Assembly (NCBI RefSeq): GCF_000614585.1 | Contig: NZ_BAKX01000001.1 | Coordinates: forward strand, 372,001 to 436,000 | Length of the DNA stretch: 64,000 nucleotides | Direction: 5' to 3' | DNA from: Porphyromonas gingivicanis JCM 15907 | GTDB lineage: Bacteria > Bacteroidota > Bacteroidia > Bacteroidales > Porphyromonadaceae | Shown here: in pieces, positions 1 through 64,000 of the stretch | How the letters are laid out: each line of letters begins with the position of its first letter | How positions within the stretch are numbered: the stretch's first letter is position 1 | The notes under the pieces: generated by a model | Database searches by the model: none | What the model was told of the DNA's origin: nothing | The model's input: the letters and a program-made list of their open reading frames with translations, nothing else | Made by a program: the position numbers and the translations under genes

Positions 1-413
1 AACGATATCTCTGGAGTAGGGCGTAGAGATTCGAAAAGATAAACCTTAATGCCATTCCCTGAAAATACATTGGCTGTAATCTCTGAGAAGTAGCGGCTAT
101 TATGTCTACAATCATAACCTATTACAACAGCTATTTCTTCATCGGGATAAGTTCTTTTAAGATAATTCGCCAATCCCTGTGTAGCCATAGAAACGGTGTA
201 ACGATTCATTCTGTTAGTCCCGACTCCCATAATACCTCTCAGACCTCCTGTACCAAACTCGAGATTTTTGTAGAAAGCGTCTATTAGTTCTGCTTTATCG
301 GGATTGTCCAATAGAGTTTGTACTTCATTTCTGGTTTCTTCATCGAAAGAGGGTGCTAACCATTTTTTTGCTGCCTCGGTTACTTTATGTAAGATGTCTT
401 CGTTTGCACTCAT
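1..413 (-). CDS. Phosphoglucomutase/phosphomannomutase family protein (N-terminal part, runs off the window)
   Basis: Only the first 137 or so residues are present; the gene continues past base 1. The start is the ATG at 413-411. The translation contains GTGGLRGIMGVGTNRMN (residues 54-70), the N-terminal signature of alpha-D-phosphohexomutases that interconvert hexose 1- and 6-phosphates, then VIGYDCRHNSRYFSE (about 98-111). The catalytic phosphoserine loop would lie beyond the edge. Family membership is clear, but the exact substrate (glucose or mannose phosphate) cannot be read from this fragment. A -7 box lies about 80 bases upstream. Confidence 0.9.
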   Translation of the reverse strand, partial: MSANEDILHKVTEAAKKWLAPSFDEETRNEVQTLLDNPDKAELIDAFYKNLEFGTGGLRGIMGVGTNRMNRYTVSMATQGLANYLKRTYPDEEIAVVIGYDCRHNSRYFSEITANVFSGNGIKVYLFESLRPTPEIS

Positions 414-491
414 ACTAAAATTCTGTTTCCTTGTTTGACGATAGAGAGCTTTTTTCCATATTAAGGATAGAACTCCAAATCGTACTATCTG

Positions 492-499
492 CAAAGTTA
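492..499 (-). promoter_or_regulatory. Bacteroidota -7 box (TAACTTTG) upstream of the phosphohexomutase
   Basis: Read on the minus strand this is TAACTTTG, a full match to TAnnTTTG. It lies about 80 bases before the ATG at 413. I find no convincing TTTG at the -33 position, so the match rests on the -7 element alone. The rest of 414-701 shows no gene. Confidence 0.4.
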
Positions 500-701
500 C
501 ACTTTGTTAGAGGATTATTGGAGGTGTATTAAAATCCATTTTAAGCTCGTCCTTCGTTAATGTGTTTCAGAGGATATAAAGTATAATACATTAATAATGA
601 GGCTAAAGGAAGTGTCGTCGAAATACGAGACCAAACCCAAATGTCGCAAGTAATATCTAATAAGTGTACTACAAACACTCTCGCCAAAAAGGTTGTAATA
701 G

Positions 702-1268
702 CTAAACTTGAAGAGAAGATTCTTCGAGGGGTGTTTCTTTTGACTTTTCTTCGAGTTCCTGCTGACGAATTTTATACTTACGACAAAGTTCATGAATATC
801 ATTTTCAGAAATAGGGCGCTCGTTCGTCAAAAGGAGTTCTTTCATATCCAAAAAGTTGCCAAACTCGTTACAGAAAGAGGCGAAGTCTGTATAAAATCGT
901 CGAGGTTCTATTCCGATGGGGAGGAGAAACTGAAACCTAAAATAATTTTCTCCTACGAGAATCTCCTCGACTTCTCCCTGTAGTTTTTTGACTGCTATAG
1001 GGAACTCTTCTTGCACCATATCTATTTGATACTTTTCAAGAGGAGTCCATTGAGGAGTATGAGCCAGTGCCATAATGCGTAGCAGTCCCTTTCTTCCTCC
1101 TAAACCAGTGGTGAATATAAAAGCCCTCTCTTGCTCTGCCAAACTACTATGTAGATGGATGCGAGCTTGAAACTCTGACAATAGAGTCCAATAATACATA
1201 GAGGGAGGAGCTATTTGGAGAAAATCTTGAATAATTCGATAGGCAGTAATTTTATTGGATATAGCCAA
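702..1268 (-). CDS. Hypothetical protein, 188 aa
   Basis: I do not recognise this protein. It is soluble, with no signal peptide or membrane segment, a charged C-terminal helix (about 160-185, many K/E/Q) and a central RAFIFTTGLGGRKGLLRIM stretch. The start is a TTG that follows the stop of the upstream 79-aa gene by two bases, which suggests translational coupling; the frame stays open further upstream but offers no ATG. It is the third gene of an apparent operon: endonuclease-family protein, 79-aa protein, this one. The reading frame is intact and the coupling makes it likely to be real. Confidence 0.6.
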   Translation of the reverse strand: MAISNKITAYRIIQDFLQIAPPSMYYWTLLSEFQARIHLHSSLAEQERAFIFTTGLGGRKGLLRIMALAHTPQWTPLEKYQIDMVQEEFPIAVKKLQGEVEEILVGENYFRFQFLLPIGIEPRRFYTDFASFCNEFGNFLDMKELLLTNERPISENDIHELCRKYKIRQQELEEKSKETPLEESSLQV

Positions 1269-1270
1269 CT

Positions 1271-1510
1271 TTACAAGCTGTATCTTATGTACTCTTCGGG
1301 GATGGATTTTAGATAAAGAGTTTGTTCAATGTCCGAAACCTCCTCCTCACTCAGCTTTGAGTTAGGGGCGGCTATCATAGTTCGAGAGAGGTTAAAGTAT
1401 TCCTGCTGGATACCCAGTGGAACATAAGCATCTATTTGGAAGATAGCTGCATCTTGAATACCTTCTAAAAGTTCTTCTAAGAAATTTTCTTGCATGCCAT
1501 TATTCGCCAT
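1271..1510 (-). CDS. Hypothetical protein, 79 aa
   Basis: A small acidic protein of unknown function. Its ATG overlaps the end of the endonuclease-family gene (start at 1510, upstream stop at 1500-1502), and its own stop is two bases before the next start, so the three genes look translationally coupled. It is rich in Glu and Leu and probably helical (residues 8-22 and 54-70); no motif was recognised. It is likely to be a real gene because of the tight packing. Confidence 0.55.
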   Translation of the reverse strand: MANNGMQENFLEELLEGIQDAAIFQIDAYVPLGIQQEYFNLSRTMIAAPNSKLSEEEVSDIEQTLYLKSIPEEYIRYSL

Positions 1511-2615
1511 TCAATGCCTCCTTTCTTTCTTTTATATGAGGTTGTATAAAGAAATCTGCCATCACGGGCAAGTGGTCACTTACACCGCCTATATACTGTG
1601 TACCTCCATACGTACGACGAGGAAAGTAGCGTCCGTCAGCACCTCTTCTCATCCAACGTTTTATCATTACAGAGCGAGCACTTCTCCATTTGTAGACCAG
1701 AGAACCTTGTTTGCTTTTATGATTGACCAAATTGCCACTCACTATGATACGGTCTATCTGTTCCCAAACACCACGAAACATATAACTCCCTGGGATAGCT
1801 CCTGGAGCTAAACGAGAGGTTACATCATACATTAGGTCTTTTCTGTAATTGTATTTCTTTGAAGTTAGAGGGTGGGCCCATCCTCGTGATATAGGATCCC
1901 GAGGCTCACTGTTAAAGTCGCCCATTACTATGATATTAGCTTCTGGGTCTGTATTGAAAATACTATCACATTTACTTTGTAAAAGTGAGATTACATTTTT
2001 TCGAAAAGGGTCTGTTCTTTTCTTTCCCTCTCTCCTTGAGGGGAGATGTACCATCATAAGGTGTAGATGTTGTTTATTAAAAAGCGTACCCGAAAGGTGT
2101 AGAATATTTCTCGATTTCTTATGAGGATGGTTAGGAAACAATACACTCCACTCATTCGTCTCTTTGAGATGGAATAAGTCGGGAAGGTAGAGCAGGGCTA
2201 CATCAATACCTCTAATATCATCGCTCTCAGAGATAACATACTTATATCCCATACGCCCCAAAACGGTCCTCTGTAAGAGTGCATCCATGACATTTTTGTT
2301 TTCTACCTCTACTAAGCCAATAAAGAGAGGCCACTCCTTTTCGCCGACATCACTGATGATTTCTGCTAAGTTGTGTAGTTTCTTATTGAAGCGATGGTCG
2401 GTCCACTCCAAAGCACCCTCAGGAAGGAAGTCATAGTCCTCCTTGCCTTCGTCATGGAGAGTGTCGAAAAGGTTTTCGACGTTAAAAGTCATCAGCCTAA
2501 TGTGCTTTTTCTGCGCCTTCATTGTAGAGGGAAAGAGTATGCTAAAAAGAAAAACAATTATGAAAAATAGAGTAGTAGGTCTTAAGTTCGATGAATAACA
2601 CTCTGAGTATTGCAT
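1500..2615 (-). CDS. Secreted endonuclease/exonuclease/phosphatase family protein
   Basis: A 371-aa member of the metal-dependent DNase I-like phosphoesterase fold. The first 35 residues hold a hydrophobic segment (13-30) ending near MKAQ, read as a signal peptide or anchor. The fold motifs follow in order: LMTFNVENLFDT (41-52), the metal-binding Glu in LVEVENKN (101-108), MGDFNSEPRDP (231-241) and the catalytic SDHLP near 346-350. Family members cleave nucleic acids or phosphate esters; the substrate cannot be told from sequence, but an exported Bacteroidota copy suggests nutrient scavenging (inference). It heads a coupled three-gene unit with the two hypothetical proteins downstream. Confidence 0.85.
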   Translation of the reverse strand: MQYSECYSSNLRPTTLFFIIVFLFSILFPSTMKAQKKHIRLMTFNVENLFDTLHDEGKEDYDFLPEGALEWTDHRFNKKLHNLAEIISDVGEKEWPLFIGLVEVENKNVMDALLQRTVLGRMGYKYVISESDDIRGIDVALLYLPDLFHLKETNEWSVLFPNHPHKKSRNILHLSGTLFNKQHLHLMMVHLPSRREGKKRTDPFRKNVISLLQSKCDSIFNTDPEANIIVMGDFNSEPRDPISRGWAHPLTSKKYNYRKDLMYDVTSRLAPGAIPGSYMFRGVWEQIDRIIVSGNLVNHKSKQGSLVYKWRSARSVMIKRWMRRGADGRYFPRRTYGGTQYIGGVSDHLPVMADFFIQPHIKERKEALNGE

Positions 2616-2666
2616 ATTCTTTTGTCATGGAGACACTCTTTTTCTAAAGACTTGTTTATAACTATT

Positions 2667-2704
2667 GGGAGAGTTTTTAGAGAATCTCCCTGCACACAAA
2701 GATA
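2667..2704 (-). promoter_or_regulatory. -7 box and transcript-start hairpin before the endonuclease-family gene
   Basis: On the minus strand TATCTTTG (2704-2697) matches TAnnTTTG. No clear -33 TTTG was found. Just downstream, GGGAGA (2690-2685) can pair with TCTCCC (2672-2667) around a 12-base loop. Transcription starting about seven bases after the box would put this small hairpin at the very 5' end of a leader of roughly 75 bases. Confidence 0.4.
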
Positions 2705-2874
2705 CCTCTATTTTAGTAATTTTTCTGTGGGCAGGGAGGCATCGTAAAAAAGAGAAAGAGGCTATTACACCTCTTCCTCTCTACAAGGTTGTCCTTTCGA
2801 GACTATGTAAGAGTCTTGAAGGGAGAGCTAATAGACGTAATGTCTACTTGCTCATGTAATATTTTCAAATAGCT

Positions 2875-4880
2875 TTAACGCTCCAAGGGAATAAGCGTAT
2901 TTATCAGATCATCGTCTGCCAAGTAGGGCATAGTGATATGATAACCATCGGCATGCGTTTGGTTGAACTCAGCACTGGTCTCAATAGCATGCTCATTGCA
3001 AGCCCAAGCACGTCGAGCCACTCCCCCATAACGTCCCAAGTCATAGCAGAGCGCAATATATGGTCCACGCGTTCGCTACCATCCAACACCATACCGAAGC
3101 CTCCATTGATAGACTTACCAATGCCTACACCACCTCCGTTGTGAAGTGCTATAAGGCTCATACCACGGGCTGCATTCCCAGCGAAGCATTGTACTGCCAT
3201 ATCTGCCATTACATTACTTCCGTCACGTATATTAGCAGTCTCTCTGAATGGAGAGTCGGTACCACTTACATCGTGGTGATCACGCCCCAACATAATAGGA
3301 CCTACCTCTCCGTTACGAACCATTTCGTTGAATCGGAGTGCAATAGCCAAACGACCAGCTGCATCTTGGTAGAGGATGCGAGCCTGTGTACCTACTACAA
3401 GTTGGTTCTTTTTGGCATCTCTAATCCATATATAGTTGTCTCTATCTTGCTCTCTGCGATCGGGGTTGATACATTCCATTGCCGCTTTATCGGTCTTTTC
3501 CAAGTCTTCGGGCTTATTGGATAGACACACCCAACGGAAAGGACCATATCCGTAGTCAAAGAGTTCGGGTCCCATAATGTCTTCTACATAACTGGGCCAT
3601 ATAAATCCATCCTTGTCATCAACACCATTGCGGAGAATCTCTTTGATGCCAGAGTCGTACACAGCTTTCATAAAAGAGTTGCCATAGTCGAAGAAATAGG
3701 TGCCTCTTGCGACCAATGTACGGATAGCCTCGAAGTGAAGTTTAAGTCCCTTATTTACCTCTTCTTCAAACTTGTTGCGATCTTCTTTGAGTAGTCGTGT
3801 GCGTTCTTCAAAAGAGAGTGTAACAGGGCAATAACCACCTTCATAAACAGCATGACAGCTGGTTTGGTCTGAAAGAAGGTCTATGTGAATATTGTGCTCA
3901 ATACAGTAGGTAAGCAAGTCTACCACGTTGCCTTCATAGGCAATAGAGCAGGTCTCTCCTGTTTTGAGAGCATTAGATGCCAATATAAAGGTCTCTTCGA
4001 GAGAGCGACACACATGCTTTACCCAACCTTGGTCGTGGCGTGTTTTGATACGAGAGGGGTCTACTTCCGCTGTTATACTTACTGCTCCTGCAATATCTGC
4101 AGCTTTGGGTTGAGCTCCACTCATACCTCCCAATCCAGAAGAGATGAAGAGCTTCCCTGATAGATTCTTCCCTGTGGGGATATTCAATTGCTTACGACCT
4201 GCATTGAGAAGGGTGTTGAAAGTACCATGTACAATACCCTGAGGTCCGATATACATCCATCCTCCAGCTGTCATTTGTCCGTAGTTGGCAACTCCCATTT
4301 GGGCTGCAATCTCCCAATCTTTGATGTTGTCGTATATACCCACCATCATAGAGTTAGTAATGATAACACGAGGAGCATCGGGACGAGAAGCAAATAACCC
4401 TAAAGGATGTCCACTCTCAATAACCAAAGTTTGCTCTTCGGTCATCTCTTCGAGGTATTTCATAATAAGGCGGTACTGTAACCAGTTTTGGCATACTTGT
4501 CCCGTCTCTCCATAGGTAACCAACTCATAAGGATAGAGGGCTACATCAAAGCAGAGATTGTTTTGAATCATTACTTGAAAAGCCTTGCCTTCTAAGCAAC
4601 GCCCCTTGTACTCATCAATAGATTTTGCTTTGAGGTCTCCCTGTGGTCTGTAACGATAGGCATATATTTTGCCACGAGTGTAGAGCTCTTCCAGAAACTC
4701 TGGTGCTAACTGTGCATGTAGTTCTTTAGGAACGTAGCGCAATGCATTGCGAAGTGCAGTGCGTGTCTGTGATGGGGTTAAGCGATAACCTCGGTCTGGA
4801 GCACGACGTATTCCCTCAATAAAAGAGGGGTACTCAGGTAGAGTGGCGTCCAATGTAAAAGATATATTCTGTTTTTCCAT
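2875..4880 (-). CDS. hutU: Urocanate hydratase (frameshifted near its 3' end in this sequence)
   Basis: Urocanase, the NAD+-dependent second step of histidine degradation (urocanate to imidazolonepropionate), cytoplasmic. Conserved blocks include GQMTAGGWMYIGPQGIVHGT (201-220), SSGLGGMSGAQPKA (247-260) and a Gly-rich NGGGVGIGKSINGGFGM segment. The unbroken frame would end at 2904 with an unrelated tail after TWDVMG. Restoring one G in the C5/G5 run at 3023-3027 gives GGVARRAWACNEHAIETS and the end YLADDDLINTLIPLER, with a stop at 2875-2877 and a total of 668 aa. I treat the break as a sequence error. The gene is last in a run after the 5-formyl-THF cyclo-ligase (30-bp gap). No other hut gene is in the window. 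Confidence 0.93.
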
Positions 4881-4910
4881 AATCCTTGTAAGATGTATAT
4901 GGTGTTATAA

Positions 4911-5456
4911 TCAATCTGTAATAACGTGATGCATGAGAAAATCCCATGTGTCATGAGGCAAGTGAGGCAAAAGTCGATAGCGGAAAGTTACTCCGATAAG
5001 AGTAGCCTGAGTTTGAGGTAAAAAGCGGTCATAGTAGCCTTTACCTCTGCCCATACGCACCCCGTTAGGAGTAAAAGCTACTCCAGGTATGATGATTAAA
5101 TCTAACGTTTCGGGCAAAACCGCTAACTCTTTTTGAAAAGAGGGCTCGGCAATACCATAGGAGCCTATACTCAAACTCTTCTCCTCAAAATAGGGATAGA
5201 AAGCAATGTCTTCTGCATCCTCTACTTTGGGTAAGAAAAGTTGCTTACTGGTTGCATATTCCGAAAGCAGAGGGGTTAAGTCTGGCTCATCGGGTAGGGC
5301 GTGGTAGAGTGCTATCTTCTCAGCTTGCTCCCAGATGGGAAGTGTCTTTAGAGTGTGGCATATAGCCAAAGAAGCCTCTGCATAGTACGAAGAGGTTAAG
5401 CACTGCTTGTTGATTTGCCGTATGGCATTGCGAAGATTTTTCTTGTCTATGCTCAT
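4911..5456 (-). CDS. 5-formyltetrahydrofolate cyclo-ligase
   Basis: A 181-aa protein that converts 5-formyl-THF plus ATP to 5,10-methenyl-THF in the cytoplasm. The family signature PGVAFTPNGVRMGRGKGYYDRFL lies at about 124-146, with the ATP-loop core GRGKGYYDRFL (136-146) intact; length is normal. The start overlaps the S41 protease stop by four bases, so the two are translationally coupled. The next gene is urocanate hydratase; histidine catabolism can feed one-carbon units into folate, so the pairing may be functional (inference). Confidence 0.92.
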   Translation of the reverse strand: MSIDKKNLRNAIRQINKQCLTSSYYAEASLAICHTLKTLPIWEQAEKIALYHALPDEPDLTPLLSEYATSKQLFLPKVEDAEDIAFYPYFEEKSLSIGSYGIAEPSFQKELAVLPETLDLIIIPGVAFTPNGVRMGRGKGYYDRFLPQTQATLIGVTFRYRLLPHLPHDTWDFLMHHVITD

Positions 5457-7117
5457 AGCTCTTCTTCGTTTTCTTGATGCGCTTTGTTCCCTCTATTTCT
5501 ATCTAAAGTATAAGAAGATAGCGACTGTAGAGGAGGTCTCTCTTGAGGATAGAAATGTCGAATAGCTGCCAATATGGCCTCATCGCTCTCATTGAAAATC
5601 TGGTAAGCAGCCTCCATTCCTAAGGTATAGTTTACAATCTTCCCATAGAGAGCTTTTCGTAATAAATTACGTGATTCGTAGAGCATTCCCGAGCGCATCT
5701 GTATCCCTTTAGAGGAGGCAAAGTAAGCATAGTCGTAAATTAAGCCTTCTTGATAAGAGAGGTAACTGCCTAATTGCTTAGCATCGCTAAAAGAAGAGAG
5801 CTTCTTCCTATTTTTATCTACATAGCGGAAGGCATATTCGTCCATAGTGCCTGACTCCAACAAGCGGAGGTAGTAGGAGTTTACGCCAGCACTATCTACA
5901 GGGATAAATACTGAGGGTAAGATGCCAAATCCTCCGTAAACGATGTGCCCTGCATCTGTTTTGAATTGCTGAGCCCCCTTTAGTAGAAGGGAGTCGGTAT
6001 GATACATCTCTCCAGACTCATAGCGCTTTACTAAGTCCATTTGGTAAGATTCTGTATCGCCCATAGTGTATTGTTTCTGTATGCAACGCCCCGATGGGGA
6101 GTAGTAGCGGGCTATAGTGAGTCGTAGCTGAGCACTGTCTTGTAGGTAAAAGGGACGTTGAATAAGCCCTTTACCAAAAGTTCTACGGCCAATGATGGTT
6201 GCTCTGTCGTGGTCTTGCATAGCTCCAGCGAATACCTCACTTGAACTGGCAGAAAATTCATTGACCAAAACGACCAAAGGAATATCTTGCATCAGTCCAT
6301 TGCCCGTTGCTCTAAAGTCTTCTCTTTCGCAAGCTTTACCTTGAGTGTAGACGATAAGCTGTCCTTTTTTTAGAAATTCGTTGGCTAAACGTATGGCAGG
6401 CTCCAAGTATCCTCCTGAGTTATCTCGCAAATCTATAATCAAAGATTTAAGACCTTGGTTCTTTAGACGAGCATAAGCAGCTCTAAACTCTTCGGGAGTG
6501 TTGCGCCCCCACTGCACAATACGTATAAGTCCTGTCTCCTTATAAGGTATAAATGCTACATCTACACTGGGTACAGGCACATCGCTTCTTACTACTTGTA
6601 CAGAGATAGGTTCATTGTTTCTTAGTAAATCTAATCGAACCACAGAGGCACATTCGCCCAAAAGTATTTGACGAACAGAATCTGCCAAGAATTTTTCTCC
6701 TGTTAGAGATTTTTGGTTGGCACGCAAGATGCGATCTCCTGCTCGCAACCCCGCATACTCAGCAGGACCACCAGGTATAATATCCACAACAACGGGAGTG
6801 TCAATAATCGTGTTGAACGTGATACCTATACCACAGAAAGAGCCATCGAGACGTTGATTTTCCCATTTACTCTCCTCTTGAGAAATGTAGGCAGAGTGAG
6901 GGTCCAATTTGGTAACGAGTAGAGGGAGTATCTTTTGTTGCAAATCGGACATATCTACAGAGTCTACATAGTAGTGTTCTATAAGCTCCAGAACCTGTTC
7001 TAACTCCGTTTTTGATCTCCTTGAGAGTTGAGTTGCCAAAAGCCAACTGATGATAGAGCCGACTAACAGCGTGATGGCAGATACAATGATTAGTGTTAGC
7101 GTAGAGTGGCGTTTCAT
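5453..7117 (-). CDS. C-terminal processing protease, S41 family
   Basis: A 554-aa periplasmic serine protease of the CtpA/Prc type. Residues 8-30 form an N-terminal membrane anchor. A PDZ domain spans about 95-180 (carboxylate loop near CGIGITF, GGPAEYAGLRAGD at 116-128). The S41 catalytic domain follows, with DLRDNSGGYLEPA (229-241), the nucleophile region NEFSASSSEVFAG (286-298; Ser291 by alignment to Prc) and the catalytic Lys316 in TFGKGLIQ. All active-site residues are present. It lies 35 bp after the dCMP deaminase and overlaps the downstream cyclo-ligase by four bases. Members trim or degrade exported proteins from their C-termini; the substrate here is unknown. Confidence 0.92.
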   Translation of the reverse strand: MKRHSTLTLIIVSAITLLVGSIISWLLATQLSRRSKTELEQVLELIEHYYVDSVDMSDLQQKILPLLVTKLDPHSAYISQEESKWENQRLDGSFCGIGITFNTIIDTPVVVDIIPGGPAEYAGLRAGDRILRANQKSLTGEKFLADSVRQILLGECASVVRLDLLRNNEPISVQVVRSDVPVPSVDVAFIPYKETGLIRIVQWGRNTPEEFRAAYARLKNQGLKSLIIDLRDNSGGYLEPAIRLANEFLKKGQLIVYTQGKACEREDFRATGNGLMQDIPLVVLVNEFSASSSEVFAGAMQDHDRATIIGRRTFGKGLIQRPFYLQDSAQLRLTIARYYSPSGRCIQKQYTMGDTESYQMDLVKRYESGEMYHTDSLLLKGAQQFKTDAGHIVYGGFGILPSVFIPVDSAGVNSYYLRLLESGTMDEYAFRYVDKNRKKLSSFSDAKQLGSYLSYQEGLIYDYAYFASSKGIQMRSGMLYESRNLLRKALYGKIVNYTLGMEAAYQIFNESDEAILAAIRHFYPQERPPLQSLSSYTLDRNRGNKAHQENEEEL

Positions 7118-7152
7118 GAAAGGGTGGTGTCTACTGTAAAGTAAGATGCTAA

Positions 7153-7584
7153 TTAATCAATAGGTAAGTATATAACCTCTATGCCTGCTCTTCTAAGCAA
7201 ATCGACACCATCAGTTAGGCGATACTCTTCACTATATACAACGCGGGCTATGTTACACTGGATAATGAGTTTAGAGCACTCTATACAAGGAGCGGCAGTA
7301 ATGTATATGGTTGCTCCAGAGCTGTTGTTGGTAGAGGCAGCCACCTTGGTAATAGCATTCGCCTCGGCATGTAAAACGTAGGGTTTGGTAAGCCCTGTAT
7401 CATCTTCGCACACATTTTCAAACCCAGAGGGGGTGCCATTGAACCCGTCTGAAATAATCATTTTGTCTTTTACAATCAAAGCCCCGACTTTACGTCGTAC
7501 GCAGTAAGAGTTTTCCGCCCATATGCGTGCCATCCTGAGGTAGCGACGGTCAAGCTCTAATTGTTTCTCGTTGTTGAGTTCCAT
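7153..7584 (-). CDS. Deoxycytidylate (dCMP) deaminase, ComEB family
   Basis: A 143-aa zinc deaminase that supplies dUMP for thymidylate synthesis. The zinc and catalytic residues are visible: HAEAN (His72, Glu74) and the PCIEC pair (Cys100, Cys103), together with SDGFNGTPSGFENVC, the substrate loop typical of this family. The length is complete. It is the first gene of the deaminase - S41 protease - cyclo-ligase - hutU run and has the best promoter match in this part of the window immediately upstream. Confidence 0.92.
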   Translation of the reverse strand: MELNNEKQLELDRRYLRMARIWAENSYCVRRKVGALIVKDKMIISDGFNGTPSGFENVCEDDTGLTKPYVLHAEANAITKVAASTNNSSGATIYITAAPCIECSKLIIQCNIARVVYSEEYRLTDGVDLLRRAGIEVIYLPID

Positions 7585-7626
7585 ATATCAACAGATGCTA
7601 CAAAAAAGTATAGCTATAATTCTTCA

Positions 7627-7658
7627 CAAAAGTAGTAGTAATAAAGCAATTAGGCAAA
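7627..7658 (-). promoter_or_regulatory. Promoter (-33 TTTG, 20-base spacer, -7 TACTTTTG) of the dCMP deaminase operon
   Basis: On the minus strand TTTG at 7658-7655 is followed after 20 bases by TACTTTTG at 7634-7627. Both elements and the spacing fit the Bacteroidota housekeeping promoter (TTTG, about 19-21 bases, TAnnTTTG). The predicted start near 7620 leaves a leader of about 36 bases before the ATG at 7584. Confidence 0.6.
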
Positions 7659-7790
7659 CGATTTTTTTGCGATGACAGAGTCGTTTACAAAAAAAACTTA
7701 TAACACTGTAGACAATGTTTCTATGGTCTTGGTGCTTCGGTCTTTTTGCACTGATTTTGATTAGGTATAATCTTTGTTCAACAAAGCATT

Positions 7791-7865
7791 AAACCTTCTG
7801 GAGAAAAGTATCTGTGCAAACTCTCAAAACCATTAACCCTTTTGATTACAACCATTAACCCTTTG
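7791..7865 (+). repeat. Dispersed intergenic repeat, copy 1 (22-bp period)
   Basis: AACCATTAACCCTTT occurs twice without mismatch, at 7828-7842 and 7850-7864, a period of 22. It is preceded by TCTGTGCAAACTCTCAAAA (7811-7829), which recurs exactly at 19344-19362 upstream of purH, and by AAACCTTCTG (7791-7800), also shared with that copy. Related arrays lie at 27190-27256 and 49341-49424. All are outside genes. Confidence 0.75.
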
Positions 7866-8144
7866 TATAAGACCGTCATTATGTACATACTCCCCCTTTG
7901 CTTCTTGTCTCCTTTTTCAATATACCTTGAGTGCATTACTTGAGGTCATAAAATTGGCTGTGACGAGCTTTTTGTAAGAACTTGTACTATGTTGTAGTTA
8001 TAAGTCTTTGGCAACTAATCTAAAAGAGACGTACACAAGGGGCTTTTCTAAACTTGGGTATTGGTAATTACGCAATGAGTTCAGTAGTATGCAACAGTTA
8101 TATCTTATTCTGAATAATCCAACCATTAAGCAACAAGCTTTTTA

Positions 8145-8192
8145 TACCTTTGCAAAAATAATATCTTAAATTAGCGTACAATATAGCGTACA
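8145..8192 (+). promoter_or_regulatory. valS -7 box and leader with a direct repeat
   Basis: TACCTTTG at 8145-8152 is a full -7 match; no TTTG is present at the -33 distance. The start site would be near 8159, giving a leader of about 40 bases. That leader contains TAGCGTACA twice (8172-8180 and 8184-8192), 12 bases apart, ending eight bases before the ATG at 8200. A role for the repeat is not known. Confidence 0.45.
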
Positions 8193-8199
8193 GAAAAGA

Positions 8200-10817
8200 A
8201 TGGATAACGAAACAGTTTACAATCCCTCCTCGATAGAGAAAAAATGGTATCAATACTGGTTGGACCATAATCTCTTCTCTTCAACCCCCGACAATCGTCC
8301 TCCTTATACTATTGTAATACCTCCTCCTAACGTTACAGGGGTATTGCATATGGGGCATATGCTCAACAATACGATTCAAGATATTCTTGTACGTCGAGCT
8401 CGTCTATTGGGCTACAATGCTTGTTGGGTGCCTGGCACCGACCATGCTTCGATAGCTACGGAGGCAAAAGTGGTAGCCCGTTTGGCAGAGCAGGGTATCT
8501 CTAAAAATTCGCTTTCTCGCGAGGAATTTCTCGAACACGCTTGGCAGTGGACTCGCGAGCATGGAGGTATTATCTTAGAGCAGTTGAAACGTTTGGGAGC
8601 CTCTTGCGACTGGAAACGAACTGCTTTTACGTTGGACGAAGAGCGCTCTAAGGAAGTTGTCAAAGTATTCTGTGAGTTGTTCAATAGTGGTCTCATCTAT
8701 CGTGGCATACGTATTGTCAATTGGGATCCCAAGGCCAAAACCGCTCTCTCGGACGAAGAGGTTATACATCAGGAAGCACAGAGCCATCTGTACTATTTGA
8801 AGTACAATATAGAGGGGAGCGAGCAATTTTTGACCATTGCTACCACTCGTCCAGAGACGATTATGGGAGACACGGCTATCTGTGTACATCCAGAGGATGA
8901 GCGTTACCAAGCGTTCATCGGCAAGAAAGCTATTATTCCTATTGTTGGCAGGGCTATCCCCATTATAGCCGACACGTATATAGATAAGGAGTTCGGAACG
9001 GGCTGTCTTAAAGTAACACCTGCGCATGATGTAAACGACTATTTATTGGGGCAGACACACCAATTAGAAACAATTGATATCCTTAACGACGATGGTACAC
9101 TCAATGAGCTGGGAGGTATTTATGCAGGTATGGATCGCTTCGAGGTTCGCGAAAAGATAACCCAAGACTTGAAGGAAAAAGGTTTGTTGATTAAGGTTGA
9201 AGACTATGTCAATAAAGTAGGATACAGTGAACGTACCCACGTTCCCATCGAACCCAAACTCTCTATGCAATGGTTCCTTAAGATGGAAGACATTGCTCGT
9301 CCAGCCTTAGAAGCGGTAGAGAAAGATGAGATAGCCTTATCCCCTCCAAGTTTAAGAATACCTATCGTCATTGGATGGAGAATGTCAAAGATTGGTGCAT
9401 CAGTAGACAACTTTGGTGGGGACATAGAATACCTGCCTACTATTTGCCCGATGGCTCTTTCGTCGTAGCACCCTCCGAAGAGGAAGCTCTCGAAAAAGCT
9501 CGCTCTTTGAGTGGCAATAGTCAGCTTCAAAAAGAAGATCTTAGGGCAGAAGAGGATTGTTTGGATACGTGGTTCTCCTCTTGGTTGTGGCCAATGAGTG
9601 TGTTTGGTGATATTACTGACTCCGACAATAAGGATTTGAACTACTATTACCCAACCAATACCTTGGTAACAGCACCCGATATTCTTTTCTTTTGGGTAGC
9701 TCGTATGATTATAGCGGGTTATCGCTATAGAGGAGAGCGTCCTTTCAAAGATGTATATCTAACAGGTATCGTGCGTGATGCCTTAGGGCGCAAGATGTCT
9801 AAAACGTTGGGTAACTCTCCCAATCCATTGGATTTAATAGACAATTATGGAGCTGATGGAGTGCGTGTCGGGCTTATGATGGCAACATCGGCAGGTAATG
9901 ACCTGCTCTATGAAGAGGCACTTTTGGAGCAGGGACGTAATTTCTGTAACAAGATATGGAACTCTTTCCGTCTAATCAAAACTTGGCAAGTAGATGCTCA
10001 ACACTCCTCTCCCGAAGAGAGTCGCATAGCTATAGATTGGTTTGCTCATCGCTTGAGTGAAGCTGTTGCCGAGATAGACGACCTGATGGAGAAATACCGC
10101 ATCAGTGAGGCTGTAACAGTGGCTTACAAGTTATTCAGAGACGACTTCTCTGCTTTCTACTTAGAGGCTATCAAACCTGCTTATGGTGCTCCGATAGATG
10201 GTGTTACTTTGGAGAAGACGATTCTCTTCTTTGAAGACCTTTTGCGCATCCTTCATCCTTTCATGCCATTTATTACTGAAGAACTTTGGCATGAATTAAG
10301 AGAGCGTCCAGAGGGTAGTAGTATCATGTATTCTTCTTATCCTCAAAAGATAGAGCTTAATGCAAGTTTGTTGAAGACCGTGGCAATAGCAAGAGAGGTC
10401 ATCACACAGGTGCGTAATATACGTACTATGCACAATATCCCTCGTCAAGAGCTATTGGACATCTACGTACAAGAGATAGAGCATAGTGAGGCAGACTCTC
10501 TCATTATGAAGTTGGCAAGAGCTTCGGTACAGAGAGCTAAGAGTGCGCCCGAAGGAGTATCTTCTGCCTCATTTATCGTGGGGACAGTTTCCTATGCCGT
10601 ACCTATCGAAGCCTTTATAGACAAAGATGCCGTACGTCAGAAACTCGAAGCCGATTTGAAACATCAAGAGGGATTTTTGATGGGAGTACGCAAGAAACTT
10701 TCTAACGAGAAGTTTGTCAACAACGCCCCTCAAGATGTTGTCGCCATAGAGCGAAAGAAAGAGGCAGATGCCCTCTCTCGTATAGAGACCATTAAGAAGC
10801 AACTTAGCACTCTATAA
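8200..10817 (+). CDS. valS: Valyl-tRNA synthetase (one frameshift in this sequence)
   Basis: A class I aminoacyl-tRNA synthetase charging tRNA-Val. The ATP-binding HIGH motif appears as HMGH (50-53) in [14 protein letters not shown], the editing domain follows with [13 protein letters not shown], then [10 protein letters not shown] and the KMSKT loop in [16 protein letters not shown]. The C-terminus has the coiled-coil tRNA-binding arm typical of ValRS. The frame breaks inside the C-rich run at 9341-9350: before it the protein reads ALSPP, after it [17 protein letters not shown], which are contiguous in the family. Adding one C gives a continuous 872-aa protein of normal length. An essential gene of this kind is unlikely to be really broken. 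Confidence 0.95.
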
Positions 10818-10831
10818 GGAGTATAAAAGAT

Positions 10832-11269
10832 ATGGATAAGGATAAGATTCAGCACCTTCTGCGTAAGTTTTTTGTTCATGTAATTGATGCATGCTCAAAG
10901 AGTACGAAGACCTATTACGATTTGATGGTCTCTATCAACTTTGCAGAAGGGCGTATTGTTGTCTCTGACGATGACGACAAGGTCATAGGAGAGGAAGTAA
11001 TTTTCGGATTCATAAGCAATGAAAATAATAAAGGTATAACCTCCGAAGAGGTTATACCCTTGCTTCGCAATCAATTGCATCTGCTTTATACAGACGGCCT
11101 CTTCAATGAAGACTTTATTGGAGAGCCTTTCTCCGTAACTTACGTGACGGACGAGGAGCCAGTAGAACTGCTTTTCGTTTACGAAGATCAATTGCTATTA
11201 GAAAGACCTCTTCTTGAGAATATGGGAGAAGAGTTGGATACTTTCTTCAACAATCTCTTCGCAGAATAA
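10832..11269 (+). CDS. Hypothetical protein, 145 aa
   Basis: This follows valS by 14 bases and is probably co-transcribed. The protein is acidic and soluble, with no signal peptide or membrane segment. The first 20 residues look helical (KIQHLLRKFFVHVIDAC) and the rest alternates like a beta-rich small domain (YDLMVSINFAEGRIVVSDDDD, FSVTYVTDEEPVELLFVYED). I do not recognise a family. The reading frame is intact and of ordinary codon character, so it is likely a real gene of unknown role. Confidence 0.65.
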   Translation: MDKDKIQHLLRKFFVHVIDACSKSTKTYYDLMVSINFAEGRIVVSDDDDKVIGEEVIFGFISNENNKGITSEEVIPLLRNQLHLLYTDGLFNEDFIGEPFSVTYVTDEEPVELLFVYEDQLLLERPLLENMGEELDTFFNNLFAE

Positions 11270-11280
11270 ATTTTAATTAG

Positions 11281-11288
11281 TACCTTTG
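11281..11288 (+). promoter_or_regulatory. -7 box (TACCTTTG) upstream of tRNA-Thr
   Basis: A full TAnnTTTG match 12 bases after the stop of the 145-aa gene and 60 bases before the tRNA. No -33 TTTG was found at the expected distance. It would give the tRNA its own transcript with a short 5' leader to be processed. Confidence 0.45.
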
Positions 11289-11348
11289 CAACCCGAAAGA
11301 CAAGGGCTAAAGCTCTTTTACCTTCGTTCTTTCTTTGATTAGAGGTTT

Positions 11349-11421
11349 GCCGAAATAGCTCAGTTGGTAGAGCAACTCATTCGTAATGAGTAGGTCGCCG
11401 GTTCGAGTCCGGCTCTCGGCT
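11349..11421 (+). tRNA. tRNA-Thr (anticodon CGU)
   Basis: A 73-base cloverleaf. The acceptor is GCCGAAA with TCTCGGC and discriminator T; the D arm is GCTC AGTTGGTA GAGC; the anticodon arm is ACTCA TTCGTAA TGAGT, with anticodon CGT; the T arm is GCCGG TTCGAGT CCGGC. CCA is not encoded. The sixth acceptor pair is A-C, a mismatch, which is unusual but does not prevent recognition. The CGU anticodon reads ACG threonine codons. Confidence 0.95.
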
Positions 11422-11611
11422 CTCTCTGAATCTTTTGTAATCTATTTTGCGAAGCATACATGCCTTAGAGGCTAAAAGGAGAAGTAATAATCTTTTTCTT
11501 TTAGTCTTTCTTAGTTTTTATGCGAAACATAAAAGAACGTCTTGGCTAAGCAACAAACTTCAGAATCGAAGCAAACTATCACTGGGTAGTCTTTTAATAA
11601 TACAAAAAAGA

Positions 11612-11644
11612 AGCTACTAACAGAATTAGCTCCTGTTAGTAGCT
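11612..11644 (-). terminator. Intrinsic terminator after the FadL-like gene
   Basis: AGCTACTAACAG (11612-11623) and CTGTTAGTAGCT (11633-11644) form a perfect 12-bp stem with a 9-base loop. On the minus strand the stem is followed by TTCTTTTTTG, a U-rich tail, so it ends leftward transcripts from the gene stopping at 11676. Confidence 0.8.
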
Positions 11645-11675
11645 CATCAGCTCAGGTTTATTCTATTTCTATCGA

Positions 11676-13322
11676 TTAGAACTTGTAGCCCAATGTGAAA
11701 ATGGTTTTTAATGTGTTTTCACTCAAACGAATACTTTGAGGAGAGGTAAAATCTCCGATAGGGTTACCCTTGCTATCCGATAGAGTTGGAAAACTATAGA
11801 CGTGATTGATAGTTTTTGAATTGACAAACGCTAAGTCGATGTAGAAAGAACGAGACATCCTATAACCAATCCCTCCTGTAAATGTCAAACTGCCCGTAGG
11901 TATCATATAGTGGGGGAGTGTACCTGCGGTTAGAATGGGAGTGGTGTTCTTGTCGAATGAGGTCAGGCCTTGTCCCTTTTTCATAGGAGAGGTAGTAATA
12001 ACGCTTCCTAATCGTAAACTTAAGCGAGATATAGGCTTATATTCAGCTCCTATACGTATGGTTTGAGCTAATCCATAATGTTTTTCTATGGCTTGGTTGT
12101 CTACAGAGAAGTAAGACTCTCCTTGCATATCTCGCAAAGTCATAGTGTTATAGGGAGTAAGTTCGTAGTCTAAACTGATTAGCCCTTGACTGCCGAAAGT
12201 GTAGCCTAAGCCAACAACAAAACGACTAGGAGAAGAGAGACGGTAAGAGCTTGTAGCGTCTTTAGGGGTTTTTCCGTTAAGGATCCACTGATCCTTAGGA
12301 ACTGGTTTGCCTTCGTTATCTAAGGCATGAGAATAGCGAGACTTAGCAGATGCAAAAAATCCATCTTGCAACACCATCCAAGTAGGAGAGAAGTAAGCCA
12401 ATCCTACACGCAATCCGCCTACGGGACGAAGGATGGTTCCTAAGCTAACAGAGAAACCCCCTCCTCTTGTCCATAGTTCATTGCCCAAAATAAGATAGTC
12501 GCCATCCATAAAATCTTCTGCATAACTACTGGCAAGGGCATATTCTATGTCTGTATAACGTAGGGAGAAGCCGAAGTAGTAGCGGTCTCTATGGTTAAAT
12601 CCAAAAGTAAAATCATAAGCCTCTACACTTCCTTTCTCTCTCCAATTTATATGAGCTTCGGAAGGTCCAAAGGGGACATAGTTCCCATTTCTATTAGGGT
12701 AGAAAAACTGTGTTTCGTAGGCTCCCTGCTTATTTTTTTGTGTCCAACCTGCTTCGTACGCCAATATAGATAGCCAAGAATAGTTACTTGATTTGTAAGG
12801 ATCAAAGTTAGTTCTGGGGAGTAAATCTTCTGGTTTAGCCTGATCTGGAGTAATTAGGGCAGCATAATCTGCCAAAGAGAAATCGATAGGCTGTCCACTT
12901 GAAATCTTGAAGCTACGATTGTATCGAGCTAAATTCTGCCGATTAAAACCGAAGGTAAAACCATTGCCCGAATAGCGATCATAATAGGAACCTATTGCTG
13001 AGAAGTTGGGAGATCGAAAGTAGGATGTCTTATGCTTCGAGTTATTGTTGTACCAATTAGCACGATTCATCTGGCTCGTATTATCAAAAGATATTGATAT
13101 TTCAGAGTTCCGATAAACCCCAATACCTGCAGGGTTTTGCGTTACGGAAGAGGGGTCTCCTCCCAGTGAAGCAAAGGCTCCACCCATAGCTTGAAAACGA
13201 GCTGTACCACCTAAGGGAGCAGTATGACTTAAACGAAAAGCATCGGTCTCACTTTGTGCTTTTGCCTGTTGCATTCCCCAACAAGCTGTCGCTAAAACAA
13301 GAGTTGCAATATACTTTCTCAT
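11676..13322 (-). CDS. Outer membrane protein of the FadL/OmpP1 type
   Basis: A 548-aa exported protein with a clean signal peptide (MRKYIATLVLATACWGMQQAKAQ, cleavage after AKA). The N-terminus of the mature part, with GGTARFQAMGGAFASLGGDPSSVTQNPAGIG (about 39-69), is characteristic of Bacteroidota FadL-like channel proteins: MGGAF and the NPAG motif mark the plug region. The remainder alternates in short beta-strand stretches with aromatic girdles and ends in TLGYKF, a terminal outer-membrane strand ending in Phe. It probably passes hydrophobic or small substrates across the outer membrane; the substrate is unknown. It lies 63 bp downstream of the Tyr-rich secreted protein gene, without an obvious promoter between, and has a terminator after it. 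Confidence 0.8.
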   Translation of the reverse strand: MRKYIATLVLATACWGMQQAKAQSETDAFRLSHTAPLGGTARFQAMGGAFASLGGDPSSVTQNPAGIGVYRNSEISISFDNTSQMNRANWYNNNSKHKTSYFRSPNFSAIGSYYDRYSGNGFTFGFNRQNLARYNRSFKISSGQPIDFSLADYAALITPDQAKPEDLLPRTNFDPYKSSNYSWLSILAYEAGWTQKNKQGAYETQFFYPNRNGNYVPFGPSEAHINWREKGSVEAYDFTFGFNHRDRYYFGFSLRYTDIEYALASSYAEDFMDGDYLILGNELWTRGGGFSVSLGTILRPVGGLRVGLAYFSPTWMVLQDGFFASAKSRYSHALDNEGKPVPKDQWILNGKTPKDATSSYRLSSPSRFVVGLGYTFGSQGLISLDYELTPYNTMTLRDMQGESYFSVDNQAIEKHYGLAQTIRIGAEYKPISRLSLRLGSVITTSPMKKGQGLTSFDKNTTPILTAGTLPHYMIPTGSLTFTGGIGYRMSRSFYIDLAFVNSKTINHVYSFPTLSDSKGNPIGDFTSPQSIRLSENTLKTIFTLGYKF

Positions 13323-13385
13323 GATTTTATATTGGTATGTTTCTGTTGTTATTGGTAATGTTATTTATTAAGTTAAGTTATGCTA

Positions 13386-14912
13386 TCAACGTCCTCGACG
13401 ACCTCCGCCAGAGCTATTTCCAGAAGAGGAGCTTCTACCACTGTCATAAGAACCTCGAGATGAAGAGGAGGAACTTCTACTTTCGTAAGAACTACCAGCC
13501 GAAGAGTTACTTCGCCTATTTTCATAAGAGTTGCTGGAGGAACGTCTGCTTGTAGCACCATTGTCGTAACTTCTACTATTATAGCGATTGTTATCGTTGC
13601 GCTCAATAGGTTTTACGGACGAATTGATACGTTGCTGGCTACCACCCCTGTCATAACTACCTCTATCGTAGTCATAGCTTCCTCTATTAGTACGCTCTAC
13701 ACGACGACTGGTAGAACGGTTGTTCGAATTGTCTCTTGGAGAAGTTTCTATACGTTGTGTTTCTCTTTCTGATGAAGGACGAGAGAGGTTTCTGCCCTCA
13801 GAATAATTGCCTCGGTTGCTTCTGTTGTAGACGGAGCTATTACCTCTGTAATCTCTTCTGTTAAAATTCTGGTCATTGTCAGTAACGCGGTTTGCTTCGT
13901 TGCTCCAATATGTACCTCGCTCATAATTGGAGGTGTTGTTTCTTCGTACTATGCTTACATTGTCATTGCTTCTTGCTGAGGAAGAAACATTTCTACTATT
14001 CTGGTTGCGACCTTCATTGTATTCTGCTCCGTAGGAGTCATTACTACGTCTACCTTGCTGATATTTATTGCTACGAGGCTTGTAATGACCTACGTAAGGG
14101 TCATAGTAGCTACCTCCATAACGACCTCCATAGCCGTAGTAACCATCTAAGTAACCTTGGTAGTAGCCGTCATACCAAATATCACGAGGTGTAGGGTAGT
14201 AGCCGAAACTATTCCATCTCCAATTCCACCCTCTATTATACCAATATCTATAACGATGATAGTAGGGAGAGTAGTAGCCATAGTAAGACCAAGGAGTCCA
14301 GTAATCCCACCACGAATCGTACCAAGGATAGAAACTATTCCATCCTCTGCTCCCGTAGTAAGAATTTGTTATTATATAGACATTGATATCTGTATCATCG
14401 TCATAGTAGTATCCATTGTCATAATTACTACCGTAGTACTCATCATCTACATATACTTCCACACGGTCAACCCCTTTGATAACTATTGTGGAAGGATCGT
14501 GAAAACGAGCTATACGATCGGAATAAATGCCTCGATATTTTCTCTGTTTTCTTTTTTTCAAAGCACGCTCTTTAACGATGCTCCGCTCCTTTTTTCGAGA
14601 GGTGTAGCGATCCTGTTTGCCCTTACCTTTATCTCTGCGATTGTAGGAGTCAATCTCATCATCGCTTATTTCATTGCCATCTGTATCGAAGTCCTCGTAT
14701 TCGTAAGCATCTTCGTATCGCTCTCTTTCGAGACGCTGTGCATAGGCTCTTTCTCTTGCCATACGATTCTCTTCAATGGCCTTAGCTCTTGCCTTTTCAG
14801 CCTGCTCTGGAGAGATGTAGATAGCATCGTCAACATCTTCATTCTGTGCCCATCCGCTAACGGAAGTCAACATGCAAAATCCTAAGAGGACTATCAATTT
14901 GTTCCATTTCAT
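13386..14912 (-). CDS. Tyr/Trp-rich, low-complexity secreted protein, 508 aa
   Basis: The function is not recognised. A signal peptide (residues 1-22, ending SGWAQ) is followed by a charged coiled region (about 35-140, rich in E, R, K, D), a short beta-like segment with FHDPSTIVIKGVDRVEVYVDDEYYG (about 147-171), and then a block of roughly 120 residues in which Tyr and Trp dominate (Y-Y-D, W-N, Y-G-G repeats, about 172-300). The last 200 residues are low-complexity Ser/Arg/Asn/Tyr with SRSS-type runs and a C-terminal GGGRRGR. The protein is probably exported and may be structural or surface-bound (inference). The frame is open for 1.5 kb. The long ORFs on the opposite strand are composition shadows. 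Confidence 0.7.
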   Translation of the reverse strand: MKWNKLIVLLGFCMLTSVSGWAQNEDVDDAIYISPEQAEKARAKAIEENRMARERAYAQRLERERYEDAYEYEDFDTDGNEISDDEIDSYNRRDKGKGKQDRYTSRKKERSIVKERALKKRKQRKYRGIYSDRIARFHDPSTIVIKGVDRVEVYVDDEYYGSNYDNGYYYDDDTDINVYIITNSYYGSRGWNSFYPWYDSWWDYWTPWSYYGYYSPYYHRYRYWYNRGWNWRWNSFGYYPTPRDIWYDGYYQGYLDGYYGYGGRYGGSYYDPYVGHYKPRSNKYQQGRRSNDSYGAEYNEGRNQNSRNVSSSARSNDNVSIVRRNNTSNYERGTYWSNEANRVTDNDQNFNRRDYRGNSSVYNRSNRGNYSEGRNLSRPSSERETQRIETSPRDNSNNRSTSRRVERTNRGSYDYDRGSYDRGGSQQRINSSVKPIERNDNNRYNSRSYDNGATSRRSSSNSYENRRSNSSAGSSYESRSSSSSSRGSYDSGRSSSSGNSSGGGRRGR

Positions 14913-15027
14913 AGCTGTACGTATTTAGTTGTGTTGGTTATTTACTTTTTGCTTTTCAGTTGTTAGACCTCTAAAGTAGGGCTATGGTTTAACGTTATCT
15001 ATGGGGAGAAGAAACGCTCTTCTGATC

Positions 15028-15057
15028 CAAATATAATGATTTTTTAGTTCTGTGCAA
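15028..15057 (-). promoter_or_regulatory. Putative promoter of the Tyr-rich secreted protein gene
   Basis: On the minus strand TTG at 15057-15055 is followed after 19 bases by TATATTTG (15035-15028), a full -7 match. It overlaps the end of prmA and would give a leader of about 110 bases before the ATG at 14912. Confidence 0.4.
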
Positions 15058-15922
15058 TACTAAGTTTCATAGCACTCCATTCCTCTTTTCTGAAAGTCTC
15101 TTGAGAAACAAAGCCTAAAGCGGTAAAGTGAGATTTTATTTGTTCTTCATCTTCTCGAAGAAAACCGCTTATAAAAAGGTTGCCATTCTCGTTCAACAAA
15201 GAGCGATACCTAATGGCATCATGTAGGATAATATTTCGGTGTATATTGGCACATATAACATCGAAACTGTGAGGAGGAAAATAGAATTCCTCCAGTATAC
15301 CTGTGTAGACCTGATGTTCTTTGTCTGAAGAGATAGCATTCAATCCTATATTGTGTATTGTGTTGGCAGTAGCTTGCCTATCAATGTCTATGAAAATAGC
15401 CGTTTGAGCTCCTCTCAAGAGAGCCAGTATACCCAATAGTCCCGTACCGCACCCTACGTCTAAGACCTTTTTTCTCTCGAGGTTTTCGATCAAAAGTGAG
15501 TTCAACATAAGCCATGTTGTGGCATGCTCTCCTGTTCCAAAAGAGCAGGCTGGCTGTATAAAAATTTCTAACTCTACCTCTTTTCTGGAGGGGGGCTGGA
15601 GGGGAGTGCGAATAAATAGTTTAGTCCCTATCTCTATGGGGGTGAAAGACTCTTCTTCCCAACGTCTATTCCAATTCTTTTCAGGACAGAGAGAGGAAGT
15701 ATATATGAAACTAACTTCGGGAAAAGAGAGTGTATAGATTCCTTTTTCGTCCATCTGTTCAAAGTTACGTTCGGGCAGATAGGCTATTAAAGAACTATTT
15801 GTTTGCTCTACAAAGCTATCGAACCCCAGCTCTGCCAGATCGTTACTTAAGAGCGGTAAGTACACATCTTCTGAAAGTTTCGTAGGGGAAAGCAATGTAA
15901 AAAGATACTCTTTGTACTGCAT
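15044..15922 (-). CDS. prmA: Ribosomal protein L11 methyltransferase
   Basis: A 292-aa SAM-dependent methyltransferase that trimethylates ribosomal protein L11. The PrmA-specific FGTGEHATT motif (128-136) precedes the SAM-binding motif I DVGCGTGLLG (155-164), an acidic post-I residue in FIDIDRQA, and the ANIHRNII motif, a Bacteroidota form of the usual NILA. The N-terminal domain is complete. The start lies four bases after the MATE stop, so the two genes are co-transcribed. Confidence 0.9.
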   Translation of the reverse strand: MQYKEYLFTLLSPTKLSEDVYLPLLSNDLAELGFDSFVEQTNSSLIAYLPERNFEQMDEKGIYTLSFPEVSFIYTSSLCPEKNWNRRWEEESFTPIEIGTKLFIRTPLQPPSRKEVELEIFIQPACSFGTGEHATTWLMLNSLLIENLERKKVLDVGCGTGLLGILALLRGAQTAIFIDIDRQATANTIHNIGLNAISSDKEHQVYTGILEEFYFPPHSFDVICANIHRNIILHDAIRYRSLLNENGNLFISGFLREDEEQIKSHFTALGFVSQETFRKEEWSAMKLSIAQN

Positions 15923-15926
15923 AGTA

Positions 15927-17291
15927 TTAACTTGAATGAGACGTTGATAGAGTTTTTATTTTAGATTTAATGTAGGGGAGAGAGGCAATGGCGATGAGTC
16001 CTTTGAGCATAGAAGATAGAGAAATAGCCCACCAAACGGCGTTCAGTCCCCACCCCCAAGAGAGAAAAAGGAAGGCCATAGGTATGCGCAATAGGTTACC
16101 CACAATGCTGATAGAAGCTGGTATTATACTCCGTCCTGTACCATAGAAGAGTCCTTGAAGAGTAATTTCTACCATCATAAAAAGCTGAGAATATGCAGCG
16201 ATACGTAGATAATTGCCTCCTTCGATATAGGCTTCTGGGTCGGGTACAATGAGGGCAAAGAATTCTTCGCCCCAGAAATAATATAGAAGTGTAGCAATTA
16301 CTCCGAAAATGGAAGTAAAAAGGATACAAACTTTGAAAGCCTTAAAAATACGTTTGTACTGGCGAGCTGCATAGTTCTGCCCCACAAAGGCTGCGAGAGC
16401 TGTACCAAAGCCCTGCGAAGTATTCCACGTAATAGCTTCTAATTGACCACCTGTATTGATTGTGGCTACTCCGATATGTCCCCCTGCACGTGAGGCTATG
16501 CTACCCATAGTGAGTGTTATAAGAGCAAAAAGTGAGTTCAGAAGAGCTACAGGAAGTCCTAATGCCAAAATGTCTTTAGACTCTTTTCGATGAAGCCTTC
16601 CAATAAGAGCCCACTTGCCCAAAAGTTGTTCCTTTATCTTTATTCTGTAATAAAAGACCACGAAAACCAAAAATTCGGATAGGAAAGTAGCCCAAGCTGC
16701 CCCCTCTACTCCATAGTCAAATACAAATATAAAAAGAGGATCAAGCAGGATATTAGTTATAAGTCCTATGCTATTGATTATAAAGGGAATATTACTCCTT
16801 CCAGCAGCAGTATAGATACCTCCAAAAGAAAAGGAGAGAAAGAAAAAAGGAAAGCCTAACGATGTGATTCGTAAGTATTGCTCCGCCATAGCACTAATGT
16901 CGGGTTCTAAGGCATATAGGGCAATAATTTTGTGACCAAAGAGTTGACATAGAAGTAAAAGAATTACAGAAAAATACACTGCCAACGTAGTGTTGTGTCT
17001 CGCATAGCTACGTGCCAATGACGAATCGTGCATCCCAAGTCCTTGAGCTACACAAACTTCTGAACCCACTTTTACGATTGCTCCTATTGATCCTGTTAGC
17101 CATACTAAGACTGCCACAACCCCCACGGCGGCAATCTCTCTACTCCCAAGTCGCCCAATCCATGCCATATCTGTAAAAGAGTAGACTACATGGATGAAAG
17201 ATGTCCCTATAATAGGGGCTGCCAAGGCTATAATTTGTTTACTAATCTTGCCTTGAGTCAAGTCTTTTATCTTGCTTTTTTCGAGAGTCAT
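15927..17291 (-). CDS. MATE family efflux transporter
   Basis: A 454-aa inner-membrane protein with about 12 hydrophobic segments in two six-helix halves. The N-terminal half has the MATE-like APIIGTSFIHVVYSFTDMAWIGRLG block (residues about 29-53), and the second half carries the equivalent NTSQGFGTALAAFVGQNYAA (about 293-312). Members export cationic drugs or metabolites using Na+ or H+ gradients; specificity cannot be read. It is followed at once by prmA. The upstream gap of 195 bases shows no convincing promoter. Confidence 0.9.
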   Translation of the reverse strand: MTLEKSKIKDLTQGKISKQIIALAAPIIGTSFIHVVYSFTDMAWIGRLGSREIAAVGVVAVLVWLTGSIGAIVKVGSEVCVAQGLGMHDSSLARSYARHNTTLAVYFSVILLLLCQLFGHKIIALYALEPDISAMAEQYLRITSLGFPFFFLSFSFGGIYTAAGRSNIPFIINSIGLITNILLDPLFIFVFDYGVEGAAWATFLSEFLVFVVFYYRIKIKEQLLGKWALIGRLHRKESKDILALGLPVALLNSLFALITLTMGSIASRAGGHIGVATINTGGQLEAITWNTSQGFGTALAAFVGQNYAARQYKRIFKAFKVCILFTSIFGVIATLLYYFWGEEFFALIVPDPEAYIEGGNYLRIAAYSQLFMMVEITLQGLFYGTGRSIIPASISIVGNLLRIPMAFLFLSWGWGLNAVWWAISLSSMLKGLIAIASLPYIKSKIKTLSTSHSS

Positions 17292-17486
17292 TTTTATTTG
17301 AAATAGGAGGCTGAGTGGTAGGAGTTTGGGTTAGTAGTGTAGTGTTGTTTCTGGAGTATCCTTGTAGAGAATAAATGTTTCCCTCTAAAACAAGGGATAG
17401 AAAGGTTTCTCTTTTCCAACACTTATGCAGAGAACCCTACAAGCTAAGGTGTAAATTCTCACAAATAGGGGTAGTATGAGATAGGT

Positions 17487-18260
17487 CTACTCTTCAAGAG
17501 CTTTACGTAGTTCATCTATGGAAATATTTTCGTGGATTTCTCCTCGATAGGCATACGATATAAACCCTCTCTCCTCACTCACTATAACCACTTTGGCATC
17601 GGTCTCCTGAGAGATGCCCAATGCCGATCGGTGACGCAAACCAAGATCTTTGTTCAAATCTTCCGAAGAAGATACTGGCAAGATGCAACCTGCTGCACAA
17701 ATTTTTCCATCCATAATAATCATAGCACCATCATGCAGGGGACTATTTTTGAAGAAAATATTTTCGATAAGACGGGCATTTACCTCCGAACGAAACATTT
17801 CTCCCGTATGAATGTAGTTGGAGAGGTCCATTGATTGACTTATGACGATAATAGCTCCTGTCTTTTTCTTTGAAAGATTGAGCGTGGCCAACACTACAGG
17901 AGCGATGTATTTGCGGTCTTCCGTCTCCCCTTTGCGTACATCTTTGGAAAACCATCTGCGAACAAACCTCCACTTTCGAGTAGAACCCAAACCGACCAAA
18001 AACTTACGAATCTCATCTTGGAATATGATGATAATAAGTAGTGTCCCGACATTTACGAATTTGTCTAATATGGCTCCCATGAGCTTCATTTCGAGCAATT
18101 GAGATACCAATACCCATAGAATAAGGAAGGTGAATATGCCTAAGAATATAGCTTTTGAACCAGAACTTTTCAAAATCTGGTAGGTGTAAAATAGAAAGAG
18201 TGCAACCAATACAATGTCGATTACATCTTTGAATGAAAAAGGCATCCAGAGGGTAAACAT
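17487..18260 (-). CDS. cdaA: Diadenylate cyclase (c-di-AMP synthase)
   Basis: A 257-aa membrane-anchored DAC enzyme making c-di-AMP from two ATP. Three hydrophobic segments lie at about 12-28, 37-56 and 70-80. The DAC domain follows, with the catalytic DGA motif in PLHDGAMII (175-182) and the RHR motif in LGLRHRSALG (207-216); both are intact. It sits 15 bases after folP, a pairing typical of Bacteroidota. c-di-AMP commonly controls potassium and osmotic balance and wall homeostasis. Confidence 0.93.
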   Translation of the reverse strand: MFTLWMPFSFKDVIDIVLVALFLFYTYQILKSSGSKAIFLGIFTFLILWVLVSQLLEMKLMGAILDKFVNVGTLLIIIIFQDEIRKFLVGLGSTRKWRFVRRWFSKDVRKGETEDRKYIAPVVLATLNLSKKKTGAIIVISQSMDLSNYIHTGEMFRSEVNARLIENIFFKNSPLHDGAMIIMDGKICAAGCILPVSSSEDLNKDLGLRHRSALGISQETDAKVVIVSEERGFISYAYRGEIHENISIDELRKALEE

Positions 18261-18275
18261 ATTGAAATTGGGGGT

Positions 18276-19132
18276 CTAATAATTGTACTGTATAACTTCG
18301 CGAGTCAATATAACCGCTTCTACGGCAGCCCGTACATCGTGTACTCGGAGGATGCTGACCCCTCCTTGCAGTAGAGCTATGGTATGTAGTATGGTGGTGC
18401 CGTTTAGCGCTTCTTCTGGGGTAATGTCCAGCGTTTTCCAAACCATTCTTTTACGAGATACCCCTACGAGTATAGGGAGCTGTAAGGAGGTTAAAGACTG
18501 ATGGGCAAGGGCAAAAAGTCGAAAGTTGTCCGACATAGTTTTAGAAAATCCATATCCGGGGTCAAGGATAATATCTTTCACTCCTAATTTTCTGAGGCGA
18601 TCTGTACGTTCTATAAAATAGTCCAACACCTCCGTTTCTACATTGGGGGTGTAGGTATGTTGGGCGTGCATATGTTCCAAACCTCCTTTTAGGTGCATCA
18701 AAATATAGGGTACTCTTAATTGAGCACTGTAGCAAACATGTTGGCATCTCCTTCACCGCCGCTTATATCATTTATGATAGAGACTCCGTACTCTTCTACT
18801 GCCATGCGAGCAATGGTACTGTGAAAGGTATCTACCGATACAATCAGGTCGGGATACTCATTTCGCAACAAACGCAGAGCTGGTATGAGTCGCTCTTTCT
18901 CCTCAAGCATAGAAGGCTGTTGGCTACCTGGTCGGGTAGAGCATCCTCCAATATCTATCATTGTAGCTCCTTCCGAAATAATTTGTTCTATGCGCTCACG
19001 CATAGCTTGCTCTCCTTGTACTCGGCTGTCGGAATAGAAAGAATCGGGTGTAACATTCATTATCCCCATTACTTGTGGGGTAGAAAGAGAGCAAATCTTT
19101 CCTTTTAGATTGAGAGTTTGTTGTTGCCTCAT
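18276..19132 (-). CDS. folP: Dihydropteroate synthase (one frameshift in this sequence)
   Basis: Condenses p-aminobenzoate with the pterin diphosphate in folate synthesis. The first frame (19132-18716) carries VMGIMNVTPDSFYSDS (about 21-36), ATMIDIGGCSTRPGSQ and SVDTFHS; the second (ending 18276) carries MHLKGG, ILDPGYGFSKT, LVGVSRKRM and RVHDVRAA. Together these are the full set of DHPS motifs in order. The break lies at about 18720-18728: FATV before it and QLRVPYILMHLKGG after it fit if one base is restored, giving 285 aa. Another folate gene, folK, lies at 31355. It is upstream of cdaA in the same unit. Confidence 0.93.
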
Positions 19133-19189
19133 AAGCAGTTATTAGCTCTATTGTGTGAGATGGGGTTGTACCTCTGCTTTCTTGCACCT

Positions 19190-19197
19190 CAAAAGTA
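19190..19197 (-). promoter_or_regulatory. -7 box (TACTTTTG) for folP-cdaA
   Basis: A full TAnnTTTG match on the minus strand, 58 bases before the folP ATG. The -33 element is not recognisable. Confidence 0.4.
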
Positions 19198-19310
19198 CTT
19201 ATTTCGTCCGATATTGCTTCGTTTTTAGATTTCGAATATAGGGGAGTACAAGAGTTTAGAAGAAAGAAAAGAGAAAACGAAAGCTGCCTTCGGAAAGGTA
19301 TATAACGAAC

Positions 19311-19380
19311 TTTCAAAACCCTCTGTGCAAACGTTTGAAACCTTCTGTGCAAACTCTCAAAAGGGTTATACCTTTTGATT
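19311..19380 (+). repeat. Dispersed intergenic repeat, copy 2 (23-bp period)
   Basis: Two adjacent 23-base units (19311-19333 and 19334-19356) share the core CTCTGTGCAAAC / TTCTGTGCAAAC preceded by AAACC. A third, diverged part follows: TCAAAAGGGTTATACC, then TTTTGATT. The 19 bases TCTGTGCAAACTCTCAAAA (19344-19362) are identical to copy 1 at 7811-7829. Confidence 0.75.
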
Positions 19381-19674
19381 TTTGGGTAAAGAGGCAACTT
19401 CTCTTCCGCTCTGGGAGGAATTTGCACAAGACAGAAGGGAAGAAAAATGTTGATGGATATTTTGGTGCATAAGAGGGCATAAAGTGGCTGATACAGAGAG
19501 ATACAAAAGGGTACAAAGATGTGTGATAAGACACGACAGGTAGGAATGAGCTAACAGGTACCTTTTTAGAAAAGAGTCGTTACCGTTTTTCTCTATCAAC
19601 AATATCTCCCTCTATCCGCCTTTTTTTCTTTATTCTTTTTGTTTTTCAGTGGTACAAGAGAGCATAAAATCTAC

Positions 19675-19682
19675 TATCTTTG
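19675..19682 (+). promoter_or_regulatory. -7 box (TATCTTTG) of the purH-mre operon
   Basis: A full -7 match 46 bases before the purH ATG. Upstream T-rich sequence (19621-19646) contains TTTTTG, but its distance is longer than usual for a -33 element. Confidence 0.45.
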
Positions 19683-19728
19683 CTCTACTTAACTACAAAC
19701 GAAGCAACATTGCGCTCCAGAGCGATTT

Positions 19729-21255
19729 ATGGAAAAGATAGAAAGAAAAATAAAACGAGCACTTGTCTCCGTGTATCATAAGGAGGGCTTGGAGGAGATT
19801 ATTCGTGCTCTTCATGCCCTTGATGTCGAACTGGTTTCTACAGGAGGTACGAAGGATTATATCGAATCGTTAGGTATCCCTGCTACTGCAGTGGAGGATT
19901 TGACACAATATCCCTCTATGTTAGGAGGTAGGGTAAAGACCCTGCACCCGGGGGTGTTCGGTGGTATTTTGGCTCGTCGCGAACACGAACAGGATTTAAA
20001 AGAAGTGGCAGAGTTCAATATCCGTCTGTTTGACTTGGTTATTGTAGACTTATACCCTTTTGCAGATACTGTAGCCTCTGGAGCGAGCCAAGAAGACATT
20101 ATCGAAAAGATAGATATCGGTGGTATATCACTCATCAGAGGGGCTGCTAAAAACTTCCAAGATGTACTCATTATATCATCTGTGCACCAGTATCTATCCC
20201 TCTTGGATATTCTTAGAGAGCAAAAAGGTATCACTTCTTTGGAAGAGCGTAAACATTTTGCCAAACTTGCTTTTGCCGTTTCTTCGGGCTATGATACCGA
20301 TATTTTTCGCTACTTCGACCAAGGAAATTTATCAGCCTTCCGTGTTGCAGAAGACCATCTTAACGTGCTGCGTTATGGAGAGAATCCTCATCAAAAGGGG
20401 TACTTTTTCGGCAATTTAGAACTCTATTTTGACAAATTGCAAGGCAAGGAGATTTCTTACAATAACCTACAAGACATCGCCGCAGCGTGCGATTTGATTG
20501 CAGAGTACAAGGCTCCCACTTTTGCCGTACTGAAGCACAATAATCCTTGTGGTATAGCAACTCGCGAAACTATTCAAGAGGCGTGGGTAGCAGCTTTGGC
20601 TTGCGACCCCGAGTCGGCATTCGGTGGCATTCTTGTAGCTAATCGTCCTATTGATGTAGCTACGGCTCAATCTATCGGAGATCTATTCTTTGAAGTGTTG
20701 ATTGCTCCTGATTACGATAGTGAAGCCTTGGCGATTCTTACCCAAAAAAACAAGCGTATATTACTTTTACAAAAAGGTGAAATCCCTTCTAACTACAGTT
20801 TTAAGTCAGCCTTAGGAGGAGTATTGGTGCAAGAGGATGATAATTATAATGAAGATCCAAAGGCCTTTGAAGTGGTAACACAAAAATCTCCTTCCGAAGA
20901 CGAAGTAGACGATTTCGTTTTTGCTCAAAAGGTCGTTAAGCATTGTAAGAGCAATGCAATAGCTCTCGCCAAAGATAGTTGTCTTTTAGCTGTAGGCATT
21001 GGACAGACCTCTCGAGTCTCTGCACTCAAGCAAGCTATAGAGAAAGCGCGTAACTTTGGATTTGACCTCCAAGGAGCTGTGTTGGCAAGCGATGCTTTCT
21101 TCCCATTCGACGATTGTGTCGCTTTGGCTGCGGAGGCTGGTATAACTGCGATAGTTCAGCCTGGAGGTTCTCTCCGAGACAAGGATAGTATAAAGAAAGC
21201 AGACGAACTTGGCATCGCTATGGTTATGACAGGAGTTCGTCACTTTAAGCATTGA
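19729..21255 (+). CDS. purH: Bifunctional AICAR formyltransferase / IMP cyclohydrolase
   Basis: A 508-aa enzyme carrying out the last two steps of IMP synthesis. The N-terminal IMP cyclohydrolase (MGS-like) domain shows ALVSVYHKEGLEEIIRAL, VSTGGT and LGGRVKTLHPGVFGGIL. The C-terminal transformylase domain has the catalytic Lys-His pair in VLKHNNPCGIA, KSNAIALAKD, and DAFFPFDDCVALAAEAGI with IVQPGGSLRDKDSI near the end. The protein ends normally in MTGVRHFKH. It is the first gene before mreB, 39 bp apart. The formyl-THF it uses comes from the folate pathway served by folD and folP, also in this window. Confidence 0.96.
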   Translation: MEKIERKIKRALVSVYHKEGLEEIIRALHALDVELVSTGGTKDYIESLGIPATAVEDLTQYPSMLGGRVKTLHPGVFGGILARREHEQDLKEVAEFNIRLFDLVIVDLYPFADTVASGASQEDIIEKIDIGGISLIRGAAKNFQDVLIISSVHQYLSLLDILREQKGITSLEERKHFAKLAFAVSSGYDTDIFRYFDQGNLSAFRVAEDHLNVLRYGENPHQKGYFFGNLELYFDKLQGKEISYNNLQDIAAACDLIAEYKAPTFAVLKHNNPCGIATRETIQEAWVAALACDPESAFGGILVANRPIDVATAQSIGDLFFEVLIAPDYDSEALAILTQKNKRILLLQKGEIPSNYSFKSALGGVLVQEDDNYNEDPKAFEVVTQKSPSEDEVDDFVFAQKVVKHCKSNAIALAKDSCLLAVGIGQTSRVSALKQAIEKARNFGFDLQGAVLASDAFFPFDDCVALAAEAGITAIVQPGGSLRDKDSIKKADELGIAMVMTGVRHFKH

Positions 21256-21294
21256 TTAACAAGTATAAGCATCTGTATAGAATAAGATTATCAT

Positions 21295-22317
21295 ATGGGA
21301 CTCTTTTCTTTCAAACAGGAATTGGCAATAGACCTCGGTACCGCCAATACCGTAATCACTAAAGACGGAAAGATTGTGCTTGACGAGCCGTCGGTGGTGG
21401 CTTTTGACCTCCGTACCAACGAAGTGTTGGCTATAGGCCATGAAGCACGAGAGATGTACGAAAAAGGACATGCTTATATCCGCACAGTGCGTCCTTTAAG
21501 AGATGGAGTGATTGCAGACTTTAGTGCCGCAGAACAGATGATTAGAGGGATGATTAAGAGCCTAAATAAAAAGTCTCGTAGACTCTTTAATCCGTCTCTT
21601 CGTATGGTAGTTTGTATCCCATCGGGAAGTACACAGGTAGAGATAAGAGCTGTGCATGATTCTTGTGAACATGCAGGAGGTAGAGAGGTGTATATGCTTT
21701 TTGAACCTATGGCGGCTGCAATCGGAATTGGTATAGATGTCTTAGCTCCTCAAGGTAATATGATAGTGGATATAGGTGGGGGAACAACCGAAATAGCTGT
21801 TATCTCTTATGGAGGGATTGCTACTAAGCAATCTATTCGTACGGCAGGAGACGAGTTTACCAATGATATTATGAACCATATGCGCCAAAAGCACAATGTT
21901 CGTATTGGAGAGCGTACGGCAGAACAAATAAAGATAAATGTAGGAGCTGCTATTAGGGAGCTAGAGGATACGCCCCCCGATTTTGAGGTTTGTGGTGCAG
22001 ACCAGATGGATACCTTGCCTCGTAAGATACTCGTTTCTTCGGCGGAAATAGCAGGATGTTTGGATGCTTCTATAGCCAAAATCGAAGCCGCAATACTTAA
22101 AACATTGGAAGAGACACCTCCTGAACTTTATGGAGATGTTATTAGCAATGGTATCAATCTAACGGGCGGTGGAGCTCTACTAAGAGGCTTAGACAAACGT
22201 CTTACCGATCGCTTCGGGATTAAGTTTATTGTACCCGAAGAACCCCTTCATGCAGTGGCCAAAGGTACAGGTATAGCTTTGAAAAATATTGAAACTTTCA
22301 ACTTCCTAATTCAATAG
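21295..22317 (+). CDS. mreB: Rod shape-determining protein MreB
   Basis: A 340-aa bacterial actin that forms membrane-bound filaments directing lateral wall synthesis. Actin-fold nucleotide motifs are all present: phosphate-1 DLGTANTVI (about 14-22), phosphate-2 VDIGGGTTEIAVIS (about 159-172) and the adenosine motif LTGGGALLRGLD (about 288-299). N-terminal MGLFSFKQE matches the usual short amphipathic start. mreC, mreD, mrdA and rodA follow on the same strand in the standard order. Confidence 0.96.
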   Translation: MGLFSFKQELAIDLGTANTVITKDGKIVLDEPSVVAFDLRTNEVLAIGHEAREMYEKGHAYIRTVRPLRDGVIADFSAAEQMIRGMIKSLNKKSRRLFNPSLRMVVCIPSGSTQVEIRAVHDSCEHAGGREVYMLFEPMAAAIGIGIDVLAPQGNMIVDIGGGTTEIAVISYGGIATKQSIRTAGDEFTNDIMNHMRQKHNVRIGERTAEQIKINVGAAIRELEDTPPDFEVCGADQMDTLPRKILVSSAEIAGCLDASIAKIEAAILKTLEETPPELYGDVISNGINLTGGGALLRGLDKRLTDRFGIKFIVPEEPLHAVAKGTGIALKNIETFNFLIQ

Positions 22318-22356
22318 TACTGTTTTGTGCCCTCTTGATTGAAGGCTTGATACAAA

Positions 22357-23226
22357 GTGCAAAAGATATTTGAGTTTATAACGAACAAAGCGCATTGGCT
22401 ACTCCTCATACTTTTTGAGGTGGTAGCTTTTGCTTTGTTATTTAATGGCAATATCTATCATAGATTTATAAACTTAACCTACTCGAACTATATAGTGGGT
22501 TCCTTTCTCCAAGTATCTGGAGACCTTACAAGCTACATCAAGCTAAGACAGAAAAATGAGGCACTGCTCGAACAGAATGCTCGTTTAGAATCGAAATACT
22601 TGTCCTTAAAGCAACAGGTAGAGCATGCTGCGGCCGATACCATAATACCTTTTGCTTTTGTGACCGACTCTCTCATTGCTCCCACTCCTTTGGAATATAT
22701 AACAGCTCGGGTTATTAGTTCTTCTATCAATAAAACTCATAACTTACTGGTAATAGACAAAGGAGAGCGATCTGGTGTACAAAAAGATATGGGGGTTATG
22801 TCGGCTCATGGAGTAGTGGGTATCGTCTCCTCCGTCTCTCAAAACTATTCGGTAATTGTACCCCTGATAAATCCGACAATAAAGTTGAGTTGTAAATTGC
22901 AAAACACGGGACACTTTGGTTACTTGTCTTGGAATGACCCTGGAAAAAGTATTACACGATTGACAGATTTGCCCAATCACGTCTCTTATAAGAGTGGAGA
23001 TACTATTGTTACCAGTGGCTACTCATCGGTTTTCCCTCCTAACCTTTTTGTTGGCACAGTGGGAGCAGAGTCTCAAACAAGTGATGGTATTGCTCTATCG
23101 TCTTCTTATATACCTGTTGTTTTGGGTACAGATTTTGCCACGTTAGATTTCGTATATGTGATTAGTGGTGGGGTAGTATTGCCTCAAAGGGAATTAGATT
23201 CATTGCTAACACCGAGAGATTTATGA
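22357..23226 (+). CDS. mreC: Rod shape-determining protein MreC
   Basis: A 289-aa bitopic protein linking MreB to the periplasmic wall machinery. The start is a GTG at 22357. One membrane helix (about 11-30), a coiled-coil (about 60-90, LRQKNEALLEQNARLESK) and the double beta-barrel domain follow, with NLLVIDKGERSGVQKDMGVM and GVVGIVSSVSQNYSVIVPL typical of MreC. Its stop overlaps the mreD start by four bases. Confidence 0.93.
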   Translation: MQKIFEFITNKAHWLLLILFEVVAFALLFNGNIYHRFINLTYSNYIVGSFLQVSGDLTSYIKLRQKNEALLEQNARLESKYLSLKQQVEHAAADTIIPFAFVTDSLIAPTPLEYITARVISSSINKTHNLLVIDKGERSGVQKDMGVMSAHGVVGIVSSVSQNYSVIVPLINPTIKLSCKLQNTGHFGYLSWNDPGKSITRLTDLPNHVSYKSGDTIVTSGYSSVFPPNLFVGTVGAESQTSDGIALSSSYIPVVLGTDFATLDFVYVISGGVVLPQRELDSLLTPRDL

Positions 23227-23753
23227 CGATTCGATCTATAATTATCTTTTTGCAGGCTTTGGTAATCTTATTCTTGCAAGTATGGGTGTTTAATCCTCTC
23301 TATATATTTCGTTTGGCAACCCCTTTCCCCTATCTTTTGCTTTTGTTCCTTTTACCAATTGGATTTTCCAAGGCTTGGGTTACTTTTTTCAGTGCATTGT
23401 TTGGCTTTGTTTTAGACATCTTTTCGGGTACTCCAGGATTACACTTAGCAGCTTTTACTGCGACAGGTTTTTTGCGTAACTACTTAATCAAATTTTTCAT
23501 AGATGCCGAGACTGATCCTCTTCTTTCTCCTGTGAAAGGGATACGAGGAGGGAGTATGGCTTTGTTGCTACTTATTATAGTATCGGTACATCATAGTATT
23601 CTTTTTGGATTAGATGCTTTTTCCGCCTTTCATATAGGTTATTTCTTAAAACGTTTGGGAAGTAGCCTTTTGACCACTTATTTGATAGTATTAGTCGCTA
23701 TACTACTCATGGGACAACAGGCTAAAAAGCATGCTACCAACTATCAAGGATAA
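23223..23753 (+). CDS. mreD: Rod shape-determining protein MreD
   Basis: A 176-aa inner-membrane protein of about five or six helices with few polar residues, matching MreD in length and position between mreC and the PBP2 gene. FSGTPGLHLAAFTATGFLRNY (about 76-96) resembles the conserved MreD segment. Identity rests partly on gene order, as MreD sequences are poorly conserved. It works with MreC in the elongation complex. Confidence 0.88.
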   Translation: MTIRSIIIFLQALVILFLQVWVFNPLYIFRLATPFPYLLLLFLLPIGFSKAWVTFFSALFGFVLDIFSGTPGLHLAAFTATGFLRNYLIKFFIDAETDPLLSPVKGIRGGSMALLLLIIVSVHHSILFGLDAFSAFHIGYFLKRLGSSLLTTYLIVLVAILLMGQQAKKHATNYQG

Positions 23754-23776
23754 GCTCTTTATTTGTCTTATTAGGC

Positions 23777-25637
23777 ATGAAAAAGGAGAAGGGAAGTGAG
23801 TTACAGAGGATAATGTTTTTATCTCTCATTGCTATACTCATTGTGATTGGGTATATAGTAAGGCTTTTCTATTTGCAGATATTAAGCCCTGAATATACAG
23901 AAAAAGCCGAAAGGAATGCTTTCTATTACCGAACGATATATCCCGAGCGAGGAGTTATATTTGACCGAGAGGGGCGTTTGTTGGTCTTTAATGAACCTGC
24001 TTATGATATATTGGTAGTCAATAAAGAGGTTAAAGATTTAGATACGTTAGAATTCTGCAAATTTCTCGGTGTAGATATAGAGTTAGTGCGCAACCGTTTT
24101 CAATTTATTAAGAATAGAACCTTAAATCCAGGGTATTCACCATATACTCCGCAAACATTACTTACTCAAATAAATGTACAGAATGCTGGGCGGTTTCAAG
24201 AACATCTCTATAAATTCCCTGGGTTCTTTGTACAGCATAGATCGGTGCGCAAGTATGATACCTCTGCTGCCGCCCATGTATTGGGCTATCTTTCTGAGTG
24301 TAATCAAAATGAAATAGCTAAGGATAGTACTTTGGCTTTGGGCGATTATATTGGCAAATCGGGAGTGGAACGATTTTACGATCTCTCTCTTCGGGGGCAA
24401 AAAGGCTACCAAATAATGCTTCGAGATGCTCGTGGGCGCATAAAAGGTCGTTACAATAACGGGGCTAATGATATCTCTGAAAAGCGAGGTAGTAATATTA
24501 CTCTTAGTCTTGATATAGAACTACAAAAATTAGGAGAGGCTCTAATGCGAGGCAAACGAGGGGCTATTGTGATGATAGAGCCACAAACTGGCGAGGTGCT
24601 ATGCCTTGTTACAAGCCCTAACTTTGATCCTTCTCTGCTTACAGGACGTGATTTTGGGAAAAACCATATTCTTTTGGAGCGAGAGAGAGGAAAACCTCTT
24701 TTTAACAGAGCTATACAAGGGGCTTATCCTCCAGGATCTACTTTCAAAACAACACAAGCGGCTATCTTTCTGAATGAAGGGATTATTACAGGTAACACCC
24801 AATTTACCTGCTATCATGTTATCCCCGTTTACGAGGAAAACCAGCCTGCCACTCTCATTACTCTCCGTTGGCAGTGGAGTATGCTTTAACCACATCGTGC
24901 AATGCTTTTTTCTGTTGGGGGCTTCACTATATGCTTGACGATCGTTCTCGTTATCCTTCTGTACAGCAGGCTTTTACTCAATGGAAAGATTATATGATTT
25001 CTTTCGGTTGCGGTTATCCAGTTGGCATTGACTTACCAGGGGAGAAAAGAGGCTTTATCCCTAATAGCGACTACTATGACAAGTGGTATCAAAAGCGATG
25101 GACTTCCTCCAGCATTATCTCTAACTCAATAGGGCAGGGCGAGGTGCTAATGACTCCTTTACAAATGGCTAATATGGCTGCTATAATAGCGAATAGAGGT
25201 TACTACTATCGTCCTCATATGGTACGAGAGATTGCTGGAAACGAGTTGGATACCGCTTATACCAAAAGCATATTACCGCTGTGCGAAAAGAACATTGGGA
25301 ACTTATTGTAAGCGGGATGGCAGGGGCAGTTACAGCAGGTACCTGTCGAGCAGCCAACTTTGCTCCTGGAGAGATTGAGGTGTGTGGCAAAACAGGAACA
25401 GCAGAAAATAGACATGGTAAAGATCATTCTGCTTTTATCGGATTTGCTCCTCGTAATAATCCTCAAGTAGCCATAGCCGTATATGTAGAAAACGGAGGCT
25501 TTGGGGCTACCTTTGGAGTGCCTATTGGCCGTGTTATGATGGAATATTACCTTCGAGAGGGCAATCTATCAGCTTCCTCTTTGGGAATTGTAGAACAGAT
25601 GAAACATCAATCGTTAGCTTATACGTATGAACCCTAA
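23777..25637 (+). CDS. mrdA: Penicillin-binding protein 2 (two frameshifts in this sequence)
   Basis: The elongation transpeptidase. The N-terminus has one membrane helix (about 12-31), then a class B PBP dimerisation domain (YPERGVIFDREGRLL; AAHVLGYLSE; GKSGVERFYD). The transpeptidase motifs are SxxK in PPGSTFKTT, SxN in ISNSIGQGEVLMTPLQMA, and KTG in CGKTGTAE. The gene is read in three frames: one G is missing at 24818 (restores CYHGYPRLRGKPACHSHYS) and one A at 25264-25267 (restores AYTKKHITAVRKEHWEL). With both restored it is 620 aa and continuous. It partners RodA, whose gene overlaps the stop. Confidence 0.94.
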
Positions 25638-27112
25638 TCAAGCAACTTCTTTTTTTAAACGATTAGATTGGTTTACGATAATTATTTACCTCCTACTTGT
25701 TGTTTCGGGGTGGGCTATGATTTGTGCCGCAAGTTACAGCTATGATACAGAGCATTTAGTAACTCCAGGGAGTAGACCAATGATGCAACTAATTTGGATG
25801 GGGTTAAGTCTTATACTTATTTTCATTCTTCTAACAGTTGATGTAGGCTGGCTTGAGAGCCTAACGCCTATTTTTTATATTGTTATGCTGGGGCTTCTAT
25901 TTATCACGATATTTGTTGCCCCTGAGATAAAAGGCTCTCGTTCTTGGTTGGTCTTAGGCCCATTGCGGTTACAACCTGCTGAGTTTGCAAGATAACAACC
26001 TCTTTGATGCTCGCTTCGACTATAAATCGCTATGCTTCAAGCTCTCTTCTTGGCGCTCTTATGCCGAAGTGTTTGGAATAATTTTACTGCCAGTTTTTCT
26101 TATTTTTCTTGAAAAAGAGACAGGCTCTGCTCTGGTCTATACAGCCTTGTTTTTGGCACTTTATAGAGAGGGGCTATCGGGCATTATCATTGGGAGTGCT
26201 TTTCTTGCCGTTGTACTCTTTGTTGCCTCTCTATCGCTCAACGATGTATATTGGGGAGACACGCAGGCACAGATCTGGAGCCTTGCCACTATTATTATGC
26301 TTGCTGTTTTTGTGCTACTTCTACTACGCCCTGCCAAGAATAAAAGGCTTTTTCATTGGCTTATTGTTTCCGAATTGGCACTTTATGTTATTGCTTGGGG
26401 GGGGAGTTTTTTCTTTCCTATGAACTATGCCTATGTGGCTATCTTACAGCTCGGCTTGCTTCTTATCTATTGTTTTACTCAGGCATTTCGCTATTATGCC
26501 CGTCGTTATTTCTTAATATTATTTTTTGCCATTGCTTGCATTCTTTATACACTATCTGTCTCTTTCGTATTCGAAAAAGTATTGCAACCCCATCAACAGG
26601 TACGTATCTCGGTAGCTTTAGGACTCAAGGAAGACCCCAAAGGGGTAGGGTATAATGTAAATCAAGCTAAGATAGCTGTTGGCTCTGGAGGCCTTACAGG
26701 TAAAGGTTTCCTCCAAGGTACACAAACCAAACTTAACTACGTGCCCGAGCAAGATACAGACTTTATTTTTTGTACTGTCGGGGAGGAGATGGGATTTATT
26801 GGTTCCTCCGCCCTACTTATCGTCTACCTCATACTTATATTGCGTATATATTATCTTGCCGAGCGACAAACTACAGCTTTCGGTCGAGTATATGGTTACT
26901 GCGTAGGTTCTATATTCTTTTTTCACTTGTCGATAAATGTGGGAATGGTAATAGGTTTAGTACCCGTTATTGGTATTCCTCTTCCCTTTTTTAGCTATGG
27001 AGGGTCCTCTTTGTGGGGATTTACTATTCTCTTATTCCTTTTTTTACGGATAGATGCCTCTCGCAAACTGGAGAGTACCGCCTCTTCTCCAGCTCTAAGA
27101 GGGCTTGTCTAA
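25627..27112 (+). CDS. rodA: Rod shape-determining peptidoglycan glycosyltransferase RodA (two frameshifts in this sequence)
   Basis: A SEDS-family glycan polymerase of the elongation complex, with about 10 membrane segments. The first frame ends at LRLQPAEFAR. Restoring an A at 25989-25990 gives PAEFAKITTSLMLASTINRY, and restoring a G at 26034 gives RYGFKLSSW, after which the long frame runs to the end. The repaired protein is 495 aa. SEDS features include PAEFAK, the ETGSALVY block, EQDTDFIFCTVGEEMGF and IGIPLPFFSYGGSSLWG. The start at 25627 overlaps the mrdA stop. Seen alone, the two fragments could be mistaken for two genes. Confidence 0.94.
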
Positions 27113-27189
27113 ATCTCTCACAACCCTTTTTCTATAAAGGCTATTAGTTTATGGTTATACAGCTTACTGTATGAGGGTACTGTGTAGAG

Positions 27190-27256
27190 TTCTAAAAGCT
27201 ATAACCCTTTAGAATGTTTGTATAGATGGTTTTGAAAGTTTACACGGATGGTTTTT
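27190..27256 (-). repeat. Dispersed intergenic repeat, copy 3 (22-bp period)
   Basis: Two adjacent 22-base units lie at 27212-27233 and 27234-27255; on the minus strand they read AAAACCATCTATACAAAC and AAAACCATCCGTGTAAAC plus four more bases each. The flank AAAGGGTTATAGCTTTTAGA, again on the minus strand, matches the AAAAGGGTTATACCTTTTGA flank of copy 2. It sits in the 288-bp gap between rodA and ftsX and points the opposite way to copies 1 and 2. The rest of that gap holds only the ftsX promoter. Confidence 0.7.
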
Positions 27257-27339
27257 CCGCTTAGGTATATACCTTGGGAAGCTATGGATTATTTTAAAGA
27301 GAGATATGCGCCTTTGATAAGGCAGTAGGGCATATTTCA

Positions 27340-27369
27340 TTGCTCGGGTATAATATTTTTGTACCTTTG
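27340..27369 (+). promoter_or_regulatory. Promoter of the ftsX-folK operon
   Basis: ATTG with TTG at 27340-27342, a 19-base spacer and TACCTTTG at 27362-27369, a full -7 match. The start site near 27376 precedes the ftsX ATG at 27401 by about 25 bases. This supports the ATG over the in-frame TTG at 27359, which would lie upstream of the transcript start. Confidence 0.6.
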
Positions 27370-27400
27370 TCCAACTCTTTTATACAGTTCTTTATATAAG

Positions 27401-28282
27401 ATGCGACGACAAGATATTCCCAAGAAGAAAAAAGCGTTTCACACTCGCTTTATAGCGATTATCAGTATAGCACTCCCTTTATTTACTCTCGCATGGATTG
27501 GGGTAGTAGAGGCTTTTCAGAGAGGGGTAGACCGTGAGAGTCGAGAAAATCTTACATTCTCCATCACCTTGAATAAAGAACTTTCCGATAAACAGGGAAA
27601 GGAGTTTTTACAGTCGTTACAACAACAAACTTTTATCAAAGATGCTCGCTATATATCACCCGAGCAAGCAGCAAAGGAGTTAGAAGAGGAATTGGGGGAA
27701 AATCCAGAAAAGGTATTGGGCTACAACCCCTTGTTGCCATCAATTGAATTGCATCTGCATTCTGAATACACCCATCCAGATAGCTTAGTGAAGGTAGATG
27801 CTGTTATTTCTCAACTCTCCGGTGTCGATAAGTTTTCCTATCGCTCTGATATGTTCGATATTGTCTATGATAGGATGCAGAAGTCTTCTTACATTCTTTG
27901 GGCACTCTCTGCACTTCTTCTCATAATGGCTATAATTCAAATAAACAATACAACACATCTGATGATTTACTCCAAGAGGTTTTTGATTCGTTCAATGACT
28001 CTTTTGGGGGCAGATAGAGGGTTCATATGTCGCCCCTTTGTACTTTACAGTGTTGGTAATGGCTTTTGGGGAGGGGTACTCTCGGTAATCTTTTTTGCTG
28101 CTTCTGTGTCTGGGCTTAACTATTATATGCATCTGCCTATACTCCAATATATATCTTGGATTGAGTTAGGTATAATAGCAGGTATTATGATTGTAGTAGG
28201 TGTTCTGCTTTCTACCATATCATCTTTCTTTTCTACTTTGCATTACCTTCGTATGGATAGAGGTCGCATAACCCTCAGTTAA
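27401..28282 (+). CDS. ftsX: Cell division protein FtsX
   Basis: A 293-aa ABC-transporter-like permease that, with FtsE, controls peptidoglycan hydrolases at the septum. One N-terminal membrane helix (about 17-35), a periplasmic domain of about 120 residues (about 40-160) and three C-terminal membrane helices give the standard FtsX topology; the permease core SALLLIMAIIQINNTTHLMIYS matches the family. I chose the ATG at 27401 because the predicted promoter leaves no transcript for the upstream TTG. ftsE is not adjacent, as is usual in this phylum. Confidence 0.88.
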   Translation: MRRQDIPKKKKAFHTRFIAIISIALPLFTLAWIGVVEAFQRGVDRESRENLTFSITLNKELSDKQGKEFLQSLQQQTFIKDARYISPEQAAKELEEELGENPEKVLGYNPLLPSIELHLHSEYTHPDSLVKVDAVISQLSGVDKFSYRSDMFDIVYDRMQKSSYILWALSALLLIMAIIQINNTTHLMIYSKRFLIRSMTLLGADRGFICRPFVLYSVGNGFWGGVLSVIFFAASVSGLNYYMHLPILQYISWIELGIIAGIMIVVGVLLSTISSFFSTLHYLRMDRGRITLS

Positions 28283-28337
28283 TAGAAAAAAGTATAAAGA
28301 AATAGAGTAGAGATTTATATCCCCAACAGTAAATACT

Positions 28338-28574
28338 ATGATTTTTGGAAGGAAAAACTATATCCTCATAATAGCTTCACTATTGTTAATCATCTTTGGG
28401 TTTATCTTAATGTCAGGAGGAGGATCTGTAGATGGAGTAACCTTTAACCCTGAGATATTTAGTGTTAGGCGTATTGTGATAGCCCCGATTGTTTCTCTGT
28501 TGGGCTTCTTGCTTATGGTAGTGGCAATAATGCTACCCAATAAGAATAAAAAAGGAAACTCACCTAAAGCCTAA
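28338..28574 (+). CDS. DUF3098 family small membrane protein, 78 aa
   Basis: Two hydrophobic helices (about 9-27 and 47-67) separated by a loop with SGGGSVDGVTFNPEIFSVRRIVIAP, the DUF3098 pattern. The function of the family is not established. It lies between ftsX and uppP, its usual place in Bacteroidota, which suggests a link with envelope growth (inference from context only). Confidence 0.85.
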   Translation: MIFGRKNYILIIASLLLIIFGFILMSGGGSVDGVTFNPEIFSVRRIVIAPIVSLLGFLLMVVAIMLPNKNKKGNSPKA

Positions 28575-28585
28575 CTGCCACTAAA

Positions 28586-29437
28586 ATGACTTTGTTACAA
28601 ACGATAGTACTTGCTATCGTAGAGGGATTGACGGAGTTTCTCCCGATTTCCTCTACGGGGCATCTTATGCTCACACAAGCCTTTTTGGGGATGGAGTCTA
28701 CCCCCTATGTCAGAGCTTTTACAGTATTTATTCAGTTAGGGGCTATTCTTTCTGTTGTAACCCTTTATTGGAAACGATTTTTTCTGCTTCCCAAAAGTCA
28801 GATGTTACAAACGGAAGAATCTTCAAGCAATAAACATCGCTGGCAAGCACTATTCTATTTTTATCTTAAGCTGGTTGTTGCTTGTTTGCCTGCCGCAATA
28901 GCAGGATTTTTTTTCGAAGAGCATATAGATGCCCTTCTCTCTAATGTTTATGTTTTCGCTACTATGCTTCTACTGGGAGGGGTATTGATGCTTTTTGTAG
29001 ATAGAATATTTGCTACATCAAAGAGAGAGAAGGTTTCTTTTTCCAATGCTTTTATGATTGGACTTTATCAATGTATTGCTATGATTCCCGGTGTATCGCG
29101 CTCTATGGCAACTATTGTAGGAGGACAGCAACAGGGATTATCTCGCAAAAGTGCAGCCGAATTTTCTTTCTTCCTTGCTGTACCTGTAATGTTTGGTGCA
29201 ACACTTTTAAAAGCCTATAAACTTTTCAAACAGTTTGGTGTAGATATATTTGTAGACAATGCTGTGTCTCTCATTGTAGGCAATGTGGTGGCTTTTGTTG
29301 TTGCCATATTTGCTATGCGCTTTTTTATCAATTTTTTGACCAAGTTTGGCTTCAAATACTTTGGCTATTATCGAATTGTTGTAGGGCTTCTTATCCTATG
29401 TCTTCTTTGGAGTGGCTTTCCTTTGGATCTTAAGTAA
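28586..29437 (+). CDS. uppP: Undecaprenyl-diphosphate phosphatase
   Basis: A 283-aa multi-pass inner-membrane enzyme (BacA type) that regenerates the undecaprenyl phosphate lipid carrier for wall and glycan synthesis. Both catalytic motifs are present: EGLTEFLPISSTGHLML (about 13-29) and PGVSRSMATIVGG (about 169-181). Eleven bases separate it from the DUF3098 gene and eight from truB. Confidence 0.95.
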   Translation: MTLLQTIVLAIVEGLTEFLPISSTGHLMLTQAFLGMESTPYVRAFTVFIQLGAILSVVTLYWKRFFLLPKSQMLQTEESSSNKHRWQALFYFYLKLVVACLPAAIAGFFFEEHIDALLSNVYVFATMLLLGGVLMLFVDRIFATSKREKVSFSNAFMIGLYQCIAMIPGVSRSMATIVGGQQQGLSRKSAAEFSFFLAVPVMFGATLLKAYKLFKQFGVDIFVDNAVSLIVGNVVAFVVAIFAMRFFINFLTKFGFKYFGYYRIVVGLLILCLLWSGFPLDLK

Positions 29438-29445
29438 TCGGATAT

Positions 29446-30210
29446 ATGATACACTCTAAGAAAGAAGAAAATCAACCTCTTTTGTTGCGTTCGGGAGCTA
29501 TTATACCCATTGATAAACCATTAGATTGGACTTCTTTTGATGTGGTCAATCGATTTCGTATAGCTGTAAAACACACTTTAGGTCTCAAAAAAATAAAAGT
29601 GGGGCATACGGGGACATTAGATCCTAAAGCAACGGGATTACTTTTACTTTGTACAGGACGAGCTACCAAACGTATTGAGGAACTTATGCTCAACTCCAAA
29701 GAGTATGTAGCTACCCTAAAATTAGGAGCTACAACTCCCTCTTTCGATACGGAACACCCCGAAGATACCATCTATTCTTATGAACATATAACTCGAGACA
29801 AGATAGAGGAAGTATTACCTAAATTCCGAGGAGTTATAGAACAAGTACCCCCTATTTTCTCTGCTGTCTCGGTCAATGGAAAAAGGGCTTATGAATTGGC
29901 ACGCAAGGGAAAAGATGCAGAGTTACCCTCCAAAAAAGTAATTATTCATTCCCTTGAAATAGAGAGCTTTCAACTTCCCTATCTATCCCTTCGTATAGTG
30001 TGTGGTAAGGGTACTTACATACGTTCTTTGGCAAGAGATTTAGGAGTAGCTCTGCAGAGCGGAGCCTATCTAACTGCACTAAGACGTACCCATTTAGGAG
30101 CTATTTCTGTAGAAGATGCCTATTCGATAGAAGAGCTCCCGAAAATGCTCTCCCAAGTTGCTTTGCAAGAAGAGGGCTTTCCCGATATTACCCCTCCCAA
30201 TGGGAAGTAA
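29446..30210 (+). CDS. truB: tRNA pseudouridine(55) synthase
   Basis: A 254-aa pseudouridine synthase that modifies U55 in the T loop of tRNAs. DKPLDWTSFDVVNRFR (about 23-38) and the catalytic-Asp motif KVGHTGTLDPKATGLLLLC (about 50-69) are intact, with the later RIVCGKGTYIRSLARDLG motif (about 184-201). It is complete and follows uppP by eight bases. Confidence 0.95.
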   Translation: MIHSKKEENQPLLLRSGAIIPIDKPLDWTSFDVVNRFRIAVKHTLGLKKIKVGHTGTLDPKATGLLLLCTGRATKRIEELMLNSKEYVATLKLGATTPSFDTEHPEDTIYSYEHITRDKIEEVLPKFRGVIEQVPPIFSAVSVNGKRAYELARKGKDAELPSKKVIIHSLEIESFQLPYLSLRIVCGKGTYIRSLARDLGVALQSGAYLTALRRTHLGAISVEDAYSIEELPKMLSQVALQEEGFPDITPPNGK

Positions 30211-30275
30211 TGAACGAATCCTGATATTGGATTGTTTTCAATATATGTGCATATTTATAACTAAGAAAAATATAC

Positions 30276-31327
30276 TTGATGAAACTTTCTGAGTTCGACT
30301 TTAAACTGCCTGAGCATCTTATAGCTTCGCATCCTACACAGCATCGAGATGAGTCTCGTTTAATGGTCCTTAATCGAAAAGATGGCTCTATTGAGCATCG
30401 GGTATTCAAGGATATTATCAACTATTTTGGCAAGGGAGATACATTCGTTTTTAATAATACCAAAGTTATCCCTGCTCGCTTTATGGAAAGAAGGAAAAAA
30501 CTATGGCTCGAATAGAGGTTTTTCTCCTTCGAGAACTGAATAAAGATATCAAACTTTGGGATGTATTGGTAGACCCTGCTCGCAAGATAAGGATTGGTAA
30601 TAAACTTTATTTTGGTCCCGATGATGCTCTTGTGGCAGAAGTTATAGATAATACTATCAATGGAGGACGTACTTTGCGTTTTCTCTATGACGGAACGCAC
30701 GAAGAATTCAAGTCTTATCTCTATGCTTTGGGGGCAGCTCCCTTACCTAAGTATATGAATCGAGAGGCAGAGGAAGAAGATTTGGAGCGTTTTCAAACGA
30801 TTTATGCTTCAGAGGAGGGAGCCGTTATTGCTCCTGCAGCAGGACTTCACTTTAGTAGAGAGTTGCTCAAAAGGCTTCAGATAGCTGACTGTAATTTTGC
30901 TTATTTGACCTTGCACAATGGATTAGGCAACTTCGAAAATCAAGACATAGAAGACCTTTCCAAACATCGTAAGAACAATGAACAGATGATTATTACCAAA
31001 GAGTGCTGTGATATTGCCAATAAAGGTAAAGAGGGCGGAGGGCAAATTGTTGCCGTAGGAACTTCTGTTCTCAGAGCCTTGGAAACGGCGGTCAGTACCG
31101 ATGGACGTATAAAAGAGTTTGATGGATGGACTAACAAGTATATCTATCCACCCTACAACATAGCCTTTGCAACTTCTTTGATTACTAATTTTCATATGCC
31201 TTTGTCTTTGTTACTTATGATGGCAGCTTCAATGGGAGGCTATGAGCATGTAATGAATGCCTATGAGATGGCTATCAAAGAAGAGTATAGATTTGGTGCT
31301 TATGGAGATGCCATGTTGATTATCTAA
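30276..31327 (+). CDS. queA: S-adenosylmethionine:tRNA ribosyltransferase-isomerase (one frameshift in this sequence)
   Basis: Transfers the ribosyl part of SAM to preQ1 in tRNA to make epoxyqueuosine. The first frame has the QueA start [25 protein letters not shown] and NTKVIPAR; the second has [38 protein letters not shown] and the C-terminal [12 protein letters not shown] and [12 protein letters not shown]. The break is in the T run at 30480-30482; adding a T restores RFYGKKEKT and a 350-aa protein. The start is the ATG at 30276-30280 region just before KLSEFDF; overlap of fragments at 30503-30515 is an artefact. Confidence 0.94.
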
Positions 31328-31354
31328 TCCTCTTTACTCTTTCTCTTTAACGCT

Positions 31355-31849
31355 ATGGACAAGAGAAAAAAGTCAACCATCGTATACCTCGCTTTGGGAA
31401 GTAATCTTGGAGCGAGGCATGTTATATTGTCACAGGCTATAACACAACTCTCTGAAGAAGTGGGTAGTGTCCTTTCTATAGCTTCTTTTTATGAGACGAC
31501 TCCTTGGGGGTTTTCTTCTGAATATCAGTTTCTCAATACAGTTATAGCCCTACGTACTGAATTTTCGGCGGAAGAACTACTGGCCGAAACACAAAGGATA
31601 GAACGTTCTTTGGGACGTACTTCGAAACATCTCGTAGGAGAGAATTATACAGATCGTACTATTGATATAGATATTCTATTCTATGGAGAAGAAGTTATCC
31701 ATTTAGAAGATCGACTTATTATTCCGCATCCACTCCTACACGAACGCCTATTTGTATTGGAGCCTTTAGTGCAAATAGCCCCTAATTTAATACATCCCCA
31801 AAAGAAACAAACTATTCTTACTTTGTTCAAAGTAAGGAACTCCTTATAG
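31355..31849 (+). CDS. folK: 2-amino-4-hydroxy-6-hydroxymethyldihydropteridine diphosphokinase
   Basis: A 164-aa HPPK that makes the pterin diphosphate used by FolP. Motifs: YLALGSNLGARH (about 11-22), FYETTPWGF (about 44-52) and the metal-binding DRTIDIDILFYGEEVI with IPHPLLHERLFVLEPL (about 98-138). It is the last gene of the ftsX operon, followed by the two-way terminator at 32055-32104. Confidence 0.94.
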   Translation: MDKRKKSTIVYLALGSNLGARHVILSQAITQLSEEVGSVLSIASFYETTPWGFSSEYQFLNTVIALRTEFSAEELLAETQRIERSLGRTSKHLVGENYTDRTIDIDILFYGEEVIHLEDRLIIPHPLLHERLFVLEPLVQIAPNLIHPQKKQTILTLFKVRNSL

Positions 31850-32054
31850 ATACTATGGCTGAAGACTTGTAAACGAAGCTAAGAGAAGAGGGGTATAGAG
31901 AAGAAGCGAGGGTATTCAAAGGGATATGAACTTTCTGTTTCTCATTTGTTACTACAAGGTTTAAGATCGACGGGGTTTACCCACTTTTTTAGGATGGTAT
32001 TCACTTTTTTCGGACTCTACCGATAGTATCAAATAAAAACTTGAAAAACATTGA

Positions 32055-32104
32055 AAAAGATAAAGGGCTGACTTTCTATTTAGAGAGTCTGCCCTTTATC
32101 TTTT
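32055..32104. terminator. Bidirectional terminator between folK and the sugar permease gene
   Basis: AAAAGATAAAGGGC (32055-32068) pairs with GCCCTTTATCTTTT (32091-32104), and inside it GACTTTCT pairs with AGAGAGTC, giving one long hairpin with a short loop. T-rich sequence follows on the right and A-rich sequence precedes on the left, so it can end both the rightward folK transcript and the leftward permease transcript. The gap from 31850 otherwise holds only a weak 20-base repetition of CACTTTTTT (31982-31990 and 32002-32010). Confidence 0.8.
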
Positions 32105-32123
32105 CCTTTTTACCCCTTCTAAA

Positions 32124-33425
32124 TTAGCGTATCAGTTTAGACTTATATCCTTCAATAGCATAGTACAGCATATAGATTTCGCCTATAACAACCAAAATCC
32201 AAGTCCACTTCCAATTACCTACAAAGTCTGCTAATGCTCCTTGCAGGAAAGGCATAATAGCCCCTCCGATTACCCCCATAAGAAGAGCTCCTGAGGCTTG
32301 TGCAGTGTATTTACCCAATTTATCGATAGCTAAAGAGAAAATAGCCCCCCACATTAATGAATGTAACAACCCTACTGCAATCAGAATCCTTGGTTCTTTA
32401 AGTAGCATAGAGAGTGCTATTAATAGAGCGGCACATAGAGATGTTACCAGCAACTGTATATTGGCTCTAATCATCGTTAAGAAGCTACTTAGAAAACGTC
32501 CTATGAGCATAGAGAGCCAATACAAGCTACTCCAAGCTACAACCTCGGTATAAGACAATCCCAAATCCTGCTGCCCATAGTGGATGATATTACTACCAAT
32601 ACAGACCTCACAACCAACATACATAAAAATGGCTATAACCCCTAAACGGAGATGTCTAAACTTGTATACAGAGTGTTCTAAGGCTTCTGTTGTACTATCT
32701 GAGTCGGGAGTTAATTCTGGTAATCGGATATATTTTATCCCCACAAAAAGCACTCCTACGAAAAGAATAAATAGAAAAAGGGGAAGTACAATAGAGGTTA
32801 CTTCTACATCTGCACCTTCTTTCCCTCTAAAGAGTACATAACCTACGAAAATGGGGCCTAACGTATTCATTAAAGAATTGGCTGTTCCAGCAATGTTTTG
32901 GCGAGTAACTCCGGTTGTTCTAGGTACTGAACAGACGATAATGTAAGGGTTAACAGAAGCTTGTAGATAAGTCAATCCTGTACCAGACACAAATGACCCA
33001 ATTAAGAATATAAAGTAGCCTATGGGAAGGTATATTCCATTACTAAATGGTATTGCATTCCACCTCATAAGAGAGGTGTTTGAAGAGAACCATTGATGAG
33101 ATAAGGCTGAAAGTTCAAAAATCGCCAAAGAAGCCATTACAATAGCGGTTCCAAAAAGAAGAGTCTTCTTATATCCATTCTTTTGAAGGTATTTTGCGCT
33201 TGTAGGCCCCATAACAAGGTAGGCTAAGAAAAAGGCAAAAGTCAAAAGTGTAGTCAAAGTATTTTCTAAAGAGCCTGCCTGAGCGAGAAAAGCAGCTTTT
33301 AGTGGAGCTTGAAACTGTTGATTGATACTCGTAATGAGACCAATCAAAGCCATTAAAACCACCATAAAGATGAAAGCGGGGAAATCGTTTCTTATTCCCC
33401 TGATTGCAGTAGTACTTGAAGTCAT
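32124..33425 (-). CDS. MFS sugar permease, FucP-like
   Basis: A 433-aa inner-membrane protein with 12 predicted helices. The pattern FFLAYLVMGPTSAKYLQKNGYKKTLLFGT (about 65-93) with a later SGTGLTYLQASVNPYI (about 147-162) and NSLMNTLGPIFVGY (about 187-200) fits the L-fucose/glucose/galactose-H+ symporter group of the MFS common in Bacteroidota. The sugar is not determined. It is 25 bp after the NnrE/NnrD-like gene on the same strand, so it probably ends that long transcript, which stops at the terminator on its 3' side. Confidence 0.85.
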   Translation of the reverse strand: MTSSTTAIRGIRNDFPAFIFMVVLMALIGLITSINQQFQAPLKAAFLAQAGSLENTLTTLLTFAFFLAYLVMGPTSAKYLQKNGYKKTLLFGTAIVMASLAIFELSALSHQWFSSNTSLMRWNAIPFSNGIYLPIGYFIFLIGSFVSGTGLTYLQASVNPYIIVCSVPRTTGVTRQNIAGTANSLMNTLGPIFVGYVLFRGKEGADVEVTSIVLPLFLFILFVGVLFVGIKYIRLPELTPDSDSTTEALEHSVYKFRHLRLGVIAIFMYVGCEVCIGSNIIHYGQQDLGLSYTEVVAWSSLYWLSMLIGRFLSSFLTMIRANIQLLVTSLCAALLIALSMLLKEPRILIAVGLLHSLMWGAIFSLAIDKLGKYTAQASGALLMGVIGGAIMPFLQGALADFVGNWKWTWILVVIGEIYMLYYAIEGYKSKLIR

Positions 33426-33450
33426 AATGTATTAATAACTCAGAAAATAG

Positions 33451-35037
33451 TTACTTGAATTGACGAAAAACCTCGGGTAGAGTTTTAATAATGTCAGAAG
33501 CGGTTAGAGAGAAGTGTGCATATTTACCTATGTAAAGATTACAAGCTAAGCCATAAAGGTGAGGGGCTATTATCGAAGCTGTAAAGGGGGAATAGTTCTG
33601 TGCTAAAAGGGATAGGACAATCCCCAATAAAACGTAATGCCCCCCCTGCACCTCCTTTTCATTAGTACCGCTTGTATTGAATATCACCTTACCATCAGGC
33701 ATGCAAATAGCAGTTCTATAGCCTTGCAAGATTATATAAACCATTTTTCTCTTTGCAAAAGCACTTGCTTGTTCTACACGTTGCTCTTCCGTAGTACTTA
33801 TTACTTTGAAGAGTCTATCAAAAGCACTTCCTGAGAGAATCAATATTGACTTCTCGGGAAGCACATCCAATAAATCATCGTCTTCGGTAAATATGCCAAT
33901 GGCTTCTTCATCGAACACAAATTGCTTATCTGATAGGGAGAAAAAAAGATTCTCAAGGTATTGCTTTACTGTTGGATTTCGATCAAGCCCTCCGCCTAAA
34001 CCTATAGCAGTATAAGAATGTAAAGCCGATATTTTTGAATGTATGGAATCTTTTTTGGTGGTAACTTGAGGAGAGGAGTCTTTGTATTCCAAAGGAAGAG
34101 AATCTATAACTTTGACCTCTGGAATAGCCATTTGTAACCAATATTTTTCTTCTTCTGTTGTTTGAATGGCTACATGAGAGACTCCTGTATGCAAGCAGCC
34201 TCTGGTTGACAAGATTAGAGAACCGATGCTCTCAGAACCTCCTCCAATGAGCAGAGCCTCTCCTTTTGTAGCTGGTAAAGCAGGAGAAAGTTTGTTTCGT
34301 TTTAACGAAAGTACTACATCATGATCAGTAGTTTCAAAGTAACGAGTGTCCAGCTGTTTTTCTACACGTTCGCTCAGTTTGAAGTCCAAAATTCTTAGTT
34401 CTCCATAAAACTCTCTGTTTTCTCCGAAAAACGAAGACAGTTTCGGGAAATCCAAACAAAAGGTATGAGTGGCTTGTATTGCACACCCAGGGTGTAAATC
34501 TTGGTTACTATCGGAAGATAAACCAGATGGAATATCTACAGATACTATATTTGGTCCTTCCGATTGATTGATGTATTTGATAAGTTTCCCAAATCCACTA
34601 TCAGGTTTCAATGGAGATGGTAAATCCGTGCCAAAAAGGGCATCAATAATAATATGCCTATGCTCTATTTGAGGGGGAGTAAACTGATTGTCAATTTCAT
34701 GTAGGAGAATATTGGGTAGCGTTAGCAACTGCTCTTTTAAGAGAGTTGCTTCTTTAGAAAGCCCTAAAGGAGGTTTGAATAGAAAAATTTCTATCTGATG
34801 TCCTGCTCTGATTTGTTCTGATAGAATTAATGCGATATTTAGCCCAATAGCACCATTATAACTTGGACCTGAGAAGATAATGAAAGGACGAGAAAGATAA
34901 TCTTCATAACATACTCTTAGTTCTGAAACGAACTGAGAAGCATGAAAACTTATAAGTTCTTGAATGGTGCATATTCCTTCTTCTAAAGACTCAGAATATA
35001 TCTTTTTAATGTTTGCTTCTGTGAAAATCTTTCTCAT
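33451..35037 (-). CDS. NnrE/NnrD-like fusion protein with degenerate active sites
   Basis: A 528-aa protein laid out like the bifunctional NAD(P)HX epimerase (YjeF N-terminal, about 1-215) and ADP/ATP-dependent NAD(P)HX dehydratase (ribokinase-like, about 240-528). The scaffold is recognisable: FIIFSGPSYNG, VSVDIPSGL, TKGEALLIGGGSESIGSLIL, AIGLGGGLDRN, LGIVLSLLAQNYSP. The usual catalytic elements are not: the epimerase GNNGGDG loop reads SYNGAIG, and in the kinase-like half the GSGDVL(T/A)G motif with the catalytic Asp reads QGGHYVLLG, with the DADAL and HPKE(L/M) segments also changed. No frameshift explains this. It may be a non-catalytic or repurposed homologue. It lies 37 bp after lpxA. 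Confidence 0.75.
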   Translation of the reverse strand: MRKIFTEANIKKIYSESLEEGICTIQELISFHASQFVSELRVCYEDYLSRPFIIFSGPSYNGAIGLNIALILSEQIRAGHQIEIFLFKPPLGLSKEATLLKEQLLTLPNILLHEIDNQFTPPQIEHRHIIIDALFGTDLPSPLKPDSGFGKLIKYINQSEGPNIVSVDIPSGLSSDSNQDLHPGCAIQATHTFCLDFPKLSSFFGENREFYGELRILDFKLSERVEKQLDTRYFETTDHDVVLSLKRNKLSPALPATKGEALLIGGGSESIGSLILSTRGCLHTGVSHVAIQTTEEEKYWLQMAIPEVKVIDSLPLEYKDSSPQVTTKKDSIHSKISALHSYTAIGLGGGLDRNPTVKQYLENLFFSLSDKQFVFDEEAIGIFTEDDDLLDVLPEKSILILSGSAFDRLFKVISTTEEQRVEQASAFAKRKMVYIILQGYRTAICMPDGKVIFNTSGTNEKEVQGGHYVLLGIVLSLLAQNYSPFTASIIAPHLYGLACNLYIGKYAHFSLTASDIIKTLPEVFRQFK

Positions 35038-35074
35038 CTCTCTCTCTGCAAAAACTACAAGTTACTATCCTTCT

Positions 35075-35869
35075 TTATTCGAGATTGCTACGGACGATAC
35101 CTCTCTCAGACTCCTTTATAAAATGAAGTATTAAGTCTCGCTCGGCAGAGGAGGGATAGTCTTGCTCTATTGCTCGTAGGGCATCTGTATTATTCAACCC
35201 TTTGAGGTAGAGCGTGCGGTAGATATCTCCAATCAAAAATATTTGTTCATTAGTAAAACCTCTACGACGTAAACCGACGATATTAATGCCACAATAAGCA
35301 ATAGGATCTCTACCCACAATAACATAAGGAGGGATATCTTTAGTCACTTTAGATCCACCTTGTATCATCACGTGTTGAGATATATTGACAAACTGATGTA
35401 CCAGAACTCCTCCACTTAGAATAGCAAAATCATCTACTTGTACTTCACCAGCTATTTGTGTAGCATTGCCTATTATAATGTTATTGTTGAGTATACAGTC
35501 ATGTGCTACATGGCTATAGGCCATTAGAAGGCAGCGGTCCCCCACTTTAGTAAAACCTCTCGAGGCTGTTCCTCGATTTATTGTGGCATATTCTCGTATG
35601 GTTGTATCGTCTCCTATGATAGCCAGAGTTTCTTCATTCTTGAATTTAAGATCTTGTGGAATACCTCCTATTACAGCTCCTGGATGGATGTTGCAACGGT
35701 TACCGATACGGCTTCCATTACGAACAATAGAGTGGGGATGTAGGGTAGTATTGTCTCCTATCTCTGTATTTTCTTCTACTATAGCAAAAGCATCGATGTA
35801 TACCCCCATCCCAATTTGAGCCCTAGGATGTATTAAGGCTTGGGGATGGATAAATGTTTCCTGTGTCAT
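35075..35869 (-). CDS. lpxA: UDP-N-acetylglucosamine acyltransferase
   Basis: A 264-aa left-handed beta-helix enzyme for the first step of lipid A synthesis. Hexapeptide repeats fill about residues 8-190 (IHPRAQIG, IGDNTTLHPHSIVRN), with the catalytic His in MAYSHVAHDC (about 116-125) and the C-terminal helical domain NIVGLRRRGFTNEQIFLIGDIYRTLY. It is 15 bases after lpxC/fabZ in the lipid A cluster. Confidence 0.95.
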   Translation of the reverse strand: MTQETFIHPQALIHPRAQIGMGVYIDAFAIVEENTEIGDNTTLHPHSIVRNGSRIGNRCNIHPGAVIGGIPQDLKFKNEETLAIIGDDTTIREYATINRGTASRGFTKVGDRCLLMAYSHVAHDCILNNNIIIGNATQIAGEVQVDDFAILSGGVLVHQFVNISQHVMIQGGSKVTKDIPPYVIVGRDPIAYCGINIVGLRRRGFTNEQIFLIGDIYRTLYLKGLNNTDALRAIEQDYPSSAERDLILHFIKESERGIVRSNLE

Positions 35870-35884
35870 AAGGTGTGTTGTAAG

Positions 35885-37264
35885 TTATTGAGGATTATTT
35901 TTTATAATCTGCGCCATAAACTCTGCCTCGCAAACCAATTTATTGCCAACAAAGGCTAAGCCTCGCATATTAGCAACTCCTCGGCTTATTTCTGAAGTCA
36001 TACGTAACTTAAAGAGCAATGTATCTCCAGGTACTACTTTCTGTCTAAACTTTACGTTATTTATTTTCAAAAAGTAGGTAGAGCATTTTTCATTTCCCAT
36101 AGAGTTCAATACCAAAAGCCCCCCCGTTTGTGCCATAGCTTCTACAATTAGAACCCCTGGCATAACAGGTTCTTCTGGAAAGTGCCCTGGGAAAAAAGGC
36201 TCATTGCAAGAAACGCTTTTAACACCTACAATAGAATCTCGTTTAATTTCAATTACTTTGTCAACTAAAAGAAATGGAAATCTATGAGGTAAAAGTTCCT
36301 TGATACGATTTATATCTAACAATGGAGGAAGATTAGGATTGTACTGAGGTGCCTGTTCTTCCATTTGCTTAATGTCTTTACGGATCAAACGAGCCATCTG
36401 ATTGTTAATACCATGCCCTGGACAGAAAGCGATTATATGCCCTTTTAAAAAACGACCACAAAGAGCCAAATCTCCAATGACATCCAACAACTTATGACGA
36501 GCTGGTTCATTAACCATCAACGGATTGGGGTTGATACTGCCCAAATGTTCTGGAATAGTATAACCCTCTCCTAAGTGAGTTTGCAGAGCTTTCTTCTTAT
36601 CCTCATCAAGCTCTTCGTCATAAATTACGTGTGCATTGCTCAAATCTCCGCCCTTTATAAGACCTTTTTCTAAAAGAGGAAGAATCTCACGAACAAAAAC
36701 AAAGCTACGAGCTGGTGCTATCTCTGAAGCAAAATCTGTATTGGCATCATAGGTGGCAAATTGATTAGAAAGAGCAGGAGATGGATAAGAAATATGCACA
36801 TCTATAGAGAATTGATCATCAGGTAATGCAATAAGTTTAGCTCCCGTTTCAGGATCTGTTACTTCCATTCTTTGCTTTACATAGTAGTACTCACGATCTG
36901 CTTCTTGCTCTTTCAGTCCAACTTTTTGAATAGCTTCAATGTAAGGTAAAGCACTTCCGTCCAATATGGGACATTCTGGAGCATTTACTTCTATGATACA
37001 GTTATCTACTCCTAAAGAATACAAAGCACTCAATACATGCTCTACAGTACTTATGCTTAGTTCTCCTTTTTTTATAACTGTACTACGCTCAGTAGAGTTT
37101 ACCAACTCTGCCAATAAAGAAAAAGTCTGTCCCTCTTTGTCTGCTCTACGTACCACATACCCTGTATTGGCTGGAGCAGGTAGTAGAGACATAGATATAT
37201 CTAATCCTGTATGTAACCCTTTACCACTGAAGTGCAGTGGAGCGCTTAATGTTTGTTGTTGCAT
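35885..37264 (-). CDS. lpxC/fabZ: Fused UDP-3-O-acyl-GlcNAc deacetylase / 3-hydroxyacyl-ACP dehydratase
   Basis: A 459-aa fusion found in Bacteroidota. Residues 1 to about 300 are LpxC, the zinc deacetylase and committed step of lipid A synthesis: [31 protein letters not shown] and the zinc site [12 protein letters not shown], plus [17 protein letters not shown]. Residues about 310-459 are FabZ, with [14 protein letters not shown] and the active-site [20 protein letters not shown] (His and Glu). Its ATG lies inside the end of lpxD (overlap of 19 bases). Confidence 0.95.
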
Positions 37265-38297
37265 AACTCTGATTCTATTTGTGTTAGTTTTTTTTCTAAA
37301 TCACTCAGACGAGTATATAATTCTGGCAATTTGGGGATGATTGTATAGGCACGTAATGCTTTGGATACATCCATCGCAGGAGAACCCAAAATGGTTCTAC
37401 CTGATTTTATGTTTCCAAGCACTCCTGTCTGTCCTCCCATATTAACTCGATCTCCTATAGTTATATGACCAGCAATGCCAGCTTGCCCACCTACCTTACA
37501 CCATGAACCTACATGAGAGGAGCCTGCCATACCTGTCTGAGAAGCCATTACAGTATGCTCGCCGATAGTACAGTTATGAGCCACTTGGATAAGGTTGTCC
37601 AACTTTGTACCCTGCCCAATGATAGTTGCTCCCATTACAGCTCTATCAACACATGTGTTGGCCCCAATTTCTACATAATCCTCGATTTTAACACTTCCCA
37701 ATTGAGGTATTTTGTCATAGCCTGTCTCGGTAGGAGCAAAACCGAATCCATCAGCACCAATGACTGCTCCAGAGTGAACAATGCAATGCGAACCAATTGT
37801 ACAAGTATGGTAAATCGAAACGTGAGGATAGATAATGGTATTCTCTCCAATCGTAACATCTTTTCCGATGTAACAATGAGGTATATAGAGCACCCTTCTC
37901 CTAGAACGACTCCTTCTTCAATATGTACAAAAGGTGCTATATAGCATCGCTTCGGAATCTTTACAGAGGGGTGTATAAAAGCCTCTTGAGCTATACCCTC
38001 TTTTTTAGGATTTAGCTCTTCGGCTACAAACTGCATTAACTTGGCCAGCGAGGCATAAGGATTTTCTACCCTTATAAGAGAAGGTTTATAAGGTTGTGCT
38101 GGCTCAAAATCTTTGCTAACCAATACTGCTGTAGCCTGTGAGGTATAGAGATATGACTCATACTTTGCATTGGCTATAAAAGAAAGTTCGCCCTCCTTGG
38201 CATCTTCGATTTTCCCGAAAGCGGATACCGTTGCTTCGGTATCACCTTCAACAATTCCTTCTATTAAAGAGGCAATTTCCTTTAAAGTGTACCTCAT
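37246..38297 (-). CDS. lpxD: UDP-3-O-acylglucosamine N-acyltransferase (one frameshift in this sequence)
   Basis: A lipid A acyltransferase with an N-terminal uridine-binding domain ([32 protein letters not shown]) and a beta-helix ([29 protein letters not shown], then [20 protein letters not shown]) with the catalytic-His segment [13 protein letters not shown]. The break is at 37880-37881: restoring one base gives [12 protein letters not shown] and a 350-aa protein. The start at 38297 gives [10 protein letters not shown]. The gene is 10 bases after pyrF. Confidence 0.94.
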
Positions 38298-38307
38298 ACT
38301 TTATCTG

Positions 38308-39138
38308 TTAAATAATCCCTTTATTAATGAGGGCTATTTCCATTTTTCGTTTTAGAGTTTCTGCTTCGTGAGCGGCAGAAGAGGCAAAATGCTCTGATGA
38401 ATCAGCATAAATAATTCCTCGAGAGGAGTTAACGAGTAAACCACAATCATCATTCATCGCATCATGTACCAATTGGTCAAAATCTCCCCCTTGAGCACCA
38501 ATACCAGGTACTAAGAGAAAATGGTTCGGCACGATAGTACGTACTGCTTTGAGATATTCTGTTTGTGTAGCACCCACTACATACATCATTTGTTTTTCAT
38601 CACCCCAAGTAGTACTTTCCTCTAGGACCTTTTCAAACAAATACCTGCCATCTTCCATTTTTTGTAGTTGAAAATCATTCGCTCCGGGGTTAGAGGTTAG
38701 AGCTAATAATACAGCCCATTTATCGGAATACTCCAAAAATGGTTTTATACTATCTACTCCCATATAGGGGGCTAACGTAATAGCATCGGCTTTAAAATAT
38801 TCAAAGAATGCCCTTGCATAGTGAGTGCCTGTATTACCGATGTCGCCTCGCTTAGCGTCTGCTATGATGAACTGATCGGGATACTTTTCTTTGATATAAG
38901 AAATAGTACTGCTTAAAGCTTGAATACCAAAAGCTCCCATTGATTCATAAAAAGCAACATTAGGCTTGTAAGCAACGCAATACTCAGCTGTAACATCTAT
39001 TATAGCCTTATTAAAGGCAAGAATGGGATTCTCCTCTTGCATAAGACATTCGGGTATTTTACGAACATCTGTATCAAGTCCTATGCATAAAAATGAGCGT
39101 TTACGTTTGATATTATCAATGAGTTCTTGTCTTGTCAT
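38308..39138 (-). CDS. pyrF: Orotidine 5'-phosphate decarboxylase
   Basis: A 276-aa long-form OMP decarboxylase that makes [18 protein letters not shown] (about 16-30), the catalytic-Lys motif [17 protein letters not shown] (about 94-110) and [16 protein letters not shown] (about 207-222) are intact. It lies between prfA and lpxD with gaps of 21 and 10 bases, hence probably one operon. Confidence 0.94.
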
Positions 39139-39159
39139 GTCTATCTTCTTTATTTTGAT

Positions 39160-40248
39160 TTAAAGCAACGAAGCTTCGCTTAATCTTTCACTATTTTCTG
39201 CCATAGCAAGCGCCTCTAATACAGGCCCTATCTCTCCATCCATAATAGAAGAGAGATTGTACAAAGTAAGTCCTATTCTATGGTCTGTTAATCTCCCTTG
39301 AGGGAAGTTGTAGGTACGTATTTTAGCTGATCGATCCCCTGTCGAAACCATTGTTTTACGACGGGAAGCTACTTCGTCAATATATTTCTGATGCTCTTGA
39401 TTGTATATTCTACTACGGAGTTCGATCAAAGCCTTTGCCTTGTTCTTGATCTGAGACTTTTGGTCCTGACATTGTACCATAATCCCAGTAGGAATATGCA
39501 CTAATCGAACAGCTGAATAAGTAGTATTTACCGACTGCCCTCCAGCTCCACTTGAGCAGTATGTATCAACCCTGATATCAGACTCTTTTATCTCGACATC
39601 GAATTCATCAGCCTCAGGCAGTACTGCTACGGTTGCAGCAGAAGTATGTACACGTCCCTGAGTTTCTGTTTCTGGTACTCTTTGTACTCGATGTACTCCG
39701 GACTCATATTTCAAAATCCCATAAACAGACTCTCCAGAAACAGTAAAGATAATCTCTTTATATCCCCCAAGACTGCCCTCCGTGAAGGAACTTATCTCTA
39801 CGCGCCACTTTCTACCTTCACAGTAACGAGAGTACATTTTGAATAAATCTCTTGCAAATAGAGCAGCTTCATCTCCCCCTGTCCCTGCACGAATTTCGAC
39901 AATTGCATTTTTTGCATCCTCAGGGTCGTCGGGAAGTAGTAAGAGAGCTATGGCTCTCTGTCTTTCTGGAAGCGCTTCTTCTATTTGGGTCAACTCTTCT
40001 TTGGCCAAAGCTTTTAATTCCTCATCTTCTGAAGAGTGAAGTACCTCTTGCGCTTCTTTTCGAGTCTCGCATAAGGTAATATATCTTTTATGTGCCTCAT
40101 GGAGTTCCTCTAACCTGCGATACTCTTTGCTAAGACGTATAAATCGCTTATCATCAGCTATAACAGAAGGATCCGTTATAAGTAAACGCACCTCTTCGAA
40201 GCGATCTTCTAAACTATTTAAGTGTTGTAATAGTTTTTCCTCGTTCAT
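39160..40248 (-). CDS. prfA: Peptide chain release factor 1
   Basis: A 362-aa RF1 that releases peptides at UAA and UAG. The GGQ loop SSGAGGQSVNTTYSAVRLVHIPTG is at about 234-257, and the alpha-helical N-terminal domain and the ETQGRVHTSAATVAVLPE segment place it in RF1 rather than RF2. The start overlaps the purM stop by one base. Confidence 0.95.
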   Translation of the reverse strand: MNEEKLLQHLNSLEDRFEEVRLLITDPSVIADDKRFIRLSKEYRRLEELHEAHKRYITLCETRKEAQEVLHSSEDEELKALAKEELTQIEEALPERQRAIALLLLPDDPEDAKNAIVEIRAGTGGDEAALFARDLFKMYSRYCEGRKWRVEISSFTEGSLGGYKEIIFTVSGESVYGILKYESGVHRVQRVPETETQGRVHTSAATVAVLPEADEFDVEIKESDIRVDTYCSSGAGGQSVNTTYSAVRLVHIPTGIMVQCQDQKSQIKNKAKALIELRSRIYNQEHQKYIDEVASRRKTMVSTGDRSAKIRTYNFPQGRLTDHRIGLTLYNLSSIMDGEIGPVLEALAMAENSERLSEASLL

Positions 40249-41417
40249 TAGTAGTAAAGTTGTCCGTATGGAGTATCTAACATAAGGCTATTTTTGCCTT
40301 CCCCTTCTTCCACATGGCCTATAATTTGGGCTTCTACTCCAAAGCTATTACTTATTTCTATAATACGTTGGGCATATTCCTCAGTAACATAAAACTCCAT
40401 ACGATGCCCCATATTAAAAACTTTGTATAGTTCTTTAGGATCTGCTCCACTCTCTGTAGCAATAAGTCTAAATAGAGGGGGAACAGGAAGCAGATTATCT
40501 TTTACAATATGTTTATTCTCAACGAAGTGGAGTACTTTTGTTTGGGCACCTCCTGTACAATGGACCATACCATGAATAGCAGAACGCATCTCCTTGAAAA
40601 TAGTGCCTACAATGGGAGCATAGGTTCGTGTAGGAGAAAGAATCAACTGCCCTGCATTGAAAGAGGTTCCTTCAACAGTGTCTAATAATTTACAAGAACC
40701 GCTGTAAACCAAATCGGAGGGAATTGCTGAGTCAAAACTCTCGGGATACAATTTAGCAAGGTAGTTGTTCAATACATCGTGGCGTGCAGAAGTCAGTCCA
40801 TTACTGCCCATACCTCCGTTATAGCAGTGTTCATAGGTTGCTTGACCATAAGAGGCGAGCCCCACAATAACATCTCCTGCTTGAATGCGGGCATTGTCTA
40901 TTATATCGCTCCGTTTCATACGACAAGCTACTGTACTATCCACAATGATAGTACGTACCAAGTCTCCTACATCAGCAGTTTCGCCCCCCGAAGAAGTAAT
41001 ACCAATGCCTAAACTACGCAGCTCCTCTAATAACTCTTCTGTTCCATTAATTATAGCAGCAATAACTTCACCGGGAATTAATGCTTTGTTACGCCCGATT
41101 GTGGAAGAGACTAAAATATTGTCTGTTGCTCCTACACAAAGCAAGTCATCCAAATTCATTACCAAAGCATCTTGGGCAATCCCTTTCCAAACAGAGAGGT
41201 CTCCTGTTTCTTTCCAATATATATAAGCCAGAGAGGATTTGGTGCCAGCTCCATCGGCATGCATCAAGTTGCAATATTCTTTATCTCCTCCCAATAAGTC
41301 GGGTAAGACTTTACAAAATGCCTTAGGGTAAAGACCTTTGTCCACATGTTTTATTGCATTGTGTACATCTTCTTTTGCAGCAGAAACACCTCGCTGCATA
41401 TAACGCTCTTGGGTCAT
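40248..41417 (-). CDS. purM: Phosphoribosylformylglycinamidine cyclo-ligase (AIR synthetase)
   Basis: A 389-aa PurM of the Bacteroidota form, making AIR in purine synthesis. Ligand motifs include MHADGAGTKSSLAY (about 53-66), GITSSGGETADVGDLV (about 138-153), GMGSNGLTSARHDVL (about 203-217) and a late MVHCTGGAQTKVLHF block where other PurM proteins have HITGGG. The start at 41417 and the length are normal. purH, which acts later in the pathway, is at 19729 on the other strand. Confidence 0.9.
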   Translation of the reverse strand: MTQERYMQRGVSAAKEDVHNAIKHVDKGLYPKAFCKVLPDLLGGDKEYCNLMHADGAGTKSSLAYIYWKETGDLSVWKGIAQDALVMNLDDLLCVGATDNILVSSTIGRNKALIPGEVIAAIINGTEELLEELRSLGIGITSSGGETADVGDLVRTIIVDSTVACRMKRSDIIDNARIQAGDVIVGLASYGQATYEHCYNGGMGSNGLTSARHDVLNNYLAKLYPESFDSAIPSDLVYSGSCKLLDTVEGTSFNAGQLILSPTRTYAPIVGTIFKEMRSAIHGMVHCTGGAQTKVLHFVENKHIVKDNLLPVPPLFRLIATESGADPKELYKVFNMGHRMEFYVTEEYAQRIIEISNSFGVEAQIIGHVEEGEGKNSLMLDTPYGQLYY

Positions 41418-41443
41418 ACTATGTATTAACGTGTCTTTGGTTC

Positions 41444-42445
41444 TTATCGAGAGTTGCGTAGTAGGAGTACATCTCCCTCCTCTGGAACATAGGTTTCTGG
41501 ATCTAATTGGTTTATTCGGTAAAGGTAATCTATACGTATACCATATTTTTGAGCTATGCTGTGCATGGACTCTCCTATATTCACCACATGATCGGGATAT
41601 TCTTCTGTAGCTTGTTTATTCTTTTTTTGTAGATAAACCACATCGCCTTCCTGCAAAGGGAAGTCTAATGGAACATCGTTATACTCTGCTAAAGTTTTAT
41701 GTTTGATATCCATTTCATTGGCTATAGAAGCATAAGAGTCTCCCTCTTGGGCTATTACATAAAGCAAACCATAGCTGATAAATCCTTCATGCTTTACAGT
41801 AGAAACCAATTTCTTATCTTTTTTGATCTTGTTATGTTTATGTTTTTGCGAAGAGGTCTCCTCCATCCAATAAGGATAAGACTCAGAGTCCAATTCATAC
41901 AAACCATATAGCTCAATAAGGGAAATTAGTTTATTGGCATAACCTTTATCAGTAGCATATCCAGCTGTTTGAAGCCCTTTCGCCCATCCCATATAGTCTG
42001 TTTTTTTGAGGCTATACAATCTCTGATAGCGAGGTTGCTTTAAGAAATAAGAGTGATCTCTAAAAGAGTCTAAATCCTCTTCATAAGTGCGGAAGCATTC
42101 ATTAGCTTCATCGTCATCTCTATAAGTACGTCCTCCTTGCCAAGAGCGGTGGCATTTGATACCAAAATGGTTGTTGTGTACAGCCGCAAGCGTACTGCGC
42201 CCGGCATTGGACTCCAATAATCCTTGTGCCATAGTGATGCTGGCGGGTATATCATGAGTCCGCATTTGCTGAATACATTCAAAAGCATATTTACGGATGT
42301 ATTCCTTATAGGCCTCATTCATCTTTTGTGCGCTGGCAGAAGTTGCTACAAATAGCACAATGACTATGTTTATCAATAGTCTTTGTATTATAATGCTACC
42401 TATTTTATTCTTTACCTGCATCATTGACTCAAATAATTCTTCCAA
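41444..42445 (-). CDS. Glucosaminidase-type peptidoglycan hydrolase with LysM domains
   Basis: A 333-aa exported wall hydrolase. The N-terminus has a hydrophobic segment (about 24-40) ending ASAQ, a signal peptide, then a glucosaminidase (FlgJ/Acm-like) domain (about 45-195) with the catalytic Glu in ITMAQGLLESNAGRS and HNNHFGIKC. Two LysM-like modules (about 222-275 and 284-332, YASIANEMDIKHKTLAEYN and HSIAQKYGIRIDYLYRIN) would bind glycan. An internal ATG at codon 8 or 9 could be the true start. It precedes purM by 26 bp and has a promoter upstream. Confidence 0.85.
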   Translation of the reverse strand: MEELFESMMQVKNKIGSIIIQRLLINIVIVLFVATSASAQKMNEAYKEYIRKYAFECIQQMRTHDIPASITMAQGLLESNAGRSTLAAVHNNHFGIKCHRSWQGGRTYRDDDEANECFRTYEEDLDSFRDHSYFLKQPRYQRLYSLKKTDYMGWAKGLQTAGYATDKGYANKLISLIELYGLYELDSESYPYWMEETSSQKHKHNKIKKDKKLVSTVKHEGFISYGLLYVIAQEGDSYASIANEMDIKHKTLAEYNDVPLDFPLQEGDVVYLQKKNKQATEEYPDHVVNIGESMHSIAQKYGIRIDYLYRINQLDPETYVPEEGDVLLLRNSR

Positions 42446-42500
42446 AAGAATCTCTTGGTAAACACTACACCAAGAACCTCTTCACTGGATATATTCTTTG

Positions 42501-42536
42501 CAAATATACAACTATTATAGTAGAGTTTAGATGCAA
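42501..42536 (-). promoter_or_regulatory. Putative promoter of the glucosaminidase-purM-lpx transcript
   Basis: On the minus strand TTG at 42536-42534 and TATATTTG at 42508-42501, a full -7 match, with a 25-base spacer that is longer than usual. The leader would be about 55 bases. No other strong promoter was seen between here and 32124, so this may drive ten kilobases of same-strand genes. Confidence 0.4.
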
Positions 42537-42627
42537 TAGAGATTGACCATCTTCATTTAGAAGTCTGTTAAATGAATCCGTCCAAATCGTTGTATAAAGT
42601 TTATAATCGCTATAGGAATATCTTCGA

Positions 42628-45486
42628 CTAATTCATTCGTTGTTTTAGGAAGCGTGCTGTAGTTGTAAGAGACTTTTGTTTAATCATGTCTTCAGGGGTG
42701 CCTGCAAAAAGTATTTTACCTCCATTACGACCACCTTCGGGTCCCATATCTATAACATAATCAGCACTTTTTATTACATCAAGGTCATGCTCTATAATGA
42801 GGACAGTATTACCTTTATCAACCAATTGCTGAACTAAAGAGAGTAGTACTCTTATGTCTTCAAAGTGTAGTCCCGTGGTGGGTTCATCCAAAATATAGAG
42901 AGTGCGTCCAGTATCTTTTTTTGAGAGTTCTTCTGCTAACTTTACACGTTGACTCTCTCCTCCCGATAGCGTAGTAGAGGGTTGTCCCAGTTTGACGTAT
43001 CCCAAACCGACTTTACGAATCATCTCTAAACGATTATGTAATTTAGGCATGTTTTCGAAGAATTCGGCAGCTTGGTTAAAGGTCATATCCAATACATCTG
43101 CAATAGACTTGCCCTTGTAACGCACCTCTAACGTCTCTCGCGAATAACGCTTACCGTGACACACTTCACAAGGAATGGTAACATCAGGTAAAAAGTTCAT
43201 AGCTAAAGTACGATAGCCATTTCCTTTACACTCTTCACATCGTCCTCCCGATACATTAAAAGAGAAGCGACCCGCTTTATAGCCTCTTGCTTTACTCTCG
43301 GGTAGGGAGACAAAAAGTTGACGAATTTCTGTGAAAAGTCCTGTGTAGGTAGCAGGGTTACTGCGTGGAGTACGTCCCAAGGGAGATTGATCTACAACAG
43401 CTAACTTGTCTATATGCTCTAATCCTTCTATCTTTTTATAAAGCAAAGGAGTAGCTAAAGAACCATACAAAGATTTAGCTATGGCAGGAACGAGAGTTCC
43501 GTTGATAAGAGATGATTTACCACTACCAGAGACCCCAGTAACACATATAAAAGTTCCCAAAGGAAGAGAGAGTTTGACATTTTTGAGATTATTGCCCACA
43601 GCACCCGAAAGAGTTAGAAAATTGCCATTGCCTTGACGTCTTTTGTTGGGTATGATGATATTTCTAATACCATTGAGATAGTCCGCTGTTATGGTATGGG
43701 TTGAAGGCAACTCTTTTGGTGCCCCTGCAAAAACGACCTTCCCGCCCAAACGACCTGCACCAGGCCCCATATCTATAATATAGTCAGCAGATAGCATCAT
43801 ATCTTGGTCGTGTTCTACTACAACAATGGTGTTTTCTCCATCTCTTAGCTTCTGCAATGAGGCAATAAGTTTATTATTATCACTTGGATGCAATCCTATT
43901 CCTGGCTCATCAAGTAGATAGAGCACCTCTACAAGTCCAGTTCCTATCTGTGTCGCTAAACGAATTCTCTGACTTTCTCCTCCAGATAGAGTGGAGGAGG
44001 CCCTTGACAGACTTAAATAGTAGAGACCCACATCAAGTAAAAATTGTAAGCGTGTTTTAATTTCCTTGATAATCTCAGCTCCTACAGGTCGTAAGTGAGG
44101 AGAGAGAGAGTTTTCTATTTCGGGCAATGTTCTATAAAGTTGCTCTAAATCGAGAGCTGCCAGTTCATGAATGCGCCACTTATCGATGAGATAGCTCTGT
44201 GCAATTTTATTCAGTCGAATTCCATTACAAGTTGGACAGATTTGTTCGGTGTGTAAATCTTGAAGCCACTCTTTGGTTTCTTCGTCCAAAAAACCCATAA
44301 AGTTATCAATGTCCAAGTAATACATTATTCCTTTGAAACCCTCTGAATCTTCTCCGTCCAGAACCCCATAAAGAATGGTGTTTAGGACTTTTTCTGAAAG
44401 TAATCCTACGGGTGTGTCGGGAGTGTATCCATACCCTTCTAACAATTGTTTAATGTCGTCATAAATAGCTCCTTTACACCACTTCCCCAGCAGTTTCAAT
44501 CCTCCCTTCCGTAAAGAGAGTTTGGGATGTGTAATGAGCTTGTCTATGTTAATTCTATTGACAACACCCATTCCCCTGCAGTGCGGACAATACCCTTGAG
44601 GAGAATTAAATGAAAATGTAGAGGGAGAGACTTCTGGATAAGCTAATCCATTCTCAGCATCCATTAGCTTAGAAGAGAGGTGCCGTAGTTTACTATCGTT
44701 TCGTTTTCGTACATCCAGCATACCGTCGCCATAGTGAAGAGCAAGAGTTATGCTCTGTTGGAGACGTTCTTTCATTTCGTCCTTTACAATCAATTTGTCT
44801 ATGACAACAGCAATGTAGTGTTTTACATACCTATCGACCATCAACCCCGGACGTAACTCCTCGATAGTTCCATCTATGTAAACAGAGGTAAAGCCTTTTT
44901 TGCGCAAAGTCTCAAAAAGTTCTCTGTAGTGTCCTTTTCTATCTCGAATAACAGGAGCTAATAGCTCTATGCCTTGCAGATTATAATCTCGCTCTATCAG
45001 TTCGAATAGCTCTTGTTCGGTATATTTACGCATCTCTTTTCCCGTGATATAGGAGTGAGGAACCCCGACACGAGCATAGAGAAGCCGCAAGAAGTCGTAA
45101 ATCTCTGTTACTGTTCCTACGGTAGAACGAGTATTGTTAGATGCTGTTTTCTGTTCGATAGCCACAACGGGACTAAGTCCCTCTATCGACTCTACATCGG
45201 GACGAGTATTATTGCCGATAAAGCTCCTTGCATAGGTAGAAAAGGTTTCGATATAACGTCGCTGTCCTTCTGCCAACAGCACATCGAAGACCAGAGAGGA
45301 TTTCCCACTACCACTTAGACCTGTTACAACGGTCAATTTGTGTCGAGGAATAGATACATCTATATTCTTAAGGTTGTGTACCTTGGCTCCACGCACCTCT
45401 ATGGCTCCTGAAGAGAAGAGATTTCTTTCTTCAGACTGTTTTTCTTGTACTATTTCTTTTTTATTCATAGGGCTATATTCGGGCAT
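42628..45486 (-). CDS. uvrA: Excinuclease ABC subunit A
   Basis: A 952-aa damage sensor of nucleotide excision repair. Two ABC ATPase modules are complete: GLSGSGKSSLVFDVL (about 55-69) and GVSGSGKSSLINGTL, signature LSGGESQRIRLA and LSGGESQRVKLA, Walker B YLLDEPGIGLHP and YILDEPTTGLHF. Zinc fingers appear as CPHCRGMG, CPTC and CEECKGNGYR...CEVCHGK. The translation may start at the ATG six codons in (45468). No -7 match was found nearby; an 882-bp non-coding stretch lies upstream. Confidence 0.96.
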   Translation of the reverse strand: MPEYSPMNKKEIVQEKQSEERNLFSSGAIEVRGAKVHNLKNIDVSIPRHKLTVVTGLSGSGKSSLVFDVLLAEGQRRYIETFSTYARSFIGNNTRPDVESIEGLSPVVAIEQKTASNNTRSTVGTVTEIYDFLRLLYARVGVPHSYITGKEMRKYTEQELFELIERDYNLQGIELLAPVIRDRKGHYRELFETLRKKGFTSVYIDGTIEELRPGLMVDRYVKHYIAVVIDKLIVKDEMKERLQQSITLALHYGDGMLDVRKRNDSKLRHLSSKLMDAENGLAYPEVSPSTFSFNSPQGYCPHCRGMGVVNRINIDKLITHPKLSLRKGGLKLLGKWCKGAIYDDIKQLLEGYGYTPDTPVGLLSEKVLNTILYGVLDGEDSEGFKGIMYYLDIDNFMGFLDEETKEWLQDLHTEQICPTCNGIRLNKIAQSYLIDKWRIHELAALDLEQLYRTLPEIENSLSPHLRPVGAEIIKEIKTRLQFLLDVGLYYLSLSRASSTLSGGESQRIRLATQIGTGLVEVLYLLDEPGIGLHPSDNNKLIASLQKLRDGENTIVVVEHDQDMMLSADYIIDMGPGAGRLGGKVVFAGAPKELPSTHTITADYLNGIRNIIIPNKRRQGNGNFLTLSGAVGNNLKNVKLSLPLGTFICVTGVSGSGKSSLINGTLVPAIAKSLYGSLATPLLYKKIEGLEHIDKLAVVDQSPLGRTPRSNPATYTGLFTEIRQLFVSLPESKARGYKAGRFSFNVSGGRCEECKGNGYRTLAMNFLPDVTIPCEVCHGKRYSRETLEVRYKGKSIADVLDMTFNQAAEFFENMPKLHNRLEMIRKVGLGYVKLGQPSTTLSGGESQRVKLAEELSKKDTGRTLYILDEPTTGLHFEDIRVLLSLVQQLVDKGNTVLIIEHDLDVIKSADYVIDMGPEGGRNGGKILFAGTPEDMIKQKSLTTTARFLKQRMN

Positions 45487-45829
45487 TCAAAATTAGAGAT
45501 AGTTGTAGTGTGTGGGGGAGAGTGGATGGATAGAGTCTGTTGGAAATCTCTTTTGTGCCACAAGACACTTTTCTTTTCTCTTCAAAATCAACTTCTGAGA
45601 ATCCCTATCTTTTTAAGTCTCATGAAAACTTACCCAACTTTTCAATAGCTTCCACAACTACGTCGGTCGGGTAAAAGTACAATATTTTCTTCATCCTACT
45701 TTCAGACTTATGCCATAAAATCTATTTGAAATCCTTGCATGATAGCTCGTTTACTGCGCTTCTTTCGTGACTTGGACGTGTTCATATACATTCATAGACG
45801 TGCACAGTTTTCACTCCATACGCCTCCAG

Positions 45830-45921
45830 TTCTTTATATTCAATCTGCGTGTAATTATATTCAATCTACGTATGGATATATTTAATCTTGGTGTAATTAT
45901 ATTCAATCTACGTATAAAGAA
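45830..45921 (+). repeat. Four tandem 21-bp repeats flanked by a 9-bp inverted repeat
   Basis: Units at 45835-45855, 45856-45876, 45877-45897 and 45898-45918, each 21 bases, share TATATTCAATCT (third unit TATATTTAATCT) followed by a variable half ending TAAT, TGGA, TAAT and TAAA. Units 1/3 and 2/4 are more alike in their second halves (GTGTAAT versus ACGTAT), so the array looks like an alternating pair. TTCTTTATA (45830-45838) and TATAAAGAA (45913-45921) form an inverted repeat around it. There are no spacers as in CRISPR. Confidence 0.85.
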
Positions 45922-45930
45922 TTCTACACT

Positions 45931-46077
45931 ATGAAAAAAGAAAGTAGTGGCGTACAAACAGTAAAATATACTCGTGTGTACGAACAAATTAGAGCCTCAA
46001 AAGGAAGGCGAGAGGAGCTATTATGTGAAGGGTTCTATCTGTCTTTTTCCAAAAGGCTTCAGAATAGATTCGTGTAG
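45931..46077 (+). CDS. Possible small protein, 48 aa
   Basis: An ATG ten bases after the repeat array opens a 48-codon frame, MKKESSGVQTVKYTRVYEQI and onward, ending RFV. The product is basic (many K/R) and helical-looking, with no signal peptide. There is no clear ribosome-binding site, though these are weak in this phylum. The frame ends ten bases before the hairpin at 46088. I cannot tell a real small gene from chance. Confidence 0.2.
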   Translation: MKKESSGVQTVKYTRVYEQIRASKGRREELLCEGFYLSFSKRLQNRFV

Positions 46078-46087
46078 GAGAATAAAA

Positions 46088-46122
46088 AACACCTCCTGAT
46101 TCAATACTACTCAGGAGGTGTT
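46088..46122 (-). terminator. Intrinsic terminator downstream of the C10 protease
   Basis: AACACCTCCTGA and TCAGGAGGTGTT form a perfect 12-bp stem with an 11-base loop; on the minus strand it is followed by TTTTATT. It lies about 250 bases after the protease stop at 46369, so the mRNA would have a long 3' untranslated region. On the plus strand only two T residues follow, so rightward termination is less likely. Confidence 0.8.
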
Positions 46123-46368
46123 GGCTATGGGATAGTGTTGTATACTACCTAATTCGATGCATCATTTTCGGCATTCAGCCTCAGTCATATCTTTAATTGT
46201 ATGCTTCCTTCATTTTTCATCTCAATGCCCTCTGATTCATAATTGCTTGCCTCTGCGTAGCCTGTAAACTTGCTCTGCTTTCGTCCTATGTAATCACTAT
46301 GATTACAGCATGCTGCAAGGCCTCATGAAAAACTGGGCAATGGTGTCTTTTGTAAAGAATGAAGTGTA

Positions 46369-49050
46369 CTATTTAATAACCCGCTTTATTAGTTTTTTAT
46401 GATCTGCTGTTTGTATGTGGAATATGTAAGAGCCAGAGGGGAGATTAGAAACATCTATAGTTTCATGGTTATTCAGCCCTTGGAATATGTACTCTTGTAA
46501 CCGAACCCCTTTTATGCTCCATACTTCGATAGCATAGATTTTGCTCAATGCTTGAATTTCAACTCTATCTGCTATCGGGTTAGGGTATATGCTAATCTCA
46601 TTGGCAGAAGTTGTAGGAGTTTCAATGCCAGTAGTATGGTCGGTGTAGTAAGAAACCTTGGTCAGAGGAGTTCCAAACAAGGGTTCACGTTTATCTGCAT
46701 AGCCCACAGGAACTCCCTCTTGTGTTACATAGAGAGTTCTTAGCTTAACTATTCCATCCTTACCTGTTGCTTGCTTGAAACGAGGGTTAAAAGGACCTGT
46801 GCTGAATATAGGTCTGAACTCAACCTTAGTATTAGAAGCAATGGGGTCAGAGTAGTATTCTGAAGAAACAGCCACCAAGCGATCTGTTCCTCCATCTGAC
46901 GCATAGGCTACACCAACTATACCTATTACAATACCATTAGGGAGCATTGCGCTAAATCGAGTGCCCTTGTTTTCAATTTGAAATTTGGGACCTTTTACAT
47001 TGTCATTAGCCAAGTTCATACGTATATCTTCTTCCAAAGGGCTAATGAGAAGTACAGGATCGGTATAAGCAGTAGGTGTTTTTACTTTTTGAAGCATAGC
47101 TACAGAGTTAGCCCATGACACAGTACTACGATCAGATAGATAGATAAAATCTTCTGTGGGTACTTTCAAATCAATATCGGCAAAACGGATGTAAAGATTC
47201 ATCTTTGTGCCTTCTTTTTCATTGATGAAAAAATTATCGAAAGTAAGGGTCGTCTCTTCATTGGGCTTCAGGACGGCTATCTTAGACTCTGCTATGGGGT
47301 CTGCATCTCGAGGCACAAAGGCTGCATTACCCTGATACTTATCTCTTAGACAGTAGAGATAGGCAGGTCCATAGTACTCTCTTGTACTATTGTTTTTGAC
47401 CTTGAAAGATACTTTGCTACGCGCATAGGCAAAGAGGTCGCATGTCGTGCTATTCTTTATAATCTCTATTTTACCAGCACCTATGTCATATGAAACAGAG
47501 GTGAATTTTCCATTCTTAACAGTGAAGTAGAGTTCGGAGGGTTCGTCATAAAATAGTAAGCATTTTTCAAAAGAGCTTGCTCCGTTGTGTTTCCATTCAA
47601 ATCTACCGACATAGTCTCCATCTTCCAACTGTATGCCTTGGCTGGTTACATTCTTGAAATCGCCCTTAAGACTCATCGGATTCCCTCTCGTTAGTTTAAG
47701 GTCAAGAGCCTCTACACCAGAAGCAAGTTGATTGTTTTTGTAGAAGGCAAAGCGCACCTTGCCAAAAGCCTCATAGATAAAGCGTTGATAGAGATAACCA
47801 TGTAGTTTAATGGTCGTTTTGTCTTCTGAAATGACCCCTCTTATAGTCGAGGTTGGTTGCTCCAAGGCTGGAGCTAATCCCGGATTATTATCCCTATCGG
47901 GAATGATGTTAATGATTATAGATTGACCATAATTATAACCTCCGAGTCCCGCACCTGTACCCAATTGAGCTGGGTCTAAAGCTGTGATGCGAAAGTACCC
48001 ATTAGCTATACCAGACCACCCCCAGTTAATATGGAAAAAGCCCTCTTTATTGTAACCATCGCAAACGAAGGCATGACCTCCTCCTTCTCCATACCCCGAG
48101 AGAAGCACTGGGCGTTCGGCATCTAACTCTTCACGAATCAAGTTTTCCCATTCCGTTGCCGTATAGTTATATCGGAAAAGGGTCGTCACGCTCTTTTTGT
48201 ACTTAAAATGTTCCCTAAGTGCTCGCACCACACCTGTTTCAAACGCTCCGCTACCCGAGGCTCCATAAGACATATCAACCCCAAAACCAACATCTTTCAT
48301 AAAGCGAGATAGCTCTTTGGCATGCTTTTCGGCATCGGGATGCGTTTTAGAAAATGTGCCTGGCATATCTGCCCAATTATACTCATGCCCGTATTGCACT
48401 GAACGAGATATGCCGTTATCTGTATAGCTGTGAGAACCGACAGCAGCATTTGGCCACTCGTGAAAACGAAGTATTTGTGCCATTGCAGTAGCTACACAAC
48501 CTGTTGGGCATTGGATATTACCTTCAAAGGGGCATTGTAGATTGTAAGGATACTCTTGGTCCCACAAAATCTTCTTTTTATCCAAAAGGGGAAGTACCTC
48601 TTTAGTTCCTCTTGAAGGAGAAGCTCCGATGGGAACTATTTCAGGTTGGGATAGCATTTGAAGAATACTCTGCTCGTAACCAGCCATCCAATAGCGGATT
48701 TGTTCGGGAGCATTCTCCAAATCAAAATAACCACTATCTGAGTAAGCTAACAGAGGATATAAGCGATCGTCTCCTGCAACAATGGCAAACCCTTCTCGTT
48801 CGCCTCTGTTGAAGATATAGTAGCCTACAAGATTGTTCTCTTGTAAAGCTCCATTTCTGAGTCTATTTTCACCTTTTAGGTAGTGGGTGTAAGTCAAACG
48901 AATGGGAAGATTGCTTCTCAAACCATTTTGAGAAAAATAAATCTTCGCAATTGCTTCCGCCTCAAGAGGCGTAATGGGGGCGGCATTACCTGTTGTTATC
49001 CAACCCATAAGAAGCAATAGAATAGAAAATAAAAGTCTTTTCATATACAT
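46369..49050 (-). CDS. Secreted C10 (streptopain-type) cysteine protease with T9SS C-terminal domain
   Basis: An 893-aa exported protease. I start at the ATG at 49050 because it follows AGGGAGAAA, directly precedes a signal peptide (MKRLLFSILLLLMGWITTGNA) and lies downstream of the promoter; the frame is open to 49155. A SpeB-like propeptide (about 25-155, EGFAIVAGDDRLYPLLAYS) is followed by the catalytic domain with Cys185 in CPTGCVATAMAQIL, His326 in GGGHAFVCDGY and the FHINWGWSG block. Beta-rich middle domains of unknown role lead to a type A sorting domain (ISIYPNPIADRVEIQ to the end), which directs type IX export and surface attachment. Layout resembles PrtT of P. gingivalis and interpain A of Prevotella. 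Substrates are probably host proteins (inference). Confidence 0.92.
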   Translation of the reverse strand: MYMKRLLFSILLLLMGWITTGNAAPITPLEAEAIAKIYFSQNGLRSNLPIRLTYTHYLKGENRLRNGALQENNLVGYYIFNRGEREGFAIVAGDDRLYPLLAYSDSGYFDLENAPEQIRYWMAGYEQSILQMLSQPEIVPIGASPSRGTKEVLPLLDKKKILWDQEYPYNLQCPFEGNIQCPTGCVATAMAQILRFHEWPNAAVGSHSYTDNGISRSVQYGHEYNWADMPGTFSKTHPDAEKHAKELSRFMKDVGFGVDMSYGASGSGAFETGVVRALREHFKYKKSVTTLFRYNYTATEWENLIREELDAERPVLLSGYGEGGGHAFVCDGYNKEGFFHINWGWSGIANGYFRITALDPAQLGTGAGLGGYNYGQSIIINIIPDRDNNPGLAPALEQPTSTIRGVISEDKTTIKLHGYLYQRFIYEAFGKVRFAFYKNNQLASGVEALDLKLTRGNPMSLKGDFKNVTSQGIQLEDGDYVGRFEWKHNGASSFEKCLLFYDEPSELYFTVKNGKFTSVSYDIGAGKIEIIKNSTTCDLFAYARSKVSFKVKNNSTREYYGPAYLYCLRDKYQGNAAFVPRDADPIAESKIAVLKPNEETTLTFDNFFINEKEGTKMNLYIRFADIDLKVPTEDFIYLSDRSTVSWANSVAMLQKVKTPTAYTDPVLLISPLEEDIRMNLANDNVKGPKFQIENKGTRFSAMLPNGIVIGIVGVAYASDGGTDRLVAVSSEYYSDPIASNTKVEFRPIFSTGPFNPRFKQATGKDGIVKLRTLYVTQEGVPVGYADKREPLFGTPLTKVSYYTDHTTGIETPTTSANEISIYPNPIADRVEIQALSKIYAIEVWSIKGVRLQEYIFQGLNNHETIDVSNLPSGSYIFHIQTADHKKLIKRVIK

Positions 49051-49124
49051 TTTCTCCCTATATTTTTTTTGTTTTATTGGTACGATTTTGTTTTTGTTTT
49101 GTGTGAATATAAGATGACTATGTA

Positions 49125-49155
49125 CAAAGATAAGGATATTAGATGTATATATCAA
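49125..49155 (-). promoter_or_regulatory. Promoter of the C10 protease gene
   Basis: On the minus strand TTG at 49155-49153, a 20-base spacer and TATCTTTG at 49132-49125, a full -7 match. The predicted start near 49118 gives a leader of about 68 bases and excludes the upstream in-frame ATG at 49155. Confidence 0.55.
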
Positions 49156-49340
49156 CTACTTCCAAGATAGCATATCTTGTATTTCTTTTCTGTAGATATA
49201 GGTGTTAAGAAAGGAGTATGAAAGTAAATTGGTTTGTATTTCATTTAGATATACTTTTTTAGTACAGATTATAACAAATAAAATTGTTAAAAATAGAAGT
49301 GGGGTATCCTCTCCAACTAATAACTATTTTCAGTATATGT

Positions 49341-49424
49341 CAAAGGTATAATGGGTAGATTCAAAAGGTCTATAGGTTTCATTCAAAACCATTAATCGTT
49401 TTCCTGAAAACCATTATACCTTTG
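49341..49424 (+). repeat. Dispersed intergenic repeat, copy 4, with 14-bp inverted ends
   Basis: CAAAGGTATAATGG (49341-49354) and CCATTATACCTTTG (49411-49424) are perfect inverted repeats. Between them, TTCAAAAGGTCTATAGG, TTCAAAACCATTAATCG and TGAAAACCATTATACC follow each other at about 22-base steps. The CAAAACCATTAA core is shared with copy 1 (7825 onwards). It lies 61 bases upstream of the ftsK -7 box. Confidence 0.7.
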
Positions 49425-49484
49425 CTTCTATTGCGTAAGGGGTTATATCATAAGTTTAAGTGATAAACATTAGTAAAGTAGTAG

Positions 49485-49492
49485 TATCTTTG
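49485..49492 (+). promoter_or_regulatory. -7 box (TATCTTTG) of ftsK
   Basis: A full -7 match only seven bases before the ATG at 49500. A start site at the usual distance would be at or next to that ATG, giving a leaderless message, or would favour the ATG at 49578, which is preceded by AAAGGAAAT. Confidence 0.45.
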
Positions 49493-49499
49493 CACAGCT

Positions 49500-52019
49500 A
49501 TGAGTTCACAAAAGGGTAGACATCCCTCCTCACAAGGAGGTAAAAGAGTTAGAACCTCTCCTACGACTAAAGGAAATATGGATGCAAAAAGGGGGAAAAA
49601 GGAAGTTAAGAAGTCTCTTTTTGCCTCTTTTTCTACAAGTAAGTATGCACCTCTTTATCGCTTTTTAGGAGGGCTTGTGCTACTTTTTGTTACACTTTTC
49701 TTACTGATTTCTTCCTTCTCCTACCTGCTCACAGCCTCAAAAGACCAAAGTGTCCTTTCTAATCATGAAACATTTTTTTCCGCTATAAGAGAGACCAATA
49801 AAATCAGTAATATCGGAGGATTGCTTGGAGCTTACGTTTCGGATTGGCTTGTTAATCGCTTTTTGGGAATAGGAAGCATCGTTTTACTTTTCTTCCCTTT
49901 ATGCTATGCTCTTCGTGTTTTTAACCTGCCCAAGAGTTATAAAATATCTGTGGTGAAAATCTTTTTTATCACCGCTTTTTCTTCTATTTGGTTAGCTATT
50001 TTATCTACCTACGTCACCATTCTTTTCGATATAACTTTACCATTTCAAATAGGAGGTAGTCAAGGGGTACATTTAACTCTCTTTTTGCTTACCCATTTGG
50101 GGCATGCGGGCATTGTCTCATCGATACTCTTTGCTCTCATTGTGATTGTCGTTTCTGTTAGCCAACAGTCTGCTCTTTGGCTACAAAACTTTCTCTCTTT
50201 TTCCTGGCTGAATATACGTATTAAACGTAAAGCTTTTCCTTCTGATAGGGAAGTTGCAATGGAAGAAGTGGCACAAGTATCAGTGGGAGAGGATAGGGTA
50301 GAGCAAGCCATGGAGGAGGAAGCTAAAACAAACTTACAAGAGGAGAGGCAAGAAACTGTTGTTGAGCTGGGACACTCTATGCCTCATGCTCAGATTGCAA
50401 CAAAGCCAGAAGAAGAGCAGCAAGACTCTATGACGGCAACTGCTACCTCTTCTCTCATTATAGAGATTCCTCAAGAGGAAGAACAGCAGGAGTATGCCCC
50501 TCAATCAGCAACCTCCTCACGAGGTGATTTAGAACTACCTAACTATGTTTTTCCCTCTTTAGATTTGTTGGAGATTTATGAAAGGGGTGATAATACTCCC
50601 GACTACGAGGAAATTGCCAGCAATGAGCGCCAAATCATTGAAACTCTTGAGAGTTTCAAGATAAAGGCTCGTCCTACAAAAGCAACTGTCGGACCTACGG
50701 TAACACTTTATGAGATAGAACCCGATGCCGGCATAAAAATATCTCGTATCCGTAATTTGGATGATGATATTGCTCTTAGCTTAAAGTCAGAAGGAGGAAT
50801 ACGTATTATAGCTCCTATACCAGGCAAGGGTACTATAGGCATAGAGGTTCCTAACAAGCGCCCACAAATAGTTTCATTCCACTCGTTGCTCTCTTCTCGC
50901 AAATTTGCAGAGAACAAAATGGAGCTACCCATTGCTATAGGTAAGACCATTACTAATGAGGTTTTCATGTTTGATCTTACCAAGATGCCACACCTTCTTA
51001 TTGCAGGTGCTACGGGGCAAGGAAAGAGTGTGGGACTGAATGTTATGATATCCTCTCTGCTATATAGCAAACATCCTTCGGAGTTGAAGTTTGTGATGAT
51101 AGACCCCAAAATGTTGGAGTTTTCTGTCTACGAAATGCTGGAAAGACACTATTTAGCTAAACTGCCCGAAGAGGATAAGTGTATCATTACGGATATGTCT
51201 AAGGTAGTACCCACTCTCAATTCTCTTTGTGTAGAGATGGACAATAGATATCGGCTACTTACTGAGGCTCGTGTACGTAATATTGCCGAATATAATAAAC
51301 GTGTTCAGAGCGGGGAGCTTGCCTTTTCAGAACATCATAAGTTCTTGCCTTACATCGTATTGATTATTGATGAGTTTGCCGATCTTATTATGACTTCGGG
51401 AAAAGAGGTTGAACGTCCTATAACACGTATTGCGCAAAAAGCACGTGCTGCGGGTATTCATATGGTGTTGGCCACGCAGCGCCCCACAACGGATATTATA
51501 ACGGGAACTATTAAAGCCAACTTTCCTGCTCGTATCGCTTTCAAGGTCTTTTCAGCAACCGATTCTCGTACCATTTTGGATGGTCCTGGGGCAAACCACT
51601 TGGTGGGACGTGGAGATATGCTTTTCTATCAGGGTAAGGATATGCTCCGCCTACAATGTGCATTGATAGATACCCCAGAAACCCAACGAATAGTGGATAC
51701 TATATCGAGCCAAGCCTCTTTTACGACTCCTTATAATCTTCCCGAGGCTCCTGTAGAAGAGACAGATGAGGGGCGTGTAGTTTCTCTTGATCGTAAAGAT
51801 GCCCTTTTTGAAGAGGTGGCTCGTATGGTGGTAGAAACTCAACAAGGCTCTACATCTAAAATTCAAAGGCATTTTGAAATTGGATTCAATAGAGCAGGAC
51901 GCATAATGGACCAATTGGAAGCTGCTGGTATTGTGGCTGCTCAACAAGGGAGTAAGTCTCGAGAAGTTTTAATTCCTGACCTCTATGCTTTACAAAATCT
52001 ATTGGACTCTCTGAAATGA
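49500..52019 (+). CDS. ftsK: DNA translocase FtsK
   Basis: An 839-aa septal DNA pump resolving chromosome dimers. Four membrane helices lie in the first 190 residues, an acidic Glu/Gln-rich linker spans about 250-345, and the motor follows with Walker A AGATGQGKSVGLN (about 502-514) and Walker B VLIIDEFADLIM. The C-terminal winged-helix gamma domain (STSKIQRHFEIGFNRAGRIMDQLEAAGIV) binds orienting DNA sequences. The start is uncertain: ATG at 49500 sits almost on the predicted transcript start, whereas codon 27 (49578) follows AAAGGAAAT and gives MDAKRGKKEV. The stop overlaps the lolA-like start by four bases. Confidence 0.94.
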   Translation: MSSQKGRHPSSQGGKRVRTSPTTKGNMDAKRGKKEVKKSLFASFSTSKYAPLYRFLGGLVLLFVTLFLLISSFSYLLTASKDQSVLSNHETFFSAIRETNKISNIGGLLGAYVSDWLVNRFLGIGSIVLLFFPLCYALRVFNLPKSYKISVVKIFFITAFSSIWLAILSTYVTILFDITLPFQIGGSQGVHLTLFLLTHLGHAGIVSSILFALIVIVVSVSQQSALWLQNFLSFSWLNIRIKRKAFPSDREVAMEEVAQVSVGEDRVEQAMEEEAKTNLQEERQETVVELGHSMPHAQIATKPEEEQQDSMTATATSSLIIEIPQEEEQQEYAPQSATSSRGDLELPNYVFPSLDLLEIYERGDNTPDYEEIASNERQIIETLESFKIKARPTKATVGPTVTLYEIEPDAGIKISRIRNLDDDIALSLKSEGGIRIIAPIPGKGTIGIEVPNKRPQIVSFHSLLSSRKFAENKMELPIAIGKTITNEVFMFDLTKMPHLLIAGATGQGKSVGLNVMISSLLYSKHPSELKFVMIDPKMLEFSVYEMLERHYLAKLPEEDKCIITDMSKVVPTLNSLCVEMDNRYRLLTEARVRNIAEYNKRVQSGELAFSEHHKFLPYIVLIIDEFADLIMTSGKEVERPITRIAQKARAAGIHMVLATQRPTTDIITGTIKANFPARIAFKVFSATDSRTILDGPGANHLVGRGDMLFYQGKDMLRLQCALIDTPETQRIVDTISSQASFTTPYNLPEAPVEETDEGRVVSLDRKDALFEEVARMVVETQQGSTSKIQRHFEIGFNRAGRIMDQLEAAGIVAAQQGSKSREVLIPDLYALQNLLDSLK

Positions 52020-52651
52020 AAAAGTTTTTTCTTCACTCGTTAGCCCTTATTTTTCTCTTCGTTAGTTTCCCCCCAATCTATGCCCAGAGAAGTCTTGGCT
52101 CTCAACAAATGCTCAGTCTTAAAAAGAGATTAGAGCAAGGGGCAGAGATTACTTTTAGCTCCAAAACTTATGCTGCTTCGGGGGAGTTGCTTTCGGATGA
52201 TAGAGGGCAGCTACTTACCCATCAGGATAAGTTTAGGTTGACTTATTCTATATTTACGTCTACCTACAATGGAAATCTTTTCTCCTACTATAACAAGGCT
52301 GAGAAAACATTTACCGTTATGCATCCAACTAAAGAAGACTTGGCAACCCTTAATCCTTTAGCTTATCTTTCCACATCACAAGAAATGTATACAGTGAGAG
52401 AGCTCCCCGAAAGTAAAAAAGGTAAAGTCTTTGTGTTCACTCCCAAAAAGAATTCGATGAATATACAGCATATAGAACTCTGCTTTAGTAGAAAAACAGA
52501 GCTCCCCACAGAGCTTATGACTCTTTTTAGCGATGGTACACGTGTGGTAATGTATATAGAATCGTTGATCTCTAAGAAAAATATTTCGAGTCATCTCTTC
52601 TCTCAAAAGCACACAGATTATCCTGGTAGCGAGTTGGTGGACTTACGATGA
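52016..52651 (+). CDS. lolA: LolA-like outer membrane lipoprotein carrier protein
   Basis: A 211-aa periplasmic protein with a signal peptide (about 1-23, ending IYAQ). The mature part alternates as a half-barrel, with [39 protein letters not shown] (in pieces, about 68-107) matching the LolA core where lipoprotein acyl chains are carried. Identity is from fold pattern and from the conserved ftsK-lolA order. It would move lipoproteins from the inner to the outer membrane. Confidence 0.78.
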
Positions 52652-52688
52652 AATACGAATCAAGGAAACAAAAAAAGAAAAAGAGAAT

Positions 52689-53041
52689 ATGTTAGTACAG
52701 GTACTAAAGTCTAAACTACACTGTGTACATGTTACCGAGGCCAATCTAAACTATGTAGGCAGCGTAACCATAGATAAAACTTTGATGGAGCTGTAAACAT
52801 ACTGCCAGGAGAGAGAGTACAAATTGTAAACAATAATAATGGCGAACGTTTCGAGACTTACGTTATAGAGGGCCCTGCAGATACTGGTGTGATTTGTCTC
52901 AATGGGGCTGCTGCTCGCTTATGTCAGCAGGGTGATGTGGTGATTATTATGGCTTATGCTTGGATGGACATGGAAGAGGCACGTACTTTTCGCCCCGCTC
53001 TCGCTTTTCCTGACCAAAACAATAGAATTACGAAAGAATAA
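52689..53041 (+). CDS. panD: Aspartate 1-decarboxylase (one frameshift in this sequence)
   Basis: A 117-aa pyruvoyl enzyme making beta-alanine for pantothenate and CoA. The protein begins [20 protein letters not shown] and contains the self-processing Gly-Ser in YVGSVTID, where cleavage creates the pyruvoyl group. The frame breaks at 52789-52791; adding one G gives [19 protein letters not shown], and the rest runs through [24 protein letters not shown] to the stop at 53039-53041. Both halves are too short for a simple ORF scan, so this gene is easily missed. It lies between lolA and ffh. Confidence 0.9.
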
Positions 53042-53075
53042 TATCAATAACAAAGACTCTTGAACACTATACAAT

Positions 53076-54404
53076 ATGTTTGAAAATCTTAGTGAACGCT
53101 TAGAACGCTCTTTTAAAAAGCTAAAAGGCGAAGGGCAAATAACCGACATAAACGTCGCAGAGACCCTAAAAGATGTGCGCCGAGCCCTTATAGAGGCAGA
53201 CGTAAACTATAATGTAGCGAAGAAGTTTACTGACAATGTTAAAGAAATAGCACTTGGCCGTAATGTATTAACGGCGGTACGCCCCAGCGAGATGATGGTT
53301 AAAATCGTACACGACGAGTTAGCCAAGTTAATGGGGAGCGAAGCTGTAGACCTAAATCTTAAAGGAGAGCCGACTATAATTTTGATGTCCGGTCTTCAGG
53401 GGTCGGGTAAAACGACTTTTTCTGGGAAACTGGCAAATCTTCTTAAAAACAAACGCTCTAAAAATCCTCTATTGGTAGCCTGTGACGTGTATCGTCCTGC
53501 AGCTATAGATCAGCTTAAGGTATTGGGAGAGCAATTATCTATTCCTGTTTATGCAGAGTTAGGGAGCAAGAATCCTGTGGAAATAGCTCTCCACGCTATC
53601 GAAGAAGCTAAGGCAAAGAATCACGATGTGATTATTGTAGATACCGCTGGTCGCCTTGCTATTGATGAGGAAATGATGAATGAGATAGCTGCTATTAAGC
53701 AAGCTATTAAACCTCACGAAATCCTTTTCGTAGTTGATGCTATGACGGGGCAAGATGCTGTTAATACAGCTAAAGAGTTCAATGAACGGCTTGATTTCGA
53801 CGGAGTTATCCTAACCAAATTGGATGGAGATACTCGAGGTGGAGCTGCACTTTCTATCCGAACGGTGGTAGACAAGCCTATAAAGTTTGTTGGTACGGGC
53901 GAAGGGATGGAGGCTTTGGATGTTTTCCATCCTGAGCGTATGGCAGATCGCATCTTGGGGATGGGAGATATTGTTTCTCTCGTAGAGCGTGCTCAACAGC
54001 AGTATGATGAGCGAGAAGCACGTCGTTTGGAAGAGCGTATTGCTAAGAATCAGTTCGACTTTAATGACTTCCTGAAACAGATTCACCAAATCAAAAAGAT
54101 GGGAAATATCAAAGACCTTATAGGAATGATTCCAGGTGTAGGCAAAGCCATTAAAGATATGGATATTGATGATGATGCTTTCAAGGGGATAGAAGCTATA
54201 ATATATTCTATGACACCTGAAGAGCGTTCTCATCCCGGTCTTCTGAATGGTTCGCGTCGTAAGAGAATTGCGGATGGTAGCGGTACCTCTGTACAAGAGG
54301 TAAATCGCCTTATTCAGCAGTTCGATCAAGCACGCAAGATGATGAAAACAATACAAACTATGGGTAAGAACCCTAAAAAAATGGCTCGTTTGCGCCACAA
54401 ATAA
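53076..54404 (+). CDS. ffh: Signal recognition particle protein Ffh
   Basis: A 442-aa GTPase that with SRP RNA targets membrane proteins. The N domain (about 1-90) leads to the G domain: G1 MSGLQGSGKTTFSGKLA (about 104-120), G3 DTAGRLAIDEEMM, G4 TKLDGDTRGGAALS. The Met-rich M domain begins about 300 (GMGDIVSLVERAQQQ) and ends LNGSRRKRIADGSGTSVQEVN. The SRP RNA gene was not seen. It follows panD by 34 bp. Confidence 0.95.
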   Translation: MFENLSERLERSFKKLKGEGQITDINVAETLKDVRRALIEADVNYNVAKKFTDNVKEIALGRNVLTAVRPSEMMVKIVHDELAKLMGSEAVDLNLKGEPTIILMSGLQGSGKTTFSGKLANLLKNKRSKNPLLVACDVYRPAAIDQLKVLGEQLSIPVYAELGSKNPVEIALHAIEEAKAKNHDVIIVDTAGRLAIDEEMMNEIAAIKQAIKPHEILFVVDAMTGQDAVNTAKEFNERLDFDGVILTKLDGDTRGGAALSIRTVVDKPIKFVGTGEGMEALDVFHPERMADRILGMGDIVSLVERAQQQYDEREARRLEERIAKNQFDFNDFLKQIHQIKKMGNIKDLIGMIPGVGKAIKDMDIDDDAFKGIEAIIYSMTPEERSHPGLLNGSRRKRIADGSGTSVQEVNRLIQQFDQARKMMKTIQTMGKNPKKMARLRHK

Positions 54405-54413
54405 TATAGCAAT

Positions 54414-55304
54414 ATGGAATACAAAATATTAGATGGAAAGAAAATTTCCGAAGAGATAAAGAAAGAAATTGCTTCGGAAGTAGAAAATATAGTTCGCAAT
54501 GGAGGTAAGCGCCCTCATTTGGCTGCTATTTTGGTAGGACATGACGGAGGGAGCGAAACCTATGTAGCTTCTAAAGTAAAGTCTTGTGAAGAGGTAGGCT
54601 TTGCCTCTTCTTTGATACGTTTTGAGAGCGATGTTACAGAAGAACAATTATTGTCAGCTATTGATAAACTTAATAAAGATCCAGAGGTAGATGGATTTAT
54701 TGTACAACTTCCTTTGCCTAAACATATCGATGAGCAAAAGATTATCGAAAGAGTGGATTACAGAAAAGATGTCGATGGTTTTCATCCTATCAACGTCGGG
54801 CGTATGAGTATTGGGCTTCCCTGTTTCATATCGGCTACTCCTCAGGGCATTGTGGAGCTTCTTCGTCGTTATGAAATACCGACCTCTGGCAAACATTGTG
54901 TTGTTTTAGGGCGGAGCAATATTGTGGGCAAGCCTATCGCACAATTAATGTCTCACAAAACCTATCCAGGCGACTGTACCGTAACTATTTGTCATAGCCG
55001 TACGCAAGGCTTAAAAGAGATTTGTCAGACGGCTGATATTATTATAGCAGCTTTAGGAAGTCCTGAGTTTCTCACCAAAGATATGGTTAAAGAGGGAGCT
55101 GTTGTTGTAGATGTTGGTACTACCAGAGTACCAGATACTACCCGTAAGAGTGGATTTCGCCTAACGGGAGATGTTAAGTTTGAGGAGGTTGCCCCTCTCT
55201 GTTCTTACATCACGCCTGTGCCTGGAGGGGTAGGGCCTATGACGATTGTCTCTCTTATGATGAATACATTGAAAGCTGGACAGAAGAATTTGTTCAACGA
55301 TTAA
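54414..55304 (+). CDS. folD: Methylenetetrahydrofolate dehydrogenase/cyclohydrolase
   Basis: A 296-aa bifunctional FolD converting 5,10-methylene-THF to 10-formyl-THF with NADP+. The catalytic Lys is in [14 protein letters not shown] (about 48-61), with [14 protein letters not shown] (about 97-110), a nucleotide loop [16 protein letters not shown] (about 162-177) and the C-terminal [19 protein letters not shown] (about 267-285). It follows ffh by nine bases and supplies formyl groups used by PurH. Confidence 0.95.
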
Positions 55305-55405
55305 AATTTTAATCCCTTTGCCCTTTCCGTTGTCGAAAGGTCAGAGGGGTTTGTAGATGCTTTCGGAGATAATTGATGGGTAGTTTATACTAAAGAGTAA
55401 AGTCT

Positions 55406-56290
55406 ATGGCGAACGTTCTTATTGTTCAACCAGCATCTCTTGGGGATATTTGTTTGTCTCTCCGTTTGGTTTATTCTGTAGCAACAAGTTCCCCTCAACA
55501 CCAATTTACCTATCTCCTTAAACCCTCTATTACGGGTATAGCGGTAACACCTCCTTCTAACTTGGAGCCTATGACAATAGACCTCAAGAAAAAAGATGGG
55601 ACACTAAGAGGATTATTGGCACTTGGTCGTAAACTTCTTTATGAAAGATTTGACTATGTCTTTGATTTGTACAATAGCCGTCATACAAATTTTTTAGGGA
55701 ACTACCTTCGTCTCTTTGGTGGGACAAAATATTATTCAGTACCGAAAAGATATTCTGTTCGCTCCTCTTTTTTCGAAGATCATATCCCCTATACCAAGGG
55801 GGAAGAGTATCTAAGGGTTTATAAAGAGCTTTTCATCAAGGGAGGATTAGGACCGAATAAACCGTTGTCAGAAATAGGTATCAATCTAAAAAGTATAATC
55901 TCTTTTCCTTCGAAGGCCGTAGGATTTTCACCTCAGACTAAACGAGATGAGTTTTTGTCGTGGGAGGATTTGTATCGTTCTGCTAATTATATCATTGACC
56001 TCTTTTCAAAACCCGTGCTTATTTTTGGCTGTAATAGGAAGGATGCTACAATACCACCAGAGGAGCTGAGGGCTAAGCATAAAAACGTATACTTTGTATC
56101 CAATCTTTCTTTCTCTCAAGAGCTATCTGTATTAGCTTCTTTAGAACTGTTTATTGGGGTAGATTGTTCCTCTATCAGAATGGCAGAATTAATGAATATA
56201 CCGATATTTTATCTTGAAGACTTCTCCAGTATGGAAGACAAGATATTTTCAGCAAAAGAGCAATTAATAGAGATTATAACTCAGCAATAG
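55406..56290 (+). CDS. Glycosyltransferase family 9 (heptosyltransferase-like) protein
   Basis: A 294-aa protein of the GT-B ADP-heptose type. The start VLIVQPASLGDICLSLRLV (about 4-22) is the family's N-terminal motif, FDYVFDLYNSRHTNFLG (about 79-95) matches the acceptor half, and LSVLASLELFIGVDCSSIRMAELMNIP (in pieces, about 244-270) replaces the usual donor motif ending in D-S-G-H with a divergent version. It may act in lipopolysaccharide core or glycan assembly; the sugar is unknown. It is 101 bp after folD. Confidence 0.75.
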   Translation: MANVLIVQPASLGDICLSLRLVYSVATSSPQHQFTYLLKPSITGIAVTPPSNLEPMTIDLKKKDGTLRGLLALGRKLLYERFDYVFDLYNSRHTNFLGNYLRLFGGTKYYSVPKRYSVRSSFFEDHIPYTKGEEYLRVYKELFIKGGLGPNKPLSEIGINLKSIISFPSKAVGFSPQTKRDEFLSWEDLYRSANYIIDLFSKPVLIFGCNRKDATIPPEELRAKHKNVYFVSNLSFSQELSVLASLELFIGVDCSSIRMAELMNIPIFYLEDFSSMEDKIFSAKEQLIEIITQQ

Positions 56291-56300
56291 AATACACTCC

Positions 56301-56805
56301 ATGAACATGAGAATTAACAAACTTCTAAGTGAGACAGGATTAGGGTCTCGAAGAGAAGTTGAGCAATTAATAATAGAAGGTCGAGTAACCGTAAACGGAG
56401 TTTTGGCGGAGCTCACAGACATTATTGAAGAGGAAGATGTTGTAACCCTTGATGCGAAGAATTGCCTGTACGAGACTTAATTAGAGAGTTTGCTGCTGAG
56501 CAAAAAATGCTTTTGGCTCAAAAGGCATCTGTTCGTATAGGGACAGAATATATCGATTGGGAGGATGACCAAACTCCTCGTCGTAAAAATACTTCTGGAC
56601 GAAGTAATAAACAATCCTCCAAAGAGAGCAAGGGGGGACGATCTAAACCATCAAATAATAAACCCTCAAAGTTCAGAAAACACTGGAGGATGATGAGCAA
56701 GAGCAACCCTCTTTTAAGAGACACTTTTCCAATAGTAAACCCATACCAAGAAATAACAGACAGGAAAAGTCATTCAATCCTTCTAAAAAAAAGGGTAGAT
56801 TCTAA
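56301..56805 (+). CDS. S4 RNA-binding domain protein with basic tail (two frameshifts in this sequence)
   Basis: Residues 1-55 are an S4 domain (MRINKLLSETGLGSRREVEQ, GRVTVNGVLAELTDII). One G restored at 56454 gives VVTLDGEELPVRDLIREFAA; one A restored at 56677-56680 gives SKFRKTLEDDEQEQPSFKRH and the basic end FNPSKKKGRF, for 168 aa. The second half is charged and low-complexity (SNKQSSKESKGGRSKPSNN). It has the S4 start of RluB-type pseudouridine synthases but no catalytic domain, so it is probably an RNA-binding protein only. Without repair the S4 part would be a 59-codon fragment. Confidence 0.75.
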
Positions 56806-56864
56806 TGAATACTTTTGCTAATTGTACATTAGGGACTTGTCTCAAAAAGAAGTTTTAACCTCCT

Positions 56865-57401
56865 ATGAAAGTCAGTTTAATACGTCATACATCAGTCCTT
56901 TTAAACGGTAACGAGTTTTGTTATGGAGTTACGGATGTAGATGTTATTCCAGAAAATTTTGAGCGTGAAGCACAAATGGCGAAAAGGGAAATAATAGAAC
57001 TTTCTCCCGATGCTGTATTTACCAGTCCCCTGCAAAGAGCTGTAAGGCTGGCTTCCTACTGTGGCTATCCCCAAGCGCAAAGAGACGATCGACTCAAAGA
57101 AATGAACTTTGGAGACTGGGAGGGAAAACCGTGGGCTGAAATTCTTACTACGGAAGATATCCCTAACTTCTTCTCTTACTATATTAATAACCCTACTCCT
57201 AATGGAGAGTCTTTGCAAGATCAACTCAATCGAGTACAACACTTTTTTGAGGAGAAGAAGAGAGAAAACTATCGTCATATATTGTTGTTTTGTCATGGAG
57301 GAGTTATAAACTGTGCTCGTACTATTGTAGGGCAAGCAACCATAGAAACTGCTTTTGCCTCTCTCCCTGGTTTTGCTTCTCACACTTTATTAGAGTTTTG
57401 A
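56865..57401 (+). CDS. Histidine phosphatase family protein, alpha-ribazole phosphatase-like
   Basis: A 178-aa phosphoglycerate-mutase-fold phosphatase. The phosphohistidine motif is LIRHTSV (His8 region), the substrate loop reads FCYGVTDVDV, and LKEMNFGDWEGKPW (about 74-87) and the second His in LLFCHGGVIN (about 142-151) complete the active site. RHT with CYG is the pattern of CobC-like alpha-ribazole phosphatases of cobalamin assembly, but no cobalamin gene is nearby, so the substrate is open. Confidence 0.8.
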   Translation: MKVSLIRHTSVLLNGNEFCYGVTDVDVIPENFEREAQMAKREIIELSPDAVFTSPLQRAVRLASYCGYPQAQRDDRLKEMNFGDWEGKPWAEILTTEDIPNFFSYYINNPTPNGESLQDQLNRVQHFFEEKKRENYRHILLFCHGGVINCARTIVGQATIETAFASLPGFASHTLLEF

Positions 57402-57461
57402 AGAGAAGAGAATTATTAGTCTTAAAAGAGTTATACTAAAAACACGACTTTCATTTCCACT

Positions 57462-57893
57462 ATGGGAAGGATATTAGCTATTGATTATGGAGTAAAGCGG
57501 ACAGGGCTGGCAGTTACAGACCCTTTGAGGATTGTGCCAGGAGGACTCTCTACTGTGCCAACAGCGCAACTGCTTACCTTTCTTTCGGAATATATAGCTT
57601 CGGAAAAAGTAGACCTAATCGTTGTTGGGCATCCTACCCAAATGAATGCGGAAGAGAGCCAGACGATGCAAAAAATACGCCCCTTAGTAACGCAAATAGA
57701 AAAGAAATTCCCAGATATCAAGGTGGTTCTGTACGACGAACGTTTTACTTCCAAATTGGCTCAAAGAGCTATCTTGGAGAGTGGTATGGGGAAAATGAAA
57801 AGAAGAAATAAAGCACTGGTCGATGAGGTTAGTGCCATTATCATACTTCAGTCCTATATGGACTCTCTTGAGTATCAACAGTTAAATCAATAA
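57462..57893 (+). CDS. ruvX: Holliday junction resolvase-like RuvX/YqgF protein
   Basis: A 143-aa RNase H-fold nuclease that acts in pre-16S rRNA processing. [20 protein letters not shown] (about 4-23) has the first catalytic Asp, [13 protein letters not shown] (about 57-69) and [18 protein letters not shown] (about 91-108) follow, and the last Asp is in [15 protein letters not shown]. It is complete and six bases before def. Confidence 0.92.
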
Positions 57894-57898
57894 ATAAT

Positions 57899-58471
57899 AT
57901 GTTACCAGTATACTTATATGGTCACCCTGTTTTAAGAGAGATGGCCCAAGATATAACTCCAGAATATCCTGGACTTAAGGAACTTATAGAGTCTATGTGG
58001 GTTTCTATGTATGAGTCCGATGGAATAGGTTTAGCAGCTCCCCAGATAGGAAAGTCTATTCGTCTTTTGGTGATTGATGCAACTCCTATGGGTGATGTTT
58101 TCCCAGAATGTAAAGATTTCAAGACAGTGATGATTAATGCTCACATAACGGAGCGTAGTGAAGATACCTTGTCTGAAGAGGAGGGATGTCTCAGTTTACC
58201 TGGTATACATGAGAAAGTAATTCGTCCCAAGAGTATCACTATTGAATATGTAGATGAGAACTTTGAACCCCGAACTCAAACATTCTCGGGTTTTGCTGCA
58301 CGAGTTATACAACACGAATATGACCACTTAGATGGAGTCCTTTTTACCGATCATATTAGTCCACTGCGCAAGAGGCTGATTAAGAATAAACTTTCTAACA
58401 TAGAGAGTGGACGTATTCGCCCTCACTATCCTGTGGTTGTAGCTCCTCCTAAGAAGAAAAGCATAAGATAG
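57899..58471 (+). CDS. def: Peptide deformylase
   Basis: A 190-aa metalloenzyme removing the formyl group from new proteins. All three motifs are intact: [10 protein letters not shown] (about 41-50), [10 protein letters not shown] (about 98-107, metal Cys) and [11 protein letters not shown] (about 139-149, metal His pair and catalytic Glu). The insertion [16 protein letters not shown] is usual for Bacteroidota forms. The TPR gene follows after 19 bases. Confidence 0.95.
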
Positions 58472-58490
58472 TACTCTTATTTCTGTTTTA

Positions 58491-60530
58491 ATGAAAGCTA
58501 TTCTCTCTTTTTGCATGGCTCTATTGTTGTCGTTATCTGCAAGTCTTGCGCAGATTGACGTAAATAGGGTAATGACTATTGGGCAGAATGCTCTCTTTTT
58601 CAATGATTATTTAGTCTCAATAGGCTATTTTAATCAAGTTATAGAGCTTCGACCTTGGATGGCGGAACCTTATTACTTCAGAGCTTTGTCTAAGTTTATG
58701 TTGGAAGATTATAAGGGGGCTGAAGAAGATGCAAGATTAGCTATCGAACGCAATGCATTTATAGCTAAAGCTTACTTTCTTCAGGGGTTGGCACAACGAG
58801 CTCTGAAAAGTAATAAAGAAGCTGTGCTTAACCTAAAAAAAGCATCTGAATTCCTTCCAGACGATACTGAGGTTACCCTAAGTCTTGCCGAGGCGCAATT
58901 TAGTAACAAGCACTACAAAGAGAGTCGAGAGACTATCGAAAAACTATTACAAAAGGATAAAAAGAATAAGTATGCTTATTGGCTAAAAGGAGATATATTG
59001 TTGCAGGAGAGAGATACCTTGGCTGCGATAAAAGCTCTAAACCAGTCTCTTACAATAGATTCTACTCAGGCACAAGTCTATGCTTCTCTTTCCTACCTCT
59101 CTATTCAAAAGAAAGAGTACAAAGAGGCTTTGGCTCTTCTTGATAAAGCCATTCAATACGAGTCTAACGAAAAAGCTTTTTTCATTAATCGTGGGTTAGT
59201 AAAATACCATTCTAATGATTATGAGGGAGCCATTGATGATTATTCCCAAGCCATTCTTATAGCCCCTAACGACATAACTGCTCTTTACAATAGAGCTCTG
59301 TTGCGAGCCTCTTTGGGAGATGCTAATAACGCTTTAGAAGATTTCAACAAGGTCCTCAAATTACACCCCAATAATTATATGGCTCTTTATAACCAAGGAT
59401 TATTGAGTATGGATATTGGCGATTATAAAACAGCTCTTAAGAGTTTGGATAGAGTTTTGAAACGCTATCCCTCCTTTCAATTGGGACTTTTGGCAAGGGC
59501 AGAAACGAAACGAGCTCTCGGGGATCTTGCAGGGGCAGATAGAGATCTTTGGCAAGCAGAGCGCCAACAAAAGCAGAAAAGGGGAAGGAAGAAAACTTCT
59601 ACTTCAAATACTAACAAAGAGACACGAAAAGAAGAAGATGAGAGTATAGACTCATATAACCAATTGATTGAAACCTCGGCATCCTCTCTTACTGAAACAT
59701 CGGTACATTTACCACAGTCATTGCGAGGGAAAATACAGAATAGAGAAATCGTTGTAGAGGCTTTAGATTTCTTTGTTTTAAGCTATTTTCCATCGATTTC
59801 TAAAGCAGGACTTACTCCTCGTCTTTATTATAGTCCTATTGCAGAGGAGATGAATAACAAGTACAATCTACCCAAACGCCTCTCTTTTGTGCCCTCGGGA
59901 CAGATTATAGATACCTTAGATATTGTTTTTCTGCAAGAGGAACTTAGGTTTCTTAATGCTATTAGTAACAAAAAAGAGGAAGATTTTTTCCGATTGGGAA
60001 TAGCTTCTTTTCTTTTGCAGGACTTGGAATTAGCAGAATATTCCTTATCTGAAGCCATTAAACAAAATAACCAACAGCCCCTATTCTATTTATTGCGTGC
60101 CGTGGTGCGCAAACGTAGCTTAGAACTTATAAAAGGGGAGTCTTATAAGGAAGCTCCTTTCGAAGAACGTACTAATAGAATTATGGGGTATTCCTCTCTA
60201 TCTAACCCACTTTCTCCTAAAAGTAAGGATTCGCCGCTGAGCTACGAACGTATTCGTATGGACTTAGACAAAGCTCTATCAATAGCTCCTAAACTCTATT
60301 ACGCTTACTACAATAGGGCGATAATTTGGGAGAAGATGGGGCAAAAAGCTCTTGCTTTGGAGGATTATAATCATGCCTTAGAGGGATTAGAACACCCTGA
60401 AATCTATTTTAACAGAGGACTGTTACTCCTTTCTTTAGGAAAAAAAGAAGAGGCGATTAATGATTTGAGCAAGGCTGGAGAAGGAGGTATATATCAAGCA
60501 TATAGTATCATCAAAAAGACTCGACAATGA
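58491..60530 (+). CDS. Exported TPR-repeat protein, 679 aa
   Basis: A signal peptide (about 1-20, ending SLAQ) and about ten tetratricopeptide repeats in the first 360 residues (for example FINRGLVKYHSNDYEGAIDD, ALYNRALLRASLGDANNALED). A Lys/Arg-rich linker (about 362-385, KQKRGRKKTSTSN) leads to an unrecognised middle region, and two more TPRs lie near the end (YYNRAIIWEKMGQKALALED, IYFNRGLLLLSLGKKEEAIN). It is probably periplasmic and a scaffold for other proteins; the partner is unknown. Its last codons overlap the ABC-F start by four bases. Confidence 0.85.
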   Translation: MKAILSFCMALLLSLSASLAQIDVNRVMTIGQNALFFNDYLVSIGYFNQVIELRPWMAEPYYFRALSKFMLEDYKGAEEDARLAIERNAFIAKAYFLQGLAQRALKSNKEAVLNLKKASEFLPDDTEVTLSLAEAQFSNKHYKESRETIEKLLQKDKKNKYAYWLKGDILLQERDTLAAIKALNQSLTIDSTQAQVYASLSYLSIQKKEYKEALALLDKAIQYESNEKAFFINRGLVKYHSNDYEGAIDDYSQAILIAPNDITALYNRALLRASLGDANNALEDFNKVLKLHPNNYMALYNQGLLSMDIGDYKTALKSLDRVLKRYPSFQLGLLARAETKRALGDLAGADRDLWQAERQQKQKRGRKKTSTSNTNKETRKEEDESIDSYNQLIETSASSLTETSVHLPQSLRGKIQNREIVVEALDFFVLSYFPSISKAGLTPRLYYSPIAEEMNNKYNLPKRLSFVPSGQIIDTLDIVFLQEELRFLNAISNKKEEDFFRLGIASFLLQDLELAEYSLSEAIKQNNQQPLFYLLRAVVRKRSLELIKGESYKEAPFEERTNRIMGYSSLSNPLSPKSKDSPLSYERIRMDLDKALSIAPKLYYAYYNRAIIWEKMGQKALALEDYNHALEGLEHPEIYFNRGLLLLSLGKKEEAINDLSKAGEGGIYQAYSIIKKTRQ

Positions 60531-62445
60531 TTGCTGTCAATCATCTTACTGTAGACTTTGGAAAGCAACTACTCTTCAACGATGTAACATTTGTAATTTC
60601 TACTAAAGAGCGTGTAGCTCTTGTTGGAAAAAATGGTGCAGGAAAGTCGACACTACTAAAACTAATCGCAGGCAAAGAGGAACCTTCCAGTGGTTCCATA
60701 GCTCGTCAAAAAGACTTGACCATTGGCTATCTTCCTCAGGTAATGTCTTTGGTAGACGGATGTACGGTGCTGGAAGAAGCTGAAAAAGTATTTGCCTCCA
60801 TACAACATTTGCGCAAAGAGGTGGAGCGTTTGAGCTTAGAGATGGAGCAGCGTACAGATTACGATACAACAGGATACAAGGAGTTGATAGAGCATTTCTC
60901 CCATCAGAGCGAAAAACTACACCTCTTGGAGCAGGGAAACTATAAGGCAGAAGTAGAGCGAACGCTTTTAGGTTTGGGCTTTGAGCGTTCTGATTTCGAA
61001 AGACCCACCCGAGAATTTAGCGGAGGGTGGCGTATGCGTATTGAATTAGCAAAGATTTTACTCCAAAAGCCAGATCTCCTTTTGTTAGATGAACCTACTA
61101 ATCATCTTGATATTGAGTCTATTGAATGGCTGGAGCAATTTATCAAAACCTCCGGAGTTACTTTGCTTTTAGTTTCTCATGACCGTGCCTTTTTGGACGC
61201 CACTACCACACGAACCATAGAAATAGAGTTAGGGCGTATCTACGATTACAAAACACATTATTCCCACTATGTAACCTTACGACAGGAACGCTTAGAACAA
61301 CAGCGTAGAGCCTATGAAAATCAATCTAAGATGATTGAAGAGACAGAAGCCTTCATTGAGCGTTTTCGTTATAAGGCGACCAAATCTGTTCAGGTACAGA
61401 GTCGTATAAAACAACTCGAGAAGGTGGAGCGTATCGAGCTTGATACTATGGATCAGAGTGCTATGCATTTTTGCTTTCCCCCTGCCGAACGCTCAGGAGA
61501 TTTTCCCCTAATTATAGAAGACTTGTCTAAGAGTTATGGTGAACAAGAAGTTTTTTCTAAGGTTGAAATGACACTTCGTCGAGGTGATAAGGTGGCTTTT
61601 GTTGGTAAAAATGGAGCAGGAAAATCTACTTTGGTCAAATGTATTATGCACCAGATAGAGGATTATACGGGACACCTCAAATTGGGGCATAATATCCGTG
61701 TAGCCTATTTCTCCCAAAACCGAGCGCAAGAGTTAAACCCGCATCTTTCCATACGAGACACTGTAGATAGAGTGGCTCGAGGTCCTGTGAGAGAACAAAT
61801 AAATAATTTATTAGGAGCTTTTATGTTTGGGGGAGAGATAGCTGATAAACCGTTTCCGTGCTTAGTGGGGGCGAGCGAGCTCGATTGGCTATTTTGATAC
61901 TGCTACTCGAACCAGCTAATTTGCTGATTTTAGATGAGCCGACCAATCACTTAGATATGCGCTCGAAGGATGTTTTGAAAGAGGCAATTCGAAACTTTGA
62001 AGGTACTGTTATTGTGGTTTCTCATGATAGAGACTTTCTTGATGGCTTGGTAACTCAAGTCTTTGAATTTTCTCATGGAAGGGTAGCTCCACATTTAGGA
62101 GGTATTTATGACTACTTGCAAAAACGTCGCATAGAGACGCTTGCCCAGTTAGAAGAAAAATCATCCCAACCTCCCACAATAGACAAAGAAGTCAATAACG
62201 TACAGCGAGAGAACTATCAAGCCCAAAAAGAGAAGGCACGCCAACAAAGAAATATAGAGCGAGCTATCGAGAAAGCAGAGGCTAAAATTGCCGATTTGGA
62301 GAATACATTAAAGGCGATTGAGGAGGCTATCGCTAAAGGGGATGGAACTTCTGACCCTAAACTTTTCTCTCGTTACGAGGCTGTACAAAAAGAGTTACAC
62401 CAGACTATGCAAGAGTGGGAAAAAACAATGCTCCAATTAGAATAG
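60527..62445 (+). CDS. ABC-F family ATPase (one frameshift in this sequence)
   Basis: A soluble tandem ABC ATPase of the ribosome-binding ABC-F group. First domain: Walker A GKNGAGKSTLLKLIAG (about 34-49), signature FSGGWRMRIELA, Walker B LLLLDEPTNHLD. Second domain: GKNGAGKSTLVKCI, LSGGERARLA, LLILDEPTNHLD. An inter-domain linker (about 245-310, KMIEETEAFIERFRYKATK) and a C-terminal coiled coil (IERAIEKAEAKIADLENTLK) are typical. The frame breaks at 61853-61857, just before VLSGGERARL; one added base gives 639 aa. Substrate class (translation factor or antibiotic resistance) is not decided. Confidence 0.92.
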
Positions 62446-62673
62446 AGAGTGTATAGTAGCCCCCTCTTCGATATGTTGGAAAGAGAGGTAGAGTTTCTAT
62501 AAATCTCTCAACAAGAATTTGGAAGTTCTTTCTTCAAAACACTTTGCCTTCTTATGAAGTTTCTATTTATCTCTCTTTTGTACAATGTTTTGCTGAAAAA
62601 GGTGTGATAAAGTACGAAGACAGACTTTTTTCACTACCTTAGTGTTGGATTAACCAACATAATACAGATTGTT

Positions 62674-63849
62674 ATGAAAAAAACATTTACACTTTTATTG
62701 ACCCTTGTTGCAAGTTATTGCTTAGGTACAGCGCAACACACAAAAAATACGCCCCGAGAGGCAACAGAGAAGTATTTCTTAACCTCTATTGTCAGTTCGG
62801 ACAACTTCGAAGACTTCCATTTTCGTTATGACGAAAATAATCAATTTTTTGCGAGAGATCGCTTCTTGAATGGTCAGAGAAATACGACCGATTCTCTATT
62901 CTACAATGATAAAGGACAATTGGTTCGTATGGATCGTTGGGCTAGCTTTGGTTCTACAGCAGGTGAACCTATTTTTGAAATTCGCTTTCAATACGAATAC
63001 GATCAAGATGGAAGGCTCAGTAAACGTACTCTCTTTATGAGACCTACATTTCAAACCCCTACGACCATCACAACCTTTCACTACAGACCAGATGGTAAGC
63101 TTGATTATTCCAATGAGATATCGGAAATAATCGGATTAGACTCAAAAACAGTTTACTCCTACAATGAGAATGGAACAATCAGCAAATCTTCTTTGCAAGA
63201 AAAAAGTGGAGATGCTTATGTAGAAAAAGCTTTTACCCAATTTGACTATCCCGAAGGTAAACTACTTCCTTCTGAAATTCTTTATTCTGTTATTAGTGCG
63301 AGTACTGGAAAATTTAAGATACTTAAGATAGATAAGTATACCTACTTGGGTAACTCGACTCTCTCTTACATAGCAGTTAATGGAGTTGATACAAAAGTAT
63401 ATCGTATTGATTATAACCTCAAAAATACGGAGGAGGAGAATAGAGATATTGTTGCTCCACTAACTCCAGAAGACGACTATACTTTCTATCGCCATGGATT
63501 TGATGGAGATCGCATCTCGGAAAAGTATAGTTCCTATCAAGGAGACGCTACTACTTATATAAGAGATAAGACATATACTTACGAAAAAAAGGTACTTGCT
63601 ATAGAAACTCCAGAGTCTGTAAAGACCTCTATAAAAGTATATCCCAATCCAGCTACTGAAGGAGTATTTATTGAGGGGGTAGACCTTAAACAAATCTCTC
63701 TCTTCAATGCTAAGGGTGAAATGGTTAGAAATCTCTTTGTCGAGGCGGATTTGGTAAATATGGGGGTTGCATCTTTACCACGAGGAACTTATTTTGTACA
63801 AGTGAAAAGTGCCTCTGGAGTGGCGTCTTATCCTGTGCTACTGCGCTAA
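62674..63849 (+). CDS. Secreted protein with T9SS C-terminal sorting domain, 391 aa
   Basis: The function is not recognised. A signal peptide (about 1-20, ending LGTAQ) is followed by about 290 residues of short beta hairpins with a YD-like pattern (RYDENNQFFARDRFLNGQ, FYNDKGQLVRMDRW, YRPDGKLDYSNEI, YNENGTISKSSLQ). The end is a type A sorting domain, VKTSIKVYPNPATEGVFIEG to YFVQVKSASGVASYPVLLR, so the protein is exported by the type IX system and probably anchored on the surface. It stands alone, 228 bp after the ABC-F gene, with a strong terminator. Confidence 0.82.
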   Translation: MKKTFTLLLTLVASYCLGTAQHTKNTPREATEKYFLTSIVSSDNFEDFHFRYDENNQFFARDRFLNGQRNTTDSLFYNDKGQLVRMDRWASFGSTAGEPIFEIRFQYEYDQDGRLSKRTLFMRPTFQTPTTITTFHYRPDGKLDYSNEISEIIGLDSKTVYSYNENGTISKSSLQEKSGDAYVEKAFTQFDYPEGKLLPSEILYSVISASTGKFKILKIDKYTYLGNSTLSYIAVNGVDTKVYRIDYNLKNTEEENRDIVAPLTPEDDYTFYRHGFDGDRISEKYSSYQGDATTYIRDKTYTYEKKVLAIETPESVKTSIKVYPNPATEGVFIEGVDLKQISLFNAKGEMVRNLFVEADLVNMGVASLPRGTYFVQVKSASGVASYPVLLR

Positions 63850-63907
63850 GAAAATATTATGAAACAAGAAGAGTACAAATAAATCGATATCTTGTTTGAA
63901 AGCATTG

Positions 63908-63951
63908 AAGCGCACCCCAAAAGTTGTGTAATCGACTTTTGGGGTGCGCTT
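63908..63951 (+). terminator. Intrinsic terminator after the second T9SS cargo gene
   Basis: AAGCGCACCCCAAAAGT (63908-63924) and ACTTTTGGGGTGCGCTT (63935-63951) form a perfect 17-bp stem with a 10-base loop, followed by TATTATC. It ends rightward transcription from the gene stopping at 63849. Bases 63952-64000 show no gene start. Confidence 0.85.
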
Positions 63952-64000
63952 TATTATCTGTTCAAATGAGTTTTTTAGCAGAGAGAGTAGAGTCTTTCCT

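Follow-up and report, generated by a model that had tools for sequence, protein, structure and literature searches.

Evenly spaced intergenic arrays of four 22-bp units in a Porphyromonas genome and array-bearing slots shared with a related species

Arrays and genes in the window

The window, a stretch of 64,000 nucleotides analysed at its full length, corresponds to positions 372001-436000 of contig C35 of the source genome, Porphyromonas gingivicanis JCM 15907 (assembly of 2.05 Mb in 35 contigs, 88.5% complete). It carries four repeat arrays next to genes whose best NCBIfam matches are valS, purH, ftsX and ftsK, in agreement with the neighbours named in the original prediction; the curated cut-off was passed by purH only and valS is split over two frames. 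All four arrays could be read directly as four units of 22 bp, 88 bp in each case. Four dispersed copies had been predicted, with coordinates that proved right within about 25 bp. Their period had been given as 22-23 bp; it is 22 bp, about two helical turns, with strict phasing. The core AAAACCNTYTGTGCAAAC was found five times in the window with at most three mismatches, compared with 0.31 matches expected from shuffled sequence, and the core TCAAAACCATTAACCCTTT four times compared with 0.03. Taken alone, AAAAGGGTTATANCTTTT is weaker (three matches, 0.59 expected; 3 of 100 shuffles equal it).

Each 22-bp unit consists of two inverted, abutting 11-bp half-sites, as learned from seeds. Three half-site types were distinguished in this family, named class I in the following: a (nnAAAACCATT, seed consensus tcaAAACCATT), b (nnAAAAGGnTT, tcAAAAGGtTT) and c (nAGTTTGCACR, gAGTTTGCACG). 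The array at 7780-7867 (ab' ac' ab' ab', with a weaker fifth unit at 7758-7779) lies in a divergent intergenic region 5' of valS, and that at 19291-19378 (b. ac' ac' bb') lies 5' of purH. Between a rodA-like gene and ftsX, the array at 27192-27279 reads bb' ca' ca' bb', the last b being weak. The fourth array, at 49339-49426 (ba' ba' aa' ab', with a weak extra unit at 49427-49448), is flanked by ftsK and by a gene encoding a T9SS sorting domain. None of these arrays is assigned to a strand.

The window furthermore contains an array of four 21-bp units with the unit TTATATTCAATCTRCGTRTAA at 45834-45917, likewise without strand, which had not been listed before. It is the lone window member of a family found in Porphyromonas circumdentaria (class II) and the only class II array scoring at least 25 in 779 kb of the source genome (contigs C33 and C34 and the window).

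A large family with a fixed anatomy

The original prediction of a large genome-wide family was confirmed. A pattern for the type A unit matched the genome 69 times, compared with 3 matches of the reversed-pattern control, and the type B pattern 141 times compared with 1. With a half-site scanner, 60 class I arrays scoring at least 25 were detected, 29 on C33, 27 on C34 and four in the window. At the same score no array was found in three Markov nulls (715 kb) or in reversed C33 and C34. The model was trained on the scanned contigs; hence, the Markov and reversed controls are the real test. In total, 84 arrays were counted in 1.15 Mb of the source genome (C33, C34 and C35), and from the mean gap between them, 13.4 kb, about 150 arrays are estimated for the whole genome.

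The number of units is fixed. In the 60 arrays of C33, C34 and the window, a unit score above 5 was reached at positions 1 to 4 in 57, 59, 60 and 57 cases, and a unit directly outside this frame was present in only 6/60 and 3/60, a contrast sharpened by choosing the frame as the best-scoring four units. The half-sites are combined according to a grammar. Among the 240 units, the pairs ab (96; 77.9 expected from composition) and ac (62; 28.8) exceed expectation, bb (38; 36.4) is close to it, and aa (15; 41.7), bc (6; 26.9) and cc (0; 5.0) fall below; 23 units contain one unassigned half. Half-site c was combined with a in 62 units and never with a second c, and it occupies 2/120 outermost but 29/120 innermost positions (chi-square over positions, p 6e-6). 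Common to the half-sites is a run of A/T, after which two G/C positions usually follow; these read GG in 174, CC in 154, GC in 84 and CG in only 4 of 480 half-sites. The units bb' and aa' are palindromic; the ac'/ca' units (62/240) are not self-complementary. Adjacent units are hardly more alike (11.54/22 identical positions) than units of different arrays (11.20), which together with the copy number of four speaks against a minisatellite formed by slippage.

None of the 84 array midpoints lies within a called gene, which agrees with the intergenic location proposed before and not with an equal frequency inside genes. The gene calls were home-made and cover 74-80% of the bases of the source genome, which makes intergenic regions look longer than they are. 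Over arrays, stretches free of stops have a median of 200 bp and reach at least 300 bp in 14/84, compared with a median of 1005 and 837/837 at coding positions, in support of arrays being non-coding. In other called gaps the median is 336 and 171/319 stretches reach at least 300 bp, which indicates that some genes were missed by the calling. Of the intergenic regions, 416 measure 150 bp or more, and an array is present in 32 of the 73 divergent, 11 of the 53 convergent and 40 of the 290 tandem ones. Divergent regions are favoured. The location upstream of major operons, as originally described, is not general, since convergent regions, which are not expected to carry promoters of the flanking genes, hold arrays as well. 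In the sequences flanking class I arrays, 16 shared 14-mers were noted (raw count, both strands), confined to a few pairs.

The arrays are evenly spaced. For the 81 gaps pooled over three contigs, a median of 11.9 kb, a mean of 13.4 kb and a coefficient of variation (CV) of 0.44 were obtained; no gap is shorter than 4 kb and 11 are shorter than 8 kb. Random draws of intergenic regions, matched in length and in the orientation of the genes, gave a CV of 0.88 (lowest of 4000 draws 0.63), with 15.5 gaps below 4 kb (lowest 5) and 33.4 below 8 kb (lowest 22). By contig, the CV is 0.32 for the 29 arrays of C33 (gaps of 5.7-22.7 kb, median 11.5 kb), 0.53 for the 27 arrays of C34 (4.3-34.3 kb) and 0.41 for the 28 arrays of C35 (6.0-33.6 kb). 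Gaps of 22-34 kb also exist. On the seven contigs examined with the unit patterns only (C26, C28-C32 and C35), 0/50 gaps are below 4 kb, with 10.0 obtained for uniform placement, and the CV is 0.64 compared with 0.93 (P 0.0016); this set includes C35 again and therefore partly overlaps the pooled one.

Arrays in P. circumdentaria and in the wider genus

When the type A pattern was applied to 26 Porphyromonas genomes, 80 matches were found in the source genome, 14 in P. circumdentaria, one in each of two others and none in the rest. The mreC product of P. circumdentaria ATCC 51356 is 88% identical to that of the source genome. In 787 kb of this relative, 21 class I arrays scoring at least 25 were detected, some with altered half-sites. 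In addition, 31 class II arrays of 21-bp units (ATATATKCARNYTGMATATAT) were found there, compared with none in a Markov null; 26 of them have four units, one has three and four have two.

The P. circumdentaria regions orthologous to those of the arrays at 7780-7867 and 49339-49426 each hold a class II array, and the region corresponding to 19291-19378 holds a c-rich class I array of three units with a score of 38. No array is present at the position of 27192-27279, where the aligned gap has 54 bp compared with 184 bp in the source genome.

A sharing of slots above chance was found for both classes. In the source genome, a class I array occupies the orthologous region for 6 of 11 mapped class II arrays, compared with 5 of 78 mapped array-free control regions (Fisher's test, p 2.8e-4). 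The figure for the class I arrays of P. circumdentaria is 4 of 7 (p 1.9e-3), and for both classes combined p is 7.4e-6. These counts refer to the 11/31 class II and 7/21 class I arrays that were mappable to the examined part of the source genome. The mapped gaps may exceed 1 kb; hence, the same slot means the same intergenic gap and not the same base. For the unshared slots (5/11 class II), the nearest class I array lies 2.4-5.8 kb away, about as even spacing alone predicts. Arrays were both gained and lost between the two genomes.

In P. circumdentaria, the spacing of both classes merged is not significantly even by CV (0.66, null 0.77, P 0.135), but short gaps are depleted, with only 3 below 8 kb where 14.1 are expected (at least 6 in each of 4000 draws). 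For class II by itself the CV was 0.51 compared with 0.69 (P 0.04). The original prediction did not extend to the even spacing, the constant four units per array, the combination rules of the half-sites or the second family at orthologous sites.

Periods of 22 bp occur elsewhere in the genus. Self-matches of 6-mers at lag 22 numbered 191 in genome G015 and 124 in genome G025, compared with about 20-50 at most of the remaining lags once those divisible by three are set aside. High counts were also seen at multiples of 22 and, for G025, at 23. In G007 and G009, the lag-22 counts of 49 and 46 did not stand out from the largest other lags (48 and 47), and two weak windows were obtained for each. 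The main unit of G015, CTCTCGGWACTTTT, was matched 169 times, its control 6 times, and no even spacing was seen among the matches listed (CV 1.0). G025 carries 36 matches of the BrickBuilt unit described for P. gingivalis in 500 kb and is thus assigned to P. gingivalis or close kin. It contains several 22-bp families. Of the four that were compared, two are part of longer repeats whose flanks are homologous as well, and for the other two the alignment extends over no more than about 80-110 bp.

Possible role of the arrays and known systems

The original suggestion of a cooperative protein-binding array is compatible with the anatomy, as judged from the sequence. The reading that we favour, with a confidence slightly short of even, is that the arrays are platforms for an oligomeric architectural DNA-binding protein, which mark chromosomal domains and are kept apart by selection. 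In the simplest case four dimers, one per 22-bp inverted pair, would line up along roughly one side of the double helix and bend or wrap about 88 bp. Acting as anchors or as barriers to the diffusion of supercoils, such platforms would delimit chromosomal domains about 12 kb in size, and selection would keep them evenly spaced between genes. The binding protein, its oligomeric state, the bending of the DNA and the role at domain boundaries are putative; the sharing of slots by different arrays in related species suggests a chromosome-organising role. An Lrp octamer was considered as binder and rejected. The Lrp/AsnC family (PF01037, AsnC_trans_reg), found in 19/26 genomes of Porphyromonas, was detected neither in the source genome (88.5% complete) nor in P. 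circumdentaria (98%). Several observations count against the platform reading: the gaps of 22-34 kb in the source genome, the merged CV of P. circumdentaria that is not significantly low, the excess of similar class I pairs, which could stem from copying, the class II flanks, which would suit a mobile element, the absence of even spacing among the matches listed for G015, and the good RNA folding of one of the four window arrays.

The main rival is a mobile, MITE-like element with target immunity, which we consider rather unlikely. An array would block insertion nearby, the resulting exclusion zone would lead to even spacing near saturation, and selection would confine the elements to large intergenic regions. 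A mobile element had also been named originally as an alternative to protein binding. In part this idea fits the data: the class II flanks in P. circumdentaria are conserved and symmetric, resembling terminal inverted repeats, two of the four compared families of G025 are embedded in longer repeats with homologous flanks, and arrays came and went between the source genome and P. circumdentaria. Similar class I pairs are also more frequent than in the null (38 compared with 14 at 58/88 or more identical positions, highest of 20 shuffles 20; 24 compared with 5.7 at 60/88 or more, highest 10), so that some copying is possible. The class I arrays themselves, however, show no conservation within 60 bp outside 60 arrays (120 flanks), and their mean pairwise identity is only 43.3/88 compared with 42.2 in the null. 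Two families would moreover have had to choose the same slots independently (6/11 compared with 5/78). The similar class I pairs and the class II flanks lend this explanation some probability.

Slippage, a regulon and RNA structure are hard to reconcile with the fixed number of units, their phase and grammar, the even intergenic spacing and the shared slots. If the arrays were operators of one transcription regulator, which binds cooperatively at four sites and controls the flanking genes, the preference for divergent regions and the anatomy would be accounted for. It seems improbable, as a regulon is not expected to be evenly spaced, 11 of the array-bearing regions are convergent, about 150 arrays are estimated genome-wide and the housekeeping genes next to the window arrays are unrelated to one another. 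Elements acting in transcripts, such as tandem terminators or processing hairpins, are very improbable. The palindromic bb' and aa' units would suit them, and the folding of 49339-49426 is far better than that of shuffled sequences (z -5.32), that of 19291-19378 moderately so (z -1.75; 9/200 shuffles equal it). For the remaining two arrays of the window the folding does not surpass that of shuffled sequences (z 0.20 and 0.85), the ac'/ca' units lack self-complementarity, and at the gathering threshold no Rfam family matched a window array, the sole match in the window being a tRNA at 11349-11421.

The platform reading can be extended to the genus. It is possible, although we lean towards doubt, that Porphyromonas chromosomes are divided into domains of similar size, about 12-15 kb, by four-site platforms whose slots are conserved between species, while the platform sequence, presumably together with the specificity of its binder, is exchanged as a whole. 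The source genome would then use 22-bp class I, P. circumdentaria mostly 21-bp class II, and other members of the genus perhaps further 22-bp families. If true, this would be a bacterial domain-marking system with positions that outlive sequences. If the arrays are mobile elements with immunity instead, the regular distances between them would document that immunity with unusual clarity.

Site families of nucleoid proteins, such as matS and the Noc and SlmA sites, are palindromic, occur chromosome-wide and organise or mark the chromosome, which the arrays may do as well. Their sites occur singly and are either enriched in or missing from certain regions, and differ in this from evenly spaced arrays of four. 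CRISPR arrays likewise consist of short regular repeats. The units described here abut at 22 bp, vary and have no unique spacers between them; thus, they are not CRISPR arrays. A separate CRISPR-like array is present in the source genome (locus L019).

A literature search for Porphyromonas 22-bp tandem repeats and for evenly spaced nucleoid sites in Bacteroidetes returned nothing on either, a text search for six unit sequences of G025 and G015 gave no occurrence, and the available portions of papers on regularly spaced repeats and the nucleoid did not visibly deal with such arrays. In one paper, short repeats of 3 to 31 bp were left unannotated by its authors (PMC5771137). BrickBuilt of P. gingivalis is an intergenic element with a 23-nt tandem unit, AGAYCATARTATCCTCTCRTRTG, and 19 copies in ATCC 33277 (Klein et al. 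2015; PMC4596501). The copies have 1 to 22.8 repeats, and a leader and/or tail with IS5-like terminal repeats accompanies 16/19, both being absent from 3/19 (PMC4596501). Class I arrays belong to the same genus and are likewise intergenic and dispersed with a short tandem unit, but this unit is unrelated in sequence and has 22 bp instead of 23 nt, its number is four, and no conserved flank such as a leader or tail is present; an identity with BrickBuilt is thereby ruled out. The 22-nt tandem repeats mentioned for P. gingivalis W83 (Nelson et al. 2003, cited in PMC4596501) agree with the arrays in genus and in period, the period being the only feature compared.

According to a review, the identities of supercoil barriers are still to be established, domains range from 10 to 400 kb and random placement of barriers is commonly observed (PMC6907758). 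With candidate sites, about 150 by estimate, that are evenly spaced and defined by sequence in one small genome, the question of supercoil domain boundaries would become directly testable, the more so as many of these slots carry a different sequence in a related species.

The nearest functional analogy to the arrays may be the BIMEs of E. coli, compared here by anatomy and location. BIME/REP elements have REP sequences of known superfamilies and an associated RAYT transposase, and BIMEs prefer the 3' ends of operons. BIMEs are intergenic and numerous mosaics, in which short palindromic units alternate in orientation (PMC2817692), REPs being palindromes of 20-40 bp (PMC3733652). Class I arrays are likewise intergenic, numerous and of mosaic composition. 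Class I arrays differ by units of 22 bp, many of which (ac'/ca', 62/240) are not palindromic, by four units per element, by even spacing and by a preference for divergent regions. In E. coli, a BIME impedes the diffusion of supercoils, and about 600 BIMEs were proposed as possible domain barriers (PMC6907758).

Interrupted frames and called coding density

In the window, valS (8200-10817) is read in two overlapping frames, which cover model positions 2-379 and 388-860 of 860. This split of an essential gene looks like a frameshift or an assembly error. The dihydropteroate synthase frame on the minus strand (18716-19132) matches model positions 1-115 of 258 only, and is followed by further minus-strand frames. 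As called, the coding density of the source genome is low (74-80%), for which assembly indels may be a partial cause. At locus L020 (G000:C21) of the same genome, an array at 1455-1564 shares sequence with codons near the beginning of an ORF of 174 aa. The start of this ORF resembles a signal peptide and repeats lie inside it; the ORF may be spurious.

Distribution of Lrp/AsnC

Lrp/AsnC, considered as binder of the arrays, was detected by PF01037 in 19 of 26 genomes of the genus. No match was obtained for P. gingivicanis JCM 15907 and P. circumdentaria, both carrying class I arrays, or for five further genomes among those searched.

Unit-like matches and further repeats

In a CRISPR-like array of the source genome (L019, G000:C18:476-492), one spacer contains a single unit-like match. 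This match is possibly due to chance, since the reversed pattern, used as control, also matched three times across the genome. The half-site scanner detected no array at L019.

Two short, weak 22-bp windows were found in another Porphyromonas genome (L115-L119, G009:C9 70001-170000) at joined positions 56758 and 90696, one of them with AGTCGACT palindromes. P. circumdentaria carries a 21-bp array with a different unit (ACCTATGTATGGRCATACGCA), terminating in AAATAAAGAAA (L151, G024:C23:28296-28423). It is perhaps a third array family in this species.
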